45,988 nucleotides of DNA from Gammaproteobacteria bacterium (GCA_003645535.1 QNFP01000004.1:1-45988), one strand, 5' to 3'; shown: positions 1-45,988, counted from the stretch's first letter. Notes: generated by a model not told the origin, from the sequence alone. Made by a program: numbers and translations.

Positions 1-2886
1 GGGAACCTGGTGCAATATATCCAGCGGTATCTCAACACTTACACCATCTTCACTGTGACCGGGATCGAAGCGATAGCTGAGCCGGTAGTCTATATCTCCC
101 CAATGGATGACTTTGGGAAACTGCGCCTCCTCATGCTGGGTCGGCGCTTTATTTACCAATAGTTCACGGTTGATAAACAATAATCGAGGACTAGCCTTCT
201 CGGCAGTTCTTCGCCAGCGCTCAAAGGTCGGTAGACGCACCACGGCCAGAGGCACTCGTTGATCAGAAAACTGGTAGAGCACTGCATCGTCGGCAAGGAT
301 GTCGCGGCGACGCATGCGCTCCTCCAAATCATGGAAATGCGTAAGCAGGTCTGCATTGTGTCGCGCAAACTGCCCTCCGCCTGGCTTTTCTCTTCGGCGC
401 TTTCCGCCACTATCTCGGCTACCACTTCGACCACCGTTTTGGCCCCTGTTTGGGCCCCTGTTTGGGTCATTAATGGATTGAGCAGATTTCAAATACGCGC
501 CTTCGACCAAAGCAGCCTGAATGAAAATTTCTCTACACACCTTCGGATCAATAGTCCCATACCTGACCCTGCGCCGCTCTACGATAGTCAGGCCATAAAG
601 TGTCTGCTTTTCATAGGCCATGACCTGCCCATTACGGCTATCGTAATGTGGCTCGCTATAATTTTTTCTGACCAAATGGTCAGCTAACGCGGGTAACCAG
701 TCTGCATTGATTCCCGCATTGTGATGGCCATAAAGACGCGATGTTTCGATCAGCTCTGCACACATCACCCACTTAGGTGGTTTCGCCGCCAGTCCGGAAC
801 CGGGAAAAAGATAGAACTTGCGATTGCGCACGCCGTCATATTCTCGGGCCTCCTGCCGAAAGCCGACGTGGGCAAGCAAACCTGCTAACAACGCGCGGTG
901 AATATCGTCGTGGTCCACTTTATTCCTCTGCACATTGATGCCGATCTGCCGGCAGTCGTTGTGCAGCTGGTGATGCAGATCCCGCCATTCCAGCATCCGC
1001 ATGTATGAAACAAAGGATTTGCGGCAATATTTTGAAAATTGATTTCTTGAAAGCGCCTGTCGCTGCTCCTCAAAATGATCCCACAGATTTAATATACTGA
1101 CGAAATCTGAGCTCTTGTCTCGCCACTGTCGATGTTGCTGGTCGGCCGCCTCCCGCTTATCAGCAGGCCTTTCGCGAGGGTCCTGAATACTCAGGGCAGA
1201 CACGATTATCAACACCTCCCGGACACAGTTCTCTCGCTGTGCGGCGATCAGCATTGTTGCCAGGCGTGGGTCTACTGAAAAATGCGCCAACTTGCGACCA
1301 GTTGCCGACAGGCCTTCCTTTTTATCGACCGCCTTTAACTCTTTTAACAGGGCAAATCCATCGTTAACCTGGCGATTGTCCGGGGGTTCTAAAAACGGGA
1401 AGCGACGCACATCACCGATACGCAGGCGCAACATCTGCAAGATAACAGCGGCCAGGTTGGTGCGCAGTATTTCCGGCGTGGTAAATAACGGCCGTTGCTC
1501 ATAATCGTCCTGGCTGTATAACCGGATACAAATACCATCACTCAACCTGCCGCAGCGCCCGGCGCGTTGATTGGCGCTGGCCTGAGAAATAGGCTCAATG
1601 GGCAGTTGCTGGACTTTAGTCCGGTAGCTATAGCGGCTGATGCGTACAAGACCGGTATCGATAACATAACGTATGCCCGGTACCGTCAAAGATGTTTCAG
1701 CCACATTGGTCGCCAATACCACACGAATACCGCGATGGGGCTGAAAAATACGATTCTGCTCCGCCAGGTTTAAGCGTGCGTAAAGGGGCAGGATTTCCAC
1801 ATGGGGAAATTGACAACGGCGTAGACTCAATGCCGCTTCACGAATTTCACGCTCGCCGCTGAGAAAAACAAGTATGTCGCCTTTTTGGGGCAGGCCAAGT
1901 AACTCTTCTACTGCGGCGTTAATCGCTTCATTGACATCCCGATCCTCCAGCATTGGACGATAGCGATACTCGACGGGATAAGTGCGCCCGGACACCTGAA
2001 TGACCGGGGCTTCATCAAAATGCTTTGAAAACCGCTCTACATCGATAGTTGCCGAGGTAATAATAAGTTTCAGATCAGGACGCTGGGATAAAATCCGTTT
2101 CAAATAGCCGAGCAGGAAATCAATATTCAAGCTCCGTTCGTGAGCTTCGTCAATAATGATCGTGTCATAGCGGTTTAGAAAACGGTCGCGCTGGATGTCG
2201 GCCAGCAGTATACCGTCGGTCATTAATTTGATCAGCGTATGGTCGGTACTGTGATCCTTAAAACGCACCTGATAACCAACTGCTGCACCGAGTTTCACGC
2301 CAAGCTCATCGGCGATACGGCTGGCAACCGTGCGGGCGGCAATGCGCCGGGGCTGGGTATGAGCGATGAGGCCGGTGACACCGCGCCCCGCCTCAAGGCA
2401 TATTTTAGGTAATTGAGTAGTTTTACCAGATCCGGTTTCACCGGCTACGATGATAACCGGGTGCGCAATCAGCAATTTGCGAATCTCATCCCGCTTGCCG
2501 CTGATGGGTAACTCTTCAGGATAGGTGATCGCCGGTTTCTGCAGGCCGCGCATATGCGCCAACTGACAGGACTGTTCAATCTTCGTTTGAAGTTTTTCTA
2601 GTTGGGATTTTTTTTGCTGGGCTTTTTCTAAGTGGTGCTTTTCTGATTGGGCTATTTCTAATTGGGAAGGTTCTAATTGGGCAGGTTCTAACTGAGCTTT
2701 GTCCAATTGAGCTTTTTCTAATTGAGAAGAGCCCGGGGCTTGCGTAGAGCCCCGTCTCATCTGCCTGGAGAGTTTGTCGATTTCCCTTTTGAACCGATAA
2801 CGATCTCGGTTCATACAAGCCGACAGATGCTTTACAAGATCCCGGGGGTCAGCACTATCCCCCGCGGAATTATTTCTCTCCGTCAT
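1..2886 (-). CDS. hrpA: ATP-dependent RNA helicase HrpA (3' end outside window)
   Basis: DEAH-box RNA helicase of the HrpA family. The ORF track missed it because no stop lies inside the window: the frame is open from an ATG at 2886 to base 1, giving 962 codons. E. coli HrpA is about 1300 residues, so roughly the last quarter is missing. Visible parts are an N-terminal helical region, ITYPEELPISGKRDEI leading into Walker A GETGSGKTTQ (about residues 149-158), TQPRRIAART, the DEAH box IIIDEAHERS, the SAT motif and NQRAGRCGR, followed by the helicase-associated C-terminal region. Two oddities are in frame: a nine-unit pentapeptide repeat at residues 53-97 and a tetrapeptide repeat rich in Pro, Asn and Gly in the C-terminal half. 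The start follows a weak AGCAGG-like site. Identification is secure; only the exact start is uncertain. Confidence 0.93.
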   Translation of the reverse strand, partial: MTERNNSAGDSADPRDLVKHLSACMNRDRYRFKREIDKLSRQMRRGSTQAPGSSQLEKAQLDKAQLEPAQLEPSQLEIAQSEKHHLEKAQQKKSQLEKLQTKIEQSCQLAHMRGLQKPAITYPEELPISGKRDEIRKLLIAHPVIIVAGETGSGKTTQLPKICLEAGRGVTGLIAHTQPRRIAARTVASRIADELGVKLGAAVGYQVRFKDHSTDHTLIKLMTDGILLADIQRDRFLNRYDTIIIDEAHERSLNIDFLLGYLKRILSQRPDLKLIITSATIDVERFSKHFDEAPVIQVSGRTYPVEYRYRPMLEDRDVNEAINAAVEELLGLPQKGDILVFLSGEREIREAALSLRRCQFPHVEILPLYARLNLAEQNRIFQPHRGIRVVLATNVAETSLTVPGIRYVIDTGLVRISRYSYRTKVQQLPIEPISQASANQRAGRCGRLSDGICIRLYSQDDYEQRPLFTTPEILRTNLAAVILQMLRLRIGDVRRFPFLEPPDNRQVNDGFALLKELKAVDKKEGLSATGRKLAHFSVDPRLATMLIAAQRENCVREVLIIVSALSIQDPRERPADKREAADQQHRQWRDKSSDFVSILNLWDHFEEQRQALSRNQFSKYCRKSFVSYMRMLEWRDLHHQLHNDCRQIGINVQRNKVDHDDIHRALLAGLLAHVGFRQEAREYDGVRNRKFYLFPGSGLAAKPPKWVMCAELIETSRLYGHHNAGINADWLPALADHLVRKNYSEPHYDSRNGQVMAYEKQTLYGLTIVERRRVRYGTIDPKVCREIFIQAALVEGAYLKSAQSINDPNRGPNRGQNGGRSGSRDSGGKRRREKPGGGQFARHNADLLTHFHDLEERMRRRDILADDAVLYQFSDQRVPLAVVRLPTFERWRRTAEKASPRLLFINRELLVNKAPTQHEEAQFPKVIHWGDIDYRLSYRFDPGHSEDGVSVEIPLDILHQVP
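404..475 (-). repeat. 12-bp degenerate tandem repeat inside hrpA
   Basis: Six consecutive 12-bp units, best conserved as gggcccctgttt. On the coding strand they read in frame as PNRG-PNRG-QNGG-RSGS-RDSG, a flexible insert followed by a Lys/Arg-rich stretch. Outer units are strongly diverged. The insert lies in the C-terminal half of HrpA, well past the helicase core. Confidence 0.6.
2596..2730 (-). repeat. 15-bp tandem repeat (9 units) coding pentapeptides in HrpA
   Basis: Nine consecutive units of exactly 15 bp, for example ttctaattgggaagg followed by ttctaattgggcagg. In the hrpA frame each unit codes one pentapeptide of type [AS]QLE[KP], giving residues 53-97. The repeat sits in the N-terminal linker just before the ITYPEELP segment that precedes Walker A, where E. 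coli HrpA has a non-repetitive helical segment. The product should be charged and helical. Confidence 0.9.
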
Positions 2887-2932
2887 TACCTGCTAGCTAA
2901 ATAGTCGATAAATTACCTGGGAAATCAATCGA

Positions 2933-4108
2933 TCACTTGGTAAGAAGCGCCATACCTTCGTCGAGCCCGCCCAGGGTCAGTGGAAACATACGCCCTTCTA
3001 CCAACTCACGAACCCGCTGTATGGTTGGCGTGTGCTCCCAGTAGTCTTCTCGAACCGGATTTAGCCAGACCACTTTGTCGTAAATATCGGTTAAGCGTTC
3101 CATCCATATCGCCCCGGATTCCTTGTTGTAATATTCAACACTGCCGCCGGCACTTTCAATTTCATAGGGTGACATGGAAGCATCACCAATGAAGATAACC
3201 TTGTAGTCCGATGCATATTTATGGAAGACATCGTAGGTCTCGGTTTTTTCCTGAAAGCGTCGGAAATTGTCGCGCCAGACAAAGTCATAGAGCATATTGT
3301 GGAAATAAAAATACTCCAGATGCTTGAACTCGGTACGCGCCGCTGAAAACAGTTCCTCACAAACCTTCACGTAGGGATCCATCGACCCGCCAGCGTCAAA
3401 GAAGATCAATACTTTCACAGCATTGCGTTTTTCCGGCACCATTTTAATGTCGAGCATACCGGCATTTTTTGCAGTGCAACGAATGGTGTCATCCAGATCC
3501 AGCTCTTCCTCGCTACCAACACGAGTAAATTTACGCAAACGCCGCAAAGCTACCTTGATATTACGGGTACCCAGTTCAACGGAATCATCGAGATTAGCAT
3601 ATTCGCGTTTTTCCCAGACTTTGAGAGCTTTCTTTTGCTTGCTCTCTCCGCCGACGCGAACACCTTCGGGGTTGTAACCGTCATTCCCAAATGGGGACGT
3701 ACCCTGAGTGCCAATCCATTTATTGCCACCCTCGTGCTTGCCCTGCTGTTCTTTGAGTCGTTTTTTAAACTCCTCAAGTAACTTTTCGAGACCACCGAGG
3801 CTTTCAATTTTGGCTTTTTCCTCATCACTCAGGGATTTTTCAAATTCCGAGCGCAGCCAATCTTCGGGAATCAATGCGTCCAGAAAGTCATCGAGAGATT
3901 CCAGCTCTTCAAAATAGAGCGCAAAGGCGCGATCAAATTTATCGTAGTTGGTCTCATCTTTGACCATGCAGGCCCGCGACAGATAATAGAAGTCGTTTAT
4001 GCTAGCAAAGGCGATGTGCTTCTCAAGAGTCTCCAGCAGAGTTAACAACTCGTTAATGGAAACCGGCAGTCCGACTTTGCGCAGCCCATAGAAAAAATCT
4101 AATAGCAT
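2933..4108 (-). CDS. VWA domain protein (CoxE-like), partner of the MoxR ATPase
   Basis: 391-residue soluble protein with no signal peptide. The first 100 residues are helical, a Lys/Glu-rich linker follows, and the C-terminal half carries a von Willebrand A domain beginning KVLIFFDAGGSMDPY. The MIDAS motif reads DAGGS instead of canonical DxSxS, so the first Ser is Gly; I recall such variants in CoxE-like VWA proteins. The gene lies 19 bp downstream of a MoxR-type AAA ATPase on the same strand. That pairing is typical of systems in which the ATPase and VWA protein jointly remodel or insert a cofactor into a target. No target enzyme is adjacent, so the client is unknown. Confidence 0.85.
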   Translation of the reverse strand: MLLDFFYGLRKVGLPVSINELLTLLETLEKHIAFASINDFYYLSRACMVKDETNYDKFDRAFALYFEELESLDDFLDALIPEDWLRSEFEKSLSDEEKAKIESLGGLEKLLEEFKKRLKEQQGKHEGGNKWIGTQGTSPFGNDGYNPEGVRVGGESKQKKALKVWEKREYANLDDSVELGTRNIKVALRRLRKFTRVGSEEELDLDDTIRCTAKNAGMLDIKMVPEKRNAVKVLIFFDAGGSMDPYVKVCEELFSAARTEFKHLEYFYFHNMLYDFVWRDNFRRFQEKTETYDVFHKYASDYKVIFIGDASMSPYEIESAGGSVEYYNKESGAIWMERLTDIYDKVVWLNPVREDYWEHTPTIQRVRELVEGRMFPLTLGGLDEGMALLTK

Positions 4109-4127
4109 GTGCTTATCTTCCCTTCTA

Positions 4128-4970
4128 TTAAGCTTCGCGGCGCGTCATAAACGCCAATCGTTCGAGCAGATGGACATCTTGCTCATTTTTTAGCAAGGCA
4201 CCATATAGCGGTGGTATTGCCTTGGTCGCATCACGACCTTTGAGGATGTCGTCTGGAATATCGTCGGACATCAACAGTTTGAGCCAGTCTACCAGCTCCG
4301 ATGTTGACGGTTTCTTTTTAAGGCCCGGAATTTTCCGCACATCAAAGAAGATATCCAGCGCTTCATCAACCAGCTTTTTCTGAATGCTAGGGTAATGAAC
4401 ATCAACGATTCGCTTCATGGTGTCCCGATCCGGGAAATTAATGAAGTGGAAGAAGCAACGACGCAAAAAGGCATCGGGCAATTCTTTCTCGTTGTTACTG
4501 GTAATAATAACGACAGGACGTTGTTTAGCCACAACTCGCTCACCTGTTTCGTAGACATGAAATTCCATCCTGTCGATTTCAAGCAGCAAATCGTTGGGGA
4601 ATTCGATGTCGGCTTTATCGACCTCATCGATCAGCAACACCACCCTTTCGTCAGCAGTAAAAGCCTCCCACAGTTTGCCCTTCCTGATATAGTTTCCGAT
4701 GTCGTGGACTTTGTCGTCGCCGAGCTGAGAATCCCGCAGGCGAGATACCGCGTCGTACTCGTACAAACCCTGCTGAGCTTTGGTGGTCGATTTAATATGC
4801 CAGCTGATCAGTGGCATCCCCAAAGCTTCAGCCACTTCTTCTGCCAACATGGTCTTACCCGTGCCGGGTTCCCCTTTAATGAGCAGTGGCCGCTCCAGTA
4901 CTACAGCGGCATTGACCGCCATTTGAAGATCTTCTGTGGCGACGTAGCGCTCTGTCCCGGTAAATTGCAT
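4128..4970 (-). CDS. MoxR-type AAA+ ATPase
   Basis: 280-residue AAA+ ATPase of the MoxR/CoxD/NorQ group. Walker A is GEPGTGKTMLAEEVA near residue 36, Walker B is VVLLIDEVDKAD near residue 110, and sensor 1 is VIITSNNEKELPDAFLRRC, with an arginine-finger region following. The family acts as a chaperone-like motor with VWA proteins, and the VWA gene is 19 bp downstream, so the two form an operon. Divergent from the POT transporter gene across a 195-bp gap that must hold both promoters; I could not pick a convincing -35/-10 pair there. Length matches the CoxD-like subgroup. Confidence 0.9.
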   Translation of the reverse strand: MQFTGTERYVATEDLQMAVNAAVVLERPLLIKGEPGTGKTMLAEEVAEALGMPLISWHIKSTTKAQQGLYEYDAVSRLRDSQLGDDKVHDIGNYIRKGKLWEAFTADERVVLLIDEVDKADIEFPNDLLLEIDRMEFHVYETGERVVAKQRPVVIITSNNEKELPDAFLRRCFFHFINFPDRDTMKRIVDVHYPSIQKKLVDEALDIFFDVRKIPGLKKKPSTSELVDWLKLLMSDDIPDDILKGRDATKAIPPLYGALLKNEQDVHLLERLAFMTRREA

Positions 4971-5165
4971 ATGGTTCCCCTAGCTGGATGATTGAATGAT
5001 TAGTATGAATAATTAGAAACAGTGTATTTTAGCGTTACCGCTGCATTGATTCCAACCCCTGGGCGATATCATTTGGATAAACCCCATACAATCAGCCTTT
5101 GCCGTAACTACGGCCCTGCTACCATTGGCGTTCATAAAATAAAATTTGGCAGTATTGTTACTCTT

Positions 5166-6710
5166 ATGAGGGATCAAACCATTCAAACCACCGATAACAC
5201 ATTCTTCGGCCATCCCCGTGGCCTTCTGGTTTGCTTTATGACCGAGCTTTGGGAGCGTTTCAGCTTCTATGGTATGCGCGCCTTACTCATTTTTTATCTC
5301 ACTGAACACTTCCTGTTTGGTGACGACAAGGCATTTCTGATTTATGGGGCGTATTCTGCACTGGTTTACGTTATGCCTGTCATTGGTGGCATTCTGGCAG
5401 ACCGTTACCTCGGCTCAAGAAAAGCTGTAACTTTTGGCGCTATCCTCTTGGTTATAGGGCATTTTGGCATGACACTGGAAGGCCCGCCCGCAACTGTGAC
5501 CGGTACGATAGTCGAGCGAGACCCCTTATATCTACAATTTTTCTATTTGTCTCTGGCATTTATCATTACCGGGGTCGGCTTCCTCAAAGCCAATATTTCC
5601 ACCGTTGTTGGTGCGCTATACGAGACCGATGACCGGCGCAGAGACGGCGGCTTTACAATTTTTTACATGGGCATAAATATCGGCGCCTTTTTTGCCTCAA
5701 TATTATGCGGATGGCTCGGCCAAACCTATGGTTGGGCCTACGGGTTTGGCCTTGCTGGCATCGGCATGTTGGTGGGTCTGGTTGTCTTCCTCCGTGGTCA
5801 GCCGCACCTCCAGGGCCGGGCTGATCCACCCTCGCCCGCATTGTTAGCAGAAAAGTTAGTGGGCGGCGTTAGTCGGGAAACTTCTATTTATTGCGGCGCT
5901 ATTGCCGGTGTATTTGTCATCTGGCAGTTAGTGCAACACCAGGCGCTGGTCGGCAGGGCCCTGATGGGCTTTGGAGGACTAATGCTCGTTGTCGTCGTTG
6001 CTTACTCTTTCCTTAAATGCGATCGCACCGAGCGCCAGCGCATGTTTGTCGCCTCAACACTTGTTCTTTTTTCGGTGCTGTTCTGGGCGCTTTTTGAACA
6101 GGCCGGCTCCTCGCTAAACCTGTTTGCCGATCGCTCGGTGGATCGGGTGGTCGCTGGTTACGAGATACCCGCATCGGTGTTTCAATCACTCAATGCGTTT
6201 TTTATATTCCTGCTGGCGCCGCTTTTTGCTTTGTTATGGACCTGGCTCGCCGCCAGAAACTGGGAGCCGTCAACTCCGATCAAGTTTGCTCTCGCTATCC
6301 TGCAGGTAGGTCTCGGCTTCCTGGTATTGGTTTTCGGTGCCCAAACAACTGGATATGGCGAACCAACCCCGCTGATCTGGCTGGTATTTATTTATCTGTT
6401 GCACACTACCGGCGAACTTTGCCTTTCCCCAGTGGGTCTCTCTATGATTACCAAATTAAGCGTGGCGCGGGTGGTGGGCATGATGATGGGTGTCTGGTTC
6501 CTGGCCTCAGCAGGCGCTAATTTTATCGCCAGTCAAATCGCCAGGCTGACCAGCGCAGAAACGCGAGAAGGCGAGGTGTTGGATCAAACAGCTGCATTAG
6601 CCCAAACCCTTGACGTCTATACGCAGGTGGGCTGGTTCGCGATCGGGGTCGCAGCGTTCCTGTTGCTGATCTCACCATTGTTACGTCGCGGCATGCACGG
6701 TGTTCATTAG
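5166..6710 (+). CDS. POT family proton-dependent oligopeptide transporter
   Basis: Inner-membrane proton:di/tripeptide symporter of the PTR2/POT (DtpA-like) family. The ORF track begins at 5022, but the family start is the ATG at 5166 (MRDQTIQTTDNTFFGHP); the upstream 48 residues look like translated intergenic DNA. The diagnostic ELWERFSFYGMRALL proton-coupling motif in helix 1 is present, as are ADRYLGSRKAV in the helix 2-3 loop and GVGFLKANISTVVGALYE in helix 4. The product of 514 residues with about 14 helices fits the family. The ribosome binding site before 5166 is weak. It probably imports small peptides, a role shared with the ABC importer at 13777-19026. Confidence 0.9.
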   Translation: MRDQTIQTTDNTFFGHPRGLLVCFMTELWERFSFYGMRALLIFYLTEHFLFGDDKAFLIYGAYSALVYVMPVIGGILADRYLGSRKAVTFGAILLVIGHFGMTLEGPPATVTGTIVERDPLYLQFFYLSLAFIITGVGFLKANISTVVGALYETDDRRRDGGFTIFYMGINIGAFFASILCGWLGQTYGWAYGFGLAGIGMLVGLVVFLRGQPHLQGRADPPSPALLAEKLVGGVSRETSIYCGAIAGVFVIWQLVQHQALVGRALMGFGGLMLVVVVAYSFLKCDRTERQRMFVASTLVLFSVLFWALFEQAGSSLNLFADRSVDRVVAGYEIPASVFQSLNAFFIFLLAPLFALLWTWLAARNWEPSTPIKFALAILQVGLGFLVLVFGAQTTGYGEPTPLIWLVFIYLLHTTGELCLSPVGLSMITKLSVARVVGMMMGVWFLASAGANFIASQIARLTSAETREGEVLDQTAALAQTLDVYTQVGWFAIGVAAFLLLISPLLRRGMHGVH

Positions 6711-6744
6711 GGATGCCTATTAGGGGTGCCTATTTAGTGTGTCT
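6706..6744 (+). repeat. 13-bp tandem repeat spanning the POT gene stop codon
   Basis: Units attagggatgcct, attaggggtgcct and atttagtgtgtct. The gene's TAG stop lies in the first unit, so the later copies are downstream and non-coding. Confidence 0.55.
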
Positions 6745-6789
6745 GGTTAATTCGCATCGATGGATTGCAGACAGAAACCTCGGGCAAAG

Positions 6790-7206
6790 TTAAGAACTCG
6801 CATTTTGCGGCTGTCCTGCCGCAGGTACTCTCTTACTCTTGCGCCGTCGTGTCCGCTTTCGCAACAATAGCCACAGACACAGGTCAAGCAAATAAACTGC
6901 TACGAAAAAAAACCCGATTGGTCGTATGCCACGCCATACACCATTCTCGGTTTGCGGCTTAACCATTTCAAAAAGACTAACCGCCCAGGCGGGGGCAATA
7001 TAGGTCATGCCCGGGTAAGGAAAAGCCGGCGTCAGCAAGATAGCCATCACTAATATCCGCAAAAAAGCTTTCACCGGATGCCATGGAATAATACGCGTCA
7101 CCCACCAGAGCAATGGCATGAACATAAAAACGCCAAGGACATAAGCGACAACGCCCCAAAAATAATTTTCCATTGTATACATAACTGGTATCCCCCAGGG
7201 GCCCAC
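6790..7206 (-). CDS. Small integral membrane protein, unknown function
   Basis: Predicted product up to 138 residues with about four hydrophobic segments (FWGVVAYVLGVFMFMPLLWW, FLRILVMAILLTPAF, the MTYIAPAWAVSLFEM region and IGFFFVAVYLLDLCLWLLL), ending in a basic cytoplasmic-type tail (RKRTRRRKSKR). I recognise no domain. The start may be 7206 or an internal Met at 7182 (MYTMENYFWG); the latter gives a more typical N-terminus. It lies about 120 bp downstream of ycgN on the same strand and could be the last gene of the rnd-ycgL-ycgN unit, though the repeat block between them weakens that. It converges with the POT gene. Confidence 0.6.
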   Translation of the reverse strand: MGPWGIPVMYTMENYFWGVVAYVLGVFMFMPLLWWVTRIIPWHPVKAFLRILVMAILLTPAFPYPGMTYIAPAWAVSLFEMVKPQTENGVWRGIRPIGFFFVAVYLLDLCLWLLLRKRTRRRKSKRVPAAGQPQNASS

Positions 7207-7274
7207 AACCCCACGACGCTGTCATTGCCGTATATTTTTGCGCCTATATGCCGACTATATGCCGCCTATTACGC

Positions 7275-7334
7275 CCACTTCCCTTAAACCCGCTCTTACT
7301 AACCCCCTTCCGACTAAACCCCTTCCGGCTAAAC
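7275..7334 (-). repeat. 15-bp tandem repeat (4 units) at the ycgN stop codon
   Basis: Four 15-bp units; the two best are cccttccggctaaac and cccttccgactaaac on the plus strand. On the coding strand they read gtttagccggaaggg, so the TAG that ends ycgN is inside the first unit and the next copies repeat the same stop downstream. Confidence 0.8.
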
Positions 7335-7772
7335 CCAGTGTACGACGTGTTCCTCGAGGCTGTCCGGGTGCACGTATTGCTCCGAAATGACGCGCCCACT
7401 CACCGATACGCCCGCTTCGCGTACGCTCTGTGTAGAACCGGATACCAATGGGTGCCAGGAATGCAGTGGTTTGCCTTCGTGGCGCAAGCGATAAGCGCAG
7501 GTAGCCGGCAACCAGTCAACGGCATCGATATTATCCATGCTCAGCCGCAAGCAGTCTGCAACCTTTTGCAGGCGCTGGCCATAAGCCTTGCAGCGACATC
7601 GCTGTGTATCGAGCAAGTGACAGGCGACACGAGTAAAGACTATCTCACCACTATCAATATCTTCTATCTTTGCCAGACAGCACTTTCCGCAGCCATCACA
7701 CAGGGCTTCCCATTCTGACTCATCGAGCTCGGTCAGGGGTTTGTGCTGCCAAAATGGTGGGCGATCCATCAA
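7329..7772 (-). CDS. ycgN: YcgN/UPF0260 family cysteine-cluster protein
   Basis: 147-residue cytoplasmic protein of the UPF0260 (YcgN) family. It has the characteristic cysteine cluster CDGCGKCC near residue 25, followed by further cysteines in ACHLLDTQRCRCKAYG and CLRLS, and a C-terminal WLPATCAYRLRHEGKPLHSWHPL segment typical of the family. The cysteine spacing suggests metal or Fe-S binding, but no biochemical function is established that I know of. The start ATG overlaps the ycgL stop by four bases (ATGA), indicating translational coupling. Length is normal. The stop codon lies in a 15-bp tandem repeat. Confidence 0.93.
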   Translation of the reverse strand: MMDRPPFWQHKPLTELDESEWEALCDGCGKCCLAKIEDIDSGEIVFTRVACHLLDTQRCRCKAYGQRLQKVADCLRLSMDNIDAVDWLPATCAYRLRHEGKPLHSWHPLVSGSTQSVREAGVSVSGRVISEQYVHPDSLEEHVVHWV

Positions 7773-8050
7773 AGTTTCTCATTTTTGCTTCTAACATTTT
7801 GCATATACACGTCTTTTTGCGGTGGCAACTGCAGGTAATAACCGTTTTCATCAAGCGCCTGCAAGACTTCAGTAGCGCTGGAAATAGCCATGCGCTGATC
7901 AGGTGTCAGGGCCATAGTCATTGCCAGTTCGTACTGACCAAAGCCACTGAGCAAAGCTTCCGGTACGCGGCTCAAATCGTCCTCATGTCTGACAAACAGA
8001 TAATATCCCCTTTTTGTCAAACTCTTATAAACGTTACATAGCACCTTCAC
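7769..8050 (-). CDS. ycgL: YcgL domain-containing protein
   Basis: 93-residue YcgL-family protein. It begins with the family pattern MKVLCNVYKSLTKRGYYLFV and contains VPEALLSGFG and the NGYYLQLPP segment near the end. The fold is a small alpha/beta domain of unknown role. It sits 34 bp downstream of rnd and overlaps ycgN by four bases; rnd-ycgL-ycgN is a conserved order in gammaproteobacteria. The last residues (VRSKNEKL) are beyond the conserved domain. Confidence 0.93.
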   Translation of the reverse strand: MKVLCNVYKSLTKRGYYLFVRHEDDLSRVPEALLSGFGQYELAMTMALTPDQRMAISSATEVLQALDENGYYLQLPPQKDVYMQNVRSKNEKL

Positions 8051-8084
8051 CGGCCGCTCACCTCCAGGTCATTAGCCGAACTGA

Positions 8085-9410
8085 TCATTCCGATTTGCCC
8101 GCCCCTCCCAGATCCAGATTGGAAACATAGCTCAGCAATTCATTACCTATAATTGTTTTGCGCCAGCTATTTTCCATAGTCGGGGGCAACTTTGCCTCAC
8201 CGGCAACCGCTGTATGCAGAAGATAGGTAAGATCGGTTTTGCGGGCCAGCATTTCTGGTGCCATTGTCAGTGCTCGCGCTTTATCCTGGACAATTTTCTT
8301 GCAGGTTTTTAGCGTGCCACCCTGCTCCTTCGGCACCGGTTTTGGTAAAAGTGTGGGCAAAAGTGCCAGATCTGTACTCAGCCCTTCTTCGACCAACGTT
8401 ACCAATTTATCGCCATAAGTTCGCACCACCCGAGGATGAATGCCATCCCCACCCCTGGATCGTGCACCTGATGACTTTTTTCCCGATATTTCCGACATTC
8501 CCGATGAGAGGAGTTGCCTGTCGCGAGGTTGCTTTATTGCAATCTGTAACAATTCCTTATCGGCAACGATCCACCCCCGGGGCCGATCTAATTTTCGCGC
8601 CTCTAGTTCCCGCCAGGTACACAGCGCCCTGAGAATCGCCAAACTTTGCCGATCCAGCTTCCATGCCCCCTTAACCCGCAGATAGTATTGCTCAACAGGC
8701 ACTTCCTGCTCTGCGCCCGCTAACAACGCTTTCATATCCTCCTGCAGCCAGCCTAAACGACCACATGACGTTAGCTGCTCATTTAACTTCGCGTATATCG
8801 CGCCCAGGTAATGAACATCTTCTACGGCGTAGCGTATCTGCGATTCAGACAGTGGCCTCCGCAACCAGTCAGAACGGGTTTCATGCTTTTTCAGCACAGT
8901 ACCTGCAATTTCTTTAACCAGGGCCTGATAACTTAGTGAAAAACCCAGCCCGATAAACGCGGCCGCTACCTGAGTATCAAATAGCGGCGTGGGCAATGCG
9001 CCGAGGGCAGTGCGCAACACTTCAAGATCTTCCGAGCAGGAATGAAACACTTTAATCACCCGCTCATCGACGAGTAAACCGACCAATGGCGCCAGCTCTT
9101 CAGCGGAAAATAACAGGGGATCAATCAGCCAGGTAGTCGTGCCATCACATAGCTGCACCAGGGCCAGACGGGGATAAAATGTATCGGTGCGAATAAATTC
9201 TGTATCCAGTGCTACCACATCGACTTGCTGTAACTGCTGCACCGCTAGCTGCAAAACTGCGGTAGTTTCAACCATTACCGGGTCAATAATCGCCGGATCA
9301 ATAACTTCCGAATCAATCATTACCGGGTCGACCTCAGTCGGATTAACCACTGCCGGATCAACGTCAGCCGGATCAACCATTGTCCGTTCAACCATTGTCC
9401 GTTCAACCAT
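8085..9410 (-). CDS. rnd: Ribonuclease D with repeat-derived N-terminal extension
   Basis: 3'-5' exoribonuclease that trims tRNA 3' ends. The DEDD exonuclease domain is clear: VALDTEFIRTDTFYPRLALVQL (first D and E), VFHSCSEDLEVL, FDTQVAAAFIG, and RYAVEDVHYL near the fourth acid. An HRDC domain follows (LAILRALCTWRELEARKLDRPRGWIV) with a Gly/Ser-rich insert. E. coli RNase D is 375 residues; this ORF is 441. Most of the excess is residues 2-46, made of 15-bp DNA repeats coding V-[ED]-[RP]-x-x pentapeptides. Three identical repeat copies each carry an ATG, so starts at 9410, 9395 and 9380 are equivalent, and the ancestral start may be the Met of MVETTAVLQ. First gene of the rnd-ycgL-ycgN operon. 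Confidence 0.92.
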   Translation of the reverse strand: MVERTMVERTMVDPADVDPAVVNPTEVDPVMIDSEVIDPAIIDPVMVETTAVLQLAVQQLQQVDVVALDTEFIRTDTFYPRLALVQLCDGTTTWLIDPLLFSAEELAPLVGLLVDERVIKVFHSCSEDLEVLRTALGALPTPLFDTQVAAAFIGLGFSLSYQALVKEIAGTVLKKHETRSDWLRRPLSESQIRYAVEDVHYLGAIYAKLNEQLTSCGRLGWLQEDMKALLAGAEQEVPVEQYYLRVKGAWKLDRQSLAILRALCTWRELEARKLDRPRGWIVADKELLQIAIKQPRDRQLLSSGMSEISGKKSSGARSRGGDGIHPRVVRTYGDKLVTLVEEGLSTDLALLPTLLPKPVPKEQGGTLKTCKKIVQDKARALTMAPEMLARKTDLTYLLHTAVAGEAKLPPTMENSWRKTIIGNELLSYVSNLDLGGAGKSE

Positions 9411-9447
9411 TGTCCGTTCAACGATAGTCCGTACAACGATAGTCCGG
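9268..9447 (-). repeat. 15-bp tandem repeat (12 units) at the rnd start
   Basis: Twelve consecutive 15-bp units, including three identical copies of tcaaccattgtccgt at 9373-9417. Similarity fades outward on both sides. The array straddles the annotated rnd start. Inside the gene it codes pentapeptides; upstream it continues without break into the 5' leader, so it also replaces or displaces the normal ribosome binding region. Confidence 0.92.
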
Positions 9448-9521
9448 TCGAATTTGCCGGAGCGACCGCCATTGGCGTGGCATCTGTTATATCATCCATA
9501 TCATGCCAGAGCCTGCTCACA

Positions 9522-10115
9522 CTAAAGCCGTTTGCGACTGTTAAAGGCATGAACCAGAGTGCCTCCATCGACATATTCAAGTTCACCACCCAGAGGTACG
9601 CCGTGGGCAATCCGTGACACCGTGACCCCCAGGCTAGCAGCCTTTTCGCCAATAAAATAGGCCGTAGCTTCACCCTCTACGGTAAGATTTGTTGCCAAAA
9701 TTAGCTCTTCTATCGTTTCATCCACAAGCCGCTGCATCAGGTGATCGACACCGATATCCTCGGGACCAATACCGTCAATAGGCGACAGATGACCGAGGAG
9801 CACAAAATAGCGCCCGCGATAGCTACCAGACTGCTCAATGGCAAACAGATCGGCAGGGGTTTCCAACACACACAACAACTGCTGATCCCGAGCCGGGTTG
9901 GCACAGATCATACATTCATCCTCTTCAGTCAACGTCCGGCACTGCCGGCAACGCCCGACCTTACGACTGGCATCAACCAGCCCGGCCGCCAGCCGTTCGG
10001 CAGCCGGTCGATCTCGCTCCAGCAAATGTAAAGCCATACGCTGAGCTGACTTGGGACCGACACCGGGCAGGCAGCGCAGGGCATCTATCAACTCATCGAT
10101 TACCGGGCCGTACAT
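9522..10115 (-). CDS. recR: Recombination mediator protein RecR
   Basis: 198-residue RecR, which with RecF/RecO loads RecA at gaps. The start is the ATG at 10115 ([20 protein letters not shown]); the ORF track's 18 extra residues are not family-like. In order: helix-hairpin-helix [18 protein letters not shown]4 zinc finger [16 protein letters not shown], Toprim domain starting [18 protein letters not shown], and Walker-like C-terminal region ending HAFNSRKRL. It is the last gene of dnaX-ybaB-recR, a conserved trio, with a 131-bp gap after ybaB. Confidence 0.96.
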
Positions 10116-10246
10116 GGCAAATTCCTGGCAAGTTGTCGAAGGGGGTTCTGAGGCAACTGAACAATGCAAAATGGTATAACAAAGCCCAGTTCACAGGTTT
10201 ATCAATAATTAAGAGGCTCTCGGCCTTAAATGAATTTAGCAGCCAA

Positions 10247-10567
10247 CTAGAATGGCATCTTGAAGCCCGGTGGCAACTGCATACCTGACATCAGGTCACC
10301 CATAACAGAACTGGTATTTGTCTCTACTTTACGCACCGCGTCGTTAACTGCAGCGGCCAGCAGATCTTCGAGTATTTCCTTGTCCTCGCTGAGCAGGCCT
10401 GGATCCAGCGTCACTTTGCGCACATCATGACGCCCAGTCATTACCACCTGCACCATACCCGCACCAGATTCTCCCGTCACTTCCTTTGCAGCGGCTTCTT
10501 CCTGCAGTTTCTGCATTTTTTCCTGCATCTCCTGCGCCTGTTTCATCATGTCACCCAAGCCTTTCAT
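10247..10567 (-). CDS. ybaB: Nucleoid-associated protein YbaB/EbfC
   Basis: 106-residue DNA-binding protein of the YbaB/EbfC family. It starts [24 protein letters not shown] (N-terminal coiled helix), continues with [21 protein letters not shown], and ends PPGFKMPF. The family forms tweezer-like dimers on DNA. It lies 29 bp downstream of dnaX and upstream of recR, so it is probably cotranscribed with both. Length is normal. Confidence 0.96.
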
Positions 10568-10596
10568 ATCAACCTCTCTGCTCTCTCAATGCATCC

Positions 10597-12492
10597 CTAA
10601 TCAATGGGAATAACGGTTTCTTCCAGTAGCTTGCCACCAAAACGTTGCTCCAGTTCTTTAACCAGAGAATCGGCACGCAAGCTTTGTACTGCTTTCTCCT
10701 GTCTTTCCACCTGCTTGCGCAGGCGATACAGGTAAGGTGTTTCCACAGTAACGGGAGCTATCTCGATACTGACCGAAATTGTTTCACGCTGCCTGTCATC
10801 CAGGTTCTGATACAGATAGTCACCCAGCGCCGCAGCCAGTTGCTGCTGATGAGCTTCGTCGTACAAAGCACTGTGCGCCTCATCCAGCCTAAAAGAAAAT
10901 TGCCCGCCACAATCTCCCTCGCCACTACCGCCGATAAAGGCCAAATTTACCGCCGTATTTAATAAACGACCACTGATCGCCAGTTCATGACAAATCTGCA
11001 ACCAATGTTCGGCGGTAAATGTAGACACCGTCAGGTCACGCAAAGCTCCTTCGAACGCGGATGGTGGCTTTGACGAGCCCGCCATATCTGCGGATGGAGA
11101 CAAATCTCTCGGCAAAGCAACGCCCATTTCCGGGATCAAACCCACATCATCCGAATGGCTGCTTACCTGCACCTCGCTATCCAGCGATCGAACTTCAGCC
11201 TTATCCTGAGCATCCGCAACTACCGCCCCGGCGCATTCGGCGGCTGGCTCCGGCAACGGATTGACAGCAAGTGTCTGCTCTGTCACTGAAGCCGCTTCAG
11301 ACTTTTTTACGGCCTCAATGTCCCCCCGATCAGGGACATTCGTAACGCTCGGGTTGACCCCTGAAGTTTCAGGCGCTTTGCCCTGGGGAGGTTCAACCAG
11401 ATCATCCACCACGGGCTGAAAAGCCAGCTGGCGCAGCAAAACCATTTCCAGACCACTTCTGGGATCTGCTGCCAACGGCAAATCTTTTCGACCCAGCAAG
11501 CATATCTGATAAAAAAGCTGTACATCCTCGCGGCTTAGTGTGGCAGCCAGCTGCCGTATTGCTTCCTGGTCACCCATACTGTTATCCAGTGCGCCCGGCA
11601 CAGCCTGAACCACTGCCACCCGATGCCAGATCGATAACATTTCGCCCAGTGCGCCATAATAATCCGGCGCATGCTCCGCTAACGCTGCCACCAGCTCCAA
11701 TACTGCTGGCCCATCACGCTCTGCCACCGTGCGACAGATATCCAGTACCACTGTACGGTCTATGGTGCCGAGCATGGCGCTCAACTCAGTTTCTATAAGC
11801 TTGCCGTCACCATGAGCTATGCCCTGGTCGGTCAGGCTCAGTGCATCGCGCATACTACCGTCTGCTGCCCGCGCCAGAGCCCACAATGCGGCTTCCTCAA
11901 AGGGCACATTTTCTTTGCCCAGCACCCCTGTGAGATAGTCGACAATACGCTCTGGACTAAGGTTTTTCAGGTTAAATTGCAGGCACCGAGAAAGAATAGT
12001 GACCGGCAATTTTTGTGGGTCGGTAGTGGCGAGCAGGAATTTCACATGCGGCGGGGGTTCTTCAAGCGTCTTCAACAGCGCATTAAAACTGTGTGTAGAC
12101 AACATATGCACTTCATCGATCAAATAAACTTTATAACGACCGCGGGCGGGCAGGTACTGCACATTGTCAAGCAGTTCGCGGGTATCCTCCACTTTCGTTC
12201 GCGACGCTGCATCCACTTCAATCAGGTCGATAAAGCGACCTTCGCTAATTTCTATACATGCGCTACATTCACCACAGGCCCTTGAACTAACACCCTGTTC
12301 ACAATTCAGGCACTTAGCAAGAATTCTCGCCAGTGTGGTTTTCCCCACACCGCGGGTGCCGGTAAAAAGGTAGGCGTGGTGCAGGCGATCGTTATCCAGC
12401 GCATTAATCAGAACACGCAGCACATGCTCCTGACCGGCCACTTCATCAAATGAACCTGGCCGCCACTTGCGGGCTAGCACCTGATAGCTCAT
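10597..12492 (-). CDS. dnaX: DNA polymerase III subunits gamma and tau
   Basis: 631-residue tau subunit of the clamp loader (E. coli tau 643). Walker A GTRGVGKTTLA lies at 45-55, the zinc module CLNCEQGVSSRACGECSAC at 61-79, Walker B LIDEVHML at about 124-131, and the sensor SRC motif at 168-170. Domains I-III end near residue 370, followed by a Ser/Ala/Glu-rich linker and the tau-specific C-terminal region that binds DnaB and polymerase alpha. A likely programmed -1 frameshift site at codons 395-397 would produce gamma of 398 residues. Downstream are ybaB and recR; upstream is a block of 15-bp repeats ending nine bases before the start codon. Confidence 0.96.
   Translation of the reverse strand: MSYQVLARKWRPGSFDEVAGQEHVLRVLINALDNDRLHHAYLFTGTRGVGKTTLARILAKCLNCEQGVSSRACGECSACIEISEGRFIDLIEVDAASRTKVEDTRELLDNVQYLPARGRYKVYLIDEVHMLSTHSFNALLKTLEEPPPHVKFLLATTDPQKLPVTILSRCLQFNLKNLSPERIVDYLTGVLGKENVPFEEAALWALARAADGSMRDALSLTDQGIAHGDGKLIETELSAMLGTIDRTVVLDICRTVAERDGPAVLELVAALAEHAPDYYGALGEMLSIWHRVAVVQAVPGALDNSMGDQEAIRQLAATLSREDVQLFYQICLLGRKDLPLAADPRSGLEMVLLRQLAFQPVVDDLVEPPQGKAPETSGVNPSVTNVPDRGDIEAVKKSEAASVTEQTLAVNPLPEPAAECAGAVVADAQDKAEVRSLDSEVQVSSHSDDVGLIPEMGVALPRDLSPSADMAGSSKPPSAFEGALRDLTVSTFTAEHWLQICHELAISGRLLNTAVNLAFIGGSGEGDCGGQFSFRLDEAHSALYDEAHQQQLAAALGDYLYQNLDDRQRETISVSIEIAPVTVETPYLYRLRKQVERQEKAVQSLRADSLVKELEQRFGGKLLEETVIPID
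11286..11308 (-). other. Programmed -1 frameshift signal in dnaX (gamma subunit)
   Basis: The coding strand reads GTA AAA AAG TCT GAA at codons 395-399, so the slippery heptamer A AAA AAG is in the correct register. A -1 slip continues GTC TGA, ending gamma at 11297 after 398 residues, matching where E. coli gamma (431) ends after its ATPase core. One base downstream is a hairpin, CTGAAG-CGG-CTTCAG. A G-rich stretch (GGGGGGA) about 12 bases upstream could act as the Shine-Dalgarno-like enhancer known from E. coli dnaX. The heptamer, stop and hairpin are seen; function is inferred by homology. Confidence 0.8.
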
Positions 12493-12500
12493 AAAATCAT

Positions 12501-12605
12501 TAAACCCCGAACAATCGCACTCTGAATCATTGAACTATGAATAATTGAACTATGAATAATCGCACTTTGAATAACCGCACTCTGAATAACCGCACTCTGG
12601 GTTTT
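12501..12605 (-). repeat. 15-bp tandem repeat (7 units) upstream of dnaX
   Basis: Seven units of 15 bp, such as tgaactatgaataat (two identical copies) and cgcactctgaataac. On the dnaX strand the array ends nine bases before the start codon and occupies the expected leader. It contains in-frame stops relative to dnaX, so here the 15-bp period is not explained by coding. Confidence 0.85.
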
Positions 12606-12768
12606 GACTGGGACCAAAAGCGAATTATACGGCCCGCTGGAAGTATTCGATAGCCTGCTTCAAAACGGGTCTATCCTGGCACTGGCGTTACCCCCAGGCA
12701 TTACCCGTAGATGGCGCTGAGACAGGGGATACCATGATAAACGGGTACTGGGATAAGGGGTATTGCCA

Positions 12769-13338
12769 TTAATGGCATCTGTCGGCTTTTTTACCCTGGC
12801 CATCTCCGCCATGTTGTCTGCCACCTTTTCCGCTCCCTTTTCCTCCACCATCACCTCGCTGGTGATCTTCACGTTTTTTACATTGGCCGACAGGCAGAGT
12901 ATCAAAGATATACAGGGCTATTTGCCTACGAGAGTCCTCATCGATTACCAGGGCGGGCATAAGACCAAACCTTTCAACCGCGTGAACAAGCAATGCGGAA
13001 TTTTTGTCGGGGGCTGCCACCCAATCGATAAGCTTTTGAACAAAAAGATCCTTTTCAGGATAAGTTTCCAGGTAATGCTTTTTCACCATCGCCATGGGCG
13101 GCGCCAGGCGATTTTGATGACCTTTCTCAGCACCTGCTCCATGACGCGCACCCTGACCGGCCCCATGCCCCTGGCCATCCTTTTTTGGCTGGTGGCACAT
13201 CACGCAATAACTTTCATACATGCGTTGCCCATCGCTTACGACCGGGCTGTCAGTGGCCGGGGTTGGTGTTGCTGAATCGCTTGCTTGCAGAGAAACCGCC
13301 GCCGACAAAATAACGATACCTAAAATTACCTTTATCAT
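12769..13338 (-). CDS. Monohaem c-type cytochrome with Gly/His-rich segments
   Basis: Exported cytochrome c: signal peptide MIKVILGIVILSAAVSLQAS, then haem site YCVMCHQ, then APPMAMVKKHYLETYPEKDLFVQKLIDWV and ERFGLMPAL with a likely Met axial ligand, and ALYIF near the end of the fold. AGGAG precedes paired ATGs at 13341 and 13338 with best spacing to 13338; the track's longer start overlaps the 4.5S RNA. Two low-complexity segments are unusual: a Gly/His-rich insert just after the haem site (GQGHGAGQGARHGAG) and a Gly/Lys tail after the fold (GGGKGSGKGGRQHGGDGQ). The tail region is also open in a second frame down to 12660, so a frameshift near 12880 cannot be excluded. It lies directly downstream of the 4.5S RNA on the same strand. 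Confidence 0.75.
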   Translation of the reverse strand: MIKVILGIVILSAAVSLQASDSATPTPATDSPVVSDGQRMYESYCVMCHQPKKDGQGHGAGQGARHGAGAEKGHQNRLAPPMAMVKKHYLETYPEKDLFVQKLIDWVAAPDKNSALLVHAVERFGLMPALVIDEDSRRQIALYIFDTLPVGQCKKREDHQRGDGGGKGSGKGGRQHGGDGQGKKADRCH

Positions 13339-13391
13339 CATATTGCTCCTGACTCTTACCACAACAACGCAGATTAGAAAGTATTCAAAGT

Positions 13392-13506
<115 letters not shown>

Positions 13507-13518
13507 ATAACGGGCGGA

Positions 13519-13547
13519 ATTATCGTGACTTCGCCCGGCGAATGCAA
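13519..13547 (-). promoter_or_regulatory. Probable sigma-70 promoter of the 4.5S RNA
   Basis: TTGCAT (-35) and GATAAT (-10) separated by 17 bp on the minus strand, with the -10 ending 12 bases before the mature RNA end. The discriminator region is GC-rich (TCCGCCC), as at growth-rate-controlled stable RNA promoters. A short 5' leader would then need trimming, as RNase P does for 4.5S RNA in E. coli. Confidence 0.6.
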
Positions 13548-13736
13548 CTAGTGCTAGTCCGCGTTAGCACACTAACAGGGACCATCCTGCAAAACCTTTC
13601 ACCTGCTCAGCTCGTGGGTTAGTATCGCGGCTGTCTTTTAGATAATGTTTTAGGTGATTTTTTCAGATACTGCTTAACTAAATTTTCAGGTGCAGTATTG
13701 GCTGCAACTTGCACAACTATTTGTAGCATCTCTACT

Positions 13737-13775
13737 AACCAGTACCTATAACCAGTACCGACAACCAGTGGTCAA
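13737..13775 (+). repeat. 13-bp tandem repeat just before the oppA start
   Basis: Units aaccagtacctat, aaccagtaccgac and aaccagtggtcaa, ending one base before the chosen ATG at 13777. The repeat occupies the ribosome-binding region, which has no clear Shine-Dalgarno sequence. Confidence 0.55.
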
Positions 13776-13776
13776 A

Positions 13777-15483
13777 ATGCAATTAGTGATTAAACGAACA
13801 CGTCGCAAACAACGTACACCTGTGCGTTCGGATCGGCGACGTGGCTTGAAATTAACGTCCGTCCTACTGTGCTATTTGCTCAGCTTGCTCGGACTGACGG
13901 CCTGCGGCGACAATGAAAATAATGTTGTCAGTGGTAATCGGCAGCAAATCCTGCACTGGGGCAACGGCACAGAACCCCAGGAGCTTGACCCACATATCGT
14001 CACTGGTGTACCCGAACATCACATTATTACCGCTTTACTGGAAGGTCTGGTTCTAAAAGATCCACAAACCCTCGAACCCATCCCCGGCGTAGCGGAACGC
14101 TGGGTAATTAGCGATGACGGCCTTGTCTACACTTTTCACCTACGGGATAACGCCCGCTGGTCAAATGGCGACCCGGTCACTGCCGAAGACTTTGTCTGGT
14201 CCTGGTGGCGCGCCCTGCAACCAGCCCTCGGCAACCAGTACGCTTATATGTACTACGCTATAAAAAACGCTGAAGCTTATGCCCAGGGCAAGATTAAGGA
14301 CTTCGACCAGGTAGGCGCGGTTGCTCTGGATGAGCGCACCCTGCAAGTGACATTGGCGAATCCCACCCCCTATTTTTTGCAGTTACTCGACCACTACAGC
14401 ATGTTTCCTGTGCACCGCCCCACCATTGAAAAATTCGGTGAGCCAGCAGAACGAGGTACTCGCTGGACACGGGCAGGAAATTTCGTCGGCAATGGCGCCT
14501 TTGTGCTCAAACTTTGGAGCCTCAATAAAGTAGTCATCGTAGAGAAAAATTCAGGCTACTGGGATAGCGATAACGTAAAGCTCAACAGCATATACTTTTA
14601 CCCGACAGAAAACGTCTCTACCGAAGAGCGCATGTTCCGAGCCGGACAATTGCACGTCACTGGTTCTATCCCTGCCGATAAAATTGCTGTTTACAAAAAG
14701 GAGCGTCCCGAAGATCTACGCATCGCCCCTTACCTCGGCACCTATTTCTATCGATTTAATACCACGGTACCCCACCTGTCTGACCCTCGGGTTCGCCGTG
14801 CACTGGCGATGACTATTAACAGGAAACAAATTGTCGAGCGAGTCACCAAAGGCGGTCAATTACCTGCCTATACCTATACGCCACCAGATACGCTTGGCTA
14901 CACTGCCAGGGACGGTTTTAGTTTTGATCCGGAAGCCGCGCGCGCTTTACTGGCCGAGGCAGGTTATCCTGACGGGGACGGTTTTCCGCAAACAGAAATC
15001 CTTTACAACACCAGCGAAGGCCATCGAAAACTGGCCGTCGCCATCCAGCAAATGTGGAAAAAAAATCTTAACATCGACGTAATACTCAACAACCAGGACT
15101 GGAAGGTTTATTTAGATAACGTCGATAACGGCCATTATCAAATAGCTCGAGCTGGCTGGATTGGCGACTACGTCGATCCCAACACTTTTCTCGACATGTG
15201 GGTCAGCAACGGCGGCAACAATCGTACTGGCTGGGCAAATTCGGACTATGACACATTGGTGTTAAAGCAATCTCCCACTGCGCCCAGCAGGGATGCCCGC
15301 TACCAGGCCTTTAAAGAAGCCGAAGCTACGCTGCTGGCAGAAATGCCGATCTTACCTATCTACTTTTACACGCGAAATAATCTTGTTCGACCCAGCGTCA
15401 AAGGTATGCCCGCAAACCTGCTGGATTACACGCTTTACAAGAATATATATCTGCAAGCTGCCTTGCCGGAACAGGTCGAGTAA
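13777..15483 (+). CDS. oppA: Peptide ABC transporter substrate-binding lipoprotein (OppA-like)
   Basis: Extracytoplasmic solute-binding protein of family 5. Start chosen at 13777 (MQLVIKRTRRKQRTPVR), because the earlier track start reads through the repeat block. A basic N-terminus and hydrophobic stretch lead to lipobox LTAC with Cys at residue 43, so it is probably a lipoprotein; Gly at +2 does not signal inner-membrane retention. Typical SBP_bac_5 features follow: EPQELDPHIVTGVPEHHI, VYTFHLRDNARWSNGDPVTAEDFV, PHLSDPRVRRALAMTINRKQI and a C-terminal LPIYFYTRNNLV. About 568 residues, slightly longer than E. coli OppA. The OppB gene begins 3 bp after the stop. Substrate is likely oligopeptides, including murein peptides as a possibility. 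Confidence 0.9.
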   Translation: MQLVIKRTRRKQRTPVRSDRRRGLKLTSVLLCYLLSLLGLTACGDNENNVVSGNRQQILHWGNGTEPQELDPHIVTGVPEHHIITALLEGLVLKDPQTLEPIPGVAERWVISDDGLVYTFHLRDNARWSNGDPVTAEDFVWSWWRALQPALGNQYAYMYYAIKNAEAYAQGKIKDFDQVGAVALDERTLQVTLANPTPYFLQLLDHYSMFPVHRPTIEKFGEPAERGTRWTRAGNFVGNGAFVLKLWSLNKVVIVEKNSGYWDSDNVKLNSIYFYPTENVSTEERMFRAGQLHVTGSIPADKIAVYKKERPEDLRIAPYLGTYFYRFNTTVPHLSDPRVRRALAMTINRKQIVERVTKGGQLPAYTYTPPDTLGYTARDGFSFDPEAARALLAEAGYPDGDGFPQTEILYNTSEGHRKLAVAIQQMWKKNLNIDVILNNQDWKVYLDNVDNGHYQIARAGWIGDYVDPNTFLDMWVSNGGNNRTGWANSDYDTLVLKQSPTAPSRDARYQAFKEAEATLLAEMPILPIYFYTRNNLVRPSVKGMPANLLDYTLYKNIYLQAALPEQVE

Positions 15484-15486
15484 TAC

Positions 15487-16425
15487 ATGGGGCGTTTTAT
15501 TTTGCAGCGACTTCTGCAGGCAATCCCTGTGTTGCTGGTGGTAATCACCGCCACCTTTTTTCTGGTGCGAGCGGCACCCGGAGGGCCCTTTAGTGCGGAG
15601 AAAGCAGTGCCCCCAGAAGTGCTCAAAGCCCTGGAAGAGCGCTATCAACTCAACCAACCGGTACTCAATCAATACTTCTCCTATCTCGGTGATCTCGCCC
15701 ATGGTGATCTCGGGCCGTCATTTAGATTTCCTGGCCGCTCAGTCAATGAAATGATTTTTGCTGGTCTGCCGACCACCGCAGAACTGGGTCTTTATGCGCT
15801 ACTGATCAGCATGCTGTTGGGTACCACGGCCGGCGTAGTCGCCGCACTCAAACCCAATACCGCCCAGGACTATATCCCCATGTCCACCGCCATGATCGGC
15901 ATTTGTTTGCCGTCTTTTTTGCTCGGCCCCTTATTGATGCTGGTGTTCGGCATCTGGCTGGAATGGGTGCCGGTATCGGGCTGGGGTAATATTCCGGGCG
16001 ATAAAATTTTGCCCGCCCTGACGCTGGCTTCTGGCTACACCGCCTATGTAGCCCGACTGTCGCGAGGCGGCATGCTTGAGGTTATGTCCCAGGATTATAT
16101 CCGCACTGCACGGGCCAAAGGCTTGCCCGAATGGGTGGTGGTGATCAAGCACGGATTGCGTGGCGGTTTGATTCCCGTTGTCGCCTTTGCGGGGCCTGCC
16201 TTTGCGGGACTGTTGAGCGGTTCTTTTGTAGTGGAAACTATTTTCCAGATTCCCGGACTGGGGCGTTTTTATGTGCAGGCAGCATTTAACCGCGATTACA
16301 CCATGATCATGGGCACTACCGTATTCTTTGCTGCTTTAATCATCCTGTTTAATTTATTGTCCGACATCCTCGCTGTCTGGCTGAACCCCAAACTGCGCCA
16401 GCAGTACAGTAGTCATTCAGGGTAA
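15487..16425 (+). CDS. oppB: Peptide ABC transporter permease (OppB-like)
   Basis: 312-residue inner-membrane permease with about six helices. The N-terminal MGRFILQRLLQAIPVLLVVITATFFLVRAAPGGPF is typical of OppB/DppB, as is the LNQPVLNQYFSYL motif. The cytoplasmic EAA loop that contacts the ATPase is YIRTARAKGLPEWVVVIKHGLRGGLIPVV. It ends near LSDILAVWLNPKLR, the family's terminal TM and DPR-like tail. Only 3 bp separate it from the binding-protein stop and 10 bp from the next gene. Confidence 0.94.
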   Translation: MGRFILQRLLQAIPVLLVVITATFFLVRAAPGGPFSAEKAVPPEVLKALEERYQLNQPVLNQYFSYLGDLAHGDLGPSFRFPGRSVNEMIFAGLPTTAELGLYALLISMLLGTTAGVVAALKPNTAQDYIPMSTAMIGICLPSFLLGPLLMLVFGIWLEWVPVSGWGNIPGDKILPALTLASGYTAYVARLSRGGMLEVMSQDYIRTARAKGLPEWVVVIKHGLRGGLIPVVAFAGPAFAGLLSGSFVVETIFQIPGLGRFYVQAAFNRDYTMIMGTTVFFAALIILFNLLSDILAVWLNPKLRQQYSSHSG

Positions 16426-16435
16426 ACCGTTTACC

Positions 16436-17326
16436 ATGAGCACAGATGCCACTCTGGCTAATATCACCGACGCTGAACAGGGTTCCTCGCTCTGGAAGGA
16501 TGCCTGGCACCGTCTGCGCAAAAACAAAATGGCCGTTGGCGGGTTGTTCGTGCTTATGCTGATGTGTATCGCTGCTTTGCTAACCCCCTGGCTCGCACCC
16601 TATTCCTATGAAGAGCAAAATCTGATTCTGGGCGCTGCACCACCTTCTGCTCAGCACTGGCTGGGCACCGACACATTGGGCAGGGATCTGCTTACACGGC
16701 TGCTCTATGGCGGGCGTATATCTCTTGCGGTCGGCTTTATTGCTACTGCGGTAGCGCTACTTATTGGTGTGTTATACGGCACGGTCGCGGGCTACTTTGG
16801 TGGCCGTATCGACGCGGTCATGATGCGACTTGTGGACATCCTCTACGCCCTGCCCTTTATGATTTTTATTATCCTGTTAATGGTTATTTTTGGGCGTAAT
16901 ATTTTACTGCTATTCCTCGCCATAGGTGCCGTGGAGTGGCTGACTATGGCGCGCATTGTCCGTGGTCAGGTACAGACGCTCAGACAGCAGGAGTTTGTCG
17001 AAGCGGCTGTCTCACTGGGACTTTCTCAGTGGACTATCATTAGCCGTCACCTGATCCCCAACACGTTGGGGCCTGTTATCGTTTACACAACGTTGACCAT
17101 CCCCAGCGTCATGCTCTTTGAAGCCTTCCTGAGTTTTCTCGGCCTGGGGATTCAACCACCGCAAAGCTCCTGGGGACTACTCATATCCTACGGTGTAGAA
17201 ACCATGGAAGAATATCCGTGGCTGCTTATTTTCCCGGGCCTGGCGCTATCAATAACATTATTTGCGCTTAATTTTCTCGGTGACGGCCTGCGCGATGCAC
17301 TCGATCCTCGCACCTCCAAAGATTGA
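16436..17326 (+). CDS. oppC: Peptide ABC transporter permease (OppC-like)
   Basis: 296-residue second permease of the importer. It begins with the OppC/DppC N-terminal domain (SSLWKDAWHRLRKNKMAVGGLFVL) and continues HWLGTDTLGRDLLTRLLYGGRISLAVG, a hallmark of the family. The EAA loop is EFVEAAVSLGLSQWTIISRHLIPNTLGPV and the C-terminus is LGDGLRDALDPRTSKD. About six helices. It forms the membrane heterodimer with the OppB-like protein. Confidence 0.95.
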   Translation: MSTDATLANITDAEQGSSLWKDAWHRLRKNKMAVGGLFVLMLMCIAALLTPWLAPYSYEEQNLILGAAPPSAQHWLGTDTLGRDLLTRLLYGGRISLAVGFIATAVALLIGVLYGTVAGYFGGRIDAVMMRLVDILYALPFMIFIILLMVIFGRNILLLFLAIGAVEWLTMARIVRGQVQTLRQQEFVEAAVSLGLSQWTIISRHLIPNTLGPVIVYTTLTIPSVMLFEAFLSFLGLGIQPPQSSWGLLISYGVETMEEYPWLLIFPGLALSITLFALNFLGDGLRDALDPRTSKD

Positions 17327-17358
17327 TTAATGCCCGCTGAATACCAAGGAACAAATTA

Positions 17359-19026
17359 GTGGCCCTACTCGAAGTTAATAATCTCAGCACCTGGTTCCAT
17401 ACCCGCAATGGCGTGGTCAAAGCAGTTGATGATGTCAGCTTTTCGGTCGCCGAAGGTGAAACCCTGGCCATCGTTGGTGAATCAGGCTCCGGTAAATCAG
17501 TGTGTTGTTACAGCTTGCTCGGTTTGATTCCCATGCCTCCGGGCAAAATCGAAAGTGGCACTGCCCTGTTTAATGGCAGGGATTTACTGGCCTTATCCGA
17601 GCGGGAGTTACGTGGCATCCGCGGCAACGAAATCGCCACCATCTTCCAGGATCCCATGACCTCTCTAAACCCCTACCTGACCATCGGCGAGCAGCTTATT
17701 GAGCCGCTGATCTATCATCGGGACATGTCCAGAAAGAAAGCTCGCATTCGGGCCATAGAGTTGCTCGATGCCGTGGGCATCCCTCGGGCAGAACACCGTT
17801 TTGACAGCTACGCTTTTCAATTTTCCGGGGGCATGCGCCAACGGGTGATGATTGCTATGGCGCTGATTGCCGAACCTCGGCTGTTAATCGCCGATGAACC
17901 CACCACTGCCCTTGATGTCACTATTCAGGCGCAGACACTTAAATTGATCAGCGAATTACAAACTCAACGTAACCTCGCGGTTATTTTTATCAGCCACGAT
18001 CTCGCGGTAGTGGCGAACATTGCCGACCGGGTGGCGGTGATGAAAGACGGCAAGATCGTCGAAACTAACACAACGACGGCTATTTATAGCAAGCCTCAGC
18101 ACCCTTATACACAGACGTTGCTGAAGGCTATACCCGACGGCGGCAAGGTGCAGCAAGCCGATATAGCAGATACACCATTACTTGAAATTTGCCGATTAAA
18201 AACCTGGTTCAATATTTCTGGAAAGAAAAACACCAGGTCCGGAAAGAAAGACACCAGGAAAAAGTCTGACGGTTCAGCAAAAGGCAGCTCGGCAAATGAC
18301 CACACAGTAAAAGCTGTTGACGACGTGACCTTAACCATTCGCCGCCACGAAATCCTCGGTATAGTCGGCGAATCCGGATCCGGCAAATCAACTCTGGGTC
18401 GCTCCATTTTACAGTTGGTTAAACCTACTGGTGGTTCAGTCAAATATGGCGGCGACGAACTAACCACCCTCAGCAGACGACAAATGAAGCCTTACCGTCG
18501 CCGGATGCAGATGATCTTCCAGGATCCCTACGCATCGTTAAACCCTCGCATGAGTGTGTTTGATGCTCTCGCCGAACCTCTGCTTTACCATGGCCTGGCG
18601 ACTCGCAAGACAGTTTTGGCAGAGGTGCTGGCGTTAATGGACGACGTTGGCCTGGCTGCGGACTCCATACGCAAATACCCCCATGAGTTTTCTGGTGGTC
18701 AACGCCAGCGTATCGCCATTGGCCGCGCTATCGCCACCAAACCGGAATTCATTATCGCGGATGAACCCGTATCCGCACTGGATGTGACGATTCAGGCACA
18801 AATCCTCGAATTGATTTTGCAACTTGTCGACAAGCATAATCTCACTATGCTGTTTATATCCCACGACCTCTCAGTAGTGCGTTATATATGCGACCGAGTG
18901 GCTGTGATGCACCAGGGCAAGCTGATTGAAAGTGGTGCTACAGAAACACTGTGGCACCACCCTCAACAAAGCTATACGCAAAGTTTACTGGCGGCGGTGC
19001 CATCTTTGCAGGCTTCCCATAACTGA
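17359..19026 (+). CDS. Fused peptide ABC transporter ATPase (OppD-OppF / YejF-like)
   Basis: 555-residue protein with two complete ABC domains, equivalent to OppD plus OppF in one chain as in E. coli YejF. Each half has GESGSGKS, a signature FSGGMRQRV or FSGGQRQRI, a Walker [14 protein letters not shown] or [13 protein letters not shown], and FISHDL. The start is GTG at 17359 with AAGGA upstream; no ATG fits. The linker between the halves (about residues 285-315) is Lys/Ser-rich and contains a perfect in-frame heptapeptide duplication from a 21-bp DNA repeat. The stop codon lies in a 7-bp tandem repeat. It completes the SBP-permease-permease-ATPase operon. Confidence 0.95.
18217..18258 (+). 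repeat. 21-bp tandem duplication in the ABC ATPase linker
   Basis: tctggaaagaaaaacaccagg is followed directly by tccggaaagaaagacaccagg, 19 of 21 identical. It codes [14 protein letters not shown] in the linker between the two ATPase domains. Confidence 0.9.
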
Positions 19027-19073
19027 TTAGCCATAACTGATTACTGATTACTGATTACTGATTACTGATTACT
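19022..19073 (+). repeat. 7-bp tandem repeat at the ABC ATPase stop codon
   Basis: actgatt occurs once over the TGA stop, then after one divergent unit five times in direct succession (19036-19070). The stop codon is part of the repeat unit. Confidence 0.9.
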
Positions 19074-19438
19074 TAAGAAACCTCCGACCAAGCCCCTCTT
19101 CAGATAAAATAATCATCCGCATCTACAATCAACCGATAGTGAACCGCCCCGATAAAACAATAAAACTTCGCAAGCTTCGCCTGTCGGAATAAAAAATCGT
19201 GACGAAATGAGACGCTTTTTTTGAATGAATTAGCGCAGGTCGCTCCCTGACACTGGCAACGCCTGTTGAAGCTTATCGAACCTCATTACCCGCAGTGGGG
19301 CAATACTCGTCCTCTTTGCCCATGGAAGTGATGTCACGCATCATTAGCTTCCTTATTAAATGATTTTCTGTATTATCCCAGATGTGAGCAAATAATCAGA
19401 CCTCCCCTAATACGCACTCACAGGGAACCAAAAAAAGA
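19074..19438 (+). other. Intergenic region before the MMPL exporter gene
   Basis: 365 bp with no ORF that looks coding and no clear GC-rich terminator. A TATTAT at 19371 could be a -10 for the exporter gene but lacks a good -35. The leader just before the start (cagggaaccaaaaaaaga) gives AGGGA as a plausible ribosome binding site. Confidence 0.4.
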
Positions 19439-21751
19439 ATGATAGTCGATCGCTTTACCGATTGGGTTCTCAAATTTCGCCTGCTAATACTCTTCATGAC
19501 GCTGGTTATCGTGGTGGCCAGTTCGCTCGGCCTGGCAAAAATACACGTCACCTCCGACTACCGTATTATGTTCAGTGAAGATTTCCCCCAATTGTTAGCC
19601 TTCGACAAAATGCAGGAAACCTTCGGTCAGCGAGACAATATCATGATTGTTCTAGCTCCTGACGATGGCAATATATTTACCGGTAAAACCCTGGACGCAA
19701 TAGAAAAAATAACCCGTGCTGCGTGGAAAACGCCTTTTTCCAGGCGTGTTGATTCACTGACCAACTTCCAAGATACCTACCCCGATGGTGACGATCTGAT
19801 CGTCCGTCCACTGGCCAAAGACACTCTCGAGTTCGACGCCACACAACTCGAAGAAGTCCGTCGTATCGCTCTCAATGAGCCACTTCTGGTTAATCGTATT
19901 GTCTCCAAAAAGGGGCACGTCACGGCAGTCAATATCACCATGAATTTTCCCCTCGGGGATATATCGGGGCACGGTGCAGCAGTCGGTTATGTGCGGGAAA
20001 TGATGGCCGAGCTGGAAACTAATTCGCCCTGGATAAAAACATACCTGACCGGCGAAATCATGATGGGACAATCGATCCAGGAGGCCAGTGAACATGACGT
20101 AGCCACCCTGTTTCCCATCATGTTTATGCTGATTTTACTGGTCACTTATTTGTTTCTTCGTTCATTGTGGGCAATCACTTCCGTAACCCTGGTGATCATC
20201 CTTTCAACACTTGCTGCGCTGGGATCATCTGGCCATCTTGGCATTGAACACTCCTTTCTCACGGGCTCATCGGCAGTAGTAATTCTGACCCTTGCAGTGG
20301 CAGACAGCGTCCACTTTCTGGTCACCATGTTTCAGGAACTTAGACAGGGTACGGAAAAACGTCAGGCCATTATCGAGTCTATGCGCATTAACCTTGAACC
20401 CATTTTTTTGACCAGCATTACTACTGGCATCGGTTTCCTCACCCTCAATTTCAGCGAATCACCACCGTTTAGGGCCATGGGTAATATTGTCGCATTGGGC
20501 GTTGGTTTCGCCTTCATCTTCTCCATTATTAGTTTACCCGCCTTATTGAGTTACCTGCCGATAAAGCCCGGAAAAGCTAACGACATGGGCGGCCGTCTTA
20601 TGGATAGAATTGCTGGTTTCGCTATAAAACGACGTACCGAACTAGGCACCGCATTTGTGTTAATTTTTATTTTTACTGTCCATGGATTAAGCCTTAATCA
20701 GTTCAATGACGTATTCACCAAATTATTTGGCGAGCAACTGACATTTCGGCAAGACACTGACTTTGTCGAAGAAAACCTTACCGGCGTCATGCTAGTTCAT
20801 CACATTGTCGATTCCAGAGAAGCTGACGGTATTTTTGAGCCAGACTATCTCGCCGATCTCGACCGCCTGGTGCATTGGTATGAAGCTCAACCCGGCGTCA
20901 TGCACGTGGAATCCTATAGCGATATTATCCGCCGTTTAAATCGCACCATTCATGCGGGTCAACAGCTCTATTACAGAACCCCCGATGATCCTAATCTTGC
21001 TGCGCAGTATCATCTGCTCTATGAGTTATCCCTTCCCTATGGCCTGGACGTGAATCATCTGGTAGATATCAACCGCCAAACCTCTCGAATCACGGTTACC
21101 ATGGCCGGTGTTGAATCAAATACGATTGTTGCTGCGGACCTTAACGCTCGCGCTTTTGCCACTGAAAATCTGCCTGCGCTGATGTTAGGAGAGGGCGTCG
21201 GACCCTCGGTGATGATGGGACATATGGGCAAGGCCAATGGTGAATCAATGATCTCGGGGGCAATCCTCGCCGTATCTTCCATCTCGATTGTCATCATGCT
21301 GGTCTTGCGTAATATCAAACTGGGCTTGCTATCCATTCTGCCCAATATCGCTCCAGGGATTATTGGCTTTGGCCTCTGGGGCATGTTTAGCGGCCGCCTG
21401 ACTTTTGCCGCCGTGCCCGCGCTGGTGATCGCTTTTGGTATCGTTGTGGACAACACCGTGCATTTTTTAAGTAAATACCTACGTGCGCGAAGGCTGAACA
21501 ACGATTCGGTAAATGAAGCTATACACTACAGTTATCATCGTGTGGGCACCGCCCTTGGGGTCAACTCCAGCATTCTGATCAGTGGCTTCCTGGTGCTGCT
21601 ATTTTCATCGGTTAGCATCAATCAGTTTATTGGCTTGATGACTGCTTTATCGCTAAGTATCTCCCTGGCCATCACTTACTTCATCCTGCCGACCATATTG
21701 ATGATAATTGATACCGACTCGGTGAAAAGCCAGCAAGACAATTCGGCATAA
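19439..21751 (+). CDS. MMPL/RND superfamily exporter
   Basis: 770-residue inner-membrane protein of the MMPL branch of the RND superfamily. Two homologous halves each have one N-terminal helix, a periplasmic domain and a five-helix bundle: LLILFMTLVIVVASSLGLAKI then SDYRIMF in half one, and a repeated core in half two. Acidic residues likely to serve proton relay appear in ILTLAVADSVHFLVTMF and AFGIVVDNTVHFLSKYL. It is followed by a LolA-like protein and an outer-membrane barrel with short gaps (65 bp and 2 bp). That set is typical of export of lipids or other hydrophobic cargo from the inner membrane. The cargo is not visible from sequence. Confidence 0.9.
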   Translation: MIVDRFTDWVLKFRLLILFMTLVIVVASSLGLAKIHVTSDYRIMFSEDFPQLLAFDKMQETFGQRDNIMIVLAPDDGNIFTGKTLDAIEKITRAAWKTPFSRRVDSLTNFQDTYPDGDDLIVRPLAKDTLEFDATQLEEVRRIALNEPLLVNRIVSKKGHVTAVNITMNFPLGDISGHGAAVGYVREMMAELETNSPWIKTYLTGEIMMGQSIQEASEHDVATLFPIMFMLILLVTYLFLRSLWAITSVTLVIILSTLAALGSSGHLGIEHSFLTGSSAVVILTLAVADSVHFLVTMFQELRQGTEKRQAIIESMRINLEPIFLTSITTGIGFLTLNFSESPPFRAMGNIVALGVGFAFIFSIISLPALLSYLPIKPGKANDMGGRLMDRIAGFAIKRRTELGTAFVLIFIFTVHGLSLNQFNDVFTKLFGEQLTFRQDTDFVEENLTGVMLVHHIVDSREADGIFEPDYLADLDRLVHWYEAQPGVMHVESYSDIIRRLNRTIHAGQQLYYRTPDDPNLAAQYHLLYELSLPYGLDVNHLVDINRQTSRITVTMAGVESNTIVAADLNARAFATENLPALMLGEGVGPSVMMGHMGKANGESMISGAILAVSSISIVIMLVLRNIKLGLLSILPNIAPGIIGFGLWGMFSGRLTFAAVPALVIAFGIVVDNTVHFLSKYLRARRLNNDSVNEAIHYSYHRVGTALGVNSSILISGFLVLLFSSVSINQFIGLMTALSLSISLAITYFILPTILMIIDTDSVKSQQDNSA

Positions 21752-21816
21752 ACCTCGTTTGGAAATGATATTCGTTTTGAATATATTGATTTAGTAATAT
21801 AAATGGAGAAAAACCA

Positions 21817-22632
21817 GTGCGAAAATTTAACCTAACTGCGCTGCATTACTTGATTGGTAGTGGCTTGCTGCTGTTTTCACTATTGGTTCAGAGCGAGCCC
21901 GCCCTGTTACAGGACAATGAGCAGAAAGGCAGGGCCATTTTCGAGGAGATAGACCGACGGGACCTGGGCTTCAATGATTTTTCTTCGCGACAGGAAATGG
22001 TGCTGCGTAATAAGTCCGGGCAGGAGAGTCGACGCATCATGGATAACACTGTGCTCGAGGGCGACACCGACGGTGACAAAACTTTAATCGTTTTTAGAGA
22101 ACCAAAACGCATACGTGGCACCGCACTCCTTACCCATGCCCATAGCCAACGTGATGATGACCAGTGGCTATATTTGCCCGCATTGGGTCGAATAAAACGC
22201 ATTAGCGGCGCCTCCAAAGCCGGCTCTTTTGTGGGTAGTGAATTTTCCTACGAAGACCTCGCACCCCAGGAAGTAGAAGATTACACCTATGAATACATCG
22301 AGGACGAAATATATGCTGAGCTGGATTGTTTTAAGGTGGTTCGCATACCCAAAGATGAAGACTCCGGTTATACCCGCCAAATCGTCTGGATTGATAAAAA
22401 AGAGTATCGCATCCAGCAGATAGAATTTTATGATCGCAAGCATACCTTAATAAAAAAACTCACGGTAAGCGGGTATCAGAAATACCTGGATCAATATTGG
22501 CGTCCCGGCCGTCTTACTATGATCAATCAGCAAGATGGTAAATCCACCGACATGATTGCGACCAATTATATATTTCGCCAGGGTCTGACCGGCGCGGATT
22601 TTAGCGAGAACAGTCTACGCCGAGTGCGTTAA
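21817..22632 (+). CDS. LolA-like outer membrane lipoprotein-sorting protein
   Basis: 271-residue periplasmic protein with a hydrophobic N-terminal signal region (YLIGSGLLLFSLLVQSEPALL). The start is GTG at 21817 with GGAG eight bases upstream. The body has the pattern of the outer-membrane lipoprotein-sorting family (LolA/LppX fold): EEIDRRDLGFNDFSSRQEM, TLIVFREPKRIRGTALLTH, QWLYLPALGRIKRISGASKAGSF and SEFSYEDLAP. Such proteins shield a lipid in a half-barrel. Encoded between an MMPL exporter and a beta-barrel, it is the expected periplasmic carrier of the set. It is not canonical LolA, which is shorter and lies elsewhere. Confidence 0.87.
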   Translation: MRKFNLTALHYLIGSGLLLFSLLVQSEPALLQDNEQKGRAIFEEIDRRDLGFNDFSSRQEMVLRNKSGQESRRIMDNTVLEGDTDGDKTLIVFREPKRIRGTALLTHAHSQRDDDQWLYLPALGRIKRISGASKAGSFVGSEFSYEDLAPQEVEDYTYEYIEDEIYAELDCFKVVRIPKDEDSGYTRQIVWIDKKEYRIQQIEFYDRKHTLIKKLTVSGYQKYLDQYWRPGRLTMINQQDGKSTDMIATNYIFRQGLTGADFSENSLRRVR

Positions 22633-22634
22633 TA

Positions 22635-23870
22635 GTGCGCATTTTTGGCCATACTTTAGTCCTTATACTGCTGACACTATTTTTCCCCTTCGCTAGTTGG
22701 TGCTGGGAATTCGAAGGGGAATTATCTGGCCAGACCCGCTACTTTCCATACTCCCCCGCTTATCCGGGTCAAAAGTCCCAAAACCAGTCCATCGCTATCG
22801 AACTCAGTGCGTACCATGAATTTACCAACTCGGTGAGCCTGGAGTTCATTCCCTTTTATCGCTACGATTTTCAGGACGACGAACGCAGTCACGGCGATAT
22901 TCGCAAGGCTTACGCCCTGTGGGCAACACCGCGATTAGAAATAGGCCTGGGAATTAATAAAGTGTTCTGGGGTGTTACCGAAGCCATACATCTTGTCGAT
23001 ATCATTAACCAAACCGATCTGGTTGAGGCCCCGGACCAGGAAGAAAAACTCGGTCAAGCAATGCTAAGTCTGTCCTTTCCACTGAGCACCGGGCTACTGG
23101 ATATTTACGTCATGCCCTACTTCCGTGAACGAACCTTCCCTGGTGAAGAGGGGCGCTTGCGCAGTTCACCGCGGTTTGACACCAACAACCCGATTTATGA
23201 ACATCAGGATAAAGATCACCATGTGGACTGGGCCGTGCGTCTCAAACAAAACTTCGCACAGGGGGAGCTGGCGTTATCCTATTTTGAAGGTACCGGCCGC
23301 GACCCAGGTCTCATCACGCCGGTGATGAGTTCCGAGCAGCTACTAATACCCTATTACCCGCAGATCAAACAGGTCGGCCTTGAGGCCCAATATATTAAAG
23401 ATGAATGGTTGTGGAAACTGGAAACAATTTATCGCAAGGGCCAGCCAAACCTACACTTTGAAGTGGAAGATTACTACGCTACGACCGGCGGCTTCGAATA
23501 TAACATCTACAGCATTTTCGCCACTACTCAGGATCTCGGCATTATCGTGGAAGGGATCTACGATCAACGGAGCGATACCGCCCTCACCTTTAACGAAGAA
23601 GATGTCGTTCTGGGCGCACGTTGGTCCCTGAATAATTTAAATAGCACAGAACTACTGGCACTGTGGATACAGGATATCGATACGTCCGCCCACAACTTCA
23701 TACTAGAACTTTCGACGGAATTCGGCAATTCAATCGCAGTAACTGTTGAGGCATGGATATTCTCGGAGCATTCTCGGCCTGACTCTTCGAGTGACATTGG
23801 GGCTGACAACCTCGGCTATCTCATACGACGCGACGACTACCTACAAATTGAAATCGGATATTATTTTTAG
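22635..23870 (+). CDS. Outer-membrane beta-barrel protein linked to MMPL exporter
   Basis: 411 residues with signal peptide MRIFGHTLVLILLTLFFPFASW, then alternating amphipathic strands and aromatic girdles, and a C-terminal strand LQIEIGYYF with terminal Phe, the usual BAM signal. There are many acidic surface residues. The start is GTG at 22635, only two bases after the stop of the LolA-like gene, so the two are coupled. I cannot match a named family with certainty; the IGLGINKVFWGVTEAIHLVDIINQTD segment recalls DUF1302-type barrels, and the function is probably the outer-membrane end of the same pathway. Confidence 0.8.
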   Translation: MRIFGHTLVLILLTLFFPFASWCWEFEGELSGQTRYFPYSPAYPGQKSQNQSIAIELSAYHEFTNSVSLEFIPFYRYDFQDDERSHGDIRKAYALWATPRLEIGLGINKVFWGVTEAIHLVDIINQTDLVEAPDQEEKLGQAMLSLSFPLSTGLLDIYVMPYFRERTFPGEEGRLRSSPRFDTNNPIYEHQDKDHHVDWAVRLKQNFAQGELALSYFEGTGRDPGLITPVMSSEQLLIPYYPQIKQVGLEAQYIKDEWLWKLETIYRKGQPNLHFEVEDYYATTGGFEYNIYSIFATTQDLGIIVEGIYDQRSDTALTFNEEDVVLGARWSLNNLNSTELLALWIQDIDTSAHNFILELSTEFGNSIAVTVEAWIFSEHSRPDSSSDIGADNLGYLIRRDDYLQIEIGYYF

Positions 23871-23881
23871 ACACCGAGTCC

Positions 23882-24640
23882 ATGGCACAAACTGACGAGC
23901 CGAACAAAATTCCCGTTGGTGTTAGCAGTTGTCTGCTGGGAGAGCATGTCCGCTATGACGGGGGCCACAGACACGACACTTACATCGCAAAAACTCTGGG
24001 CCGCTATTTTAAGTTCACCTCCTTTTGTCCAGAGGTAAACATCGGTCTCGGCATACCTCGTGAGCCGATAAAGCTGGTCAACGAGGACAGAAAAAAACGC
24101 TGCGTAGGTACCATCAACACCGATCAGGATCATACCGAACCACTTATCCAGTGTGCCGATCAACAAGCGCACTGGCACAAAGACATCTGCGGTTATATCT
24201 TTAAAAAGGGCTCGCCGAGTTGCGGTATAGAAAAAGTCGAGGTCTTCCGTGGCGACCAGGTTACCTACGACGGCACAGGCATTTATGCCGCGCGGTTAAT
24301 GGAGAAATTCCCTCACCTCCCCATTGCCGACGAAGCTCGCCTGGGCAACACACATCAGTCCAGCAATTTTATCCAGCGGGTGTTTATTTATCACCGTTGG
24401 CAAACCCTGCTCGCCAATGAGCTATGTTGGGAAACCCTGACCACCTTCCATAAGCAACACGAACAGATTCTGATCAGTCACAATGAACAGCTAACTGGTC
24501 AATTAAGTCTGTTATTAAAGCAGTCTGGTGAGAGTGACCTAAAACTCTTTCAGGAAGTCTATATCGACAAAATGACAGCTATACTGAAAATCATCCCTCC
24601 CCGCGAAAACAATACTGATACGCTGGCTGCAAAGAATTAG
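23882..24640 (+). CDS. DUF523 protein with shortened DUF1722 (YbgA) domain
   Basis: 252 residues. The N-terminal 150 match DUF523: VGVSSCLLGEHVRYDGGHRHD, FCPEVNIGLGIPREP, and ICGYIFKKGSPSCGI with conserved cysteines. After FIQRVFIYHRWQTL comes the start of a DUF1722 domain (TTFHKQHEQILISHNEQ), but it stops after about 90 residues. The usual conserved stretch with a tyrosine-rich end and HxNVLxH-type motif is absent, and full fusions are near 320 residues. Downstream DNA does not restore it in any frame I checked by eye. These proteins often neighbour photolyase genes; none is here. Confidence 0.87.
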   Translation: MAQTDEPNKIPVGVSSCLLGEHVRYDGGHRHDTYIAKTLGRYFKFTSFCPEVNIGLGIPREPIKLVNEDRKKRCVGTINTDQDHTEPLIQCADQQAHWHKDICGYIFKKGSPSCGIEKVEVFRGDQVTYDGTGIYAARLMEKFPHLPIADEARLGNTHQSSNFIQRVFIYHRWQTLLANELCWETLTTFHKQHEQILISHNEQLTGQLSLLLKQSGESDLKLFQEVYIDKMTAILKIIPPRENNTDTLAAKN

Positions 24641-24665
24641 CGAAAATACAGTGACGAAAATGCGG
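24638..24665 (+). repeat. 14-bp tandem duplication at the DUF523 gene stop
   Basis: tagcgaaaatacag followed by tgacgaaaatgcgg, 10 of 14 identical. The TAG stop is the first triplet of unit one. Confidence 0.5.
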
Positions 24666-24699
24666 TCCAATATATTTTGCCAACGCCCTTTATCGATCC

Positions 24700-24720
24700 T
24701 TTATTTTATATCAAAATAAA
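24700..24720. terminator. A/T hairpin between convergent genes
   Basis: TTTATTTT-ATATC-AAAATAAA forms an 8-bp stem of A/T pairs just inside the ends of two convergent genes. It may help end transcription from both sides, but it lacks a GC stem. Confidence 0.3.
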
Positions 24721-24723
24721 ATC

Positions 24724-25908
24724 TTACAAATAACTGAGCCACCAGTCGCGCCGCCGTGCTTTGACGCCGGCAAACCAGCGGCAAGCAGGGTAAAAGGCTA
24801 AAACCACGCAAATCCAGAAGCCATACACCAGCGGCAAACTTACACCAAAATCTTGCGGATAGAAAACAAATACCACCGCCGTTTGAGATATGGGGATGCC
24901 CTGAAAAAGCCCCAGTACCAGGGCAATTAAATGAATCACATAGAGATGTGCGACATAAAAGAAAAATGGCACCCGCCCTATGGTGACCAGGGCGTCACCG
25001 AGTGCGCCGGCTCGCCGCTCAAACAAACCCAGCAGCATGATTGCCGGGCCAAGAGTCATTAACAAAAAAAGCAGTGACGGTGGATATTTTGTGGCATTCA
25101 GAAAATCCACTATCGTGGCTTCCGTACTGCCCTGTACCTGCCATAGATTAGCGTCCCCATAAATATTCCAGTAGCGGAGCAGGACAAAAGTAACCGTCAT
25201 GGCCAGGCCGGTTAAGACAAGATTCCGAGGTCGCCTGTGCCGGGAGCCCACAAAATAAGGTCCGATAACGTAGCCCAGAGCCATCACGCCGATCCAGGGA
25301 ATGAGCGGGTAAATAACATAAACAAGCGGCGTACCCCCTATGGTGAGAAGCCCCCTTACGTGTAGCAGTCTCCAAACAATGGAGGCTTGTTCAGATGCGG
25401 GCTGAATTCCGTCAAGTAAATTATGGCCGGCGATCATAGCTATCGCGATAAAAGCGATCAGCGAACGGGGCAGCCAGATCAATCCAGCAAGAGTGATCAT
25501 CGACACCCCCAACACCCAGATCACCTGTAATACCGGGGCGTAGCTGGAACCCAGATTAAAATTCCAGCCAAAACCCACCAGGGTAAGCTCTACAAATACC
25601 AGCCAGATACCGCGTGTCAAAAGAAAACGTGATATATCACCGTTGGTGCGACCACTTGCTCCGTACAGAAAAGCACTGGTGCCGGCCAACAGTACAAACG
25701 TAGGTGCGCATAGATGAGTGATCCAGCGAGTAAAAAATAGCGACGCATCGGCATCGGCCCACTCCATCGGCCGCACTGACGGTGCGCCCAGCATATCGCG
25801 CACATGATCCAGGGCCATGATGACGATCACCAGCCCACGCAACATGTCGATGGATGTTAATCGTTTCCCATTCTTTACAATAACAGGAGCAATAACAGGA
25901 TTGGCCAT
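24724..25908 (-). CDS. DUF1624/acyltransferase-3-like membrane protein
   Basis: 394-residue inner-membrane protein with about ten helices. Its start RLTSIDMLRGLVIVIMALDHVRDML is the signature of the DUF1624 (heparan-alpha-glucosaminide N-acetyltransferase-like) group, as is FFTRWITHLCAPTFVLLAGTSAFLYG. Further helices include IYPLIPWIGVMALGYVIGPYF and the RVPFFFYVAHLYVIHL segment near the end. Members are thought to transfer acyl groups to sugars or to act as permease-like proteins; substrate unknown. AAGGAA lies before the ATG. The N-terminus repeats PVIAPVIV, from a 12-bp DNA repeat. Confidence 0.87.
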   Translation of the reverse strand: MANPVIAPVIVKNGKRLTSIDMLRGLVIVIMALDHVRDMLGAPSVRPMEWADADASLFFTRWITHLCAPTFVLLAGTSAFLYGASGRTNGDISRFLLTRGIWLVFVELTLVGFGWNFNLGSSYAPVLQVIWVLGVSMITLAGLIWLPRSLIAFIAIAMIAGHNLLDGIQPASEQASIVWRLLHVRGLLTIGGTPLVYVIYPLIPWIGVMALGYVIGPYFVGSRHRRPRNLVLTGLAMTVTFVLLRYWNIYGDANLWQVQGSTEATIVDFLNATKYPPSLLFLLMTLGPAIMLLGLFERRAGALGDALVTIGRVPFFFYVAHLYVIHLIALVLGLFQGIPISQTAVVFVFYPQDFGVSLPLVYGFWICVVLAFYPACRWFAGVKARRRDWWLSYL

Positions 25909-25980
25909 AACAGCTTCCTTACCTATGGTCGAATATCGTTAGCTCGAATTCAATACAGGGCGAATCCAGCTGAAGTGGTG

Positions 25981-26493
25981 CTATCCAGTCTCTAAGGTAA
26001 CCTCTTTGACGGAAACAAACGTTTCGAGAAACTGGAGAAAGATAAGACCATTACCTACCAGACCCCACATCAGCACCACAGCAACCACAGTAAAAGAAGG
26101 CTGCCACCACAGCTCGCTTACCGTCGCTATCATCAAGACTTCAAGGATTACGTACCCGGCTATCACAATCAAACTAACCCTCGGCAATGCTACGCCAAGC
26201 CTGCGCCGCCGCCTTATATGGAAGGGCATGTATATTGTTAAGTTGGCCAAAAGATAATAGATCGATAATTGCCATGCCATATCCTTATCTGCCACTATTT
26301 TAAGGAGTGCCAACGATACGAAGGCGTTAGCAACATATATCATTCCGCTTTCAACAAAAAAGCGAAACATAACATACTGAAGAGGCGTAAAATGCTCGTG
26401 AAAGGCCTGACGTAAGGTCGCAACAATCGCCGCAAATGCCACAAAGGCTAGCGCCACCTCGGCGTAAAGCCCCAAAAACTCCATATCACTCAT
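25981..26493 (-). CDS. Four-helix membrane protein, unknown function
   Basis: 170 residues with about four or five hydrophobic segments: LYAEVALAFVAFAAIVATL, RFFVESGMIYVANAFVSLALL, LSIYYLLANLTIYM and LIVIAGYVILEVLMIATVS with a further C-terminal helix. A basic loop (HIRRRRRLG) marks a cytoplasmic face. AGGAG precedes the ATG with good spacing. I recognise no family. It is 72 bp upstream of the DUF1624 gene on the same strand, so cotranscription is likely. Confidence 0.7.
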   Translation of the reverse strand: MSDMEFLGLYAEVALAFVAFAAIVATLRQAFHEHFTPLQYVMFRFFVESGMIYVANAFVSLALLKIVADKDMAWQLSIYYLLANLTIYMPFHIRRRRRLGVALPRVSLIVIAGYVILEVLMIATVSELWWQPSFTVVAVVLMWGLVGNGLIFLQFLETFVSVKEVTLETG

Positions 26494-26801
26494 CAGATAG
26501 CTCCTCGATTCTTATTTTTGGTATAGAACTCTTTGATTATGCTGTTTTAAACTAATAAATGACATCAATAGATCTGGGGCGATGGAAAAACATAGGTAGT
26601 CCGATCATCTGTGTCACGGGGAAACCCCCAACACATAAGCCACCCTGAAATTCCCGCGTCACAGCGGCTGGCCTGAACTGTGGCAGCAGGCGGCAATCTT
26701 TTGTTTGACCAAACCCATAGCATATTTTTACTGATGTGCTAAATTCAACCGTTCTACATACCGACTGGAACACCGACTGCAACTGACAGACGAGGCGAAT
26801 T
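26494..26801. promoter_or_regulatory. Divergent intergenic region before persulfide dioxygenase
   Basis: 308 bp between divergent genes. A candidate plus-strand promoter is TTGACC at 26705 with TTTACT at 26727 (16-bp spacer). Overlapping the -35 is an inverted repeat, GTTTG-AC-CAAAC (26703-26714), that could be an operator. A 12-bp direct repeat lies at 26761-26784. The minus ORF at 26552-26782 has no coding character. Confidence 0.35.
26761..26784 (+). repeat. 12-bp tandem duplication upstream of persulfide dioxygenase
   Basis: ccgactggaaca followed by ccgactgcaact, 9 of 12 identical, ending 17 bases before the start codon. Confidence 0.5.
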
Positions 26802-27851
26802 ATGGCAATCGAAATTTCTCATCCCGACTTACTGTTACGGCAACTTTTTGACCGCGATACTTTTACCTATACCTACCTGCTGGTGGATACGGAAACCCAG
26901 GAAGGCGCTATTATCGATGCGGTAAAAGAGCAATTTGAGCGAGATTTACAGATCATCAAGGAACTGGGTATCGAGCTACTTTATGCCATTGAAACCCATG
27001 CCCATGCTGATCACATCACTTCTGCAGGGATGCTACGGCAGAATACCGGCGCGAAAATCGTCTTTGGGGAAGCCGCTGAAATTAAGGGTATAGACCTCAT
27101 CGTCAAGGATGGTGACAAGCTACCACTGGGCCGCCATTCAATTGAAGTAATATCAACCCCGGGACATACCAGTGGCTGCACCAGCTATTACATCGATGGC
27201 ATAGTTTTTACCGGTGATGCCTTATTAATACGCGGCTGTGGGCGCACCGATTTTCAGCAGGGCGATCCCAAAACCCTTTATGATAATGTCACCGGCAAAC
27301 TATTCACCCTGCCGGACGAAACCCTGGTTTATCCCGCCCATGACTATAAGGGCAGAACCAGTTCAACCATCGGTGAAGAAAAACGCTGGAACCCCCGGCT
27401 TGGTGGCGGACAAACTGCGTTGGAGTTCATCCAGACAATGAACAATCTCAACCTGGATATGCCCAAGAAAATAAATGAAGCCGTTCCAGCTAATGTGGGT
27501 GTTGGTGTTGATTATAATCCCCGCCAATATGTCCATGAAGATTTTTCCATGGACGACCTGCACACTGCCTGGCGGCATCTCGATGACAATGAATTGATCA
27601 TCGATAACCGCACCCCCGAAGAGTATGCTGAAGGCCATGTTCCCGGCAGTGTCAACTTGCCATTTGGCGAAGAGGCTGACCACGCGGATACATTAAAAAA
27701 ATACACAAAAGCCTATATTTATTGTCGCTCTGGTCGCCGCGCACAAACCGCGTTAACCAACCTGTCTCTGGCTGGCGTTGATAACCTGGTTTGCGTCAGC
27801 CACACTGGCATGCCTAACTGGATTGCGGCGGGCTATCCGGTCGAACAATAA
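26802..27851 (+). CDS. Persulfide dioxygenase fused to rhodanese
   Basis: 349-residue cytoplasmic fusion for sulfide detoxification. Residues 1-230 are an ETHE1-type metallo-beta-lactamase fold: ETHAHADHITSAG, STPGHTSGCTSYY, FTGDALLIRGCGRTDFQQGD and YPAHDYKGRTSST, which give the His-His-Asp iron site of persulfide dioxygenases. Residues 255-349 are a rhodanese domain with active-site loop YCRSGRRAQTA. The dioxygenase oxidises glutathione persulfide to sulfite, and the rhodanese moves sulfane sulfur between thiosulfate and glutathione. GAGG precedes the ATG. No sulfide:quinone reductase gene is adjacent. Confidence 0.93.
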   Translation: MAIEISHPDLLLRQLFDRDTFTYTYLLVDTETQEGAIIDAVKEQFERDLQIIKELGIELLYAIETHAHADHITSAGMLRQNTGAKIVFGEAAEIKGIDLIVKDGDKLPLGRHSIEVISTPGHTSGCTSYYIDGIVFTGDALLIRGCGRTDFQQGDPKTLYDNVTGKLFTLPDETLVYPAHDYKGRTSSTIGEEKRWNPRLGGGQTALEFIQTMNNLNLDMPKKINEAVPANVGVGVDYNPRQYVHEDFSMDDLHTAWRHLDDNELIIDNRTPEEYAEGHVPGSVNLPFGEEADHADTLKKYTKAYIYCRSGRRAQTALTNLSLAGVDNLVCVSHTGMPNWIAAGYPVEQ

Positions 27852-27954
27852 AGCAGCGTGGTTAACCCGCTCAACGTTGTGACTCGGCGACCATCGGCGG
27901 TGCATAGCCGATTAGTTTGAACACTGAAACAATAGCCAGTAACTGGAGATGAAT

Positions 27955-28836
27955 ATGGTTAAGGGACACATGTCCTGCAGCACACAATTGTTTGATATTG
28001 GTGATATCCAGGTGGTAAAAGTCGTCGATACCCTGGAATCCTTTAGTCCCAAAGTGCTCTATGTGGACAAGGATCGCAACGCCTTCGATCCGCACCTGGA
28101 CTGGCTCCAGCCCCATTTTCTCGATGACGCAAAAGGCATGCTTTTAAGCATACATAGCTTTGTGCTAAAAACCCGCCACCACACAATTCTGGTCGATACT
28201 TGCGTAGGCAACCACAAAACCAATTCCGGCTTTCCCCAGTGGAACAACCGCGAAGGAAATTACCTTGCAGAACTAACGGCGGCAGGCTGTCGGCCAGAAG
28301 ATATAGACTTCGTGTTTTGCACTCATATGCATGTCGACCATACTGGCTGGAATACACAGCTGAAAGATGGCCGTTGGGTGCCCACCTTCCCTAACGCCAA
28401 ATACTTATTCAATAAAAGTGAGTGGGATTGCTGGAAGGATGAGCAGGGCGAACACGATCGTGCCGTTATCGAGCAAAATATTCTACCCATCATTGAGGCG
28501 AATCAGGTTCAATGGGTCGATAATGCCTGGAGCATCGACGATCAGGTATCACTCCTGCCCACCCCAGGCCATACGCCCGGCCATTGCAGCGTAAGCCTCG
28601 GCTCTGCAAACCAGCGCGCCGTTATTACCGGCGATATGATGATCCATCCGGTGCAAATTGCAGAGCCACAATGGCGCCAAAGTGCCGACCAGGACAAAGA
28701 ACTGGCGATCAAAACCCGTAGCGCATTTGTCGATGATCATTGCGACCGCGACATAATGATTCTCGGCACCCATTTCAATACGCCTACCGGAGTTTATATC
28801 GTCACCGAGTCGAGCCAACGTCGGGTTCGCTTTTAA
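27955..28836 (+). CDS. MBL-fold metallohydrolase (lactonase-like)
   Basis: About 293 residues of the metallo-beta-lactamase superfamily with metal motif CTHMHVDHTGWN, then TPGHTPGHCSVSLGS, VITGDMMIHPVQ and a final GTHFNTPTGVYIV. The start at 27955 is preferred over 27949, because GGAG lies six bases before it. Overall layout resembles AHL lactonase-like and related hydrolases that open cyclic esters, but the substrate is not readable from sequence. It lies between persulfide dioxygenase and an acyl-CoA dehydrogenase; whether it belongs functionally to either is unclear. Confidence 0.87.
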   Translation: MVKGHMSCSTQLFDIGDIQVVKVVDTLESFSPKVLYVDKDRNAFDPHLDWLQPHFLDDAKGMLLSIHSFVLKTRHHTILVDTCVGNHKTNSGFPQWNNREGNYLAELTAAGCRPEDIDFVFCTHMHVDHTGWNTQLKDGRWVPTFPNAKYLFNKSEWDCWKDEQGEHDRAVIEQNILPIIEANQVQWVDNAWSIDDQVSLLPTPGHTPGHCSVSLGSANQRAVITGDMMIHPVQIAEPQWRQSADQDKELAIKTRSAFVDDHCDRDIMILGTHFNTPTGVYIVTESSQRRVRF

Positions 28837-28876
28837 CTTTTACTACTGATTTTTTATTACCAGAGGAGCACCCACA

Positions 28877-30043
28877 GTGGATTTTGATCTAGATGAAGAA
28901 TATCGTCTGCTTAACGATACAGTCAGCAAATTTGTCGACAATGAGCTAATGCCGCTGGAAGCTGCCGTGCTGGAGCGTGAAGCCAATGGTGGTAGTTACG
29001 AGCTAAGCCCCGAAGAGTTAACGCCGCTCTATGCCAAATGCCGCGAGCTGGGTCTGTGGGGCCTGGACTGCCCGGAAGAAACCGGTGGCGCAGACCTCCC
29101 TGCACTGGCCCTGGTCGGCGTTAACGAGGCCCTCGGTCGCACCGTCACACCGTTCACCTTTCCGCCGGATTCACCCAACCTGCATATGATGCAGGCGACC
29201 GTTAACGAAGAGCAACGCAAAAAATATCTCGAACCTTATGCTCGTGGTGAGACTATATCAGCCATCGCGATATCAGAGCCCGGTGCCGGCGCTGATCCCG
29301 CGGGCATGATTACCCGGGCCGTACGCGACGGTGATGACTGGGTCATTAACGGTCGTAAGATCTGGATTAGCAAAGTGAGAGAGGCCGACTTCACTATCGT
29401 TATGGCGGTAACGGATATCGAAAAAGGTTCGCGGGGTGGTATCTCCGCCTTTATCGTGGATCGCGGCACACAGGGGCTAGAGGTCGCGCGAGACATCAAA
29501 CTGATTGGTGGCCACAGCAATTGTGAAGTGGTTCTGGAAGACTGTCGTATACCCGCCAGCCAGCTACTCGGCGTAGAGGGTCAGGGCTTCGCACCCATGC
29601 AGTTGCGACTTATTGTCCGCCGCCTGCAAATGGGCGCCTGGTGTCTGGGTATGGCTAATCGCGCCCTGGATATGATGTGTGAACACGCCAATCAACGGGT
29701 GACTTTTGGTGAGCCACTCGCAAACCGACAATCAATTCAATGGTGGATAGCCGATGCCGTCACCCGCACCCATTGCCTGAAGCTGATGTTGTGGGATGCC
29801 GCTACCAAGCAGGACAATGGTGATGATGTGCGCACCGAAGCCAGCATGATTAAACTCTATGGTACCGAACTGGCTACCGACGTGATCGACAATGCCATGC
29901 AGGCCTTTGGCGCCATGGGCATGACCAAGGAATTGCCGCTACAGATGATGGCCCAGCGAGTTCGACTGATGCGCATTTACGAAGGCCCCAGCGAAATTCA
30001 TCGCTGGGTGATTGCCCGGCGACGGCTTAAAGAAAGTAGTTAA
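28877..30043 (+). CDS. Acyl-CoA dehydrogenase
   Basis: 388-residue FAD enzyme oxidising acyl-CoA thioesters to 2-enoyl-CoA. The start is GTG at 28877 with GAGGAG eight bases upstream. Family features in order: N-terminal helical domain, AIAISEPGAGADP and WVINGRKIWIS in the beta domain, QMGAWCLGMANRALDMM, FGEPLANRQSIQWWIAD, and the C-terminal RIYEGPSEIHRWVIARR, whose Glu is in the classical catalytic position. The exact chain specificity is not visible. Upstream of a CoA-type NUDIX gene and the DUF1329/DUF1302 pair, it suits uptake and oxidation of hydrophobic compounds. Confidence 0.93.
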   Translation: MDFDLDEEYRLLNDTVSKFVDNELMPLEAAVLEREANGGSYELSPEELTPLYAKCRELGLWGLDCPEETGGADLPALALVGVNEALGRTVTPFTFPPDSPNLHMMQATVNEEQRKKYLEPYARGETISAIAISEPGAGADPAGMITRAVRDGDDWVINGRKIWISKVREADFTIVMAVTDIEKGSRGGISAFIVDRGTQGLEVARDIKLIGGHSNCEVVLEDCRIPASQLLGVEGQGFAPMQLRLIVRRLQMGAWCLGMANRALDMMCEHANQRVTFGEPLANRQSIQWWIADAVTRTHCLKLMLWDAATKQDNGDDVRTEASMIKLYGTELATDVIDNAMQAFGAMGMTKELPLQMMAQRVRLMRIYEGPSEIHRWVIARRRLKESS

Positions 30044-30079
30044 CGCTAAAAATCAATTCGTACCCAGGCATACCGATTT

Positions 30080-30101
30080 CTCATCTCCGCAAAGAGATGA
30101 G
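30080..30101 (+). terminator. Hairpin in the leader of the NUDIX gene
   Basis: CTCATCTC-cgcaaa-GAGATGAG is a perfect 8-bp stem with a 6-base loop, between the acyl-CoA dehydrogenase stop and the NUDIX start. No U-tract follows, so it may be a partial terminator, an mRNA stability element or a processing site. Confidence 0.4.
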
Positions 30102-30137
30102 GTTGACGCATATCCCGATAAACGCCATCCTTATACC

Positions 30138-30782
30138 ATGCTAACCATTAACGACATACGCACCGCCCTCGAAAAACGGGCTCATGAACCGGCTGAATTC
30201 AGAGGCCACTACACCCAGGCCGCCGTTGCCATGATTCTGGCAGATGGAGAATCTAGCGGACAGAATGGTCACGAAAGCGAACTGGAAGTTTGTTTTATTC
30301 GACGCGCTGAACGCAACGGTGATCCCTGGTCCGGCCAGGTTGCCTTTCCCGGCGGCCGGGCAGGTCCGGAAGACCCTGATGCACACGCGGTCGCAGAGCG
30401 GGAAACCCTGGAAGAGATTGGACTAACGTTGGTAGAAAATCACCGTGTTGGCCCCCTGCCCATCCGCCCGATTGATCGTGCCGATATACGCGAAGCCATG
30501 ACCCTGTCACCCTTTGTTTACTACGTCGACCAGGAAACCAAAAATACTGCCTTCGCGAAGATCCCCGAAGAAGTGGCCCATGTCTTTTGGGTGCCCATCA
30601 CCCATTTGTTCGACGAAACCGCTGTGACCGAACTGGAATATCCCATCGCCGAGACCTGGAGTACTTTTCCCGGTATTCTTTTTGGCGAGCACGTCATTTG
30701 GGGCCTGACCTTGCGCGTACTGGATAGTTTTGCTGAAATCACCCAACGTACGCTGCCAGCATTAAAAGGTAATCACTGGTAG
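30138..30782 (+). CDS. CoA pyrophosphatase-like NUDIX hydrolase
   Basis: 214 residues starting at the ATG 30138 (MLTINDIRTALEKRA); the track's longer ORF overlaps the dehydrogenase gene and its hairpin. NUDIX box region is FPGGRAGPEDPDAHAVAERE followed by TLEEIGL, with the spacing of the NudL/CoA-diphosphatase group and not the classical box. The preceding QAAVAMILADGE and RAERNGDPWSGQVAFPGG match that group. It likely hydrolyses CoA or oxidised CoA to phosphoadenosine and phosphopantetheine. Placement just after an acyl-CoA dehydrogenase is consistent with CoA turnover. Confidence 0.87.
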   Translation: MLTINDIRTALEKRAHEPAEFRGHYTQAAVAMILADGESSGQNGHESELEVCFIRRAERNGDPWSGQVAFPGGRAGPEDPDAHAVAERETLEEIGLTLVENHRVGPLPIRPIDRADIREAMTLSPFVYYVDQETKNTAFAKIPEEVAHVFWVPITHLFDETAVTELEYPIAETWSTFPGILFGEHVIWGLTLRVLDSFAEITQRTLPALKGNHW

Positions 30783-30958
30783 CAGCCGCAACGGTAACGT
30801 TCTCACCGGTATTGTCCAAAAAACTGCCTCAAATTAGCGCAAACTAACCCTGTTAAGGTATATTTGTCGGCTTGGTCTTACAGAAACCAATGCGATGCTG
30901 ACTAGTTCAGTAAGCAGCTTTTCTGTTATTTCAGGTAAATTTACCCAGCCATCTCGGA

Positions 30959-32299
30959 ATGTCGTCGATGAAAAAATCCGCCCTGATACTTTTGTTAGCC
31001 ACACAGATGCCGCTCATTTGTGCGGCCACAGATGGCGATCCGGAACTCACCTTTTTCGGTGCCGAAGCGGCCGGCAATGAAGCTGGCACCATTCCCCCAT
31101 GGACGGGCGGCATCGTTACTCCACCCAGCAGTTATAAGCCCGGCGACTGGCACCCCGATCCGTTTGCTAAAGACCCGGTTCTCTTTACTATCGACCACAC
31201 AAATGCTGAGCAATACAAAGATCAATTGTCCGCTGGGCATCGGGCATTGATGGAAAAATACCCCGATAGTTACCGCCTGCATATTTATCCGACACAACGT
31301 AGCGTTTCATATCCGCCCTCTATTGAAGAACATACGCGTAAATATAAAGGTAAGGCCAAAGTCGTCGACGATGGCGCAGGCATTACCGGTATTGTGCGCG
31401 GCATACCTTTTCCACGCCCCGAAAATGGCGAACAGGCCATCTGGAACATGCGCTTAAGTTACAAAGGCGGCGGTTATCGAGGTTACTTTACAACGGCATT
31501 AACGGCTAGTAATGGCGCCTATGAACTCGGTATTTCAAAACATGAAATTGAGTATATGTACGGCGATCAAAGAACCACACTGGAAAATTTCGACAATGTA
31601 AAAACCAGAGCGGTAATGTATGCCCTGCGACCGGCAAAGAGCGCTGGCAACATGTACCTGTACCACTTCTTGCTAAACAGTCGCGACGAGGAGCGTCGTA
31701 ACTGGTCGTATAACGCCGGTAAGCGTCGTGTAAAAAGATCGAGCATGATCCCCCATGACCAGCCGATGGGTGGTTCAGATGGCATCCATGTTTGGGATCA
31801 GGGCGACATGTGGCTGGGGCCCATCACTGAGTTCAACTGGAGGTTGATCGGCAAACAGGAGATGTATGTCCCCTACAACGCCTATAAGCTACATAGCGGC
31901 GATACTGAAATTGATGCCATCATCACACCACAACACATCAATCAGGATCTGGCACGTTATGAATTACATCGTGTCTGGGTAGTCGAAGCGACCCGTCGAG
32001 AAGACAGTACTCACTTCTACAAGCGACGGCGCTATTTTATCGATGAGGATTCCTGGCGCGTCATGCTTGCGGAACATTATGACGATGATGGCCAGGTGCA
32101 CCGTTTCTCCGAAGCCCACCATATTAACTATTATGAAGCGCGCGTTTTTTATACCACGCTGGACACTTATTATAAAATAGACAGCAACCGTTATTATCTT
32201 CGCCACGTTGACAATCAGTATTCGCCCTTTGATTTTTCCTATGACCAAAATGCCAACTACTACAAACCTGGCAGGTTAAAGATGAAGGCTAAACGCTAG
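30959..32299 (+). CDS. DUF1329 periplasmic protein
   Basis: 446 residues with signal peptide MKKSALILLLATQMPLICA. Start is the ATG at 30959 or 30968; the second gives a more usual signal peptide. DUF1329 hallmarks: ELTFFGAEAAGNEAGTIPPW, HIYPTQRSVSYPP, VRGIPFPRPENGEQAIWNMRL and MYVPYNAYKL. The family is thought to have a LolA-like fold and is nearly always next to a DUF1302 outer-membrane protein, as here (35 bp). Function is undefined; linked in many species to growth on lipids, steroids or other hydrophobic substrates. Confidence 0.93.
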   Translation: MSSMKKSALILLLATQMPLICAATDGDPELTFFGAEAAGNEAGTIPPWTGGIVTPPSSYKPGDWHPDPFAKDPVLFTIDHTNAEQYKDQLSAGHRALMEKYPDSYRLHIYPTQRSVSYPPSIEEHTRKYKGKAKVVDDGAGITGIVRGIPFPRPENGEQAIWNMRLSYKGGGYRGYFTTALTASNGAYELGISKHEIEYMYGDQRTTLENFDNVKTRAVMYALRPAKSAGNMYLYHFLLNSRDEERRNWSYNAGKRRVKRSSMIPHDQPMGGSDGIHVWDQGDMWLGPITEFNWRLIGKQEMYVPYNAYKLHSGDTEIDAIITPQHINQDLARYELHRVWVVEATRREDSTHFYKRRRYFIDEDSWRVMLAEHYDDDGQVHRFSEAHHINYYEARVFYTTLDTYYKIDSNRYYLRHVDNQYSPFDFSYDQNANYYKPGRLKMKAKR

Positions 32300-32334
32300 A
32301 TTCGCGTTGACAATATAAATCTGGGGAATCGTTT

Positions 32335-33954
32335 TTGTCATACTCAATATTAGTTGGCCGACGCCACATTATCTCTGCACACAGAAAGATCGGCAGACTT
32401 ATTTCACAAACACGCAGTTTCTATCTTGTAGCGACGCTATTTAGCGGTGTGATACTCGCACCCGCACAGACACAGGCCCTGGAAGTGCGGCTTAAAGATC
32501 GTGACATTCACCTCTTTATTGATTCCACTTTTACCGCCAGCGCAGCTATGCGGACGCAAACCGGCCAAAGTGGCGTGGCTTCGGGTAATCGAACAGTTTT
32601 CCCTGACGGGGGGGACATTTACAGCACACCACTTTCTCTGGTCACAGATATCAGTGCCAGCAAGAACGACCTGGGATTTTTTGCGCGCATATCTTACGTC
32701 TACGACCCGACAATAATGGGTAAGGATTGCGACAATTGTTATCGCCCAACTCCGCAAATGCAGTCCGATGGTATTGATAGTGGTGCGCAAAAACTTGCCG
32801 GCAATAAATTACGGCTACTCGACCTTTTTATCTTTAATACCTGGCATTTAGGCGATCACCCATTGAGCATACGCGCCGGCAAGCAGGTGATCTCCTGGGG
32901 TGAGAGCAATATTATCAGTGGCGGCATTAGCCAGATGCAGAACCCGATCGACCTGGCCAAAGCGACCACGCCGGGTACCGAGATCAAGGAAACGTTAATG
33001 CCTCAGGAATCTATTTATACACAGTTTGGGCTGACCGCGAATGTTAGCATCGAAGCGTATTATGTATGGAACTGGCGAGCCACAACTTTCCTGCCAGTGT
33101 CTACGTTCTTCAGCCCCTTCGATCTGATCGGCGCGGGCTATAACCCCGATATATTGCCCGGCATACCTTATAAGGGACGCGATAAATCCAGGGAACCAGA
33201 CGGCAATCAATGGGGGTTCTCTATGTCCACCTACATGGATTCCTGGCATGGCACCGACCTCAGTGTCTACTGGGTGCGTTCCCACGCTTTTATACCCTTC
33301 CTGACGATCGATTTTGATTACAACGTGCCGGACCCAGTACTGGGTGGCACCACGCTGGGAGGCTATGAAAAAGTCTACAACGAAGACCAGGACACCTTCG
33401 GGATTTCGGTTGGCGGCCTGTTTCCAGGCAAACTCGGCATATCATTTCAGGCCGAGTTAAACTACAAACCCGACTTTTATGGCACCCGAAAATGCCGAAC
33501 CTGTGCTAATGAGCACAGTGATGTAACAACACTACTGGGCAGTATGTCGCACTCGGCAAACTATAATTTTCTTGCTTCAGACCGAGTCAGCCTGATACTG
33601 GATGCGCAAATGCAAACAATCAACAAGCTCAATGATGGTGAAGGGGCTTCAGCTTTCGGTAGCAAGATCACTGATTTTTCCTGGGGATATATTGCAGTGA
33701 TAACGCTCGATTATCAGGATGCCTTCGCCAATTTAAAGGTATCGCCTTCACTCGTGTGGGTTCACGATGTCAAAGGCTTTGAACCCGGTGCTGCGGGCGG
33801 CCTGTCAGAAGACGAGCAGGCGATCAGCGCCAGTGTTAATTTCTCCTATTTATCAAGTTCATCGTTAAAGTTCACTTATACCACCTGGCTAGGGGATAAC
33901 GGCGCTAACTACGACCGAGACAATGTGGCACTCTCTTTCAAATACAATTTCTAG
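32335..33954 (+). CDS. DUF1302 outer-membrane beta-barrel protein
   Basis: 539 residues. Start assigned to TTG at 32335, since no ATG fits upstream of the signal sequence (SFYLVATLFSGVILAPAQTQA); GGGGAA lies before it. After cleavage the mature protein begins LEVRLKDRDIHLFIDSTF and has the DUF1302 pattern: LSIRAGKQVISWGESNIISG, DLAKATTPGTEIKETLMPQE, and terminal strand NVALSFKYNF ending in Phe for outer-membrane assembly. Forms a pair with DUF1329 and probably mediates passage of hydrophobic substrates across the outer membrane. Confidence 0.92.
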   Translation: MSYSILVGRRHIISAHRKIGRLISQTRSFYLVATLFSGVILAPAQTQALEVRLKDRDIHLFIDSTFTASAAMRTQTGQSGVASGNRTVFPDGGDIYSTPLSLVTDISASKNDLGFFARISYVYDPTIMGKDCDNCYRPTPQMQSDGIDSGAQKLAGNKLRLLDLFIFNTWHLGDHPLSIRAGKQVISWGESNIISGGISQMQNPIDLAKATTPGTEIKETLMPQESIYTQFGLTANVSIEAYYVWNWRATTFLPVSTFFSPFDLIGAGYNPDILPGIPYKGRDKSREPDGNQWGFSMSTYMDSWHGTDLSVYWVRSHAFIPFLTIDFDYNVPDPVLGGTTLGGYEKVYNEDQDTFGISVGGLFPGKLGISFQAELNYKPDFYGTRKCRTCANEHSDVTTLLGSMSHSANYNFLASDRVSLILDAQMQTINKLNDGEGASAFGSKITDFSWGYIAVITLDYQDAFANLKVSPSLVWVHDVKGFEPGAAGGLSEDEQAISASVNFSYLSSSSLKFTYTTWLGDNGANYDRDNVALSFKYNF

Positions 33955-34040
33955 CTTAACCCGCAGGCTCATAAACAAACCTTAGAAAAGTGTCATCTGT
34001 TATTCTGTACGGCCAAAACAGAATACCTGCAAGCCGGCCT

Positions 34041-34730
34041 ATGAACTATTTGCCCTCTATAGAGGTTGAACCCAGGGATTACCTTGATTCAGCAAACGCC
34101 CCGTATATAGCTGACGCTGCCGTTATCTGGCTACACGGTCTCGGCGCAAGTGGCCACGACTTCCAGCCCATCGTCCCCGAGCTACATTTACCCAATGATA
34201 TGCCCGTGCGTTTTATCTTTCCCCACGCACCGACCATTCCGGTAACCATTAACGGCGGCATACAAATGCCTGCCTGGTACGATATTTTGACCCTCGATAT
34301 CGAACGCAAAATCAATGAACAACAATTTTCAGCTTCAGTTAACGGCGTAACAGCATTAATTGAAAGAGAATTAGAACGCGGCATCAGCAGCGAACGTATC
34401 ATACTCGCTGGCTTTTCCCAGGGTGGCGCCATCGCCTATGAGGTTGCCCTCAGCTACGACAAACCCCTGGCGGGCCTGATGACCATGTCCACTTATTTTG
34501 CGACACATAAAACTATAAACCCGCACCCGGCCAATAAAAACATCCCCATTCATATCTTTCATGGCATGTATGACCCAATGGTGCCAGAGGCCATGGGTAA
34601 ACAAGCAGTAGCGGCACTGGAACAAATGGGCTATGCCCCTGAATACATTACTTACCCGATGGAACACGAGGTTTGCCAGCAACAAATCGATGATATTTCC
34701 AGGTGGGTTCAAACCCAGCTGAGTCGGTAA
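34041..34730 (+). CDS. Alpha/beta-hydrolase carboxylesterase (EstB-like)
   Basis: 229 residues of the phospholipase/carboxylesterase family. The ATG at 34041 is chosen over an in-frame GTG at 33990. Oxyanion segment is IWLHGLGASGHDF, the nucleophile elbow is GFSQGGAIAYEVAL, the acid is in HGMYDPMVP and the base in YPMEHEV, completing Ser-Asp-His. No signal peptide. Length matches family members near 220. It probably cleaves short-chain esters or acylated proteins. Lies 86 bp after DUF1302 and 53 bp before cinA. Confidence 0.92.
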   Translation: MNYLPSIEVEPRDYLDSANAPYIADAAVIWLHGLGASGHDFQPIVPELHLPNDMPVRFIFPHAPTIPVTINGGIQMPAWYDILTLDIERKINEQQFSASVNGVTALIERELERGISSERIILAGFSQGGAIAYEVALSYDKPLAGLMTMSTYFATHKTINPHPANKNIPIHIFHGMYDPMVPEAMGKQAVAALEQMGYAPEYITYPMEHEVCQQQIDDISRWVQTQLSR

Positions 34731-34783
34731 CAGGCTTTACCGGGTCAGCATAATAATTAATCATATTTAAGGTGAGCACCCCG

Positions 34784-36055
34784 ATGACAGAAAAAAACCC
34801 TACAGCAAGTCTGGTCAGCACCGGTGAAGAGGTACTGCGCGGCGAAATCTTCGACGCCAACAATCATCACCTGGCCAATACCCTGGGCGAACATGGCTTC
34901 GATATCCAGTTAATGATGACCGCTGGTGACCGCCACGAAGATTTACAGTTTGTTATGGACACCGCTTTACAACGGGCCGATTATCTTTTTATGAGCGGGG
35001 GACTGGGGCCGACGGAAGATGACCTCACTAGCACCGTAGCGGGGGAACTGGCGGGCCGCGATCTGATTTTTGATGAACGCAGCTGGGAGGCTATCGTCGC
35101 GCTATTTCACAAATATAAACTGGAGCCTGGCGATAACAACAGGAAACAGGCGATGCTACCAAAAGGTGCCAAAGTACTCGCCAACAGTAACGGTACCGCA
35201 CCCGGTTTTAGCCTCACCTTTAAACGACATGGCGCACAAAAAACCATCGTTGCTTTACCCGGCCCTCCCCGGGAACTACAACCCATGTTAGCCAACTGGC
35301 TCACCGACCATGGCTTCAAAGCTGTACCTCAGGAGGAGCACCTGTTCCTGCGTTTTCTAGGGATTGGCGAATCCAGCCTTGCCGAAACGCTGGAACCCTG
35401 GTGTAAAGAGTGGGGCGAAGTCAGCTTTCGCCAAACCTTTCCTGAAATGGAAGTTAAGTTGTATCAACCAACACTGGACAAGCGCGTATCGCTTTGTCAA
35501 TTCGCCACACAACATCTCGGTCAGTTTCTTACCACGTACACACGTCAGTCGGTGCCCGACCTGTTCACTGAGTTTATGCAGACCAATGGCAAGACCCTGG
35601 CGCTCGCCGAATCCTGCACCGGCGGCCTGGCCGCAAAAATTGTCACTGACACTCCCCATTCCTCTGACTATTTTCTCGGTGGCGTGGTCTCCTACACCAA
35701 TACCATCAAAACTCAGCTGCTCGATGTATCCGCAAGCGATCTTGAACAGGATGGGGCCATCACTCCCGCTACCGCCAAGCAAATGGCTACCGGCGCGCGG
35801 AACCGCTTCAAGGCAGACCTGGCGCTCAGTTTCACAGGCATCGCAGGGCCCGATGGCGGCACCCGCGAAAATCCGGTAGGTACAGTGTGGATGGGCTGGG
35901 CCGACGCCGACGGCTGCAGGACAAAAAGACTGAACTTGCTCCAGGAGCGCGATCGAATACGCACCGCTGCTGTTTACCATGGCTTGCGTTGGCTGATGGA
36001 AGACTGGCTACAGAAAAGGTACGCACAACAGTTACAGGTGTGGTCAACAGGTTGA
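34784..36055 (+). CDS. cinA: CinA family protein with nicotinamide-nucleotide deamidase domain
   Basis: Full-length two-domain CinA. Start ATG 34784 is preferred over GTG 34772, because AAGGTGAG sits seven bases before it. The N-terminal half is the MoeA-like domain (LVSTGEEVLRGEIFDANNHHL, LFMSGGLGPTEDDLT, VALPGPPREL). The C-terminal half is the PncC-type deamidase: LALAESCTGGLAAKIV with the active Ser, FLGGVVSYTNTIKTQLL and SFTGIAGPDGG. It recycles nicotinamide mononucleotide after NAD is used by DNA ligase. About 423 residues. In many bacteria it precedes recA; here it precedes DUF2058 and recQ. Confidence 0.94.
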   Translation: MTEKNPTASLVSTGEEVLRGEIFDANNHHLANTLGEHGFDIQLMMTAGDRHEDLQFVMDTALQRADYLFMSGGLGPTEDDLTSTVAGELAGRDLIFDERSWEAIVALFHKYKLEPGDNNRKQAMLPKGAKVLANSNGTAPGFSLTFKRHGAQKTIVALPGPPRELQPMLANWLTDHGFKAVPQEEHLFLRFLGIGESSLAETLEPWCKEWGEVSFRQTFPEMEVKLYQPTLDKRVSLCQFATQHLGQFLTTYTRQSVPDLFTEFMQTNGKTLALAESCTGGLAAKIVTDTPHSSDYFLGGVVSYTNTIKTQLLDVSASDLEQDGAITPATAKQMATGARNRFKADLALSFTGIAGPDGGTRENPVGTVWMGWADADGCRTKRLNLLQERDRIRTAAVYHGLRWLMEDWLQKRYAQQLQVWSTG

Positions 36056-36217
36056 ACCCGGTGATTCCGTTCGCGGACCAGTAACACTTATTATCAGTGG
36101 ATCTGATCACCGAGCCTGTCATCATCCAGGCTTCAATTACCAAACAGGGATTTTTGCCGTGAATGTTACCTTCGTCTTGTTTATAATCTCCGCGTCTTAT
36201 CTCGGTGCTTGGTAGCT

Positions 36218-36757
36218 ATGGCAAACTCATTACAAGGTCAGTTACAAAAATCTGGTTTACTCACCGCAAAAAAGGCCAAACAGGTAACAAAGGACAAGCG
36301 CAAGCAGGATAAGATGCAGCGTAAAGGGCAGCAGCCTGTGGAGGATAACCTTAAGCAGCAGCTAGCTGAGAACAAAGCTGAGAAACGCTCGAAAGACAAA
36401 AGCCTCAATCAGCAGCAAAATCAAAAATCCCTGCGCAAAGCCCTGGCCGCACAAATTAAGCAATTGATTGAAATAAATGCTATTGCTGCGTCTGGTGACC
36501 AGCCATTCAACTTCACCGACGGCAAACACATCAAACGAATCTACGTTGACGACGAGCAGGTTGGCCGCCTGAGTCGGGGTGTTTTTACTATTGTTAAATC
36601 AGCTGACCGTTACGTCATTGTACCCACACCGGTGGCAGATAAAATCGCCCAGCGGGATCCCGAGCGCATCATATTCAAAGCGGAAAAAGAAGATAACACC
36701 ACGGACGCTGATGATCCTTATGCCGAGTATAAAATTCCTGATGATTTAATGTGGTGA
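36218..36757 (+). CDS. DUF2058 family protein
   Basis: 179 residues of the DUF2058 (YaiL-like) family. The ATG at 36218 begins MANSLQGQLQKSGLLTAKKAKQ, the family N-terminus. A long Lys/Gln-rich coiled region (DKRKQDKMQRKGQQP) follows, then the conserved QPFNFTDGKHIKRIYVDDEQ and SADRYVIVPTPVADKI. No enzymatic motif; the charge pattern suggests nucleic acid or ribosome association, but function is not established. TATAAT at 36182 could be its -10, although no good -35 pairs with it. Confidence 0.92.
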   Translation: MANSLQGQLQKSGLLTAKKAKQVTKDKRKQDKMQRKGQQPVEDNLKQQLAENKAEKRSKDKSLNQQQNQKSLRKALAAQIKQLIEINAIAASGDQPFNFTDGKHIKRIYVDDEQVGRLSRGVFTIVKSADRYVIVPTPVADKIAQRDPERIIFKAEKEDNTTDADDPYAEYKIPDDLMW

Positions 36758-36830
36758 GCAATTTCGCCATCAGTGCTAATTTGACCGGCGCTAATTTGGC
36801 CAGTATTGATATGACCAGCACTGATATGTT
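36754..36830 (+). repeat. 15-bp tandem repeat (4-5 units) after DUF2058
   Basis: Units cagtgctaatttgac, cggcgctaatttggc, cagtattgatatgac and cagcactgatatgtt at 36771-36830, with a weaker copy over the DUF2058 stop. Translated from the overlapping ORF it mimics pentapeptide-repeat protein (ANLTG-ANLAS), but it is better seen as DNA repetition. Confidence 0.8.
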
Positions 36831-37090
36831 CTGCTTCGGCATTATCTCCGCAAAAACAGCCACCGCTATAAGAACACCTGCCACAAGAACTGTCTCCACC
36901 AAAAATGCAACATACCAGGATATTTATATTCATAGTGTCCTGAACAATAAGCGCTTCGTTATTCAAACCATCATTATTTAACCTCTGAGCGGATTATGAA
37001 TGTAGAATTTTTGCTCAGTCAAAACGAATGGATTCAGGCAGTTTTTAAGCACATGCGCTCACGGAAATTTGATTAAGGATAATTAAACCG
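36831..37090 (+). other. Intergenic region before recQ
   Basis: 260 bp with no convincing gene. The track ORF 36751-36981 has no conserved content past the repeat. The recQ leader contains AAGGATAA 10 bases before its ATG as a ribosome binding site. Confidence 0.4.
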
Positions 37091-39205
37091 ATGAATAACG
37101 CCGAGGATATTTTACAGTCAACTTTTGGATACGATCAGTTTCGCCACTCCCAACAGGAGGTAATACAGGAACTGATCGACGGTCGTGACGCACTGGTACT
37201 AATGCCAACCGGGGGCGGCAAATCACTGTGTTTTCAGATTCCGGCACTGGTACGTGAAGGCGTGGCTATAATTATTTCACCACTGATCGCGCTAATGCAG
37301 GATCAGGTAGATGCCTTGCAACAACTGGGGATCAAAGCAGCTTTTCTGAACTCCACCCTGGCTGCTAATGAAGCCAGTAGCGTAGAGCAGCAACTACTCA
37401 GCGGCGAACTAGAGCTTGTCTATATTGCGCCAGAAAGATTAATGACAACACCAATGCTGGCATTGCTGGATCGTTGTCGTTTGTCTTTATTTGCCATTGA
37501 TGAAGCCCACTGCGTATCCCAGTGGGGACACGATTTCCGGCCTGAATATCAGCAGCTGAAAATTCTTCACGAACGCTACCCCGACATCCCACGTATCGCA
37601 CTGACCGCTACAGCAGACAAACGCACCCAGCATGAAATCGTCACCCAACTCGGGCTAGAAAATGCCAAAGTTGTCATCAATAGCTTCGACAGACCCAATA
37701 TCCACTATTCAGTGTCAGAGGGAAACAATCCAAAACAGCGCTTATGGAACTTCATAGAACGAAACCATAGCGAGGATGCTGGTATCGTCTATTGTCTGTC
37801 ACGAAAAAAAGTGGAAGCGATCGCCAGCTGGTTAGTTGATCAGGGCCGTGTGGCCTTACCCTATCACGCCGGCCTGCCAAAAGAGGTGCGCCAACAAAAC
37901 CAGCAACGCTTCCTCCGCGAAGAGGGTGTCATCATTGTTGCAACCATCGCTTTTGGCATGGGTATTGATAAACCCGATGTGCGTTTTGTGGCGCATTTGA
38001 GCCTGCCTAAAAGTATCGAAGCCTATTATCAGGAAACTGGCCGCGCTGGCCGTGATGGCGAACCGGCAAGCGCCTGGATGGCCTACGGTTTACAGGATGT
38101 ACTTACACTCCGACAGTTTGTGCAAGATTCTAACGCTGATCCAGCACATAAGCGTGTAGAGCACCATAAACTCGAATCGATGCTCGGCCTTTGTGAGCTA
38201 ATTACCTGTCGCCGCCATGCCCTGCTCGCCTATTTTGATGAGGATTCTTCCCAGCGTTGTGGAAATTGCGACAACTGCACCAATCCCCCAGAAAAATGGG
38301 ATGGCACGGTCGCCACCCAAAAAGCACTGTCATGCATCTATCGAACGGGACAGCGTTTTGGCGTCAATTATCTTATTGATGTCCTGCACGGCAAAACTGA
38401 CGAAAGGATCCAGAACAACAACCACGATCAAATCAGCACTTATGGTATCGGGAATGATTTTACTACCACTGAATGGCGGTCCATATACCGACAACTAATC
38501 GCACTGGGGTATATCGATGTAGATACCGAAGGATATGGTGCCTTACATCTCACTGAAAAATGCCGCCCCCTGTTACGCGGCGACGAAACTATTGACCTGA
38601 GAAAACAAACTAAACAGGAAAAACCTGATAAAGACAAAAAGGCAGCGACGCTGATCCGCCCACAGGATCAGACTCTGTGGGACTCTCTACGCTCGCTGAG
38701 AAGCGAACTTGCAGAACAATTCGGCGTGCCTCCCTATGTCATATTTCACGATGCCACACTCCATGAAATGATAAAAAATCGGCCGTTAAATACCACCGAC
38801 ATGGCGCATATCTCCGGGGTAGGCAAACAAAAACTTGATCGCTATGGACAGCAATTTATCAGCGAAATTGCCAGCCATCCGCTTCCCCCATTACTCGACA
38901 ACCGCCTCAGCGACACCGTTAACGAAACGCTAATGCTCTATCAGCAAAAAATATCTATTGATCAAATCGCACTTAAGCGGGAAATAAAAGTCACTACTGT
39001 CTACACTCATTTAGCAGATGCCATAGCAACCGGTTTGCTCCCTGTTTTCGATGTAATTAGTCTCGAGCGTGATGAATATGAAACAATTGTCTCGCTTATG
39101 GAATCATTCGCGAACGACGAACAAAGCAGGTTAAAACCAGTCTATGATGCCCTCGACCAGGAAGTCGATTATGGCGTCTTAAAATGCATACAGGCATCGA
39201 TTTGA
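37091..39205 (+). CDS. recQ: ATP-dependent DNA helicase RecQ with C-terminal extension
   Basis: 704 residues against 609 in E. coli. Walker A is [16 protein letters not shown], the DEAH box is [18 protein letters not shown], and the motif V/VI region is [25 protein letters not shown] and TGRAGRDG. The zinc site follows ([12 protein letters not shown] ... CGNCDNC), then the winged helix, then an HRDC domain starting near residue 535. The extra 90-95 C-terminal residues contain a helix-turn-helix-like segment ([28 protein letters not shown]), resembling the HTH_40 domain found on some RecQ proteins. It unwinds DNA with 3'-5' polarity in RecF-pathway repair. Confidence 0.95.
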
Positions 39206-39302
39206 TTACCAACAGCACAGACCAGCCGTTGTTGCTTTACCGGCAAATTCTCCCGCAACTTTTATCCCGAATTGAATAGTCGGGTAAACAGCAGAACATA
39301 CA

Positions 39303-39908
39303 ATGATAGAAATTAATTCATCAGCCTTAATAGGCAAAGGACTACACCGAGAATGCTATGTCCATCCTCAGGACAAAAACCTGTGCATAAAAGTTGCTGT
39401 GAACGAAAACATTAAGGAAACCCAACGCGAACAAAAGTATTACCGGTTTTTGAAAAGAAAGAATATATGCTGGGATATGCTGCCTAAATTTTACGGCAAT
39501 ATTGACACTAATATGGGCTCAGGGGCCGTCTTCGACATGATCAGGAACCATGATGCTTCTGTTTCAAAAACTCTGGAGCATTATCTTGATTCGAACGAAA
39601 ACACTGAATCACATTACGCCGGGCTTGTGCAATCGCTTGCCTTGTTAAAGGCGTACTTGCTGACCGAGAACATTATCACCATGACCATTAAACCTAAAAA
39701 CATCCTCTACCAGGAGCTTGATGCGGAAAATGGTAGACTGTTCATCGTCGATAATATTGGCAATTCAGACTTATTACCAATCTGCAATTACAGCAAACGT
39801 CTTGGCAATAAAAAAATACTCAGGAAGTGGCAGCGCTTTGAAAGCTCACTATTAAAGACCTATCCAGATAACAAAGCGCTAGTTCGAATACTTGCAAATT
39901 TGAATTAG
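39303..39908 (+). CDS. YrbL family protein (PhoP-network, kinase-like fold)
   Basis: 201 residues of the YrbL family, close to the usual 210. It begins INSSALIGKGLHRECYVHPQDKNLCIKV, where the Lys of CIKV and the glycine loop resemble a small protein-kinase N-lobe, and continues REQKYYRFLKRK. ITMTIKPKNILYQ and LFIVDNIGNSD correspond to the catalytic and metal loops, although the usual HxD is replaced by TIK, so kinase activity is doubtful. In enterobacteria YrbL is PhoP/BasR-regulated; its role is unknown. The G of its TAG stop is the first base of the MITE-like element. Confidence 0.85.
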   Translation: MIEINSSALIGKGLHRECYVHPQDKNLCIKVAVNENIKETQREQKYYRFLKRKNICWDMLPKFYGNIDTNMGSGAVFDMIRNHDASVSKTLEHYLDSNENTESHYAGLVQSLALLKAYLLTENIITMTIKPKNILYQELDAENGRLFIVDNIGNSDLLPICNYSKRLGNKKILRKWQRFESSLLKTYPDNKALVRILANLN

Positions 39909-40113
39909 GGGCCTCTGATTAAGTCTGGACGAAGCAGGTTGTAATTCAGAATATTCAGATTCACCAACAGTAGGCGCTTTTAGGCGAGGCGAAAATTGCG
40001 CGTAATAGCAAGCTATTGCGAAAATTTACACCAACAGTAGGCGCTATCAAGGCGACGAAGAAGCTCGATATTCTGTGTCCAAAATGCGAGTTCATGGCTT
40101 GATCAGAGGTTCC
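39908..40113. mobile_element. MITE-like non-coding element with long imperfect inverted ends
   Basis: A 206-bp segment. The left end GGGGCCTCTGATTAAG matches the reverse complement of the right end GGAACCTCTGATCAAG, and similarity continues inward to CAGAATAT (about two thirds identity over 50 nt). TTA flanks both ends, a possible 3-bp target duplication. Inside are two direct copies of CACCAACAGTAGGCGCT 67 bp apart, around an inverted AATAGC-AA-GCTATT. No ORF. The ends and size fit a non-autonomous transposable or intergenic repeat; family and copy number cannot be seen here. Confidence 0.7.
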
Positions 40114-40212
40114 TTAGCACCCGGCATCCACTAACCATGATTAATGAAAAAGTTTTATCCAGATGGTTTTAACGCTTTATATACAGTGCTTTAATTTATC
40201 AAAAAGCTACTA

Positions 40213-43200
40213 TCAGGAAACTTCAGATATACCGATACCATCATCCCGCAGCCACACATATAGCCCCGGTATAACGATCAAAGTCAAAACAGTCGAGGAA
40301 GCCAATCCAAATATCAGCGAAACTGCCATACCATGAAACATGGGGTCAGGCAGAATAAAAGCCGAGCCTGCCATACCAGCAATCGCCGTTAGAATAATCG
40401 GTTTAGCACGAATTGCTCCCGCCTCGATGGCCGCTTTGCGCATTGGCATGCCCTCACGGCGTTTAGCATGGATAAATTCAATTAACAAAATTGAGTTACG
40501 TACGACAATACCTGAAAGAGCAATTAAACCAACCGTGGAAGGCATGGAAAAAGTCGAGTCCATCACCCAGTGGCCAATGATAATCCCGGAAAAACCGAGA
40601 GGTACGGGCATCAATACCACCAGCGGTGTTATGAAGCTACCGAACTGCCCCACCACGAGAATATAAATGCCCAAAAGCGCGATCCCAAAGGCGACACTCA
40701 AATCTGTAAAAGTTTCATTGGTTACATCCCATTCACCCATCCACAACATAGAGGCTTTACTCACGTCTTCCGGTTGCCCTGAAAAACTCACTTCCAGTGA
40801 CTCCCCTCCCGGCCATTCCATGTCCTGTAAAATCCGTTTGACATCCCCCATAGCATAGACTGGTCCGTCTTTCGGCTCGCCCCGAATGCTAGCAGTGACC
40901 ATATCAGCGAAGTGACCATCCCGTCGGTAAATAGGATAGGAGGCTCTTTCGGTTGTCACTTCAACCACATCGCCTAACTCTCGGATTTCACCTGTTAAAG
41001 TCGATATGGGCGTGGACAATATCCGTTCACTGAGAAACAAAGATTCTTTGGGTTGCCGGACTACAACAGGAACCGGATTCCTGCCATCACCGCGATGGGA
41101 ATAACCCAGGCTAAGCCCACCCAGCAAGGCCGACAGGGTGTCATAGACAACGCCCTCTTCTACCTGATGAAACTCGAGGTTTTCCTGGTCAATAGAAATC
41201 CGTAAACGCATGGCCGGTTCACCAAAAGAATCATCGCTTTCAGTCAACTCGGGAACCTGATCAAAAGCCTGCCGTACCTTGCGTGCAACATGCCGCCGAG
41301 TTTCGGGATCCGGGCCATAGACCTCAGCCACCATGATATAGGGTGCCGGCGGTCCCGGCGGTGCTTCGACCAGTTCAATGGAGGTTTTATCGGGCATATC
41401 CAGGGCCTTCAATCGCGCCCTGACTTCCATGGCAATATCGTGGCTGGGCCGTTCACGCTCCCATTTTTTCGTGAGGTTAAGTCGCAATTCACCCTGCTCA
41501 GGTAGACCCCGCATATAATCCTGGCGCACCAGTCCGTAAAAGTTGTATGGACCTGCAGCTCCCGCATAGAGCTGCATGCTCTCTATTTGCGGTATATCCC
41601 CGACCAGATTAGCGGCATCCACCAGGACCCGCTCGGTCGCTTCCAGGGTCGAGCCTTCTGGCAAATCGAATAAAACCTGAACATCCTGCTTGTCATCAAA
41701 CGGCATAATTTTAAAAATCACCAAGCGGTAGTAAGGCATCAAAAACGTTAACAAAGTAAACACAACTACCGCCAACAGGGCCAGCTTTGCTCTGCCCGGC
41801 GTCAGCAACATAACACTTACAACTTTACGGTAATAGGCGCCGAATATACCGCCCTGGGCCACTTCCAGATCGGCCTCCGAGTCGGGAACCTGCTCCGCCC
41901 CCTCTTCAAGATGACTGGCGGTGACATCATCTTTCCCGTGCCGCAGTTTAAGCATCGCCCAGGGCACGACTATCAATGCCAATAGCAAGGAAAAAATCAT
42001 CGCCGCCGAGGCAGATATTGGTATCGGCCTCATAAAGGGGCCATTAAATCCAGTGCTATAGAGCATCGGTAACATAGCGGCCACCACAGTAAAGGTGGCA
42101 ATAATGGTCGGATTACCCACCTCGGCAACAGCATCAATAGTGGCCTCCTTCCAACTGCGGCCATTGAGCATCTTCCAATGTCTGGATATATTCTCGATCA
42201 CCACAATGGCATCGTCAGCAAGAATAGCGATAGCGAAAATAATACCGAACATAGTCAGCCTGTTAAGGCTGATATCAAGCAACCAGCAAACAAAGAATGT
42301 GAGCAAGACAGTCGCTGGAATAACCACCAGAATAACCAAACCCTCACGCCAGCCTAAAAACAGGGCCATGATGATCACAATGGCAGCGGTAGCCAGCAGC
42401 AAGTGGCCCATCAGTTCATTAGCTTTATGCTCAGCAGTGGCCCCATAATCCCTTGTCACTTCAACTTTCACTTCATCCGGGATCATGCGACCTCGGATCA
42501 GTTCCAGGCGTTTTAATACATCCTTGCTAATTTCAACACCATTGGCACCCTTGCGCTTGGCTATAGCCAGACTGACAGCAGACATACTTTTAAAGGTTTT
42601 GTTACCGTTTTCATCCTGCACCGGCAACATCTGCCGAACACTGTGATCATCAAGACTGGCGCCAGTGACTATCTTTGCCACATCACGCATATAAACCGGA
42701 CGGCCATCAAAAGTGGTAATCACCAGTAAGCCGATATCGGTGGCGCCTTGCAGGGTTTGTCCAGCAATGACGGTCATTGCCCTGTCGTCGTGACGCAGGC
42801 TACCGGTCAGGAAAGCCCGGTTGGCGTTGCGTACTTTTTCCACCACCTGATTTAGCGTCACACCATAGAGCGACAGTAGTTCGGGGTCGGGCTCGACGCG
42901 AATTTCCTTTGGATGGCCCCCAACGATGTAGGTAAGACCAACATCGTCGACTTTAATCAGCTCATGGTTTAATTCTTCGGCCAGCTCAGTAAGCATTTCC
43001 GTCGTCCATCGACCTTCATTGCCCGGATACGCTGACAGCGTTAATACGATGACGGCCACATCATCGATACTACGACCAATGACCAGAGGCTCAGGAATAT
43101 TCTGTGGTAGTCGGTATTTGTTGGCATCAATCGCGTCGTTAATCCGAGCGATAGCCGAATCGTCATCATGACCGGTATCAAAGCGGACGGTAATCGCAAG

Positions 43201-43485
43201 ACCATCATCACGGGTCATCGAGTAAATGTGTGCAACATTATCGATACCTTTAAGGATGTCCTCAAAGGGTTTGGTGACCAGTTCAACAATGTCCTCGGCC
43301 CTAAGTCCTGGCGCCGACACCAGGATATCGACGAAGGGCACTGTTATTTGAGGCTCTTCCTCGCGAGGCATACCAGATAACGCTATGCCACCTAGTACAA
43401 CGGCGATAACCAGAATTAAAGGTGTTAACGCAGATTGAACAAATGCCTGGCTAATACGCCCTGCTACGCCCAACGAAACGCTCAT
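40213..43485 (-). CDS. RND efflux transporter, inner-membrane pump
   Basis: 1090-residue pump of the AcrB/MexF-like RND family. N-terminal FVQSALTPLILVIAVVLGGIALSGMPREEEPQI is the first helix and loop. Helix 4 carries the proton-relay pair in AILADDAIVVIENISRHW. The second half repeats the fold (MPFDDKQDVQVLFDLPEGS, VGLIALSGIVVRNSILLIEF). About 12 helices and two large periplasmic loops. The gene overlaps the adaptor stop by four bases, so the pair is coupled. No outer-membrane channel gene lies nearby, so it probably uses a TolC-like protein from elsewhere. Substrate unknown. Confidence 0.94.
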   Translation of the reverse strand: MSVSLGVAGRISQAFVQSALTPLILVIAVVLGGIALSGMPREEEPQITVPFVDILVSAPGLRAEDIVELVTKPFEDILKGIDNVAHIYSMTRDDGLAITVRFDTGHDDDSAIARINDAIDANKYRLPQNIPEPLVIGRSIDDVAVIVLTLSAYPGNEGRWTTEMLTELAEELNHELIKVDDVGLTYIVGGHPKEIRVEPDPELLSLYGVTLNQVVEKVRNANRAFLTGSLRHDDRAMTVIAGQTLQGATDIGLLVITTFDGRPVYMRDVAKIVTGASLDDHSVRQMLPVQDENGNKTFKSMSAVSLAIAKRKGANGVEISKDVLKRLELIRGRMIPDEVKVEVTRDYGATAEHKANELMGHLLLATAAIVIIMALFLGWREGLVILVVIPATVLLTFFVCWLLDISLNRLTMFGIIFAIAILADDAIVVIENISRHWKMLNGRSWKEATIDAVAEVGNPTIIATFTVVAAMLPMLYSTGFNGPFMRPIPISASAAMIFSLLLALIVVPWAMLKLRHGKDDVTASHLEEGAEQVPDSEADLEVAQGGIFGAYYRKVVSVMLLTPGRAKLALLAVVVFTLLTFLMPYYRLVIFKIMPFDDKQDVQVLFDLPEGSTLEATERVLVDAANLVGDIPQIESMQLYAGAAGPYNFYGLVRQDYMRGLPEQGELRLNLTKKWERERPSHDIAMEVRARLKALDMPDKTSIELVEAPPGPPAPYIMVAEVYGPDPETRRHVARKVRQAFDQVPELTESDDSFGEPAMRLRISIDQENLEFHQVEEGVVYDTLSALLGGLSLGYSHRGDGRNPVPVVVRQPKESLFLSERILSTPISTLTGEIRELGDVVEVTTERASYPIYRRDGHFADMVTASIRGEPKDGPVYAMGDVKRILQDMEWPGGESLEVSFSGQPEDVSKASMLWMGEWDVTNETFTDLSVAFGIALLGIYILVVGQFGSFITPLVVLMPVPLGFSGIIIGHWVMDSTFSMPSTVGLIALSGIVVRNSILLIEFIHAKRREGMPMRKAAIEAGAIRAKPIILTAIAGMAGSAFILPDPMFHGMAVSLIFGLASSTVLTLIVIPGLYVWLRDDGIGISEVS

Positions 43486-44543
43486 TCTGCAGCCTTGCTT
43501 ATACCCGCGACAGGTTGCCCAGGTGCTTTGACAAGCACGTCACCCTCCCGCAAACCAGACAATATCTCGACTCCACCTTCAACCGCCTGACCAGGCTGAA
43601 CCACAACTTCTACACCCCGGGACAAATAAACATAGCTGAGACCGTAACGGCGGTGAAGGTACTCAGCCGCGATGACGAAAGCCTGTCGTTTGTCTGTGGA
43701 TACCCACACCCTGACACGCTCACCAATAAAAAAATCGCCGAGGCCCTCAACCGTCACATCGGCAACGACCCGGCCGTTATCGAGTTCTGGGTACACCTGA
43801 GTGATCACACCCTCTCTATAGGCTCGGTCCTCAGCTATAAAACTACTGTCAAGCATGCCCCGTTGGCCAACCAGTACAGTATCACCCTGTTTGATAAAAC
43901 GCGCATGGCGTTCAGGCAACATCAAGCGCAAAATATAGCTCTCAGCAGCTATGCTAGCAATCGCTTCACCCGGTAAAACCACCGAACCCTGGGTAATATT
44001 TACTTTCAGCACCCGACCGCTGGCAGGAGCCAAAACATCGCCTTCAATTTGCGCTTGCAGAATCACCCCCTGATCCGACTTCAATGCGGCAATATCTGCA
44101 CTGACCACATCGACCCTGGTCTGTGCCTCATCTAGCTTTGCCTCACTGATTTTCCCCCGCTTATACAGCTTCGATACCCGCTGTAAAGTTGTCTTCGCCA
44201 GTTGTAGCTGTGCTTCTAAAGAACGCAATTTTGAAGCCGAAGCTGCGATTTGTAGTCTCAGCTTTGGATCACGAACTCGCGCCAGTTTTTGGCCCGCTTC
44301 AACTGTATCGCCTTCATCAACTAACAGCTCGACCAATGTGCCGCCGATACGGGCACGAGCCAGGGTCACATCCACTGTTTGCACAGAGGCAAATAGTGAC
44401 TTCATATCATAAACAGGTTGACGTTTTACCAGCAGTTCAGTTTCTTCTGGCTTGGCTGCCTGAGCACAAACACCGAGATAAAACAGAGCAAATACACCGA
44501 TCAATAAACGGCCAAGTGCTTTTAGAAATTCAATATTAGACAT
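43482..44543 (-). CDS. RND efflux periplasmic adaptor (membrane fusion protein)
   Basis: 353 residues. Signal segment LGRLLIGVFALFYLGVCAQAA is followed by a barrel-sandwich lipoyl half (GTLVELLVDEGDTVEAGQKLARV), a coiled-coil hairpin (KLRSLEAQLQLAKTTLQRVSKLYKRG), the second lipoyl half (GDVLAPASGRVLKVNITQGSVVLPGE) and the beta-barrel and membrane-proximal domains. It ends with ILSGLREGDVLVKAPGQPV. It links the RND pump to an outer-membrane channel. First gene of the two-gene operon; no regulator gene adjoins it. Confidence 0.93.
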   Translation of the reverse strand: MSNIEFLKALGRLLIGVFALFYLGVCAQAAKPEETELLVKRQPVYDMKSLFASVQTVDVTLARARIGGTLVELLVDEGDTVEAGQKLARVRDPKLRLQIAASASKLRSLEAQLQLAKTTLQRVSKLYKRGKISEAKLDEAQTRVDVVSADIAALKSDQGVILQAQIEGDVLAPASGRVLKVNITQGSVVLPGEAIASIAAESYILRLMLPERHARFIKQGDTVLVGQRGMLDSSFIAEDRAYREGVITQVYPELDNGRVVADVTVEGLGDFFIGERVRVWVSTDKRQAFVIAAEYLHRRYGLSYVYLSRGVEVVVQPGQAVEGGVEILSGLREGDVLVKAPGQPVAGISKAAE

Positions 44544-44783
44544 AAATACCTTTATGTTTTACGTATTACCTTTAATTCCTGCACTACCACAACAAAGCCC
44601 ATAGCTGCAGTTCCAGAACCCCTGCTGTCGGGATCAGCTATTGATTAAACAAATATACCTGTGCTAGACGTGACTTACAGGTTTTTTTGATTGCTTAGAC
44701 TATCGTTTTAGCCCGTAATATAGCAATACCAAACCGCGTTAAATACAAAAAAACACTGGCAGAAAAACTGGGCGTATTTATTC

Positions 44784-45458
44784 ATGACCTCATCCATACC
44801 AAAAATAATTCATTATTTCGACTACAAAAGCCCCTATGCCTATCTTGCCCAGGAAGAAGTCTTTCGTCTCCACGTCGATACCGGCCAGAATGTCGAGTGG
44901 TTACCCCATACACTAGACATTCCCAGCTTTCTGGGTGCCGCAGAACTCGATGCTTCCGGCAACGACCTGATACAGACCCGCAATGCCCATCAGTGGCGAC
45001 GTGTTAAGTACTCTTATATGGATTGCCGCCGCGAAGCCAATCGTCGCGGCTTAACCCTTCGCGGTCCACGCAAAATATTTGACTCCTCAGTCGCGCATAT
45101 AGGGTTTTTATACGCCAAACAACATGGTGATTTCAAAAACTACCACCAGCTGGTTTTTGAGCAGTTCTGGCAGCGTAAACTGGATATTGAAGACCCAACG
45201 GCGATCCAGTCGGCCCTTCAACAATCCGGCATTGATGCCAATGGTTTTGTCAAATACCTGAGCAGAAACGGCCCCGATGAACTAAGACAAATTCAGCAAC
45301 ACGCCGAAGCCTCAGGTGTATTCGGCGTGCCCTCTTATCTAATCGGCGATGAGCTCTTTTGGGGTGGTGAGCACATCGGTCACATACGAGAGTTGTCTGG
45401 CCTGAAACCGTCTGGACTGGAACTGCCTGGCCTGAAACCGCCTGGCCTGGAACAGTAG
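44784..45458 (+). CDS. DsbA-family oxidoreductase / HCCA isomerase-like (kappa GST)
   Basis: 224 residues of the thioredoxin-fold 2-hydroxychromene-2-carboxylate isomerase and kappa-class GST group. The active region is IHYFDYKSPYAYLAQEEV, with the Ser that replaces the CxxC of true DsbA. Helical insert residues WRRVKYSYMDCRREANRRGL and the later GVFGVPSYLIGDELFWGGEH cis-Pro motif are typical. The last 20 residues (after RELS) consist of GLKPS-GLELP-type pentapeptides encoded by four 15-bp repeats that end right at the stop codon; family members end near the HIGHIRE segment. Substrate unknown. Confidence 0.9.
   Translation: MTSSIPKIIHYFDYKSPYAYLAQEEVFRLHVDTGQNVEWLPHTLDIPSFLGAAELDASGNDLIQTRNAHQWRRVKYSYMDCRREANRRGLTLRGPRKIFDSSVAHIGFLYAKQHGDFKNYHQLVFEQFWQRKLDIEDPTAIQSALQQSGIDANGFVKYLSRNGPDELRQIQQHAEASGVFGVPSYLIGDELFWGGEHIGHIRELSGLKPSGLELPGLKPPGLEQ
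45396..45455 (+). repeat. 15-bp tandem repeat (4 units) at the 3' end of the DsbA-family gene
   Basis: tctggcctgaaaccg, tctggactggaactg, cctggcctgaaaccg and cctggcctggaacag, in frame as SGLKP-SGLEL-PGLKP-PGLEQ. The TAG stop follows the last unit directly. Confidence 0.9.
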
Positions 45459-45508
45459 CTGGCCAATTGAAGCTATCAGGGTAATGGCTCGTCTGGCGAC
45501 GGACATTA

Positions 45509-45988
45509 TCACTCGTCGATATGCCCTTCTTCCATTCGCTGATCTTCGCGGTAAAAGGCCGCATAATATCGAGCCGCTTCTCTAATCTCTTCGTCGGTAA
45601 GATCAAAGGTTACCTGGGACATAGTACTGTCTTCAATCACCTGCTTACGGTGAGCAAATAATTTCCTTTCGATTTCCTGTTGGCTCATTTCCGGCAAATC
45701 CGGCCACGGCTCGTAAATTGACTTACCCGCCACCCCATGACAGTTAGCACAGCGGCGGATAACAACGGGTTGTCCTGCGGAGCCGATTTCATTTTCCAGT
45801 GATTCAATAAAATTGACCACGTGCCATATCTCTTCTTCGGTGAGGGGATGACGAAAAGAAGGCATGTCATTGCGACCTTCAGCAATCTTCCAGGCAAATG
45901 CACCAGTCGATTGTCTACCGGCTATCACTAACAGGTTGGCCGGTCTGTCATTAAGGGAAAGCCCAATAATACCGTCACCTTCACCCCA
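45509..45988 (-). CDS. Dihaem-like cytochrome c, 5' end outside window
   Basis: The track gives 139 residues from a GTG, but the frame stays open to base 45988 (WGEGDGIIGLSLNDRPANLL), so the gene begins outside the window. The visible part is the end of one cytochrome domain (GRNDMPSFRHPLTEEEIWHVVNFI, with the Met ligand) and a complete second haem domain (RCANCHGVAGKSIYEPWPDLP) with a later DSTMSQVTFDLTDEEI providing the likely Met. Such two-domain class I cytochromes carry electrons in the periplasm. Signal peptide and first CxxCH are expected outside. Confidence 0.85.
   Translation of the reverse strand, partial: WGEGDGIIGLSLNDRPANLLVIAGRQSTGAFAWKIAEGRNDMPSFRHPLTEEEIWHVVNFIESLENEIGSAGQPVVIRRCANCHGVAGKSIYEPWPDLPEMSQQEIERKLFAHRKQVIEDSTMSQVTFDLTDEEIREAARYYAAFYREDQRMEEGHIDE

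What the first reader, a model, noticed from the sequence alone, without database searches (positions are those of the whole stretch)
2596..45455. Window-wide class of 15-bp phased, locus-specific tandem repeats at gene boundaries
Six loci carry short tandem arrays with a period of exactly 15 bp: 2596-2730 (9 units), 7275-7334 (4), 9268-9447 (12), 12501-12605 (7), 36754-36830 (4-5) and 45396-45455 (4). Units share no consensus between loci, so this is not a dispersed element. In three places the array is coding and in three it is not, so codon phase alone cannot explain the period. All but the hrpA array lie within a few tens of bases of a start or stop codon. Further arrays of period 7, 12, 13, 14 and 21 bp occur at 404, 6706, 13737, 18217, 19022, 24638 and 26761. 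This density is far above what I would expect in an ordinary bacterial chromosome and suggests a duplication process with a preferred 15-bp step, tolerated mostly at gene edges. I know of no described system that does this.
Basis: partly seen in the sequence, partly recalled or inferred. Interest (0 to 1): 0.85.

Follow-up and report, generated by a model that had tools for sequence, protein, structure and literature searches.

The report
Genome-wide 12-16-bp tandem duplications, mode 15
This marine bacterium's DNA contains, at hundreds of places between genes and at some gene ends, a local stretch of about 15 letters copied head to tail several times; comparison with sister species shows that single local segments grew into arrays, which points to a DNA-copying habit of the lineage rather than a new genetic element.

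Summary
All six period-15 arrays are present (one weak). In a 1.17-Mb sample of the same genome (Porticoccaceae draft, 578 contigs) I found 168 short tandem arrays. Outside genes their periods form a narrow peak at 12-16 bp (13,16,24,29,12 arrays), mode 15. The frame-neutral periods 13/14/16 occur at 48 per Mb, against about 4 per Mb pooled in other gammaproteobacteria (P about 1e-15). One congener (G004) shows the same peak; samples of other congeners and most family members do not. So the refined claim is 'a 12-16-bp step', not 'exactly 15'. Arrays are purged from genes (3.8 vs 44 per 100 kb) and are only slightly nearer gene edges than random intergenic DNA. Sister-species alignments show birth from local sequence: the dnaX leader differs from G004 by exactly 6 x 15 bp; the DsbA-like C-terminus is a multiplied GLK tail; one neighbouring array differs by exactly 2 x 15 bp between two congeners. 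Junctions show little microhomology and no clear motif; Ku is absent. Best reading: a lineage-specific mutational bias followed by slippage. It resembles the 'constant size, variable sequence' bacterial repeats known at 20-21 and 52 nt, in a size class I did not find described.

The parts
2593..2724 (-). 15-bp array, about 9 units, in frame in hrpA (N-terminal linker): SQLEKAQLDKAQLEPAQLEPSQLEIAQSEKHHLEKAQQKKSQLEK; no comparable array in hrpA of the relatives read
   Evidence: TRF; orthologue comparison; HrpA-type helicase/DUF3418 domains
7260..7336 (-). 15-bp array that begins at the last codons of ycgN (CxxCxxCC protein, 7329-7772 minus); its units repeat the GTT-TAG end of the gene; no array after ycgN in G004 or UBA12305
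9268..9446 (-). 15-bp array of about 12 units between recR and rnd, forming the rnd N-terminal extension (MVERT units, several in-frame ATGs); spacing is 168-216 bp longer than in relatives
12501..12605 (-). 15-bp array (7 units) in the dnaX 5' leader between a shared GGGCCGTATAATT and the start codon; exactly 90 bp (6 units) longer than in G004
36782..36828 (+). weak 15-bp array just after the stop of a DUF2058 gene
   Evidence: TRF score 45, 68% matches; gene
45397..45453 (+). 15-bp array (4 units) coding the C-terminal tail SGLKP-SGLEL-PGLKP-PGLEQ of a DsbA-like protein; relatives end ...GLKK or ...GLEK
6706..6734 (.). 13-bp array at the 3' end of the POT/PTR2 transporter gene
13736..13769 (.). 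13-bp array, 2.6 copies, upstream of an SBP_bac_5 gene
436..466 (-). 12-bp array, 2.6 copies, inside hrpA coding sequence

Best explanation
The arrays are products of a lineage-specific mutational bias. Step 1: a local segment, mostly 12-16 bp, is copied once in tandem. Step 2: once two copies exist, ordinary replication slippage adds and removes whole units and homogenises neighbours. Step 3: selection removes most arrays from genes and leaves those in spacers, leaders and in-frame at flexible termini or linkers, where mostly multiples of 3 survive. Shown here: the size peak, local origin, unit-wise differences between species, and purging from genes. Inferred: that the arrays are mostly neutral, and the molecular reason for the 12-16-bp step. 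I favour nascent-strand misalignment during replication or gap repair with a polymerase-imposed loop size, because Ku is absent; fill-in of staggered nicks is the main alternative.
For: Size peak: exact self-matches of 9 bp or more at offsets 11-17 number 13,49,26,48,77,29,14 against a control of 5.5 per offset. Periods 13/14/16: 56 in 1.17 Mb vs 8 in 1.84 Mb of controls, P=1e-15; G004 15 in 0.33 Mb, P=9e-8; bootstrap 34-64 per Mb vs 0-17.5 in the order sample. Local birth: dnaX leader own vs G004 differs by exactly 90 bp, with the shared 13-mer GGGCCGTATAATT 143 vs 53 bp from the ATG; DsbA-like tail multiplied from GLKK; gap lengths 60 and 90 bp longer than in G005 and G001. Unit gain/loss: G005 vs G001 differ by exactly 30 bp inside one array with 91%/83% identical flanks. 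Stepwise growth: unit identity falls with separation (rnd 0.75 to about 0.57; dnaX 0.77 to 0.33). Purging: 44.1 arrays per 100 kb outside called genes vs 3.8 inside; 29 of 33 coding arrays have a period divisible by 3. Purely tandem: exact 12-18-bp repeats fall to background beyond about 30 bp offset.
Against: Two-copy junctions show little homology (21 exact cases: 8 with 0, 7 with 1, 2 with 2, 4 with 3-7 extra bases), less than classical slippage between pre-existing direct repeats would leave, so step 1 is not textbook slippage. No repair-gene difference was found that explains why only some genomes show the peak. Neutrality was not tested; an array in the dnaX leader could affect expression. 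Copy-number change within a population was not observed.
Confidence: 0.66

Rival explanations
1. Homology-independent duplication by paired nicks 12-16 bp apart, strand-displacing fill-in and rejoining, as in a target-site duplication without an insert.
For: Junction homology near chance; narrow size window; no clear boundary motif, only a mild A/T preference at unit ends.
Against: No Ku in this or 22 related genomes, while the control rings in Bacillus subtilis, so classical end joining is unavailable; no excess of 12-18-bp direct repeats around inserts.
Confidence: 0.15
2. Selected function: arrays keep a 12-16-bp spacing because a protein polymerises on them or because their RNA acts, as proposed by Subirana and Messeguer for 20-21- and 52-nt repeats.
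For: Constant size with variable sequence; one array lies in the dnaX leader; one hexamer (AGTACC) occurs in 7 of 96 units vs 0.6 expected.
Against: No motif shared by most units; unit size differs between congeners at one locus (13 vs 14 bp); arrays absent at orthologous sites in relatives; no palindromic excess.
Confidence: 0.1
3. Footprints of a mobile element or integrase with about 15-bp target duplications.
For: Long, size-limited duplications; divergent Cas1 matches exist in the genus.
Against: Units are head to tail without inserts; no spaced 12-18-bp repeats; arrays grow stepwise; no sequence mark at the boundaries.
Confidence: 0.03
4. Codon phase or protein repeats alone (pentapeptide-like repeats), plus chance.
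For: Three of six window arrays are coding; other gammaproteobacteria show periods at multiples of 3.
Against: Most arrays lie outside genes with periods 13, 14 and 16; none in Markov controls; 0.02 per window in codon-shuffled controls.
Confidence: 0.03
5. Assembly artefact of a metagenome draft.
For: Draft with 578 contigs; arrays are enriched at contig ends (7 of 67 vs 20 of 3000 random windows).
Against: Units are diverged, in frame inside genes, and the same peak appears in the independent, less fragmented G004 assembly. Contig ends sharing one unit fit breaks at real long arrays.
Confidence: 0.03

Closest known systems
Constant-size, variable-sequence tandem repeats of bacteria (Subirana and Messeguer; PMC8161180, and its reference 3, which was not held and not read)
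   Same: One size class dominates, units differ between loci, mostly non-coding, species-specific and patchy, only partly conserved between relatives.
   Different: Published sizes are 20-21 and 52 nt; here 12-16 with mode 15. Many arrays here have only 2-3 copies, below their four-copy cut-off, and no short sequence is common to most units.
Tandem repeats of archaeal Borg elements (PMC9879509)
   Same: Recently formed, locus-specific arrays in intergenic DNA and in frame in ORFs; unit number varies; coding units divisible by 3 while intergenic units are mostly not.
   Different: Borg repeats were defined as perfect with at least 3 units, are A-rich and lie on extrachromosomal elements; here a bacterial contig, median identity 0.94, narrow size mode.
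Heptanucleotide long simple sequence repeats (Mrazek 2007, as cited in PMC4679880)
   Same: A preferred repeat length proposed to reflect interaction of the repeat with DNA polymerase.
   Different: 7 nt, not 12-16 nt; my detector reduces arrays to their shortest period.
Short tandem duplications in eukaryotes (Pol alpha-primase action at break ends, PMC8355091, abstract only)
   Same: Small local tandem duplications thought to start at breaks.
   Different: Needs eukaryotic machinery; no Ku here.

Membership tests
Constant-size, variable-sequence bacterial tandem repeats | one repeat size dominates the genome | tested here: met
   12-16-bp peak, mode 15, sharp fall at 17
Constant-size, variable-sequence bacterial tandem repeats | the size is 20-21 or 52 nt | tested here: not met
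   few arrays at 20-21 and none at 51-53 in own sample
Constant-size, variable-sequence bacterial tandem repeats | unit sequence variable between loci | tested here: met
   only 6 similar-unit pairs within 3 mismatches, 2 of them contig-end pairs
Constant-size, variable-sequence bacterial tandem repeats | short characteristic sequence present in most repeats of a species | tested here: not met
   best non-AT-rich hexamer AGTACC in 7 of 96 units
Constant-size, variable-sequence bacterial tandem repeats | patchy among related species | tested here: met
   present in own, G004, probably G016; low in samples of G002, G003, G006-G010 and others; some samples are small
Borg-type tandem repeats | perfect units, at least 3 copies | tested here: not met
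   30 of 99 arrays perfect; median copy number 2.6
Borg-type tandem repeats | coding units divisible by 3, intergenic units mostly not | tested here: met
   29 of 33 coding arrays; outside genes 13, 14 and 16 are common
VNTR / minisatellite | unit number varies between close strains | tested here: inconclusive
   varies by whole units between species; no strains of one species available
Slippage between pre-existing direct repeats | duplicated unit flanked by several bp of homology | tested here: not met
   15 of 21 exact two-copy cases have 0-1 extra matched bases

The most novel reading that the evidence does not exclude
This lineage carries an active duplication process with a built-in step of 12-16 bp that needs almost no sequence homology and no Ku, a bacterial mutational signature not described before, which continually makes new spacers, leaders and protein tails.
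Probability: 0.25. Interest if true: 0.75.

Novelty: new variant of a known kind. Interest (0 to 1): 0.5.

Why it matters
Why some bacteria have tandem repeats of one fixed size but no common sequence is an open question. Here a different size class appears, and sister species catch single units turning into arrays at alignable sites. That makes 'mutational step' versus 'functional spacing' testable. It also shows a route by which leaders and protein termini grow in 5-residue steps.

Tried and rejected
Chance: Markov and codon-shuffled controls. Detection-threshold artefact: exact-match spectrum from 9 bp with distant-offset control. Loss of PolA 5' nuclease: weak match in G000 looked suspicious, but polA there lies on a short contig and is cut by its end and G004 has an intact one with the same peak. 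Ku-based end joining: absent. Target-site duplications around inserts: none in excess. Boundary motif, palindromes, purine asymmetry: none strong. Shared short motif: only AGTACC in a minority. An A-family polymerase frame of 1559 aa in G000 was followed as a possible cause; it reads as a phage-type polymerase with an intein and G004 gave only one polA match. My gene caller is crude (E. coli called 80% coding), so 'outside genes' includes some missed genes.

Full report
What was checked. TRF on the window returns the six period-15 arrays reported, one of them weak (36782-36828, 68% matches). My own self-alignment detector finds 11 tandems in the window; 100 control windows with codon-shuffled genes and Markov spacers gave a mean of 0.02 and at most 1.

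Where it comes from. The window is contig C4 of a 4.15-Mb draft genome in 578 contigs. The nearest named records by RecR are Porticoccaceae MAGs. Five congeners and many family and order genomes are held.

Genome-wide test. I sampled 1.17 Mb of the same genome, 0.33 Mb of congener G004, 0.18 Mb of four other congeners, 0.40 Mb of the family, 0.39 Mb of the order, 1.16 Mb around recR in other gammaproteobacteria, and 0.10 Mb of E. coli. Own genome: 168 arrays, 14.4 per 100 kb; outside called genes 44 per 100 kb; inside 3.8. Outside genes the periods run 11:5, 12:13, 13:16, 14:24, 15:29, 16:12, 17:5. G004 shows the same shape with mode 14. The order sample has 3.0 arrays per 100 kb and no peak; other gammaproteobacteria show mainly multiples of 3. 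Because 12 and 15 can be inflated by codon phase, I compared only 13/14/16: 48 per Mb in own, 45 in G004, 4.4 in pooled controls, with block bootstrap intervals 34-64, 24-64 and, for the order sample, 0-17.5. A threshold-free view, exact matches of 9 bp or more at each offset, gives the same peak. G016, another genus of the family, may also have it (5 arrays of 12-16 bp in 20 kb), so the trait looks patchy; the samples of G001, G002 and G005 are only 30-34 kb each.

Birth from local sequence. In the dnaX leader the window and G004 share GGGCCGTATAATT, then 21 bases, then CCCAGAGT; after that the window has seven related 15-mers and G004 one (CAGAGTCTAATAATT). The distance to the ATG differs by exactly 90 bp. 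The DsbA-like protein ends ...GLKK or ...GLEK in three congeners and ...SGLKPSGLELPGLKPPGLEQ here. Just downstream, G005 and G001 differ by exactly 30 bp inside one 15-bp array, flanked by DNA 91% and 83% identical. HrpA carries about nine AQLEK-like units in a linker with no detected array in orthologues. After ycgN the array repeats the segment that holds the stop codon, and G004 and UBA12305 have none. At one other locus three congeners each carry an array of related units, but of 13 bp in one and 14 bp in two. Relatives also carry different arrays in the same spacers: L036 a 15-bp array upstream of dnaX, MOLA455 (L040) a 14-bp and G001 a 16-bp array at the recR-rnd junction. This is repeated, independent formation.

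How it grows. In the rnd and dnaX arrays neighbouring units are most alike and similarity falls with distance, as expected for stepwise slippage; hrpA shows this less clearly. Among arrays of 12-17 bp outside genes, 30 of 99 are perfect and the median identity is 0.94, so fresh and decayed arrays coexist.

How it starts. Exact two-copy cases carry few extra matched bases at the junction (21 cases, 15 with 0-1), somewhat more than chance but little for classical slippage. The boundaries show no clear motif, and similar repeats separated by an insert are not in excess. Ku is absent in all 23 genomes searched. PolA is intact in G004. I therefore rank misalignment of a nascent strand with a size-limited loop first and staggered-nick fill-in second; neither is shown.

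Gene edges. Arrays are removed from genes; 29 of 33 coding arrays keep the frame. Within spacers they are only slightly nearer to gene edges than random positions (median 99 vs 163 bp, p=0.025), so no special targeting of edges is needed.

Assembly. Seven of 67 contig ends carry an array, against 20 of 3000 random windows; two pairs of contig ends share the same unit. Long arrays probably break the assembly, so the counts are minimum values.

Comparison with the literature. Subirana and Messeguer described bacterial tandem repeats of constant size and variable sequence, with only two sizes, 20-21 and 52 nt (PMC8161180). The present case matches in kind but fails their size and their shared-short-sequence features. 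Borg repeats (PMC9879509) share recent independent origin and frame selection in ORFs. Mrazek's 7-nt preference was ascribed to polymerase contact (cited in PMC4679880). I found no paper on this size class or on Porticoccaceae repeats, within an open-access library only.

Verdict. Real, quantifiable, lineage-specific and partly explained: a new size class of a known kind, most likely a mutational bias. The cause of the 12-16-bp step is unknown.

Noticed in passing
window 19017-19073: Heptamer array ACTGATT x 5.4 just after an ABC transporter gene, starting with two TAACTGA motifs; close to the TAACTGA repeats of Beggiatoaceae, but TAACTGA itself is not in excess in the window.
   Followed up: partly
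L265 (G000:C226): A 1559-aa frame holding a phage-type family-A DNA polymerase interrupted by an intein-like insert (CLQKGTLVQTREGYRP...VIHKN).
   Followed up: partly
L150 17605-17812 and L152 16311-16420 (G004): A 36-bp repeat containing CGCGAGCTTCGCG sits at two contig ends in opposite orientation; not of the 12-16-bp class.
   Followed up: no
window 9373-9417: The rnd array repeats ATG GTT GAA CGG ACA three times in frame, so the number of possible rnd start codons changes with unit number.
   Followed up: partly
L128 start and L211 end; L210 start and L217 end: Pairs of contig ends share the same array unit (AAATACCGAGACTTT; CCCTAACTATTAG), so these contigs may adjoin across long arrays.
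   Followed up: partly
G004:C43, G004:C45, G001:C257, G000:C102: Divergent Cas1 matches of about 325 aa in the genus; fragmentary in G000.
   Followed up: no
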